Shown: piece by piece, positions 1 through 28,818 of the stretch
How positions within the stretch are numbered: the stretch's first letter is position 1
How the letters are laid out: the number at the start of each line of letters is the position of its first letter
Virus record (IMG/VR): IMGVR_UViG_3300031772_003481
Coordinates: 1 to 28,818 of that record
Direction: 5' to 3' (one strand)
DNA: 28,818 nt
Source of the DNA: a virus
Notes under the pieces: model-generated
Told to the model about the DNA's origin: nothing
Seen by the model: only the letters and a program-made list of their open reading frames with translations
The model's database searches: none
Position numbers and translations under genes: made by a program

Positions 1-1
1 T

Positions 2-211
2 GGAAACACGTGCATCGCGACGGGCGACACGTCGTTCGCATGGGGAACGCTTTGTTCGGCGACGAATGCGGAGACGTTCGCGTGGGGAAGCGGGTGTACG
101 GCATCGGGTACCAATTCGATGGCGTACGGAGTGAACTGCCTATCGGTCGCCAATTCGGCATGCGCGCGGGGCGTGTACGCAAAGGCGACGATTCCGGGAC
201 AGGACGCATTT
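2..211 (+). repeat. Five tandem 42-base units encoding 14-residue beta-roll repeats
   Basis: Five exact 14-codon units run back to back with no spacer. Consensus at the protein level is Gly-x-x-Cys-x-Ala-x(6)-Ala-aromatic, with Cys in the first four units. The array probably continues to the left of the window. DNA identity between units is low, so this is an old protein repeat rather than a recent tandem duplication. Confidence 0.75.
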
Positions 212-631
212 TCAAGCCAGCGTTTCGCGGCACTCGCTGCGGGTATTTCTCAGACGAGCGTGGTCACGCAGGTTGGTTCAACACCGGGTGCGGGCGCGGG
301 GGAAGGCGTGGAGCTTGCGGGCGGGGGCACGGTCCTTACGTTGACCGATTCGCGCACGTACGCGGTCAAGTACACGGTCGCGGTGTCGGGAGCGGGGCCA
401 TTGTCCCGGATGTTTTCGGGTGAGTTGGTGGTGCGCAGGACGGGTGGTGTTTCCACGATTGTCGCGAGCGGCACGCAGGTTTCACTTGGCGATGCGGGGG
501 CGGTGTCGTGGACACTCACGCCGACGATTGGTGTGGTTCCCGACCGGCTTTATTTCGCGTTCAACACGGTCGCGACAACGACGGCGACGAAGATAGTTGC
601 TCGGGTCGAGCTGACGGAGATTGCATTCTGA
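2..631 (+). CDS. Trimeric fibre-like protein with YadA-type head repeats, 5' end cut by window
   Basis: The frame is open from the first bases, so the start lies outside the window and 209 residues are visible. The first 70 residues are five consecutive 14-residue units (bases 2-43, 44-85, 86-127, 128-169, 170-211), each beginning with Gly. The first three end in Ala-aromatic. This is the pattern of the left-handed beta-roll head domain of trimeric autotransporters such as YadA, which phages reuse in fibres. Units one to four carry Cys at position 4. The remaining residues (about 85-209) form a Thr/Val-rich domain that looks all-beta and is probably a C-terminal trimeric cap. Its place directly upstream of the portal is unusual for a tail fibre, so a head fibre is also possible. 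The repeat is seen directly; the fibre role is inferred. Confidence 0.7.
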   Translation, partial: GNTCIATGDTSFAWGTLCSATNAETFAWGSGCTASGTNSMAYGVNCLSVANSACARGVYAKATIPGQDAFSSQRFAALAAGISQTSVVTQVGSTPGAGAGEGVELAGGGTVLTLTDSRTYAVKYTVAVSGAGPLSRMFSGELVVRRTGGVSTIVASGTQVSLGDAGAVSWTLTPTIGVVPDRLYFAFNTVATTTATKIVARVELTEIAF

Positions 632-636
632 GCTTC

Positions 637-900
637 GTGAGATTCATCGCGGGGAAGGTTCTCAAGGCAGCGTCGGAGAAGCTCCTTGACGAGCGCCCGT
701 CCATCGCACCTACGATTCCGGCTCCTCCCGACTCAGAGCCCGAAGAGAGCATGGTCTTCGTCGGTCTTTCCGAGACTGCCAGGAGCATGCTCGTGATGCC
801 TGAGCGACCGAGCGCAATCGAAGAAGCGCCCGAGGTGCTGGCGGGGAGCCTCGCGGACAGGTATCTTCGCACGCGAATCAAGAAGGAGATGGGACGTTGA
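637..900 (+). CDS. Small unknown protein between fibre and portal
   Basis: This is an 87-residue protein of unknown function. It starts with a basic, amphipathic segment (residues 1-22), followed by a Pro-rich stretch (TIPAPPDSEPEES) and a C-terminal basic tail ending RTRIKKEMGR. The start is uncertain. GTG at 637 lies five bases after the fibre stop codon, and a GGAGA at 616-620 is rather far away for it, so a CTG at 628 could also serve. The stop codon overlaps the portal start by four bases, which suggests translational coupling to the portal. No family recognised. No signal peptide or membrane segment is visible. Confidence 0.6.
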   Translation: MRFIAGKVLKAASEKLLDERPSIAPTIPAPPDSEPEESMVFVGLSETARSMLVMPERPSAIEEAPEVLAGSLADRYLRTRIKKEMGR

Positions 901-2702
901 GCGCAATGGCTATCAGCAGCGGGGACGCTATGTCGTTCACCAGTTTCGGAAGCGAAGGCAAAGACGGCCCGATGTTCGCCAACGTCCGACCCGGGACGCT
1001 CCTACGGGGCGAGCGGTTCAGGATGCTCGACATGCGGCAGAGCTACTACGACTGTACGCAGCATGACATGAAGCGATTCGACTTCGACGGGCGCGTGGTT
1101 TCGGGGATGACCTCGACGCAGCCGCTCATCAGCCAAGAGAAGATGGCGTTCTTCGTGCCGCTGAAGATGCGTCGCCCGAGCGCCCCCTATCGACTTGGGC
1201 GGGTCATCACGGACTCGTTCACAAGCCTACTCTTCGGCGAGAACCGCTTCCCTCAGCTCCGGGTGGACGGAGATTCTCTGAGCGAGGACTTCGCTATGAC
1301 ATCGGCCCGCGTCGGTCGGCTCCCGATGACGATGGTGCGAGCCCGAACGATTGGTGGCTCCACGGGTTCGGTCGGTATCTCGTGGTGCTTCTACGAGGGC
1401 AAGCCGCGCTTCGACGTTCACAATCCGAAGAACATCTACGTGCATTCTTGGAAGGACCGCACGCAGCTCGTAGCGAAGCACGTCACCGAGGTGTACCCGT
1501 TCTATCGGACCGAGTGGACCGGGCGCGAGTTCGAGAACGTCTACTATTGGTTTCGGCGGGACTGGACGACCGATGCCGACATCGTGTTCAAGGAAGCCCG
1601 CGTGCTGAAGGGGCAGGAGCCGACCTGGGAAGTGGACCAGGCTCGGTCGGTTGAGCACAAGGACGGCGTGAATCACTTCCACTGGGTTCAGAATATCCCG
1701 AGCGACGAGGTGGACGGGTTCCCGGACTACCACGGGCTGTACGAGTCCTTCGACCAGTTGGACATCCTTTGCAGCGTCGTGTCCAAGGGAGCGATTCTGA
1801 ACCTTGACCCGACGCTCAAGCTCAGGATGGACCCCGACTTGCTCGACAAGGTTGGACTCCGTAAGGGCTCCGACAACGCGCTCGTGGTCGGTACTGACGG
1901 CGATGCGAGCTACATGGAGCTTTCGGGCTCCAGCGTGGACGCGGGCATCAAGCTCATCGACCTGAAGCGGAAGACGATTCTGGAGACGGCTCAGTGCATC
2001 ATCGCGGACCCGAATCAGATTGCGGCGCAGGGCACTTCGTCGGTGGCCATCAAGGCCATCTACAGCCCGATGCTGGCGAAGGCTGACGTGCTCCGCGAGC
2101 AATACGGGACGGCCATCGAGCGCATCCTGGAGGACGTGCTGAAGGTGGCGAAGAAGAGCGTCGGGAAGACGGTGCGCATCATCGACGCCTCGACGGGAGA
2201 AGCGACTGACGCGACGCTCGTCCTTCAGCTCCCGCCCAAGGTGGAAGTCGTTCCGAAGTTGGATGAGACTGGGATGCCCATGCTCGACGAAGCGGGCAAG
2301 GCGATGGAGGAGACGGTCAAGACCGAGCGGGTTCCGGGCGAAGGTGGAGACATCAACCTTCGGTGGCCCGCGTACTTCTCCCCGACCTACGACGACCAGA
2401 CGAAGGTCATCACGTCGATGACGATGGCGACAGGGGGCAAGCAAGTGCTCTCGAAGGAGACGGCCATGGAGATGGTCGCGAGCGCGCTCGGGGTGAACCT
2501 TGCGGACGAAGCCAAGCGCATGGAAGCCGAAGGGCAGAAGAGCGCCGCTGCGGTGGGCGACATGACTCCTCCGACCGGTGGCGAGGTATCGGACCTGGAC
2601 GAAGCCCCCCCTGGGGCGCTTCTAAGGGCTCAGAAGGCCAAGATGGGGGGTTCTCAGGGTCTAATCCCAGAAACGCCTCCTGAGGGCGCAGAGGAGCCCT
2701 AA
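897..2702 (+). CDS. Portal protein (SPP1 gp6/A118-type)
   Basis: The 601-residue product is of portal size. Portals form a twelve-subunit ring at one head vertex that serves as the DNA channel and the docking site for terminase and connector. Supporting features: a middle region with YHGLYESFDQLD followed by helices and a GTDGDASYMELSG segment, then a long helix ending in SSVAIKAIYSPMLAKAD and a coiled segment, which is the layout of the SPP1/A118 portal family, and a C-terminal acidic, Pro/Gly-rich tail. The TTG at 897 is preferred because AAGGAG at 883-888 lies eight bases upstream and the TTGA overlaps the previous stop. The ATG at 906 is an alternative. A Mu gpF-type gene follows directly, as usual for these portals. 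Confidence 0.88.
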   Translation: MSAMAISSGDAMSFTSFGSEGKDGPMFANVRPGTLLRGERFRMLDMRQSYYDCTQHDMKRFDFDGRVVSGMTSTQPLISQEKMAFFVPLKMRRPSAPYRLGRVITDSFTSLLFGENRFPQLRVDGDSLSEDFAMTSARVGRLPMTMVRARTIGGSTGSVGISWCFYEGKPRFDVHNPKNIYVHSWKDRTQLVAKHVTEVYPFYRTEWTGREFENVYYWFRRDWTTDADIVFKEARVLKGQEPTWEVDQARSVEHKDGVNHFHWVQNIPSDEVDGFPDYHGLYESFDQLDILCSVVSKGAILNLDPTLKLRMDPDLLDKVGLRKGSDNALVVGTDGDASYMELSGSSVDAGIKLIDLKRKTILETAQCIIADPNQIAAQGTSSVAIKAIYSPMLAKADVLREQYGTAIERILEDVLKVAKKSVGKTVRIIDASTGEATDATLVLQLPPKVEVVPKLDETGMPMLDEAGKAMEETVKTERVPGEGGDINLRWPAYFSPTYDDQTKVITSMTMATGGKQVLSKETAMEMVASALGVNLADEAKRMEAEGQKSAAAVGDMTPPTGGEVSDLDEAPPGALLRAQKAKMGGSQGLIPETPPEGAEEP

Positions 2703-2705
2703 CGC

Positions 2706-3710
2706 ATGGCCTTCGACCCGAGGGAGGTTCTGGCTAGGAACCGAGCCGACGCGGCCAAGATTTCCGAGCGGATTGGGCTTGCCCGGACCCGGAAGATGCT
2801 CATGCGGGCTCAGGAGGAGCTGGACGCCAAGCTGCGGGGTCTTGGGGCGGGGGACCAGACCTTCACGGCGACTCAGATGCGAACGACCCTGGCTCAGATT
2901 GAGGACGTTCTCGCAGGGGTGAGCGGGAGCATGAAGACGCTCATCGTCGGGCAGTCAGCGACTTCGGCCGAGATGGCTGCGGGCGGGATTCTCGAATACC
3001 TGGAGCGAGCTGACATGTCGTTCCGAGGAGTGGGGCAACAGCCGCTCGCCTTCGACGAGGCGACCATGTTCGACGCAGCTCGCTCGGGGGCGAAGTCCAG
3101 CATCCTTCGACGGCTGACGAGCGACGAGAGCGCAGGCATCCCCGGAGCGAAGAAGACCAAGACGGGCATCCTCGAACGGTACGGGGAGAACGTCATCGGG
3201 AACTTCGAGGAGACGCTCCAGCGCGGGCTCTTGACCCGCAAGAGCGTGGCCGACATGCGCGACGAAATCACGCAGGCATCTCCATTCCTCGAAGGCGCTC
3301 CTGCGAGTTGGGCCGAGCGCATCGTGCGCACCGAACTTATGGGCGCTTACAACCGAGCTGGCTGGGAGACGATGCGGGAAGCGAACGACCAGATGGGCGG
3401 GGACATGGTGAAGATTTTGTCAGCCACGTTTGACAATCGAACAGCGTCGGACTCGTACGCGGTCCACGGACAGATACGCGAGCCCGACCAAGCATTCGAG
3501 ACCTGGTACGGAATGATGCAGCACCCTCCGGCGCGACCCAACGACCGCGAGATTATCGTCCCGCACAGCAAGACGTGGCCCATCCCGAAGTACCTCGAAC
3601 CGAGGAGCGACGCAGAGGTGATGCTCCGATGGAAAATGGAGAGGCGGAAGGGGATGCCACCGAAGCGTCCGCAGATGGAGACGGTGCCGCGTAAGTCTTT
3701 TGGACAGTAG
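2706..3710 (+). CDS. Minor head protein, Mu gpF/SPP1 gp7-like
   Basis: This 334-residue protein sits three bases after the portal, the standard place for phage head morphogenesis proteins of the Mu gpF/SPP1 gp7 group, which enter the procapsid with the portal and affect DNA exit. The N-terminal half is helical (EELDAKLRGL onward). The C-terminal half holds the family core: WAERIVRTELMGAYNRA near residue 200, TFDNRTASDSYAVHG near 240, and a final PNDREIIVPH block near 280. In many relatives the last block carries a Cys/His cluster; here Asp-Arg replaces the usual Cys residues, so any metal site is probably lost. GAGGAG at 2691-2696 is the ribosome binding site, nine bases from ATG. Confidence 0.83.
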   Translation: MAFDPREVLARNRADAAKISERIGLARTRKMLMRAQEELDAKLRGLGAGDQTFTATQMRTTLAQIEDVLAGVSGSMKTLIVGQSATSAEMAAGGILEYLERADMSFRGVGQQPLAFDEATMFDAARSGAKSSILRRLTSDESAGIPGAKKTKTGILERYGENVIGNFEETLQRGLLTRKSVADMRDEITQASPFLEGAPASWAERIVRTELMGAYNRAGWETMREANDQMGGDMVKILSATFDNRTASDSYAVHGQIREPDQAFETWYGMMQHPPARPNDREIIVPHSKTWPIPKYLEPRSDAEVMLRWKMERRKGMPPKRPQMETVPRKSFGQ

Positions 3711-3711
3711 C

Positions 3712-3740
3712 TTGCGGCGCTTCTAGCGTGCTGATACGTT
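3712..3740 (+). promoter_or_regulatory. Predicted promoter for a leaderless transcript
   Basis: TTGCGG (3712-3717), 17-base spacer, TACGTT (3735-3740), with TG one base before the -10. The ATG of the next gene is six bases after the -10, so the first transcribed base should fall at or beside the start codon. No ribosome binding site is present in the 20 bases before that ATG. Confidence 0.55.
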
Positions 3741-3746
3741 CCGTGC

Positions 3747-3947
3747 ATGTTCAAGAACATGAAGAGCCCGGCGAAAAATTCGAGCGTGCCCGCGAAGGAC
3801 GAAGAGGTGGTCGAAATCGACCCTCAGAAGGACGCGCCCTTTATCAATGGCGACCCGGTGAACACGGCTCGCTTCAAGCCTTCGGACTTGCCGATGGAAC
3901 CGGTTCGCCCGGTCCAGCCGCGCAGCCCGATGAAGAACATGAAATGA
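3747..3947 (+). CDS. Small Lys/Pro-rich protein with KNMK motifs at both ends
   Basis: A 66-residue protein of no recognised family. It opens MFKNMKSPAKN and closes SPMKNMK, so a KNMK tetrapeptide next to Ser-Pro occurs at both ends. The centre is acidic (DEEVVEIDPQKD) and Pro-rich. Predicted to be mostly disordered, with no membrane segment. It lies between the portal-associated head protein and the capsid accessory genes, so a minor head component is a reasonable guess. It lacks a ribosome binding site but has a promoter-like element immediately upstream, consistent with leaderless translation. The next gene ends in a related KNLK motif. Confidence 0.6.
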   Translation: MFKNMKSPAKNSSVPAKDEEVVEIDPQKDAPFINGDPVNTARFKPSDLPMEPVRPVQPRSPMKNMK

Positions 3948-3981
3948 CTTGCACCCCACGAAAGGAATGAGGAACACACAC

Positions 3982-4284
3982 ATGGAAAACAAATCTGGTA
4001 CTGGCTACACGAGCCCCTTCGGCGATGAAAAAGGCGCGACCACCGCAGCCGGACCTTCGACCGGTTCTCACGACTTCGTGAACAGCCCCGAGGGCAACGG
4101 CCCCAAGACGGGCGGCAAAGACGTGACCAAAGAAGCGATGGCGCAGAAGCCCGGCTCGACTCAGGAATGCGTCGATGAGGGAAGCACCGCGAAGACCCCC
4201 TGGGTTTTCTCGGACATGGACAAGAGCGGTCCCGGCATCGACGGCCTAAACCCGCCCGTTCCTTTCAAGAACCTCAAGGGCTGA
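3982..4284 (+). CDS. Small Gly/Lys-rich protein, unknown
   Basis: This 100-residue protein is rich in Gly, Lys, Thr and Pro, has low hydrophobicity and is probably disordered (segments such as TSPFGDEKGATTAAGPSTG and NGPKTGGKD). It ends PPVPFKNLKG, echoing the KNMK ends of the preceding gene. The ATG at 3982 is chosen because GAGG at 3969-3972 lies nine bases upstream; the ATG at 3967 is only one base beyond its possible AAGG. A role in the capsid is inferred from position only. No family recognised. Confidence 0.6.
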   Translation: MENKSGTGYTSPFGDEKGATTAAGPSTGSHDFVNSPEGNGPKTGGKDVTKEAMAQKPGSTQECVDEGSTAKTPWVFSDMDKSGPGIDGLNPPVPFKNLKG

Positions 4285-4290
4285 ACGTAG

Positions 4291-4713
4291 ATGAGCGGGC
4301 AAGTCTCATTCGGCGGGAACCTCGTCATCGGGCAAGTTGGCGTCTGCGAAGGCGCGGGCTTCCCCGCTGCGGTGTTCTCGATTCCGGTTCAGTTGGGCGG
4401 GGGTGCTGGCTGCGCGGGCTCGAAGCCTGCGTCGGTCAAGACCTACGGCACGTCTCAGGTCAATTCCCCGGTCGCGTTCGTTACGCTTCCGGGAGTGGGC
4501 GTGGGGCAACCGGTAACGAAGGGCAACTTCCTCTATCTGCGAACGGCCGTGAAAATGGACATTCGCCTGACGATGGTGGGAACCCCGGACACCGTTTCTG
4601 TACTCAACGTCCAAGGGATTCTCGTAATGGAGTTCCCTGACGCGAACACGCTCAAGCTACTTGAAGCGCAAGGCGTCGGGACGATTGAATACGCGGTGAC
4701 TGGTAACGAATGA
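4291..4713 (+). CDS. Candidate head accessory protein
   Basis: A 140-residue protein with Gly/Val-rich strands and no charged clusters, typical of small beta-structured phage head proteins. The last 50 residues (LTMVGTPDTVSVLNVQGILV and onward) look like a compact beta sandwich. It begins six bases after the previous stop. The ribosome site is weak (AAGGG at 4275-4279), so translation may be coupled to the gene before. Its position between the portal group and scaffold suggests a decoration, head fibre or head completion function, but I do not recognise a family. Confidence 0.6.
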   Translation: MSGQVSFGGNLVIGQVGVCEGAGFPAAVFSIPVQLGGGAGCAGSKPASVKTYGTSQVNSPVAFVTLPGVGVGQPVTKGNFLYLRTAVKMDIRLTMVGTPDTVSVLNVQGILVMEFPDANTLKLLEAQGVGTIEYAVTGNE

Positions 4714-4738
4714 CGACTGTGTTTGAAGGAGAAAAACA

Positions 4739-5413
4739 ATGATTACAACGAGCGACAAATCTATCAAATCGATTCTCAACCTTGCGAACCCCTCTGTGCT
4801 TGCGGACCTGCTCCGCAAAATCAAAGTGGGCGACGTGCTCCGTTCAATGAACGCGAGCTTGTTCAGCAAGCTCCCTGCTGCGGACGGTTCGCAGCTTGCG
4901 GTCCTCTTCGCCATCGTCCTTCCGGAAGATGCGAAGGCGCTTCACATCGTTCGCGCTTACGCCAAGACCGGCACTGCCGGCGTAGGCGAGCTGACCGTGG
5001 TTGCCTACGGCGTGACCCCGGCTTCGGGCGAGATTGCGGTTGCGCCCAACGGCGACATCGTGACCCTCGCTGCGGACGCGCTCACGAGCGTTGACCTCAC
5101 GTACACGCCTGCCGTTCAGGACGTGAAAGAGATGCTCCTCCCGGTTGCGGCTGGAGTTCTTCTCCTCCCCGCAGGCGTTCTCTCGGTTCTCGAAGCCACC
5201 GTCACCAAGGTGTCGGCTGGACTCGCGACCGGCAAGAAGGTTGTCCTCGTTCCGGGAGCGGCCCCCGCTGCTGGCGAAGCGGCTCTCACGCTTGCCAAGG
5301 ACGAAGTTCTTTTCGCCGTGGCTGACAACGCGACCGAAGCTCTCGTCAAGGTCGGCGTGGTTCCCGCGACGGACGTGAACGTCCTTCTCGAAACCGAATC
5401 GACGTTTGCCTAA
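4739..5413 (+). CDS. Candidate capsid decoration or head accessory protein
   Basis: A 224-residue protein with a helical N-terminus (residues 1-45, including LANPSVLADLLRKIKVGD) followed by strand-rich sequence with repeated Ala/Val/Gly blocks such as TVVAYGVTPASGEIAVAPNGDIV. Proteins of this style often lie next to scaffold and major capsid genes and bind the capsid surface. AAGGAG at 4726-4731 is seven bases from ATG and is one of the better ribosome sites here, which fits a product needed in many copies. Decoration is inferred from context and composition; a head fibre is an alternative. Confidence 0.6.
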   Translation: MITTSDKSIKSILNLANPSVLADLLRKIKVGDVLRSMNASLFSKLPAADGSQLAVLFAIVLPEDAKALHIVRAYAKTGTAGVGELTVVAYGVTPASGEIAVAPNGDIVTLAADALTSVDLTYTPAVQDVKEMLLPVAAGVLLLPAGVLSVLEATVTKVSAGLATGKKVVLVPGAAPAAGEAALTLAKDEVLFAVADNATEALVKVGVVPATDVNVLLETESTFA

Positions 5414-5425
5414 TAGGAGGAAGAG

Positions 5426-6283
5426 ATGGAAAATCAGGCGCTAAACACCATCGCTTCCGATACCGCAGTTGGAGCCACTGGTTCTGGGGCTGTCCCCGTT
5501 CCAGCGGCTCCGGCTGTTGTTCCCGCAGCCGCTCCGGCGATTGCATCACCTGCTCCCATCCCAGCGGAGCACATCCCGACTCGCAAGATGATTGGCGAGG
5601 ACGACGAGCTGCCCGAGGGGGCAGATGAGTTCGTGGTCAAGTCTTCGGCCTTCAAGCGCCGAATCGACAGGGCTCACAAGAAGCAACTCAAGGAAGAGTT
5701 CGGGACGGACGACCCGACCGAAATCAAGACGCGACTCCAAGAGCTGGACTCGTTCAAGGCGAAGCAGGAGGAGCAGCGGCTCGCTCAGCTTTCCGAGACC
5801 GACCGCATGCGGGAGGAGCTGAACCGATACAAGGAGGAAGCCGAGCGGTACAAGCTCGAAGCCTCAACGGTCAAAGAGACGTACGAGGTGCGCGAGCAGG
5901 ACCGGGAGATTGTCGGCAACGCCGAGAAGTTCTTCCAACCGAAGTACATGAACTTCGTGACCTACGAACTTTCGCAGCACCTTCAGAGCGTGTCCGAGGC
6001 AGCTCTCGGAGACGACCCGATGAAGTACATCAACGGGTGGATGAAAGAGTTCGCCGAGAAGAACCCGGCGATGGCTCAGCAGTCTGCGGCCCCTCCGGCC
6101 CCAGTTGCTCCTGAGCCGCAAGTCGTGGTTCAGAAGGTTGTCGCGCTCAACAACGGGGCTCAGGTGACGCCCCCAGACCGGACGCAGCACCTTGAGAACA
6201 AGACGGCGACCCCCAACCAACCGAACAGCATGACGGACGCCGAGTGGCGCGAGCACAAGCGCAGGCAAGGTTGGAATTTCTGA
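5426..6283 (+). CDS. Capsid scaffolding protein
   Basis: The 285-residue product has the usual plan of a phage scaffold: an Ala/Pro-rich flexible N-terminus (residues 1-50), a highly charged central coiled coil (about 100-165, ELDSFKAKQEEQRLAQLSET then MREELNRYKEEAERYKLEAS), a short folded helix region (about 170-215) and a second Pro/Gln-rich linker before a basic C-terminus (DAEWREHKRRQGW). The basic tail is where scaffolds usually contact coat protein. It lies directly before the major capsid gene. AGGAGG at 5415-5420 is a strong ribosome site five bases from ATG. No protease domain is visible, so maturation cleavage, if any, needs a protein outside this window. Confidence 0.82.
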   Translation: MENQALNTIASDTAVGATGSGAVPVPAAPAVVPAAAPAIASPAPIPAEHIPTRKMIGEDDELPEGADEFVVKSSAFKRRIDRAHKKQLKEEFGTDDPTEIKTRLQELDSFKAKQEEQRLAQLSETDRMREELNRYKEEAERYKLEASTVKETYEVREQDREIVGNAEKFFQPKYMNFVTYELSQHLQSVSEAALGDDPMKYINGWMKEFAEKNPAMAQQSAAPPAPVAPEPQVVVQKVVALNNGAQVTPPDRTQHLENKTATPNQPNSMTDAEWREHKRRQGWNF

Positions 6284-6292
6284 GATTTGACT

Positions 6293-6312
6293 GGAGCAGG
6301 GAAACCTGCTCC
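6293..6312 (+). terminator. Perfect 8-bp hairpin with GAAA tetraloop in the capsid leader
   Basis: GGAGCAGG and CCTGCTCC flank a GAAA loop, ten bases after the scaffold stop codon. A GNRA tetraloop on a perfect GC-rich stem is very stable. A run of T is missing (ATTCTCGTTTG follows), so it may act as a weak terminator, an attenuator between scaffold and coat, or a 3' end stabiliser of processed mRNA. Confidence 0.6.
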
Positions 6313-6513
6313 ATTCTCGTTTGAGGTTTACGGACAGAGCACAAAGGCAAGCAAGCAACTCGTCAACGGGCGAGCAGTCAGAGGAACCCCAAAATCACGT
6401 GGGCACACCCAGCGGTCAATTCGGGTGGGGTGGGAACCAAAGATTGCGAAGCGATTCGACGGTGAGGAAGTCTTCACAACCGAAGTGCAGTTTTCGCAGA
6501 AAGGATTTTCATC
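6313..6513 (+). other. Long untranslated leader of the major capsid gene
   Basis: This 200-base stretch has no convincing ORF and no clear promoter. It is purine-rich in places, has short complementary blocks (TGGG-CACA-CCCA at the centre) and ends with the capsid ribosome site AAGGA at 6501-6505. Together with the preceding hairpin it is the longest gene-free segment in the window (230 bases). A structured 5' leader that boosts capsid yield is plausible but not shown. Confidence 0.4.
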
Positions 6514-7932
6514 ATGGCAGATCAATTGGTTCTCGGGGTTCCACCGAGTGTTATGCAGCTCGTTCAGCAAGGTGCGCTCCAGCGAGCGTTCCACGATGGG
6601 CTTTACCCGAATCTCGGCTTCCGTTCCGAGGCGCTCTTTGAAGAGTGGCCCGCGAACGCCGGCACCGAGCACTTCATGACTCGTGCGGGACTTCTCCCCC
6701 CGATTACTGAGCCGCTCAAGCCCGGTGACGACCCTCTTCCCCAAGAGTCCGTCTACGAGCAGTGGAGCGCGGTCCTTCGTCAGTTCGCTGGCGCAAAGGA
6801 TGTCCACATGCCTTCGTCCGTCGTCTCGAACGCCAACCTGTTCCTCCGAGAGATCAAGAACCTCGGACTCCAGTCGGCGCAGAGCATCAACCGCGTCTCG
6901 CGCAACACGCTCTTCAAGGCGTACCTCGCGGGCCACACGGTCACGACGGTCGCTCTTGTCGGCACCGAGTCGGTCCTCCAGGTGGCGTCGCTCAGCGGCT
7001 TCACCGATGTCATCACGTCCATCACGGTTCGTCCGGTTCCGGTCAGCCCAGCGGTTCCGCTTCCGATTACGGTCGGCACGGGCATCGCTAAGGTTTCGGC
7101 CAACGTTGTCGGGACTCTTCCCGATGACCCGACCGACCCCGAGGGACCAGGCAAGCTCGTTCTCTCGGCTGCTATCGGCACGGCATTCGCCGTCCGAGCC
7201 CCAGTCGTGAGCAAGTTCGCAGCATCCGTCATCCGTGCTGCGGGCGGTGACTCTGTGGACGCGATTGGTCCGAACGACACGCTCGTGCTTCAGCAAGTCA
7301 TCAACGCGGTCGGTACGCTTCGAGATTCGAACGTTCCCACGCACGACGACGGGTTCTACCACGCGCACCTTTCGGGTTCGTCCAACGCTCAGTTCTTCCA
7401 GGATCCTGTGTTCCAGCGCCTAAATCAGTCGCTGCCTGAGCACACCATCTACAAGGAAGGTTTCATCGGGACCATTGCGAACGTGATGTTCTTCATGAAC
7501 CCGGAAGCGCCCCGTCAGGGCAACTCCGGCAAGGAAACGACGAACGTAGGTTCGGCCGGTTCCCCGACGACCCCTGGCATCTACGCCAAGGATCTCGGAG
7601 CCGAAGTGGTCAACGGACTCGGCGTCAAGGTTGGCCGTGTCATCATCACGGGCAAGGGCTCTCTCTACGAGAAGGGTCTCGACGAGGGACAGTACGTCAC
7701 CGAAGCCGGTCTGAACGGCAAGGTCGGCGAGTTCGATGTTGTGAACAACGGCGTCCAGATCATGGCCGAACGTATTCGCCTCATCCTTCGTGCGCCGGTC
7801 GACCGCCTTCAGCAGAAGGTCGGCTTGGCTTGGAGCATCACGACCTCATTCGCTCCTCCGAGCGACATCACCGCGCCCACTGGCCCGCAGCGATTTAAGC
7901 GCGCTCTGGTCCTTGAGCACGCGCTCGGCTAA
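6514..7932 (+). CDS. Major capsid protein, N4 gp56-like (HK97 fold)
   Basis: This 472-residue protein is the coat subunit. The region after residue 250 matches the plan of the N4 gp56 coat family: a helix, then NVPTHDDGFYHAHLSG, an acidic-aromatic segment (QDPVFQRLNQ) and EGFIGTIANVMFFMNP, followed by a beta-rich segment and a C-terminal HDxF-like equivalent replaced by LAWSITTSFAPP. Residues about 145-245 are Val/Pro/Thr-rich and look like an inserted beta domain. The gene follows the scaffold, has its own long leader, and is closed by a strong hairpin, all as expected for the most abundant product. ATG at 6514 is eight bases after AAGGA. Confidence 0.82.
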   Translation: MADQLVLGVPPSVMQLVQQGALQRAFHDGLYPNLGFRSEALFEEWPANAGTEHFMTRAGLLPPITEPLKPGDDPLPQESVYEQWSAVLRQFAGAKDVHMPSSVVSNANLFLREIKNLGLQSAQSINRVSRNTLFKAYLAGHTVTTVALVGTESVLQVASLSGFTDVITSITVRPVPVSPAVPLPITVGTGIAKVSANVVGTLPDDPTDPEGPGKLVLSAAIGTAFAVRAPVVSKFAASVIRAAGGDSVDAIGPNDTLVLQQVINAVGTLRDSNVPTHDDGFYHAHLSGSSNAQFFQDPVFQRLNQSLPEHTIYKEGFIGTIANVMFFMNPEAPRQGNSGKETTNVGSAGSPTTPGIYAKDLGAEVVNGLGVKVGRVIITGKGSLYEKGLDEGQYVTEAGLNGKVGEFDVVNNGVQIMAERIRLILRAPVDRLQQKVGLAWSITTSFAPPSDITAPTGPQRFKRALVLEHALG

Positions 7933-7958
7933 TCGCTGAGCCGAATCGTCGGTGGCAT

Positions 7959-7990
7959 GAAAGGGGACATCTTCACGGGTGTCCCCTTTC
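7959..7990 (+). terminator. Perfect 11-bp hairpin after the major capsid gene
   Basis: GAAAGGGGACA (7959-7969) and TGTCCCCTTTC (7980-7990) are exact reverse complements around a ten-base loop. It lies 26 bases after the capsid stop. The 3' arm ends in a short T run, so a factor-independent terminator is likely, and a promoter-like element starts at its foot. Confidence 0.75.
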
Positions 7991-7999
7991 TGCTATCGT
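7991..7999 (+). promoter_or_regulatory. Extended -10 element abutting the capsid terminator
   Basis: TGCTATCGT begins on the base after the hairpin: TG, one base, then TATCGT (7994-7999). No strong -35 is visible (TTCACG at 7972-7977 with a 16-base spacer is the best). It would restart transcription for the neck genes; AAGGAGG follows at 8006-8012. Confidence 0.45.
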
Positions 8000-8021
8000 C
8001 CGTCGAAGGAGGCGAAACCAA

Positions 8022-8369
8022 ATGGCACGACGAAGTACAACAGCAGCTCAACTGAGCGACCTCACGCAACCTGAAGAGGTGGCGGGGGCGATTGAAGAGA
8101 CTGAGAACCCGACGCAGCTCAAGGGTGGTGCGTACGGAGTTCAGACGGCGCAGACGATGACGCAGATGATTGCGCAGCCGATGGCGCCCCCCGACATGAG
8201 CCTTGTGCCCACGGTGAAGCGCTACATGGTGACGAACCATGACGGCGTGAACGTGATGCTGAACGGGTCGATGTGTCGGCTACGATACGGCAAAGAAGTG
8301 GACTCCCAGAACTACGACATCGCCCGACTTGAGATGATGGGCGTCGTCTTGAAAGAGATTGGAGCCTGA
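8022..8369 (+). CDS. Unknown protein at start of neck module
   Basis: A 115-residue protein. The first 55 residues are Thr/Gln/Ala-rich and probably flexible. The last 55 (TVKRYMVTNHDGVNVMLNGS then RLRYGKEVD) look like a small beta fold. AAGGAGG at 8006-8012 is nine bases from ATG. It is the first gene after the capsid terminator and promoter and is followed after three bases by the next gene, so it probably works in head completion or the connector. No family recognised. Confidence 0.6.
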   Translation: MARRSTTAAQLSDLTQPEEVAGAIEETENPTQLKGGAYGVQTAQTMTQMIAQPMAPPDMSLVPTVKRYMVTNHDGVNVMLNGSMCRLRYGKEVDSQNYDIARLEMMGVVLKEIGA

Positions 8370-8372
8370 TAG

Positions 8373-8780
8373 ATGGCTGTCCAGATTTCCGACCCAGACA
8401 AAGCGCGAGCGCGCCACCACATGGGGTACCTTGGAGTGGAGCAAGCGCAGACGTTTGTCCTCGGAATACCGGCAGCCGTCCAGACTCAGTTCATGATTGA
8501 GGGAGCGATGGTCAGGCTGTTGGCCGAGTCGCTCCCTCGATTCTATCTTTTGCTTGAAAGGCTCGACTGCTTGGAGTGCGAAGTGTTCGGCGGGAGCGAC
8601 CTCGCGGACATCGAGTCGATGGGCGAAATCAAGGTCAACCGGATGCGCTTGAAGGAGCTGTCCCAGTACTACCTCATCGCTCAGCAAGGGCTGGCGAACC
8701 TCCTCGGCATCGTGCCGAACCCGTTCGACCAACGGATTTGGCTCCAGGGGCGCAAGCTGAATATTTCTGTGAGTGGCTGA
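8373..8780 (+). CDS. Unknown helical protein, head-tail connector candidate
   Basis: A 135-residue, mainly helical protein. Features seen: an N-terminal charged helix, a central pair of leucine-rich helices (LAESLPRFYLLLERLDCLEC), and a C-terminal segment LANLLGIVPNPFDQRIWLQG. Size and position after the coat gene fit a connector adaptor of the HK97 gp6/SPP1 gp15 kind, but I cannot match a diagnostic motif. GGAG at 8360-8363 is the ribosome site, nine bases from ATG. The TGATAG just before the ATG combines the previous stop with a spare stop. Confidence 0.55.
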   Translation: MAVQISDPDKARARHHMGYLGVEQAQTFVLGIPAAVQTQFMIEGAMVRLLAESLPRFYLLLERLDCLECEVFGGSDLADIESMGEIKVNRMRLKELSQYYLIAQQGLANLLGIVPNPFDQRIWLQGRKLNISVSG

Positions 8781-8787
8781 GGGCGCG

Positions 8788-8796
8788 TGCTAAATC
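8788..8796 (+). promoter_or_regulatory. Extended -10 element placed for a leaderless lipoprotein mRNA
   Basis: TGC then TAAATC (8791-8796), with the lipoprotein ATG seven bases after it. This is the same geometry as upstream of 3747, 20604, 22832 and 28275. A GGAG touches the ATG directly and is too close to work as a normal ribosome site. No convincing -35 is seen. Confidence 0.4.
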
Positions 8797-8803
8797 CTTG
8801 GAG

Positions 8804-9127
8804 ATGAACTTCTCCAAATCGATTGTGGCGTTGGCGGTGGTTGCGAACATGGCAGGGCTCGGGGGCGTCTTCGTCCTTCAGGGATGCTCCGCGACGATGA
8901 CGAAGCAAATCGTCAAGAGCGTCATCGACGTTGCGTTGGCCGCGTGCGTCGCCGAGCACACCGAGATTCAGGACGAGCCCGCGCTTCGTGAGACGTGCAA
9001 GTACGCGGACGAGCTTGCTCCCGCCGTGAAGGAGATTCTTTCTTCGCGGTCCAAGGGTATGGCGAAGCTCGCCAAGGCAGGCCCGGCTTGCCCCCAGGTT
9101 GCCCCAGGACGCGACGGCGGGCTCTGA
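8804..9127 (+). CDS. Small lipoprotein, probable cargo (moron) gene
   Basis: This 107-residue protein begins MNFSK, continues with a 20-residue hydrophobic stretch (IVALAVVANMAGLGGVFV) and then LQGC, a signal peptidase II lipobox with Cys at residue 28. The mature part is a short helical protein with three further Cys. It should be lipid-anchored in the cell envelope, which is not expected of a virion part inside the neck gene cluster. Known phage lipoproteins (T5 Llp, TP-J34 Ltp) block superinfection; an Rz1-like outer spanin is another option, though no paired inner spanin lies next to it. The ATG at 8804 is chosen because it alone gives a signal peptide. Function is inferred. Confidence 0.7.
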   Translation: MNFSKSIVALAVVANMAGLGGVFVLQGCSATMTKQIVKSVIDVALAACVAEHTEIQDEPALRETCKYADELAPAVKEILSSRSKGMAKLAKAGPACPQVAPGRDGGL

Positions 9128-9130
9128 GGG

Positions 9131-9799
9131 ATGTCTGACTGCGGAGGCAGGTCTGCGAAGCTCCTGAGCGCCCAAGAGGCGCGTCAGACGCTAGCTTCAC
9201 GCCTTGCCTCCACGGCCAACCGTCTGCGGGCTCGGTACACGACCTTCGGGCTCCGACCCTATGTGGTGGAGCTGGTCTGGTCGCGGTGGACCGGAGGGGA
9301 GCGCGGGGAGGGGAACGAGCGGGTGCTCCTTCGACTTCCGTTGCTTCCGATTCCGAAGGTCGAGGACTTGGCCAGCATCAACAAGGTTCTGTTCAGCGCG
9401 GGCACTCTGCCGGTGGGGACGGTTCGAATCAGCCAGCTCAATCCGCTCCTGACGGCGGACGCGATGCTTGGGAAGACGATGCCGTGCGACTGTCAGGAGC
9501 TTCGGGATGCGGTGATGGCGGGGCGAGCTGCTCGGAACTTGAACTTGGAAGCGGTGAAGTTCGAGGAGACTCCCGAGCCGTACGAGTTCTTCTGGGAGAT
9601 TCACGAAGACGGGCGAACGTTGCCGATTACCGGCCCACACAGTCAACCGGTGCGCCATCGGTTCCGTCCGCTCTCAGAGCCGTTCCTTCAGGCGGACAGG
9701 TTTCAGTGGAACATCCTTTTGGAGCGCGTGTCGGAGGACTACGGACGCGACGGGAAGCCGAAGCCGTTCCCGATTGACGACGACCTGGCGAGGGGCTGA
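9131..9799 (+). CDS. Neck-position protein, unknown
   Basis: A 222-residue protein starting three bases after the lipoprotein stop. The N-terminus is helical and basic (EARQTLASRLASTANRLRAR), followed by strands (YVVELVWSRWTGG, RVLLRLPLLPIPKV) and a CDCQELRDAVMAG segment. The C-terminal third is charged with alternating strands (FQWNILLERVSED). It lies where head-closure or stopper proteins are found (SPP1 gp16 position), directly before the HK97 gp10-like gene. It is longer than typical stoppers, so the assignment rests on position only. GAGGG at 9126-9130 abuts the ATG, so translation may rely on reinitiation. Confidence 0.6.
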   Translation: MSDCGGRSAKLLSAQEARQTLASRLASTANRLRARYTTFGLRPYVVELVWSRWTGGERGEGNERVLLRLPLLPIPKVEDLASINKVLFSAGTLPVGTVRISQLNPLLTADAMLGKTMPCDCQELRDAVMAGRAARNLNLEAVKFEETPEPYEFFWEIHEDGRTLPITGPHSQPVRHRFRPLSEPFLQADRFQWNILLERVSEDYGRDGKPKPFPIDDDLARG

Positions 9800-9802
9800 G
9801 CC

Positions 9803-10312
9803 GTGGCGAAAGTCACCATCTCGCCATCGCCAGACCAGTTCGGGAAGAATCTCCAAGAGAAGGCCGAGAAGGCGACGCACTACGCGCTTTGGATGACGGC
9901 GAACCGAGTCGTCAGCATCATCCAGAACGAACTCATCCCATCTGCGAACCCGCAACCGGTGGACCGAGGCATGTACCGGGCAGGATGGAAAGCAGCGCTC
10001 ATCGAGAAGGGGGCGGAAGTCACCAACTCGCTCCCGTACGCTTCCATCATCGAGTACGGCGCTCGGGCTGAGAACATCAAGATTGGACGCAAGATGCTCG
10101 ACGCGCTGGCCGAGTGGGCGCAGCGCAAAGGAATCGCTGAGGACGATGTTGAGGCTGGACAGATTGCATGGGCGATTGCTCGCTCGATGCAGAAGCGCGG
10201 GATTTTCAACGGCGGGACGGGGCTTCGTATTCTTGAGAAAGCAATGGCGCGCGTTCCTGATATCTTCCGGGAAGAGATGGCTAAGGCATTGAAGAAAGTT
10301 GGTGCGGCGTGA
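9803..10312 (+). CDS. HK97 gp10-like neck/tail completion protein
   Basis: The 169-residue product has the recognisable core of the HK97 gp10 family: a helical N-terminus (ATHYALWMTANRVVSIIQNE), then GMYRAGWKAALI, a strand with NSLPYASIIEYGAR, and a helical end containing AWAIARSMQKRGIF. These proteins sit at the head-tail joint or tail end and are needed for tail joining. The GTG at 9803 is supported by AGGGG at 9791-9795, seven bases upstream. The stop overlaps the next GTG by four bases, so the following gene is translationally coupled. Confidence 0.8.
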   Translation: MAKVTISPSPDQFGKNLQEKAEKATHYALWMTANRVVSIIQNELIPSANPQPVDRGMYRAGWKAALIEKGAEVTNSLPYASIIEYGARAENIKIGRKMLDALAEWAQRKGIAEDDVEAGQIAWAIARSMQKRGIFNGGTGLRILEKAMARVPDIFREEMAKALKKVGAA

Positions 10313-11124
10313 AGGAGGGTCGGGAGCTTTCGCCCGAGCTTCGTGCGCTCCTTTTCGGGGAGCCGTTTGGGGAGGTGTATCCTCAGAGGCCGAACCCGCC
10401 CCCGCTCGCGGTGGACGGGCGCACGGCAGCGCTTCGCATCCTTCGCCAGTACTTCTCGGAGCTTATTTTCCAGCGAGCTATGGGCGTGGACCCGGCGACC
10501 GACAAAGACCTTCCGCCGAAGCAGTTCCGGTTCCCCATCAATGACATCCACATCTCGTGGCCCGACTACGAAAAGGCGCTCGTCTTCCCGAGCATCGTGA
10601 TGCTGGCGGGCACGGGGAACTTCGAACCGCTCGGGCTAGGGACGTATTGGAACGAGGAGACTCGGGACAAGTACGGCAAAGGGACCATCGTCCAGTACCA
10701 AGCCGACTACGTGGAGGAGTTCACGGTGGAGATTTGGGCAGCGAAGCGCCCCGAGCTTCGGGCCATTCTTGCGGGCATCCAGGTTGCGCTCTCTCCGACC
10801 GAGACGATGTACGGCATTCGCTTTCGCGTGCCCGAGTACTTCGACCAGCTCGTGTGCTTCACGCCGGGCTCATCGACGATTGTGGAGGAGTCCCCCGACG
10901 CTCAGAACCGACGCAAGGCGCGCATCACCATCGAGATGCGCATGAACCAAGTCGCGTTGGTGAACTACGACATCCTGACTCCGACCGTCGAGATTGTGAC
11001 GGACGGGCTCGGAGCTGACCTCGGGGGAGTGACAGTGAACCCCGACTACTTGGAAAACAGAGCTGATACGCAGGCGCCATGTGTCCCCGAAGACCCATGC
11101 GGACCCTGCGACGAAGAGAATTGA
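10309..11124 (+). CDS. Tail terminator candidate with Cys-rich end
   Basis: A 271-residue protein coupled to the previous gene through a GTGA overlap. Residues about 135-230 (YVEEFTVEIWAAKRPELRAI onward, TMYGIRFRVPEYF, then RKARITIEMRMNQVALVNYD) alternate strand and helix in a way that suits a tail terminator, and gene order (gp10-like, this gene, sheath) puts it there. It is about twice the usual terminator length. The extra parts are an N-terminal helical segment and a C-terminal acidic tail with three Cys (CVPEDPCGPC). The terminator role is inferred mainly from order. Confidence 0.6.
   Translation: MKEGRELSPELRALLFGEPFGEVYPQRPNPPPLAVDGRTAALRILRQYFSELIFQRAMGVDPATDKDLPPKQFRFPINDIHISWPDYEKALVFPSIVMLAGTGNFEPLGLGTYWNEETRDKYGKGTIVQYQADYVEEFTVEIWAAKRPELRAILAGIQVALSPTETMYGIRFRVPEYFDQLVCFTPGSSTIVEESPDAQNRRKARITIEMRMNQVALVNYDILTPTVEIVTDGLGADLGGVTVNPDYLENRADTQAPCVPEDPCGPCDEEN
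11064..11072 (+). promoter_or_regulatory. Extended -10 element inside the end of the preceding gene, upstream of sheath
   Basis: TGATACGCA: TG, one base, TACGCA (11067-11072), the same element as upstream of 3747 and 28275. It lies 126 bases before the sheath ATG. Six bases beyond it an ATG (11079) opens a 25-codon Arg-rich reading frame ending at 11156. It could drive the sheath with a 119-base leader; the -35 is poor. Confidence 0.3.
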
Positions 11125-11130
11125 CCGAAG

Positions 11131-11169
11131 GGTTCGACAGAGCCCGATTGTTGTGAGAGATTTCGAACC
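11131..11169 (+). repeat. 7-bp inverted repeat in the sheath leader
   Basis: GGTTCGA (11131-11137) and TCGAACC (11163-11169) are exact reverse complements 25 bases apart. They end 28 bases before the sheath ATG and 14 bases before its CAGGAG ribosome site. The repeat could be a leader hairpin or an operator; it may also be chance at this length. Confidence 0.35.
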
Positions 11170-11197
11170 GCACCGCGTGTGAACAGGAGCCAGGACT

Positions 11198-13729
11198 ATG
11201 AGCGTATTCATCCGACGATTCAATTTTGACCCAGGAAACGATGTCCTTTTGGAGATCGAATCGGTCAACATCCTAGACCTCGAACCACCTTCTCCAATCG
11301 CGGGCATCGGCACTGGGACGGCGATGGTCGTTGGCGAAGCCGAAGACGGTCCCTTCGAGACGCCGGTTCAAGTCGCCGGTACGACGGACTTGGTTCAGCA
11401 GTTCGGCTCCATCGGCTACACCTACGGGAGCGTGCCTGCGAATAACCCGAGCGCCCGCTCGCGCAAGGCGGACGGGGCGCTGACGCCTGAGTACTGGAAC
11501 GGCAACATGCTGGTTCAGCTCAACGCGAAGCGGTACCGAAGCCTCATCGCGGTGCGTGTTGATACGAGCATCGGCTCGGTCGAGTTCAAGCGCCAAGCGT
11601 ACGTGACTGGAGTCTCGCAGTTCTCCTACAACATGGAGCCCGGACAGGTGCTTCAGGCGGACATCGGAGCTGGCCTTGTCAGCGCGACGTTCACGGCCAC
11701 GGCTGCGGTGCTCACGGGCGTCGCGGGCGTCTTCCCGACTCTCTTCGTTGGCGGTGAAACGCTCACCCTCGGGTTCGACGATGAACCGAACTTCACGGTG
11801 ACGTTCCTCGCGACCGACCAGAGCCAAGCGCAGGTCATCTCTCGCATCAACGCGGCTGCTGGCTTCACGTTCGCCTCGATTGGTGGCGTGGACATCACGA
11901 GCTTCACGAGCTTCCGTCGTGGCGCTGGTGCTCAGTCTCGCGTCGTCAGCGCGAGCGCGGTTGGCGTCCTTACGGCGCTCGGGCTCACGGCAGGAACGTC
12001 TGCGGTCGGCACCGGTAACGTGTACGACATCGACGCGGTGAAGTATTCCGAGCTGAAGACGGTCACGGAATTGGCGATTGCCGGGCTCAAGGTCGAGCAG
12101 GACTCGTCCGGGAACCCCCGATTGACCAAGACGTTCGTCGCTGCGGGCGACTACCTCATGGTCGGTCCTGGGACGACGGCGCTTGCGTTCGGCTTCACGC
12201 CATACCAAGAGGGCTCGAACGACGGCAAGGCGTACCTCCTCAGCACGGCGGGAACCTTCCCTCTGACTCAGGCGGGCACGGTCACGCTGGGCGTGGACGA
12301 AGAAAACAACGTCACTGTGGCGTTGGCCATCGCCGATACTCAGGCGAACGTCATCACGAAAATCAACGCTGCGGCTGGCTTCACGATGGCATCATCCGTC
12401 TCGGGCACGCTCACGCTCCTCCAGGGGCGTGCGAACGGCGGTCAGGTTCGCATCACGGGCTCGTCCAACGCGCTTCTGATGGGCGAGCTTGGGTTCGTAG
12501 TTGGAACGACCGTCACGACTCCTGCGGTCGTCTCGGGCACCATCCCAGCGGGGACGGAAGTCACCAACGCTGCGAGCACGGTCAAGTTCGTCACGATGCA
12601 GACCCTCGACGTGCTTGCGACGAACGTCGGTCCGTATACCGTCAAGGTGCGCCATGCGCTCGATGACGGGACGGGCGTTGCGGCTCTCGCGGGAACCATC
12701 GTCAAGACGACCCTCGGAGTGGACCTCGGGAGCTTCTGGGTGTTGAACCCGGCGAACATCGGGGCGGCTCTTACCGAGCTTCAGATTGACGCTCAGTACC
12801 AGAAGGCGTTCGACTCGACCCTCGTGCTCAACTCGGTTGCGCGTCGGGCGAACGTTGCTTGGTGCGCTCGCCAGTCGAACTCGACTCGACGGGCGCTTCG
12901 TCTGAACGTCATCCGGGCGAGTCAGATTGGAATGTTCGGGCGCATGGCTGCGCTCCGTACTCCGATGAACACCAAGAAGCTCGCGGCACGGTCGAACGTG
13001 GCCGAGCCTGGAGTGGGTGCCTACCGCTCCGAGCGGGTCATCTACTGCTACCCCCAGGCTGCTTCGTTCGTGCCGATTATGGCGCAACGTGGGCTGGCTG
13101 GCGGGGCAGGCTTCACGGCATCGGGTGTCATCGACATCGGGGCTGACGGATTCATCTGCTCCATCCTGAGTCAGTTGGCTCCCGAGGAGAACCCGGGCCA
13201 AGAGACTCCGTTCTTGGACGGTGTGGTTGGCTTGGAGTCGGGGGCGAACGTCCAGGGCTTCACCGAGGACGATTACAAGCTGTTCAAGTCATCGGGCATC
13301 TGCGCCCTTCGAATTGACGACACGAGCGGGCCGGTCTTCCAGTCGGGCATCACTTCGGTGGACCCGTTGGTGAACCCGAACCTCGTGCGCATCTCGCGTC
13401 GGCGAATGGCGGACTTCATCCAGGACTCGCTCGCGATTCGAATGAAGAAGTACGGGAAGAAGCTCAACCGGGCAGCGCGGCGTGATGCTGCGGTGTCGGA
13501 GATTCGGGACTTCCTGAACGACCTTCTCAGCCCGGGCCGACCGGAGTTCCAACGCATCGATGGGTTCACCGTTGATACTCGGGACGGGAACACGCCTGCC
13601 ACAATTGCTGCGGGTCTGTTCCGCATCCTGGTGAAGGTTCGGACCCTCTCCTCGCTCGACAGCATCGTGCTGGCGACGACCGTGGGCGAGAGCGTCGAAG
13701 TCGAAGAAGTCATCCCGGCTGCGGCCTAA
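11198..13729 (+). CDS. Tail sheath protein with two inserted repeat domains
   Basis: At 843 residues this is a large contractile sheath subunit. The last 300 residues carry the conserved sheath core: RRANVAWCARQ, APEENPGQ, the strand GICALRIDD, VNPNLVRISRRRMADFIQDS, and a closing beta segment. The C-terminal arm would interlock neighbouring sheath rings. Between the two halves of the core lie two copies of a roughly 80-90 residue domain (about 186-268 and 359-442), each with INAAAGFTxAS at its centre. The domain resembles the flagellin IN/hook motif in layout, which is an inference. Such inserts usually decorate the sheath surface. CAGGAG precedes the ATG. The tube gene follows 31 bases later. 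Confidence 0.93.
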   Translation: MSVFIRRFNFDPGNDVLLEIESVNILDLEPPSPIAGIGTGTAMVVGEAEDGPFETPVQVAGTTDLVQQFGSIGYTYGSVPANNPSARSRKADGALTPEYWNGNMLVQLNAKRYRSLIAVRVDTSIGSVEFKRQAYVTGVSQFSYNMEPGQVLQADIGAGLVSATFTATAAVLTGVAGVFPTLFVGGETLTLGFDDEPNFTVTFLATDQSQAQVISRINAAAGFTFASIGGVDITSFTSFRRGAGAQSRVVSASAVGVLTALGLTAGTSAVGTGNVYDIDAVKYSELKTVTELAIAGLKVEQDSSGNPRLTKTFVAAGDYLMVGPGTTALAFGFTPYQEGSNDGKAYLLSTAGTFPLTQAGTVTLGVDEENNVTVALAIADTQANVITKINAAAGFTMASSVSGTLTLLQGRANGGQVRITGSSNALLMGELGFVVGTTVTTPAVVSGTIPAGTEVTNAASTVKFVTMQTLDVLATNVGPYTVKVRHALDDGTGVAALAGTIVKTTLGVDLGSFWVLNPANIGAALTELQIDAQYQKAFDSTLVLNSVARRANVAWCARQSNSTRRALRLNVIRASQIGMFGRMAALRTPMNTKKLAARSNVAEPGVGAYRSERVIYCYPQAASFVPIMAQRGLAGGAGFTASGVIDIGADGFICSILSQLAPEENPGQETPFLDGVVGLESGANVQGFTEDDYKLFKSSGICALRIDDTSGPVFQSGITSVDPLVNPNLVRISRRRMADFIQDSLAIRMKKYGKKLNRAARRDAAVSEIRDFLNDLLSPGRPEFQRIDGFTVDTRDGNTPATIAAGLFRILVKVRTLSSLDSIVLATTVGESVEVEEVIPAAA
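11753..12002 (+). repeat. Sheath insert domain, copy 1
   Basis: Encodes residues about 186-268. Key landmarks are TLTLGFDDEPNFTVTFLATD, then Q-x-Q-V-I-S-R-INAAAGF (INAAAGF at 217-223), then a strand segment and ALGLTAGTS. It aligns along its length with copy 2, which lies 172 residues later. Confidence 0.7.
12272..12523 (+). repeat. Sheath insert domain, copy 2
   Basis: Encodes residues about 359-442. Landmarks are TVTLGVDEENNVTVALAIAD, ANVITK-INAAAGF (389-395), then GQVRITGSSN and ELGFVVGTT. Order and spacing match copy 1, so this is an internal duplication of a domain inserted into the sheath. Confidence 0.7.
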
Positions 13730-13760
13730 CGAAAGAATTTGAAGGAACAAGGAGCAAGTC

Positions 13761-14201
13761 ATGGCCGAAAATCAGCGCATAAAAGGGCAAGAGGTAAATA
13801 TTCTCATCGTCGTGGGGTCGGAGCTTCAGGACCAACTCACGGAGATTTCCGACTTCGAGTTCAACGACGAGCAGGAGATTCTCCAGCAGGGGTTTCTCGG
13901 CCAGACGACGGACCAGTACGACTACGTGTACAAGGGGACGAAGGGGAAACTCACCCTTCAGATTCACACGTCGCAGTACTTCGAGTTTCGGAAGAAGATC
14001 AACGACAAGGCCACACGCAAGTCACCGGACACGCGCTTCAACCTGACGGCGACTGCGAACTTCCCGAACGGGGAGAAGAAGCGGATCCTGTTCCCGAACG
14101 TTTCATGGGGAAACATCGGGCACGGCATCCCAGGGCGAACCGAGTACGTGAAGATTTCGATGGACTGGGCGACATCGAACACGGACGAGTCCGACGCCTG
14201 A
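13761..14201 (+). CDS. Tail tube protein
   Basis: A 146-residue protein directly after the sheath, the usual place for the inner tube subunit of contractile tails. It has the expected small beta-barrel character: alternating strands (EVNILIVVGSEL, YDYVYKGTKGKLTLQI, RFNLTATANFPNGEK, RTEYVKISMDWATS) with one short helix (SQYFEFRKKINDKA). AAGGAG at 13749-13754 is six bases from ATG. The T4 gp19-like fold is inferred from length, order and strand pattern rather than a diagnostic motif. Confidence 0.83.
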   Translation: MAENQRIKGQEVNILIVVGSELQDQLTEISDFEFNDEQEILQQGFLGQTTDQYDYVYKGTKGKLTLQIHTSQYFEFRKKINDKATRKSPDTRFNLTATANFPNGEKKRILFPNVSWGNIGHGIPGRTEYVKISMDWATSNTDESDA

Positions 14202-14212
14202 CCAAAGTTTTG

Positions 14213-14229
14213 CCGGGAGCGCTACCCGG
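14213..14229 (+). terminator. Small GC hairpin after the tube gene
   Basis: CCGGG and CCCGG (14213-14217, 14225-14229) flank a seven-base loop, 11 bases after the tube stop. No T run follows. It could reduce read-through from the highly expressed sheath and tube genes into the chaperone gene, or protect their mRNA 3' end. Confidence 0.4.
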
Positions 14230-14249
14230 TGAATGGACGTTGCGCGGTC

Positions 14250-14278
14250 TTACCGAGCCCGCAGCCGTCTTTTATACG
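14250..14278 (+). promoter_or_regulatory. Promoter-like element upstream of the tail chaperone leader
   Basis: TTACCG (14250-14255), 17-base spacer, TATACG (14273-14278), each matching four of six consensus positions of a sigma-70 promoter. Transcription would begin near 14285, giving a leader of about 90 bases that contains the alternative hairpins described next. Confidence 0.4.
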
Positions 14279-14280
14279 GG

Positions 14281-14330
14281 TAACCCCGAGGAGATTCCCC
14301 GCGCAAGCGGGGTTAGGTGCGCCTCCTAAC
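14281..14330 (+). promoter_or_regulatory. Leader with mutually exclusive hairpins
   Basis: Three exact pairings share bases: TAACCCCG (14281-14288) with CGGGGTTA (14308-14315), 8 bp; CCCCGC (14297-14302) with GCGGGG (14307-14312) around a GCAA tetraloop; and GTTAGG (14312-14317) with CCTAAC (14325-14330). AGGAG (14289-14293) can also pair with CTCCT (14323-14327). Since these compete, the leader can switch between folds. The functional ribosome site, GAGAGG at 14361-14366, lies downstream. Confidence 0.5.
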
Positions 14331-14374
14331 TTCTCCAGAGGGAAGCCCACCATCGGTTCTGAGAGGCGCGCAAC

Positions 14375-14902
14375 ATGGCTAAGAAGAAAGTGGAGACGAC
14401 AGATATTGTCGAGGACGAGGTGCGTGAGATTCCCATCGGCGAAGATGGTGAGCTGGACGAGGACGCAATAGGCGTCCCGAAGGAGGGAGCTGCGGAGGGC
14501 TTCGAAGGGGCGATACCCCCGACGATGGTTATCCCGCCCCACGCTGAAGTCGTCTTCATGCGCTTCCCGACGAAGATGACGAAGCGTCCGGACCTGGGGG
14601 ACCGAGTGCTTGTGCTCTGGCAGATTACGACGAAGGAAGAACGCTTCGCTTACAAGCGGGCGCAGGGGGACCAGTTGGTGGCGGTGGACGAGCTTGCGAA
14701 GTCGGCCATCCGGGCCATCGACGGGAAGGCTGTGGACTGGTCGCGGGGCGGGTTCGAAGTGAACAAGCTCTGGGACGAGCTGCCGATGGCGTGCATCCTT
14801 CTGCTTCGGAATTGGTACGCGCGGACGCACACGCTCACGAAGGAACAGCAGATGGATTTTTTCGTGAATCACTTCAGCGTCAGGACGGCCGTGGTTGGCT
14901 GA
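14375..14902 (+). CDS. Tail assembly chaperone, short (zero-frame) form
   Basis: A 175-residue cytoplasmic protein in the position of lambda gpG, between tube and tape measure. It has an acidic, flexible N-terminus (DIVEDEVREIPIGEDGELDE), a mixed core (EVVFMRFPTKMTKRPD, RVLVLWQITTKEERFAYK) and a helical end (MACILLLRNWYART then KEQQMDFFVNHFSV). Such proteins coat the tape measure protein during tail assembly and recruit tube subunits. GAGAGG at 14361-14366 is eight bases from ATG. Near its end lies a T TTT TTC slippery site that lets some ribosomes continue in the -1 frame, giving the long form listed separately. Confidence 0.78.
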   Translation: MAKKKVETTDIVEDEVREIPIGEDGELDEDAIGVPKEGAAEGFEGAIPPTMVIPPHAEVVFMRFPTKMTKRPDLGDRVLVLWQITTKEERFAYKRAQGDQLVAVDELAKSAIRAIDGKAVDWSRGGFEVNKLWDELPMACILLLRNWYARTHTLTKEQQMDFFVNHFSVRTAVVG

Positions 14903-15180
14903 CGTTCGAAGCGGAATGGTGGATTGAGGAGTGCCTTCGGCGGCTGTCAGGGTACACCGGAACGTACGCAGACTTCACTTGGCCCTGGTTCCACCTTCAG
15001 GGTTCGGGGGAAGAGCATTTGAAGCATCGTCGGTACCAAGTCGCGTGCATGGCTCGGTACGGGCGGCAGGCGTGGGACTTCTTCGACGACAAGTTGGTGT
15101 CTGAACTTCAAGACGCCTACGATGCTATCCTTGAGCTTGTGAAGGACGAGAACGCCACGATGGGAGCCGCAGAGCAATGA
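14375..15180 (+). CDS. Tail assembly chaperone, long form by -1 frameshift
   Basis: Ribosomes that slip one base back at 14857-14863 replace the last 12 residues of the short form with 105 residues read in the -1 frame up to 15180, for about 268 residues in all. The extension is protein-like (RGWLTFEAEWWIEECLRRL, YADFTWPWFHLQGSGEEH, a C-terminal helix) and has no convincing start codon and ribosome site of its own in that frame near the junction. This matches the lambda G/GT arrangement, where the long form's extra domain binds the tape measure protein. Its stop overlaps the tape measure ATG by four bases. The slip site is seen directly; use of it is inferred. Confidence 0.75.
14857..14906 (+). 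other. Predicted -1 frameshift signal: T TTT TTC plus stem
   Basis: The heptamer TTTTTTC (14857-14863) is in the correct X XXY YYZ phase for the short form. Downstream, AGCGTCAG (14876-14883) pairs with CTGACGTT (14899-14906), seven Watson-Crick pairs and one G-U, around a 15-base loop. The stem begins 12 bases after the slip site, somewhat farther than usual. The zero-frame stop TGA (14900-14902) lies inside the 3' arm. Confidence 0.72.
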
Positions 15181-17039
15181 GTGACCAGCCCTTAGAACTT
15201 TCAGTCAAGCTCGTCTACGACGCGAACGCGGCTCAGGCCGAGGAAGCCGTCAAGAAGTCGCTCAGCGGCATCAAGGACGTTGCGGAGGACGCCGGGGGGA
15301 AGGCGAGTAAGGGTCTGTCCGGGGGCTTCTCTGCGGCCAAGGTCGCGATGGGAAACCTGTATGCGCAAGCGGCCATCATGGCCGGGAAGTTCGCGCACGA
15401 TGCCATTACGGCCCCGATGGACGCCTTCAAGGAGGGCGACGAGCAGGTTCGCGTTTTGACCTCCAGCTTCATGCTGCTCAGCGATGCCGGGATGGAATTT
15501 GGCGAGGTGAAGGACATTGCGTCTGGAGTTCACGATGAGCTTGAGGGCATCGCGATGCAGGCCGGGACCACGGACGACTCCATCAAGGCAGTTTTCCAGG
15601 ACCTCATCGAAGGAGGAACTCGCTCGATTGAGACGGCCGAAAAGCTAGCCGAATCGATTGCCTATGCGGGAAGAGCCGTTCCGGGTGGTGCAGAGACGAT
15701 CGCAAACTCGTTTCGCATGATTGAAATGGGCATGGTGAAGGCGAAGAACCCGCTCGTGCAGATGATTGCCTCGACGCACATGCTCAAGGGGAACGCGAAG
15801 CAAGTGGCGGCTGAGATGTCGAAGATGAGCGTGGACGAGCAGATGGAGCTTGCCGAGAAAGCCATAACGGCGATGGGCAAGAAGATGAAGGAGCAGCCGA
15901 TGACGGTGGACCAGATGGTCACGTCGTTGAAGGTCATGGCCGGGAACATGATGGAAGCTGCGGGCGGGCCGATGGTGGAGTCAGCCGGAAAGATTCTCGC
16001 GAAGATTCGCGGCTACTTCTTCGACGAGGAGGGGAACACGACGCAGCTCGTGGCGACGCTTCAGAACGCGATGACGAAGTTCGGGGAGGCGATTGGCTCA
16101 GCCTTCGAGATTGGAGAGACGTTCGCGGAGAACTTTATTGGGGGCTTCTCGAACTTCCAAAACGACTTTAAGGCTATGTGGGATTACATCTTCGGGGGCG
16201 GGAGCGAGATGAAGGAGAACCTGATGGCGGTGGCAACTGCGCTCGGGTTCGTGTTCGGGACCGAGATGAAGATTGTCGTGACGGGGCTCAGCGCGGTCGT
16301 GGCCGGATTCAAGTGGGTCGCGAAGAGCATGGCAGAGCTGATTGGCAACTTGCTGGTCCAATTGGGCGAGCTGCTCGATAACGACAGCATCAAGCTCCTT
16401 GGAAACAAGGCGAACCAGTTTGCTTTGGGAGCGGAACAGAAAGACCTCCTGGGCGATGTTCGAAGTCGCAAGGCGGTACCGCGAGAGGCGGCTCAGAAGT
16501 TCTTCCAGAACGCTCAGGCGATGGGCGTGGACCCGGCAGAGGCTCGGGCGCAGTTCGCTGAGGCGATGGACGATAGGCGCAAGATTGAGAACGCGATTCG
16601 CGGAGCCGGGCTGGCGAAGCAGACAGAGGACGCTGCCGAGTTCGCGAAGCAGTTCCAGATTCTCGCGAAGATGAACGACGAGGAGTCCACGAAGTACGCG
16701 GTCAACTTCATCGCGAGCAACGAGAAGATGGCCCGCGCGGTCGCCATCGAGGGGCTTGGCATCTTCGGGGAGTCGTCCAAGGCGTTCGTGAGCGCGCTTC
16801 AATCGACGGGACAGGAAGCCTTCGCCAAGGAGCTGACGGACCAAGGGAAAGCGAAGCTCCTCGGAGCCGGGACGAAGGTCACGCAGAACTTCAGCGGGGC
16901 CATCACGATGAAGCAGGACTTCAGGGACCAAGACCCGGACCGAATCGCAGTCATCTTCCGCAGGGACTTGGCTCGGGCAGGCGAAGCGCCGCTCTCGGGG
17001 AAGACAACTTCGCCCGGTGCTGGGGCGTTTACGTTCTAA
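15177..17039 (+). CDS. Tape measure protein
   Basis: A 620-residue, helix-rich protein following the chaperone pair with an ATGA overlap. Tape measure proteins set tail length, at about 0.15 nm per residue, so this one suggests a tail of very roughly 90 nm. The N-terminus has heptad-like segments (ANAAQAEEAVKKSLSGIKDVA) and an Ala/Gly-rich stretch. The middle has Met-rich helices (SKMSVDEQMELAEKAITAMG) and hydrophobic segments around residues 345-380 (AVATALGFVFG, IVVTGLSAVVAGF) that may enter the host membrane during DNA delivery. No peptidase or muramidase motif is obvious. Confidence 0.87.
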   Translation: MSDQPLELSVKLVYDANAAQAEEAVKKSLSGIKDVAEDAGGKASKGLSGGFSAAKVAMGNLYAQAAIMAGKFAHDAITAPMDAFKEGDEQVRVLTSSFMLLSDAGMEFGEVKDIASGVHDELEGIAMQAGTTDDSIKAVFQDLIEGGTRSIETAEKLAESIAYAGRAVPGGAETIANSFRMIEMGMVKAKNPLVQMIASTHMLKGNAKQVAAEMSKMSVDEQMELAEKAITAMGKKMKEQPMTVDQMVTSLKVMAGNMMEAAGGPMVESAGKILAKIRGYFFDEEGNTTQLVATLQNAMTKFGEAIGSAFEIGETFAENFIGGFSNFQNDFKAMWDYIFGGGSEMKENLMAVATALGFVFGTEMKIVVTGLSAVVAGFKWVAKSMAELIGNLLVQLGELLDNDSIKLLGNKANQFALGAEQKDLLGDVRSRKAVPREAAQKFFQNAQAMGVDPAEARAQFAEAMDDRRKIENAIRGAGLAKQTEDAAEFAKQFQILAKMNDEESTKYAVNFIASNEKMARAVAIEGLGIFGESSKAFVSALQSTGQEAFAKELTDQGKAKLLGAGTKVTQNFSGAITMKQDFRDQDPDRIAVIFRRDLARAGEAPLSGKTTSPGAGAFTF

Positions 17040-17042
17040 TCC

Positions 17043-17072
17043 TTGCACCGCGTAGGAACAGCGCGCTATCTT
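17043..17072 (+). promoter_or_regulatory. Predicted promoter after the tape measure gene
   Basis: TTGCAC (17043-17048), 18-base spacer, TATCTT (17067-17072): four matches to each sigma-70 hexamer. It begins four bases after the tape measure stop and would start RNA near 17080, just before the GGAGG (17082-17086) of the next gene. It would drive the baseplate genes separately from the tail tube group. Confidence 0.5.
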
Positions 17073-17097
17073 TCAGCCTTCGGAGGTTCTTCAGACC

Positions 17098-17325
17098 ATG
17101 GCAATCATTCCCCCAGCGCTTCGCAAGAAAATCTTCGGAAAGGGCAAAGCGCCCGCCGAGTCAGAATCAGAGTCGGCATCGGACGAGGCTCTGTCTTCGG
17201 AAGCCGAGTCGGGGGAAGAGGCTTCGGCTTCTGACGCTGAGGAGAAAGCTCCCGCCAAGGGTGGGAAGTCGAACCCTTTGAAGAAGTGGGCAGCGGCCCG
17301 CATGGCAGCCGGGGCAAAGGGCTGA
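17098..17325 (+). CDS. Small acidic Ser/Glu-rich protein, unknown
   Basis: A 75-residue protein with a basic N-terminus (PPALRKKIFGKGKAP), a central acidic low-complexity stretch of Ser, Glu, Ala and Asp (residues about 21-52), and a basic C-terminus (KSNPLKKWAAARMAAGAKG). This charge pattern, basic-acidic-basic, suggests a disordered linker-type protein that may self-associate or bind a basic partner in baseplate assembly. It has its own promoter-like element and GGAGG ribosome site 11 bases before ATG. No family recognised. Confidence 0.6.
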   Translation: MAIIPPALRKKIFGKGKAPAESESESASDEALSSEAESGEEASASDAEEKAPAKGGKSNPLKKWAAARMAAGAKG

Positions 17326-17352
17326 GCCGGACGCCCCGAATAGGAGGCATCC

Positions 17353-18672
17353 GTGGCAGTTTCAACAACAGACATCGAACAGCGGGCCGGGCGTGGCTCT
17401 ACGCTCATCTTTGAAGAGACGACGCCCCCAAGCATCGGGGTCGCTCGAAAGCTCGTCCTAAGGGGCGGGGGGCTCCCCTTCATGGGGGCCGAATGGGGCA
17501 CCGAGCTTGCGATGTCCACGACGTTCTATCCTGGGAACCGGGTCGGGACGCAGCAGATTCTCGGGGCTCGCGTGTCCGTTCCGTCCGCTTGGCAGGGTCG
17601 GTGGAGTCGGGTTCTTCTCGGGGAAGCCCCAGCGCTCTACACAAACGAGTTCGGGGACGTAGAACGGATTGTGAACCCTCTTCGACTCCGGGAGGTAGTG
17701 GAAGACCTCCAGTTTGCCGGAACGCGCCTACGGGTCACCTGGTCGCTCCGAGGGGAGTCTGTCTACGGGCAGCCGTCCCTTGAAGGGGAGATTCGGAATG
17801 ATGACTTCAAGATTGTCCGCGAAGGGGCGCTGAAGAGCTTCAAGGTCGGAGTGGACCGGGCCGGGGACTTGACCTGGAACATGGAGCTTCAGTGGGTTTC
17901 TCGCGGGGAGAAGCAGCAGAGGGTCGCGAGCATCCGAGCCGACACCAACATCGCGAAGTCTTCGGACGAGTTGGTGGCTTCGCTTTCGTCTTTGCTTGAG
18001 ACAATCAACACAGCGATTCGGTCATCGTTCGAGAACGTTCGGCGCTCGGCCAACCAAGCGACGTTGGGCTTGTACGACCAGTTCACCGGGCGAGCCGTGA
18101 GCGCAGGTGACGTGCTCTCGAACGCACTTGATGAATCGATTCGAACGTTCCGCCTATTCGGGGAGGAAGTCGGTCTATCGGATACGACGCAGCCGGTGTC
18201 CACGGCAAACACCACCATCAACTTCGCGGCAGACGTGGGCGATTCTTGCCGGACGTTCGGGGACTCCATCAAGCGGACTCCGGCTGAGCTATTCACCGAG
18301 AAGACGGATGTGACCGGAGTGCTCAGGGCGTCGTCTTATTTTTTCAAAGTGGACGATGCGTCCGACGAGAACGCTCAGCGAGCCTCGGACCTCGACGCGC
18401 GGGTGCGCAAGGCGATGGCGTCGCAGGGCAACTCGGACGTGCTCACCGGGCGTGACCAACGAGCCGCGAAAGAGGGGGACTTCTTGGCGGTCCATACGTG
18501 CGGCGAGAAGGAGACGCCCATCTCGCTCAGCGTCCGGTTCTACAGCTCGCCCGACTTCGCGGAAGTCATCATGCGAACGAACCGGCTTCCCGAGTACACG
18601 CCTTCGCTCCGACCCGGGCAGATTCTCCTCATCCCGACGTTGAACAACGCAGCAGCTCAGCGGAGGTGCTGA
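17353..18672 (+). CDS. Baseplate protein with C-terminal LysM-like domain
   Basis: A 439-residue protein placed between tape measure and hub. The first 200 residues are beta-rich (LGARVSVPSAWQGRWSRVLL, VVEDLQFAGTRLRVTWSL, DLTWNMELQWVSRG). The middle is helical (SSDELVASLSSLLETINTAI). Residues about 375-431 fit a LysM fold: GDFLAVHTCG, then PDFAEVIMRTNRLPEYTPSL and PGQILLIPTL. Phages with contractile tails often have a LysM protein here that links the hub to the tube end or binds cell wall. GTG at 17353 follows TAGGAGG (17341-17347) by five bases. The exact structural role is inferred. Confidence 0.75.
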   Translation: MAVSTTDIEQRAGRGSTLIFEETTPPSIGVARKLVLRGGGLPFMGAEWGTELAMSTTFYPGNRVGTQQILGARVSVPSAWQGRWSRVLLGEAPALYTNEFGDVERIVNPLRLREVVEDLQFAGTRLRVTWSLRGESVYGQPSLEGEIRNDDFKIVREGALKSFKVGVDRAGDLTWNMELQWVSRGEKQQRVASIRADTNIAKSSDELVASLSSLLETINTAIRSSFENVRRSANQATLGLYDQFTGRAVSAGDVLSNALDESIRTFRLFGEEVGLSDTTQPVSTANTTINFAADVGDSCRTFGDSIKRTPAELFTEKTDVTGVLRASSYFFKVDDASDENAQRASDLDARVRKAMASQGNSDVLTGRDQRAAKEGDFLAVHTCGEKETPISLSVRFYSSPDFAEVIMRTNRLPEYTPSLRPGQILLIPTLNNAAAQRRC

Positions 18673-18673
18673 C

Positions 18674-20590
18674 GTGCCTCCTCCAGTTCGAAGCATTCAG
18701 ACGGCGAACGATACGCTAGCGAGCACGCAGAGCGTCGCTCGCGCGGTGCCCGTCCAGACCTACTACGTGTCGGCCAAGGTTCGGATGTCGGTCCGGTTTG
18801 AGGAATACGGGCAGCAGACCAAGACCGACAAGCCACCGACCAAGAGCACTCTTCGGGCAAAGGGGACTTCCGACCCTCGCAGCGGGCTGAAGGTCATCGA
18901 AGACCCAGGTGCGCCCACGGGCATCAAGCGATTCGTTGTGGTTTCTTCTGCCGCGAATCCCGGAGCAGCGTCGGGAGTGTCCGGGACCAAGGATGCCGGG
19001 AGCGGGACTCAAACCCTCGACGGGCTCATTCCGATGACGGCATCGTGGAAGCAGAACAGCGTGAAGGAAGCCGACCAGCTCACGCTCAAGTTCAAGTACA
19101 CCGACTTCCCGATGGACCCGCGAGCGATTCGCTCGGTCTCGGTGGAGTTTTACTTGGGAACGGTGAAGCCGGAAGACCATGCGCGGGGCATGCGTGGGGA
19201 GAACCGCGACGCATCCTTCGACCGAGGGGAGGAGCCGCTCAACGTCATCCCGGACAACTGGGTGGACGATAACGGGAAGATGCGGACGAACCTTCGCTTC
19301 GAAGGGTGGGCCGACAAGATAAAGATTTCACTCCCCGAGGACGGACAAGCGACGGTCGAGATGGAGTGTCGCGACAACACCTGCTTGCTCATCAAGGAGA
19401 AGCGTCCGCCCCAGTTCTTCATGGATACGGAGATTCCCATCGACGAAGCGGTGGCGAAGTACCTGACGCTCTTCAAGCAGTGCCAGGGGCTCTCGGTCGA
19501 GTACCGCCCGATTGGCGTGCGTGACGACAAGACGCCTCCCCGATTGAAGCAAGCATCGAAGGGTGTCTATCCTCCGAACCTCGGTCCGCCCGCTGCGAAG
19601 GACGGCGGGGGCTCAGATGCCGGGAGCGTGCTCGACTACCTCATCGACTGCGTGGGCTCGCTCGGACATTCGCTCCGAGTCGAAGGGACGCGCATCATCA
19701 TTCAGCAGGCGCAGTCGCTTCTCGATGGTCTTTCTCAGCAGCGACAAGACGACCCGTATGTGGCTCGCGTGACGGAGGAGGGGCGGTGGCCGATTCGCGC
19801 GATGCTCTGGGGGCAGAACATTCAGACGCTCGATGTCACGCGCGACTACGCGCGGAACGAAGCGAAGAACGTCGAGGTGCGCTGCTACGACCCGATACGG
19901 AAGAACCTCCTGGTGGCCCGGTACCCGTTGAAAGAAGGACGTGTGGAGTCGAAGCCTCCCGGTGAGGGGAAAAGTGACAACGCTTGGATCGTGCGTCGCG
20001 TGTCGGGCATCCGGGACCAAGCGACGTTGAACAACATCGCTCGTGAAGTGTTCGAGAATCAGAACCGACGCGAGCTTGAAGTGGCGGTGAAGACGAAGAA
20101 CCTTGCTTCGTTCGGTGGCGGGAACAGCGACCCGGACCTACTTGACCTCCGACCGGGAGACGACCTTCAGATTGAACTCGATGCGAATCCCGACTCCACG
20201 ATTGGAGGCATCGAGCAGACGCTTCGCAACGAAGAGAAGCGGGACGCGCTCATCAACGCCGGGTTCTCAACGAAGTTCGCTGCGGCCTATATCAAGTCGT
20301 ACACGGACGGGGGCTTCCAGCGCATCTTCAAGGTGCGAGAGGTGAGTGCCGATTGGGGCGACGAAGGCATTTCGTTTGACCTATCAGCGGTGAACTTCAT
20401 CGAGGCTCGCGTCGAGAAGGGCAAGAAGCTACCCGAAGCATTGGTGGCAGCGAAGCCTCGTAAGGTGGCTCCGAAGCCAGCAGCGGTGCTTCCTACTTCG
20501 TCGAACTCTGTGAGCACATCGGGGCCGGTCAGCTCCCAAGAGCAGATTTCTTCTCAGGAGCCGAACTCCTCATCCTCGTCCGGGCCGTGA
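18674..20590 (+). CDS. Baseplate hub protein (gpD/gp27-like) with Ser-rich tail
   Basis: A 638-residue protein immediately before the spike, in the place of Mu gp44/P2 gpD/T4 gp27 hubs. Supporting features: SWKQNSVKEADQLTLKFKYTDFP and an adjacent VEFYLG strand near residues 120-155, IKISLPEDGQATVEMECRD near 215, a helical linker, RIIIQQAQSLLDGL, and LDLRPGDDLQIELD before a final fold. These are the strand-loop patterns of late-control hub proteins. The last 30 residues are a Ser/Gln-rich tail with SSQEQ-like repeats. GTG at 18674 is seven bases after GGAGG (18662-18666). The stop TGA forms part of the next promoter-like element. Confidence 0.78.
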   Translation: MPPPVRSIQTANDTLASTQSVARAVPVQTYYVSAKVRMSVRFEEYGQQTKTDKPPTKSTLRAKGTSDPRSGLKVIEDPGAPTGIKRFVVVSSAANPGAASGVSGTKDAGSGTQTLDGLIPMTASWKQNSVKEADQLTLKFKYTDFPMDPRAIRSVSVEFYLGTVKPEDHARGMRGENRDASFDRGEEPLNVIPDNWVDDNGKMRTNLRFEGWADKIKISLPEDGQATVEMECRDNTCLLIKEKRPPQFFMDTEIPIDEAVAKYLTLFKQCQGLSVEYRPIGVRDDKTPPRLKQASKGVYPPNLGPPAAKDGGGSDAGSVLDYLIDCVGSLGHSLRVEGTRIIIQQAQSLLDGLSQQRQDDPYVARVTEEGRWPIRAMLWGQNIQTLDVTRDYARNEAKNVEVRCYDPIRKNLLVARYPLKEGRVESKPPGEGKSDNAWIVRRVSGIRDQATLNNIAREVFENQNRRELEVAVKTKNLASFGGGNSDPDLLDLRPGDDLQIELDANPDSTIGGIEQTLRNEEKRDALINAGFSTKFAAAYIKSYTDGGFQRIFKVREVSADWGDEGISFDLSAVNFIEARVEKGKKLPEALVAAKPRKVAPKPAAVLPTSSNSVSTSGPVSSQEQISSQEPNSSSSSGP

Positions 20591-20596
20591 TACAAC
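20588..20596 (+). promoter_or_regulatory. Extended -10 element built on the hub stop codon, leaderless spike mRNA
   Basis: TGA (20588-20590, the hub stop) then TACAAC (20591-20596), with the spike ATG seven bases later. No ribosome site lies in that interval and no clear -35 is visible. Geometry is the same as at 8788, 28259 and others. Confidence 0.45.
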
Positions 20597-20603
20597 TCCC
20601 CGC

Positions 20604-21659
20604 ATGAGAGGGACCATCGACGAAGCGAACTTACGGTCATTGGTGTCCGGCCCTGGGACCGACACGCGCCAGTGGGTCTCGTACGGGTTCGTCGCTCAGG
20701 ACACTTCCGAAGCTCGGAGCGTCATCTTCAAAGACAAGGACGGCGTGCCTCTGGAGACAGGGCCGCTTGTCACAGTGGCGCTTCAGCCATCGGGAGCACT
20801 CGTGGCTTGCCGAGTGGCGTCTTGGGTCGCCGGCATCGGGGAGGGTTCATGGTTCCCGTTCCAGGAGCGAGATGAAGTCATCGTCGCCATTCCGGGCGGG
20901 GACGAGGGGGCAGGGCCGGTCATCATCGGACGATTGAACCAAGCGCTCGACACGTTCCCGACTGTGGTCGCCGGAGCCGACCCGACGAAGAACAACGTGG
21001 CCTTCATTCGCATACGCCCACCGCTCATCCTTGAGTCCGCCGAAGCGGTGCTCATCCACAACGCGAAGACGGGGGCTCAGATTTCGCTCAGCGGGGAGGG
21101 CAACGCGCTCATCTCGGACGGAGCCCGAAACCACCTGTTCTTCTCGTCCGATGTCGTGGCGCTGGAGACGGGCGACAAGGAAGTGTTCGTTCAGCTCCAA
21201 GTGGCTTCCAAGCGGCTCGCGTTCAAAGCGGGAGCGGCTCAGCTTCAGCTCGCGAACTCGATTCTCGACACGTCGTTCCTCTTGGCTCCTGGGACGTTCA
21301 ACCTCGGGACGAGCGGGGCTGCGGGAAAGGGGCACGCAGTTTCCACCGAGCAGCTCATGGCGACGCTCGCGAACCTTGTTTGCGGACTAGCTGCGGCGGG
21401 GGCGTTTGCCGCTGGTTCCCCGTTCGGGGCTCCGGCTTGGCCTGCGTCATCTCCCGTTGTTCTCGACGCGCTACTTGCGGCGCTCTATACGGCTCAAGGC
21501 GGGACTACACCAATCGGGACGGGGGGTTTGCCGGGAGGGAGCACTGCGACGCTTTCTACGGCATCCTCGGCGCTCCGAACGGCATTGGCATCCCCGACCC
21601 CGACCTTGGACGCGACGGGCCTGATTCCTGGCGTCGGAGTCCCAGGTCTGATTTACTGA
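20604..21659 (+). CDS. Baseplate spike protein (gpV/gp45-like)
   Basis: A 351-residue protein after the hub. Residues about 20-115 have the OB-fold pattern of central spike proteins (RQWVSYGFVAQDT, PLVTVALQPSGALVACRVAS, ERDEVIVAIPGGDEGAGPVIIGRLN). Residues 130-245 are short strands with NALISDGARNHLFFS, SDVVALETGD and similar, like the intertwined beta helix of a membrane-piercing trimer. The C-terminus from about 255 is Ala/Gly/Ser-rich and may carry or contact the tip. It starts without a ribosome binding site, 13 bases downstream of the hub stop, behind an extended -10 element, so leaderless expression is suggested. Confidence 0.82.
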   Translation: MRGTIDEANLRSLVSGPGTDTRQWVSYGFVAQDTSEARSVIFKDKDGVPLETGPLVTVALQPSGALVACRVASWVAGIGEGSWFPFQERDEVIVAIPGGDEGAGPVIIGRLNQALDTFPTVVAGADPTKNNVAFIRIRPPLILESAEAVLIHNAKTGAQISLSGEGNALISDGARNHLFFSSDVVALETGDKEVFVQLQVASKRLAFKAGAAQLQLANSILDTSFLLAPGTFNLGTSGAAGKGHAVSTEQLMATLANLVCGLAAAGAFAAGSPFGAPAWPASSPVVLDALLAALYTAQGGTTPIGTGGLPGGSTATLSTASSALRTALASPTPTLDATGLIPGVGVPGLIY

Positions 21660-21668
21660 GGAGGAGCC

Positions 21669-21923
21669 ATGGCTGACATCGTAGGTTTCGACAACGCGAC
21701 GGTGGAGACGCAGGTCTGCGGGGTGAATCTCGTCATCCCGATTCCGACGCTCACGCTCAACATTCCTACCATTCCCTTTTCGTTCCCAGCCATCCCCATC
21801 CCGCTCCTCCAGTTCGCCATCTCGTGCAACTTCGATAAGCCGGTGGACGTTTCGACAGGCATCGCATACGGGGGAGGGCGCGAAGCTATCTTCGACCCCG
21901 ACCCAGACCAGGAGGACCAATGA
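21669..21923 (+). CDS. Small Ile/Pro-patterned protein next to spike
   Basis: An 84-residue protein with a striking central run in which Ile and Pro recur every two to four residues (VIPIPTLTLNIPTIPFSF, then PAIPIPLLQF), bracketed by Cys at residues 17 and about 53. The C-terminus is acidic (FDPDPDQEDQ). Position between spike and wedge suggests a spike tip or baseplate plug; it does not show the Pro-Ala-Ala-Arg or glycine-rich repeats of typical PAAR tips, so I leave the family open. AGGAGGAG precedes the ATG closely, and the stop overlaps the next ATG by four bases. Confidence 0.6.
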   Translation: MADIVGFDNATVETQVCGVNLVIPIPTLTLNIPTIPFSFPAIPIPLLQFAISCNFDKPVDVSTGIAYGGGREAIFDPDPDQEDQ

Positions 21924-22810
21924 GCTGGGGTTCGTCACCGTGGGGCTCTTCTTCGTGGGGGGGCGGTCCGGGAGGGGCGCTCGACCTCGTGGCCGCAATC
22001 ATCGTCCGCGACAACGTGGTGCGCTTGGAGTTCAACGCGAAGGTCTATCTCTCGCACCTTCTTGACCCCGAGGACGCGGTGCCCGAGAAGTTCTCGGCGG
22101 TGCCGGTGCCGGGGACCAAGGGGTGGAACGACTCGGACGCTCGCCCGGTGCGGCTCGTGAAGGTGGAGTACTCGACCGAATCGGACGGGGTTCCCATCGA
22201 AGCGAACGGGTTCTTTCTTTCGGTCACGACGGACCGACCCTTCACGCCGTTCCCGGCTCAGTACGAGTTCACTGTGCGCGACATCTATGAGGAAGGGAAC
22301 TTCTCCAACACGCTGGCAGAGAAGGCGCTCCTGGCGGACTCGACCTACCGAATCCTCCAGCGGCCAAAGAACGACGCCCCATCGACCTCGCGAGACTTCG
22401 CGAATCCTCAGACCATCCGGGCGGCACAGGGCGTGTCGGCTCAGCCCGCGCTCGCGAAGCTTGGGACGTACCTCGTGGACGACACGGGCGACTACGCTTA
22501 TGACGACATTCAGACCGGACGGCGCAAGCGAATCGTGCGCCGCATTGTGACCCGCAAGAATGCCTTCGCGCATCTCACTGGCTACGGCGTAGGGGTCGGA
22601 GCCTACGGAAAGAAGCTCGCGTCGGTAGCGACCGTGAGCGCTCTCCTCGCGGACATCGAAGCTCAGTTGCTCCAGGAGCCCGACATTCGAACGGTGAAGG
22701 CCAAGCTCATCCGGGACCGAGCCCGACCGGGACTTTACCGAATCGACGTGGCGGTTCAGCCGAAAGTCGGCAAGGCAAGCATGTTCCAGGTTCCGTTCGC
22801 ATCGGAGTGA
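21920..22810 (+). CDS. Baseplate wedge protein, gp25-like at C-terminus
   Basis: A 296-residue protein coupled to the previous gene by ATGA. It opens with a Trp/Gly/Ser-rich tag (MSWGSSPWGSSSWGGG). The middle is beta-rich (VEYSTESDGVPIEANGFFLS, AQYEFTVRDIYEEGNF). Residues about 210-295 resemble the gp25/gpW wedge fold: a basic segment RIVTRKNAFAHLTGYGVG, a helix SVATVSALLADIEAQLLQEP, then strands KLIRDRARPGLYRIDVAVQP. Wedge proteins of this type link sheath initiator to the outer baseplate. It is longer than stand-alone gp25 (about 130 residues), suggesting a fused N-terminal domain. GGAGG is four bases from ATG. Confidence 0.68.
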   Translation: MSWGSSPWGSSSWGGGPGGALDLVAAIIVRDNVVRLEFNAKVYLSHLLDPEDAVPEKFSAVPVPGTKGWNDSDARPVRLVKVEYSTESDGVPIEANGFFLSVTTDRPFTPFPAQYEFTVRDIYEEGNFSNTLAEKALLADSTYRILQRPKNDAPSTSRDFANPQTIRAAQGVSAQPALAKLGTYLVDDTGDYAYDDIQTGRRKRIVRRIVTRKNAFAHLTGYGVGVGAYGKKLASVATVSALLADIEAQLLQEPDIRTVKAKLIRDRARPGLYRIDVAVQPKVGKASMFQVPFASE

Positions 22811-22825
22811 GCGGCCTGTTACATT
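22796..22825 (+). promoter_or_regulatory. Predicted promoter for leaderless gpJ-like mRNA
   Basis: TTCGCA (22796-22801), 18-base spacer, TACATT (22820-22825) with TG one base before it. The ATG is six bases after the -10 element and no ribosome binding site lies between. Confidence 0.5.
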
Positions 22826-22831
22826 CGGCAA

Positions 22832-23938
22832 ATGGATTTGCCGAGCCGTCTTGATTTGTTTAGCAAAGGTCGGGCGTACGTCGTCCAGCGCGCGAAGAAG
22901 ATTGACCCCGGACAGGTCGATGTCGCGGGGAGCGACGTCAACATCTTCGTCGGGTCGAGCAGCGTCATCGCGTATCAAGTGCTCAGGCAGCTCTGCTACC
23001 GAACCGCAGCGCTGACGCTCGACGGAGCGGAAGACGAAGACCTAGACCGGCTCATCTATGATCGCTACCAGGAGTTCAGGAAGGGGGCTTCTTCGGCCAA
23101 GGGGCGCTGTCAGTTCCGTCGTCCGACCTTCGCGGCTGGAGCGGGGACCGTAGGCGCTGGCTCACGCGTGCGTACGGGGGACGGCATCGAATACATCCTC
23201 GTGACCGATGCTTCCTTCGGAGCGACGGACCTTTCTTCGGCAGCTGATGTTCGTGCGGTCGAAGCGGGCAAGGACACGCAGGTCGGGAAGAACCGAATCA
23301 ACCAGTTCTCGGAAGCAGCTTCGGTCTTCGACGGCACCATCACGGTCAACAATGACTTGGAGACGGCGGGTGGTGAGAACGCCGAGACGAACGACCAAGT
23401 GCGGAACCGGGTTCGCAAGTTCTGGCGGACGGCCCGACGAGGAGTGCTCAGCGCCATCGAGTTCGGAGCCCTTCAGGTTCCCGGAGTCGTTTCGGCCCAA
23501 GCCTACGAAGTGCTGTCCCCGGATGGGACCGCAGCACGGCTCGTGAACCTTTACATCGCGGACTCTTCCGGGGTGTCAAACGAGCAGCTTGCGAACGATG
23601 TTCGCGACTCGCTCCTTGAGTACCGTGCCGGGGGCATCCAGGTGCTCATCGCAACGAGCCTTCCGCTCCTCGTAGGCATCCAGCTCAAGCTCACCTTCCG
23701 AGCGAACGTGGATACGCGCACGCTTTCCACCAACATCCAGAGCGGCGTGGTGGCTTTCGTCAATTCGCTCCCGGTGAATGGTCCGCTCTACAAGGGGCAG
23801 CTATTCTCGGTACTTCAGCGGTACGCGGAAGACGGCGTGATTGTGAACGAAGGGTCGATTCTCGCGCCTACGGGCGACCTCATTCCAGGAGTCGGGCAGA
23901 CCATCCGAACCACGCTCGCGAACGTGGTCTTGACCTAA
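22832..23938 (+). CDS. Baseplate wedge protein, gpJ/gp6-like
   Basis: A 368-residue protein with the plan of the baseplate J family (P2 gpJ, Mu gp47, T4 gp6 core). Seen: an N-terminal region with AYQVLRQLCYRTAALTLDGA and EDEDLDRLIYDRYQ, a central strand domain (GAGSRVRTGDGIEYILVTDA, VRAVEAGKDTQVGKNRIN), the signature GGENAETNDQVRNRVRKFW followed by GVLSAIEFGALQVPGV, and a C-terminal alternating alpha/beta segment (LLVGIQLKLTFRANV, GPLYKGQLFSVLQRYAED). It forms the wedge ring that triggers sheath contraction. Its start lacks a ribosome site, and an extended -10 element sits directly upstream. Confidence 0.87.
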   Translation: MDLPSRLDLFSKGRAYVVQRAKKIDPGQVDVAGSDVNIFVGSSSVIAYQVLRQLCYRTAALTLDGAEDEDLDRLIYDRYQEFRKGASSAKGRCQFRRPTFAAGAGTVGAGSRVRTGDGIEYILVTDASFGATDLSSAADVRAVEAGKDTQVGKNRINQFSEAASVFDGTITVNNDLETAGGENAETNDQVRNRVRKFWRTARRGVLSAIEFGALQVPGVVSAQAYEVLSPDGTAARLVNLYIADSSGVSNEQLANDVRDSLLEYRAGGIQVLIATSLPLLVGIQLKLTFRANVDTRTLSTNIQSGVVAFVNSLPVNGPLYKGQLFSVLQRYAEDGVIVNEGSILAPTGDLIPGVGQTIRTTLANVVLT

Positions 23939-23939
23939 G

Positions 23940-24065
23940 GTGCGGGGCGTCATCCGAATCAAGTTTCCGAACGTGGTTGAAGTCATCACTCCAGAGTTCA
24001 AGCTGTTCGTGCTCAACTTGCCCCCGAAAAAGGAGAAGCCGTGGAAACCAAGAAAGGGGCGCTGA
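23940..24065 (+). CDS. Possible 41-residue protein between gpJ-like and next gene
   Basis: A GTG-started frame begins two bases after the wedge stop and fills a gap that would otherwise be 102 bases. The product alternates hydrophobic and polar residues (GVIRIKFPNVVEVITPEFKL, then FVLNLP) and ends in a Lys/Pro/Arg tail. There is no good ribosome site, so it would depend on reinitiation. It overlaps the next gene by 25 bases and contains AAA AAG near that gene's start. Real or spurious cannot be settled from this window. Confidence 0.33.
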   Translation: MRGVIRIKFPNVVEVITPEFKLFVLNLPPKKEKPWKPRKGR

Positions 24066-25918
24066 CCCAAGACGAGTTGCAGGCACTTTGGTTGTCCGCC
24101 GTGGACGTTTCCTACAGCCGACCCATCGTGGAAGCCGGGGACGGGAACGGGCTCGAAGTCTACGGGCAGTTGTTCAATCAGCTCGAACGGGTTTCTCAGG
24201 CGGTCGATACGACCACGCAAGCCATGTTCCTTTGCCCCTGGTCTGGGCAGAGCGCTCCCGAAGCCGAAGGGGAGGAGAGTGCCACTGTGACCCTCACCTT
24301 CGAGCGAGGAGGGCTCCTGGAGCGTCCTTTGGTCCTCGGACGGGGGCTTATCTTCGTCCAAGAGGAAACGACGGACGTGGGCGAATACGAAGGGGTGGTG
24401 GTGCTGACCGGTCGCCGGTACGTGCTGACCGAGGACCTCGTGTTTCATCCTGGGGAGCGGGGACCGTTCCAGGTGGTCGCTCTCGCGGAGCGCCCTGGGT
24501 ACGGGTACAACAATCCAATGCCGGACACGATTCGGCGAATCGCTCAGCCTGGGGAGCGACTCTCGAACGACCACGCTTCGGTCACGGCCTTCGATGGGAT
24601 TCTTCCCGGCGTGCTTGTCACGACTCCAAACGCTCCCGACACTTTCGTGCCCGAGAGCGTGGGGCAGTTCGTCGGCTTCTCGGCAGGAGCGAATCTCGGG
24701 CGAGCCAGTCGAATCTCGACCTTTACCGGACCCGACCTCGGGGTGAGCCCTGCCATCGGGAGCAGCGTCATCCTTGAGTTGCTTGTGTCGTTTGATTCCG
24801 TGGTCTACGCCGGGACGTTCCTACCTGGCGAAACCGTCTCGGCAACAGGAGCTTCGCTTCGAGTCCTTGGAGAACGCGATGAAGGAGCAAGGAAGCTCAT
24901 CACGCTCGTGATGCTCAGCGGAGTGATTCCGGCTCCTGGGGCAGTTCTCACCGGGCTGACGAGCGGGGCGACGCTCACGACCCAGACCGTTCTTCACGAC
25001 GACACGACCTATTTGGACGAAGCTCCTCCGAGCCCGGGCGTGGGCGGGGCGACGTGGAGGATTCTCGGCTGGCACACCGACTGGGCTCTGACGGTCACGC
25101 ATCCCCTGAGCCCCGAGGGTGGGCGCGCGGGCTGGCTCGATGAGATTGGGAAGGAGCGGGACCTGTACCGTTCGCCGGGCGAAATCGACAGCGCATACCG
25201 CGTGCGGCTCAAGGACATCGGGGACGTGGTGAGCCCGAACGCCATCGTGCGCACCATCAACAAGATTATGCTCGGTCTCCCGTTCTGCTTCCGAGAAGTC
25301 GGAGCCTCGCATCTTCCTGGGTTCTTCTACGACGGGGATGGGCTTGGACCGTCTGCGACTCCTCCAGGCCACTCGCCCGGAAACGATGCCTATGACGCCT
25401 ACGGCATGGTGCTTCAGGGGGCGCTCACTGGAGCGTTCTTGCTCCAAGAGCCGACCGTGCTGGAGACGACCGATACGCTCATCCGCTGGGCATCGGGCAT
25501 CTACACCGGAAACTTCGGGGCGAATCACTTCTTCTCGATCGCGTTCGGGGACAAGCCTCCGGGGAGTTCGGTGGGCCTTCAGATTCGGGGACTGACGAGC
25601 GGAGCGACCTTGGTCATTGCCGTGGTGGTTCCGAGCGCCGGTTCAGACGACAAGAAGTGGAACGTCTACCTAAGCTTCACGGAGTTCCGCGCGTTCTTCC
25701 TCGTCTGCATGCCGCGACTCGGGCTCGGGGAGTACGGATTCTCGTACGACGTTGGTCCGCATAGCGCATTCGATGCGACCTTGGAGGACAACTTCTTCGA
25801 CGGCGTGCCGTACCAGAACGCGACCATCTACGGGGCGCTGTTCAACGCCATCGACCCCATCCGGGCAGGCGGAGTCGGATTCGACTTGTGTTTGGGCGAC
25901 ACGTCCTGCTCGCCATGA
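24041..25918 (+). CDS. Baseplate protein in gpI position
   Basis: A 625-residue protein between the gpJ-like wedge and the fibre, where P2 gpI/T4 gp7-gp8-like outer wedge proteins lie. The N-terminus (residues 1-60) is helical. Residues 65-330 are strand-rich with Gly/Thr loops. Residues about 365-425 contain YRSPGEIDSAYRVRLKDIGD and NAIVRTINKIMLGLPFCF, a helical module similar in feel to the core of tail protein I. The final 200 residues are beta-rich. A GLTSGATL octapeptide occurs twice (near residues 305 and 517). AAGGAG at 24030-24035 supports GTG at 24041. Role is inferred from order; a fibre-attachment function is likely. Confidence 0.65.
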   Translation: METKKGALTQDELQALWLSAVDVSYSRPIVEAGDGNGLEVYGQLFNQLERVSQAVDTTTQAMFLCPWSGQSAPEAEGEESATVTLTFERGGLLERPLVLGRGLIFVQEETTDVGEYEGVVVLTGRRYVLTEDLVFHPGERGPFQVVALAERPGYGYNNPMPDTIRRIAQPGERLSNDHASVTAFDGILPGVLVTTPNAPDTFVPESVGQFVGFSAGANLGRASRISTFTGPDLGVSPAIGSSVILELLVSFDSVVYAGTFLPGETVSATGASLRVLGERDEGARKLITLVMLSGVIPAPGAVLTGLTSGATLTTQTVLHDDTTYLDEAPPSPGVGGATWRILGWHTDWALTVTHPLSPEGGRAGWLDEIGKERDLYRSPGEIDSAYRVRLKDIGDVVSPNAIVRTINKIMLGLPFCFREVGASHLPGFFYDGDGLGPSATPPGHSPGNDAYDAYGMVLQGALTGAFLLQEPTVLETTDTLIRWASGIYTGNFGANHFFSIAFGDKPPGSSVGLQIRGLTSGATLVIAVVVPSAGSDDKKWNVYLSFTEFRAFFLVCMPRLGLGEYGFSYDVGPHSAFDATLEDNFFDGVPYQNATIYGALFNAIDPIRAGGVGFDLCLGDTSCSP

Positions 25919-25924
25919 TAGAAC
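25896..25924 (+). promoter_or_regulatory. Predicted promoter for the tail fibre, overlapping the upstream stop
   Basis: GCGACA (25896-25901), 17-base spacer, TAGAAC (25919-25924), with the TGA stop (25916-25918) of the upstream gene supplying the extended -10 TG. RNA would begin near 25931, before AGGAGG at 25938-25943. Confidence 0.42.
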
Positions 25925-25950
25925 CGGTGGGACTTTTAGGAGGATGACAG

Positions 25951-27591
25951 ATGGACGGATTTCGGAAGATGCAGATCAACTCGCGTGAGCGAGCCATTTC
26001 GACGGACATCAACTCGCTTCAGACTTTCCATGGCCAAGACCTCGCGGAGCTGCTCCGCGCGCTGGTCGATTCGAAGTTCGAACGCACGGCGGTTGGCGTC
26101 ACTGAGTCCACCAACTCGGTCCTCGGAACCCCGGTCACAGCAGCCGTCTTCCAAGGGCTCCTGGTCCAGCCCCAAGCTGGAGCTTCGGACGTGCTCGTTG
26201 TGGCGGGGCTTGCCTGCTTCATCAATCCCGACGCGGCTGCGGACGAATCCAATTACAAGTTCATCCGAGACGTGGGAGTGAGCGCCCTTGGAACGCTCCT
26301 CATCGCCCCGAACCCCGGCATCTCGGCTCGCGTGGACGTAGTGGAATGCCAAATCAATCCGACGCCTCTCACGTCGTCTCAGAGCCGTGACATCTTCGAC
26401 CAAGTGTCCGGGCTTTTCACTGCTGCGAGTGTCGTGAAGACGACTCAGGGGCGGCTCGTCTACCGAGTTCGTCAGGGCCTTATCGGCTCGGGCTATCCCG
26501 GGAACGCTGCGGGCTGGCTTCCTCTTGCGGTCGTGGTCGCGCCTGCCGGTTCGACCAACAACGATGGCTGCGAGTTCTGGGATGTGCGTCCGATGCTTCA
26601 GGACCGCACGAGCGGGCTGATGAACGTCGTGGACACTGAAGCCCGAGTCGTTCTCGATGGTTCGTTCGCGGATTGCCAGTTGACGTCTACGGCGTCTGGG
26701 AACCCGGAAATCACGGGCGTCCTTCGCGCGAACTACCTGGGGATGGTTGCCGGTGGTACGTGCAAGACGACCATCGCGGGAGTGGACACGAACTACATTC
26801 ATGCCGATGCAAGCGGGCCGAACGCGGACCCGTTGAATCCTCCGTCTGCGGGTGGAGTCAATTGCTCGGTGTTCGCGTGTTTCCCGTTCGGGTTGCCTCG
26901 GTGGTGTCGGTACAACCGAACACCTCTCGCGCGCACGCCTGGACCGTTCAACGGGATTCCGGTTGTGTCATCGCGGCAGGCGGGTGCACGCGGGGAGATT
27001 CAAATCGGCTTTGAAGTGCGCCTCCCGACATCGATGGGATTTGGAGTGGTGGATGTTTCCACGGGAGTTGCGATTCTGACTTCTACGTGTGATGCGGGGG
27101 TCGCGACTATGGCTGAGTGTTCGATGCGGGACCGGAAGGTGATTTGGAGCAGCTCCACGGCATGGAACCTCGCATCGACGAGCAACACGCCGACTTCGCA
27201 GACGTTCACGTTCACGGAGAACGCCAACTTCCCGCGAAACATCATCAAGATGGGGCACCAGGACAAGGCTCGATTTTTGATCATTCCTGGCGCCGGCACC
27301 GGGTTCGGTGGTGGTGGTCAACCGATTCTCGTGCAGCGCGTTGGGTTCTTTTCTCCGAGCGGTTGGAACATCGAGGAGACGATGACGGAGACGGTGTGGA
27401 TTCCTGGGATGCAAGCGGGCCAATCCTTTCCACAAACGGAAAGTAAGCTCTACTGGCACTCGATTCCTACGGCGCACCCCGATGCCGGACCCTATGTGCT
27501 TACCTACACGCGTTCGTGGATTTCGTTGTCACCGACAGGCTTCATCATCATCAATGACCCGTTGGTGATGCGTGGCTGGGAAATGCGTTGA
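25951..27591 (+). CDS. Tail fibre / receptor-binding protein
   Basis: A 546-residue protein after the baseplate genes. The N-terminus (MQINSRERAISTDINSLQTF then HGQDLAELLRALVDS) is a helical baseplate-attachment segment seen in phage fibres. The rest is almost wholly beta: residues 70-260 include SARVDVVECQINPTPLTSSQ, and the C-terminal 250 residues hold aromatic and Gly/Ser/Thr-rich strands (FGFGGGG-like loop GTGFGGGGQPILVQRV, WHSIPTAHPDAGPYVLTYTR, SWISLSPTGFIIINDP), typical of receptor-binding tips. About eight Cys residues are scattered through the middle. AGGAGG at 25938-25943 is seven bases from ATG. The two genes after it are small, so no obvious fibre chaperone is seen. Confidence 0.75.
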   Translation: MDGFRKMQINSRERAISTDINSLQTFHGQDLAELLRALVDSKFERTAVGVTESTNSVLGTPVTAAVFQGLLVQPQAGASDVLVVAGLACFINPDAAADESNYKFIRDVGVSALGTLLIAPNPGISARVDVVECQINPTPLTSSQSRDIFDQVSGLFTAASVVKTTQGRLVYRVRQGLIGSGYPGNAAGWLPLAVVVAPAGSTNNDGCEFWDVRPMLQDRTSGLMNVVDTEARVVLDGSFADCQLTSTASGNPEITGVLRANYLGMVAGGTCKTTIAGVDTNYIHADASGPNADPLNPPSAGGVNCSVFACFPFGLPRWCRYNRTPLARTPGPFNGIPVVSSRQAGARGEIQIGFEVRLPTSMGFGVVDVSTGVAILTSTCDAGVATMAECSMRDRKVIWSSSTAWNLASTSNTPTSQTFTFTENANFPRNIIKMGHQDKARFLIIPGAGTGFGGGGQPILVQRVGFFSPSGWNIEETMTETVWIPGMQAGQSFPQTESKLYWHSIPTAHPDAGPYVLTYTRSWISLSPTGFIIINDPLVMRGWEMR

Positions 27592-27601
27592 AAGGAAGAA
27601 C

Positions 27602-27829
27602 ATGTCTACAAGTTACATTTACGTACCTGGGCAAAAGCAGTGCCCCAAGTGTGGCGGTGGCGTTGCCGACCCCGGGCATCTAACAGCGGTGGGTGCTATG
27701 CCAGCGCGTCCGTTTCAGACGCTTTCGCTGACATGCGCCGACGTGGGATGCGGAACGTATAACGGTGCGAGTCCTATCGGGACGTCGAATGCGACGGCAG
27801 AAGACGTTGCCGCGTGGGGCGACTTCTAA
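27602..27829 (+). CDS. Zinc-ribbon miniprotein
   Basis: A 75-residue protein with CPKC at residues 14-17 and CADVGC at 45-50, a CX2C-X27-CX4C arrangement suited to one zinc ion. The segment between the pairs (ADPGHLTAVGAMPARPFQ) is short and loop-like, and the C-terminus is Gly/Ser/Ala-rich. AAAGGAAG ends four bases before the ATG at 27602; an in-frame ATG at 27572 lies inside the fibre gene and lacks a ribosome site. Small zinc ribbons bind nucleic acid or proteins; after a fibre gene it could also be a structural tip or assembly aid. Function unknown. Confidence 0.62.
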   Translation: MSTSYIYVPGQKQCPKCGGGVADPGHLTAVGAMPARPFQTLSLTCADVGCGTYNGASPIGTSNATAEDVAAWGDF

Positions 27830-27872
27830 AGGGTGGCTTCTGCCGGGAGCGTGCTCTACTGAAGGGACCAAG

Positions 27873-28241
27873 ATGCAAATCGATATGGGGATTCTCAGCA
27901 TCGCGATGTCCATCATGGTCGCCGTCTTCTCTGCCCTTGGACGTGCGGCGCTCGGAGCGCGGGAACGAGAGCTGGACGGGAAGATTTCCGCCCTACACGC
28001 TACGGCCGAAGACTTGGGAAGGCGCGTCGCGGTCGAGGAAAAGGAAAGCATCCGGCAGGCTGGGACCATCGAGCTGATTCGGGTCACGCACGGCGACCTG
28101 AAGCGGGACGTGGAAGACATCAAGTCGGAGATGCTGACGAGGACCGAATACGAGCCGCGCATGAGCAGCATCGAGAAGTCACTCTCCACGCTCATTACCG
28201 AGATTCGGGAGATGCGCTCTGAGCGAAACGCTGGGAGATGA
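27873..28241 (+). CDS. Membrane-anchored coiled-coil protein, lysis-region candidate
   Basis: A 122-residue protein with one N-terminal membrane segment (residues about 5-25, MGILSIAMSIMVAVFSALG) and then a charged helix to the end (RERELDGKISALHATAEDLG, RRVAVEEKESIRQAG, EDIKSEMLTRTEYEPRMSS, LITEIREMR). This is the shape of inner-membrane spanins and of holin-linked accessory proteins. Its neighbour is a holin-like protein. AAGGG at 27862-27866 is six bases before the ATG at 27873. A spanin role is inferred from topology; no outer-spanin partner is adjacent, though a lipoprotein gene lies at 8804. Confidence 0.6.
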   Translation: MQIDMGILSIAMSIMVAVFSALGRAALGARERELDGKISALHATAEDLGRRVAVEEKESIRQAGTIELIRVTHGDLKRDVEDIKSEMLTRTEYEPRMSSIEKSLSTLITEIREMRSERNAGR

Positions 28242-28267
28242 CAGCGGCTCGGGGAGGCTGATACGCT
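28238..28267 (+). promoter_or_regulatory. Predicted promoter for leaderless holin-like mRNA
   Basis: ATGACA (28238-28243), 18-base spacer, TACGCT (28262-28267) with TG one base before it. The -35 matches five of six sigma-70 positions and contains the stop codon of the upstream gene (28239-28241). The ATG of the holin-like gene is seven bases after the -10; GGGGAGG at 28251-28257 is 17 bases from it and too far to act as a ribosome site. Confidence 0.58.
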
Positions 28268-28274
28268 TTCCCGC

Positions 28275-28646
28275 ATGAAGACTCTCACCGACTCCCAAAA
28301 CATCGCTCTCATCGCCGTCGTGGTCGGAGCCCTGGTCAAGACCCTCAGCACCGAGAAAGTGTCCGCGCTCCTCGACAAGCTCCCGGTCAGCTTCGTGAAC
28401 CGCATCCCGAAGTTCGCCCTTCCCTGGGTTTCCTTGGCGCTAGGCGTCGCCCTGATGGCCTTGGACGCGAAGCTGAATGGCGGACTGGCTACGTGGAAGC
28501 AAGCCTTCGCTACGGCGCTTCAGGGAGCCATTGCAGGGGGCTTCGCCATCGCAGGGCACGAGGCTGTGTTCAAAGCACCGGCCCGCATCAAGGAGCACCG
28601 CGCTTCCTCGATGCCCCCACCTGCTCCTCCCGTCTCGAAGCTCTGA
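28275..28646 (+). CDS. Holin-like membrane protein
   Basis: A 123-residue protein with three hydrophobic segments: residues about 8-24 (NIALIAVVVGALVKTL), 47-66 (ALPWVSLALGVALMAL) and 76-95 (FATALQGAIAGGFAIAG). The C-terminus is basic then Pro-rich (PPPAPPVSKL). Three segments, small size, basic tail and position at the end of the structural block fit a class I holin that permeabilises the inner membrane. No endolysin lies in the window, so the lysis assignment is not confirmed. It probably starts leaderless from the element just upstream, which would allow control independent of the baseplate genes. Confidence 0.65.
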   Translation: MKTLTDSQNIALIAVVVGALVKTLSTEKVSALLDKLPVSFVNRIPKFALPWVSLALGVALMALDAKLNGGLATWKQAFATALQGAIAGGFAIAGHEAVFKAPARIKEHRASSMPPPAPPVSKL

Positions 28647-28666
28647 GAAGATTATCTCTTTCCCTA

Positions 28667-28687
28667 AAAAGTCTCCTCAGGACTTTT
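28667..28687 (+). terminator. Terminator-like hairpin after the holin-like gene
   Basis: AAAAGTC (28667-28673) and GACTTTT (28681-28687) pair exactly around TCCTCAG, 20 bases after the stop. The 3' arm ends in four T, and because the 5' arm is A-rich it could work in both directions. The stem itself is not very GC-rich, so strength is uncertain. Confidence 0.5.
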
Positions 28688-28707
28688 CCGGGGGATAGCT
28701 AATGTCC

Positions 28708-28737
28708 AATAAATCGACCGACCAAGTACGATTTATT
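28708..28737. repeat. 9-bp perfect inverted repeat
   Basis: AATAAATCG (28708-28716) and CGATTTATT (28729-28737) are exact reverse complements separated by 12 bases. Half-sites centred about two helical turns apart in AT-rich non-coding DNA suit a repressor or activator operator. Confidence 0.5.
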
Positions 28738-28738
28738 T

Positions 28739-28756
28739 CCAAAACCCGACTTTTGG
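28739..28756. repeat. 6-bp perfect inverted repeat next to the operator-like site
   Basis: CCAAAA (28739-28744) and TTTTGG (28751-28756) are exact reverse complements around CCCGAC. It begins one base after the 9-bp repeat. The 3' arm also supplies a possible -35 (TTTTGG) 16 bases before TATAAA at 28773-28778. Confidence 0.4.
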
Positions 28757-28818
28757 ACCCTCGCTGGCGGAATATAAAGGGCTAAAAAGTTCTAAAATTG
28801 CTCAACCCCTCTGCCCGG

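Follow-up and report, generated by a model that had tools for sequence, protein, structure and literature searches.

How are genes in the head-tail block of a phage started when no Shine-Dalgarno sequence precedes them? This question is raised by the window, as the whole stretch of DNA analysed here is called; it is a complete IMG/VR record (28,818 bases, G+C content 61%). The window holds part of the genome of an uncultured phage with a contractile tail. In the search for isolate relatives none close was found; the nearest isolate capsids, about 31% identical, belong to Komagataeibacter and Streptomyces phages. The features discussed are collected in Table 1. The sheath of the window is unusually long and aligns to that of the relative G001 as two blocks (1-333 and 430-837), which suggests that it may carry a variable insertion.

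Table 1 Genes and putative promoter elements of the window, and sigma-region-2-like matches in related contigs (contig coordinates)
Feature	DNA	Position	Strand	Remarks
Portal	window	897	+	
MuF-like head gene	window	2706	+	
Possible weak -35, TTGCGG	window	3712..3717	+	spacer 17; sequence only
Extended -10, TGATACGTT	window	3732..3740	+	6 bases 5' of ATG 3747
66-aa gene, no assigned function	window	3747..3947	+	after MuF-like gene; predicted leaderless
Major capsid	window	6514	+	
TGCTAAATC, not member of the set	window	8788..8796	+	before ATG 8804
Neck-type gene	window	9803	+	
Tail sheath	window	11198-13729	+	843 aa
Tail protein	window	13761	+	
Extended -10-like, TGATACAAC	window	20588..20596	+	last T missing; 7 bases 5' of ATG 20604
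Baseplate-spike-like gene	window	20604..21659	+	weak match to Phage_base_V (E 0.005; under the Pfam cut-off); leaderless start predicted less firmly
Extended -10, TGTTACATT	window	22817..22825	+	6 bases 5' of ATG 22832
Baseplate wedge (J-like) gene	window	22832..23938	+	predicted leaderless
Extended -10, TGATACGCT	window	28259..28267	+	7 bases 5' of ATG 28275
Holin-like gene	window	28275..28646	+	PHROG holin families (E ~2e-4); predicted leaderless
Sigma-region-2-like	G001	28669-28815		
Sigma-region-2-like	G003	60235-60417		
Sigma-region-2-like	G004	13780-13959		
Sigma-region-2-like	G010	7604-7804 and 48635-48799		
Sigma-region-2-like	G015	31229-31360		
Sigma-region-2-like	G016	80725-80874		
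Sigma-region-2-like	G022	64008-64151		
Sigma-region-2-like	G028	75646-75792		

A preliminary description had assigned extended -10 promoters to five genes without a ribosome binding site, starting at 3747, 8804, 20604, 22832 and 28275. The five upstream sequences and their distances were recovered as quoted there: TGn is followed by TACGTT, TAAATC, TACAAC, TACATT and TACGCT, respectively, and the hexamers begin 12 bases (3747, 22832) or 13 bases (8804, 20604, 28275) before ATG. Four sites (3747, 20604, 22832, 28275) share TGnTAC with a gap of 6-7 bases between hexamer and ATG. The start codon is ATG at all four, and a usable Shine-Dalgarno sequence was found at none of them; in the window such a sequence, 5-7 bases long, precedes many of the other genes. 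For these four genes, among them the wedge and the spike-like gene, the claim of an extended -10 element at a fixed distance without Shine-Dalgarno sequence holds. The fifth had to be removed from the set. At 8804, TAAATC has neither the last T nor the C at the third base, GGAG touches the ATG, and in G003 a normal leader rich in purines stands before the orthologue. Within the remaining set the sites 3747, 22832 and 28275 match the pattern TAnnnT at some 10-12 bases from the start codon. The site at 20604 is weaker than these three, as TACAAC lacks the final T and departs from the pattern. The predicted leaderless genes of the window are four structural or lysis genes with counterparts across the relatives.

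A motif that is picked after viewing many starts may reflect nothing but chance, and one internal match is indeed present in the window. This lone match, at 11064, opens a frame of 25 codons and is a chance occurrence. For the set as a whole the counts speak against chance. TGnTAC 6-7 bases before ATG was found for 4 of 22 assigned ATG starts versus 1 of 711 other ATGs (1/309 on the same strand, 0/402 on the opposite strand); taken over all 33 starts of the window, only four carry the signal, a point against the promoter reading. The regions upstream of the 22 starts were put through 4000 dinucleotide shuffles: 3945 runs gave no match, 55 gave one and none gave two or more. As the motif had been chosen after looking at the window, an independent test in a family of related phages was sought, and for the same reason this test outweighs the window statistics.

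The family was gathered by searches with the sheath, the capsid and an alignment of four wedge sequences, which yielded viral contigs and two contigs from genome bins; a scan with the wedge protein alone found no relatives. Including the window, the set comprises 29 contigs with 1.56 Mb after removal of near-duplicates, and most contigs were taken in full. The G+C content is 44% for G001 (IMGVR_UViG_3300044712_001570) and 41% for G014; the other members mostly have 57-71%. G001 has the same gene order as the window, and the wedge identity is 56-58% for the two relatives with low G+C content.

In these contigs we counted, by distance, the cases in which TGnTAnnnT precedes an ATG whose frame has 80 codons or more and begins no more than 150 bases from a stop. 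The distances peaked at 6 bases (32 cases) and 7 bases (23 cases), 55 in total. Nearly all other distances had about 0-5 cases, the largest value being 10, at 19 bases. GTG starts showed the peak as well, with 9 cases at 6 bases and 5 at 7 bases. No peak was obtained in the family set when TTG, CTG or ACG took the place of the start codon, nor with the altered motifs GTnTA, TCnTA and TGnAT, and the histogram was flat for ATGs opening frames of fewer than 40 codons. Because altered motifs, non-start codons and short-frame ATGs gave no peak, the signal is bound to real gene starts at an exact distance. The boxes were also considered as starts of non-coding RNAs and rejected as such, since the histogram is flat for ATGs without frames. 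The comparison of motif-to-start spacing with controls had been set beforehand as a refutation test for the promoter proposal, and its outcome favours this proposal in the window shuffles as well as in the family. The independent peak at 6-7 bases contradicts a chance origin, which, together with the shuffles and the internal ATGs of the window, we regard as ruled out for all practical purposes.

The core of the family box is TGnTA(G/C)(G/C)CT. At the third base of the hexamer the window phage and G001 have TAC, the relatives mostly TAG or TAC. A Shine-Dalgarno match of at least five bases was present at only 5 of 65 signal-bearing starts of the family. The start codons of these 65 are ATG (48), GTG (14), TTG (2) and CTG (1), so that 62 are ATG or GTG. 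What the computation shows is a motif at a fixed distance, confined to gene starts, recurring in the family and lacking Shine-Dalgarno sequences.

With high probability, the boxes are sigma-70-type extended -10 promoters that would give leaderless mRNAs. We infer transcription from the boxes, a 5' end at the ATG and late use. A sigma-70-type factor would recognize TGn and TAnnnT 6-7 bases 5' of the start codon, transcription would begin at the A of ATG or at the base before it, and an mRNA without leader would result. The ribosome would then enter at the AUG on the 5' end and not at a Shine-Dalgarno site. In the late head-tail block the boxes would act as extra entry points, and a gene such as that of the wedge could be transcribed from its own start plus read-through. 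A different reading takes the TAnnnT box for a translation signal or for a leftover of AT-rich start regions, on a leadered mRNA whose translation takes a route other than Shine-Dalgarno or continues from the gene upstream by reinitiation. It could build on the box at 20604, where TGA also terminates the upstream gene, and on the distance of 13-36 bases at which the genes follow the preceding gene. However, the box is not a stop codon at 3747 or 28275, and TGn with T at the sixth base is promoter grammar without known translational meaning. Furthermore, TTG is frequent among the Shine-Dalgarno-type starts and nearly absent among the signal-bearing starts, as expected for leaderless mRNA. A translational role of the box is improbable in our view.

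For the boxes as promoters, the question arises which sigma factor would read them. In extended -10 promoters TGn stands immediately 5' of the hexamer and a -35 can be spared; at the family boxes TGn is enriched over the GTn and TCn controls, and a strong -35 is absent. For some of the window sites -35 boxes had been described at 17-18 bases. They are present there at this spacing, but they are not supported as a common feature: among about 70 family sites no strong shared -35 was found, and the similarity to TTGACA at spacers 16-18 exceeded the level of other offsets by little, with at most a slight excess at 17-18. A small sigma factor with region 2 and without a recognized region 4 would fit a -10 box without strong -35, a logic that parallels the late promoters of T4 and gp55. 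The latter is a small phage sigma factor with region 2 only. A match to Sigma70_r2 was found in all eight family contigs of at least 76 kb (Table 1). Five contigs were above the Pfam cut-off and three of the nine matches below it, those of G001 and G022 being among the latter. Five of the sigma-like proteins form one family with 32-47% identity, and Pfam region 4 was not recognized in its scanned members. A weak profile match to the solved sigma factor CnrH was obtained as well. G010 also encodes a sigma-like protein with region 4.

Hence, a sigma factor of the phage, more than the housekeeping sigma factor of the host, may be the main reader of the boxes, a proposal that we consider possible but doubtful. 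The sigma-like proteins, the missing strong -35 and the position of most signal-bearing genes on the structural strand in 18 long contigs are in line with it, the strand counts being blurred by false open reading frames in GC-rich DNA. On the other hand, TGnTAnnnT is also read by housekeeping sigma factors, the candidates are divergent and none is encoded in the window fragment, and signals occur outside the structural block too. A strict late-gene specificity of the signal is suggestive only. The search for a T7-type RNA polymerase gave no match, and neither did its control.

The comparison of orthologues shows conservation as well as turnover of the signal. The boxes of the wedge genes are TGTTACATT in the window, TGTTACTAT in G001, TGATAGGCT in G024 and TGATAGGAT in G028, at a protein identity of 32-56%. 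The third base is C or G; TG, TA, T and the distance are constant. For the wedge gene of G018 TAGCCT without TG was found in the same arrangement. Directly 3' of the MuF gene, where 3747 lies in the window, G001 carries TGATACCAT-N7-ATG, and the orthologues of 20604 in G016 and G018 have the full TAGGCT-N7-ATG. Across the family the signal was also found at spike and wedge genes. In relatives it stands at portal, sheath, neck-type and other structural genes for which the window has a Shine-Dalgarno sequence or neither. Gene 21669, for example, has AGGAGG in the window versus a -10 signal in G001, G014 and G018. Judged from these upstream regions, the mode of initiation, leaderless or by Shine-Dalgarno sequence, seems to be interchangeable between orthologues over evolution. 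The full picture would be an uncultured contractile-tailed lineage whose own region-2-only sigma factor fires -35-less TGnTA(G/C)(G/C)CT boxes 6-7 bases before starts and so gives leaderless late mRNAs inside the virion block, with genes switching between leaderless and Shine-Dalgarno initiation in evolution. We put this forward tentatively, as a rather unlikely combination. In G001 (reverse orientation) close box matches, TGCTACATTATCCGCATG and TGGTACACAACCCCGCATG, also occur at 59457-59474 and 71309-71327, followed by frames of 2 and 10 codons; these are possibly short-RNA promoters or chance matches.

Regarding the host, contigs of relatives sit in an Armatimonadetes bin (L056) and in a "proteobacterium" bin (L057). 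In these two genomes and in 150 + 61 relatives of them, TGATA(G/C)nnT-N6-ATG was found at background counts only. That both bins belong to groups lacking the signal is a point against the leaderless reading, but in view of the counts binning errors, or unrelated hosts, are likely. WhiB, which occurs in some actinobacterial phages, was found in none of the 29 viral records searched. Small plasmid samples from five other phyla (Granulicella, Nocardioides, D. deserti, Thermomicrobium and Gemmatirosa) did not exceed the control for the TG-extended signal.

Translation of leaderless mRNA has been described for several bacterial phyla and a few phages; as a way of beginning a protein it is uncommon. 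To our knowledge, phages have rarely been shown to use leaderless starts for virion genes. In the uncultured family a conserved and positionally exact signal, predicted to give leaderless starts, stands at virion genes (portal, sheath, spike, wedge). Its interest lies mainly in how virion genes keep or exchange it and in the possible phage sigma factor. With the switching orthologues nature provides a series in which one can ask what makes a gene take the leaderless or the Shine-Dalgarno mode. If the mRNAs are leaderless, the host range would be narrowed to bacteria that translate such mRNA. Gene callers relying on Shine-Dalgarno sequences may misplace starts in such phages.

T4 late promoters resemble the boxes of the phage family, as they have a -10 element without -35 and serve virion genes. 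In contrast, the late mRNAs of T4 have leaders and the element is TATAAATA; the box of the phage family differs and is predicted to be leaderless. A counterpart to the boxes is known from bacteria. The TAnnnT signal was defined by Zheng (2011), with more than 20% leaderless genes in Actinobacteria and Deinococcus-Thermus (PMC3160421). For Deinococcus, a -10 motif 6-7 bp before the open reading frame, most commonly TACACT, was identified as promoter of leaderless genes by mutation in a reporter (PMC12340547). The TA-led genes of Deinococcus-Thermus are like the phage boxes in having TAnnnT 6-7 bases before the start and no ribosome binding site, and TACACT was found in the phage family too. The TGn extension is prominent in the phage family, whereas in a D. 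deserti plasmid (50 kb) TAnnnT was weak and mostly without TG. The promoters of Deinococcus are proven by reporter; the phage-family boxes are predicted from sequence.

Among phages, the distance count was repeated with Pseudomonas D3, Myxococcus Mx8 and Streptomyces Kromp, for which no peak was obtained, and with the Thermus phage phiYS40 (100 kb), which gave the same peak with 8 and 4 cases at 6 and 7 bases. As cited in PMC3594737, Sevostyanova (2007) mapped 5' ends of phiYS40, and most of its middle and late mRNAs are reported there as leaderless. This phage shares the contractile tail and the -10 boxes 6-7 bases before ATG with the window phage; it differs in its known thermophilic host, its AT-richer genome and its mapped 5' ends. 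For Cluster O mycobacteriophages SigA-like leaderless promoters were predicted, one of them in the structural operon for a leftward gene (PMC4351075). Here the likeness lies in the predicted +1, which coincides with the first letter of the start codon, and in the promoter inside the structural operon, the difference in the actinobacterial hosts. The preliminary description had considered leaderless promoters inside a phage head-tail operon unusual. In view of the leaderless mRNAs of phiYS40 (PMC3594737) and of the Cluster O prediction (PMC4351075) they are not unique to the window phage. The leaderless promoter is a known kind of signal, predicted now for a new group of phages.
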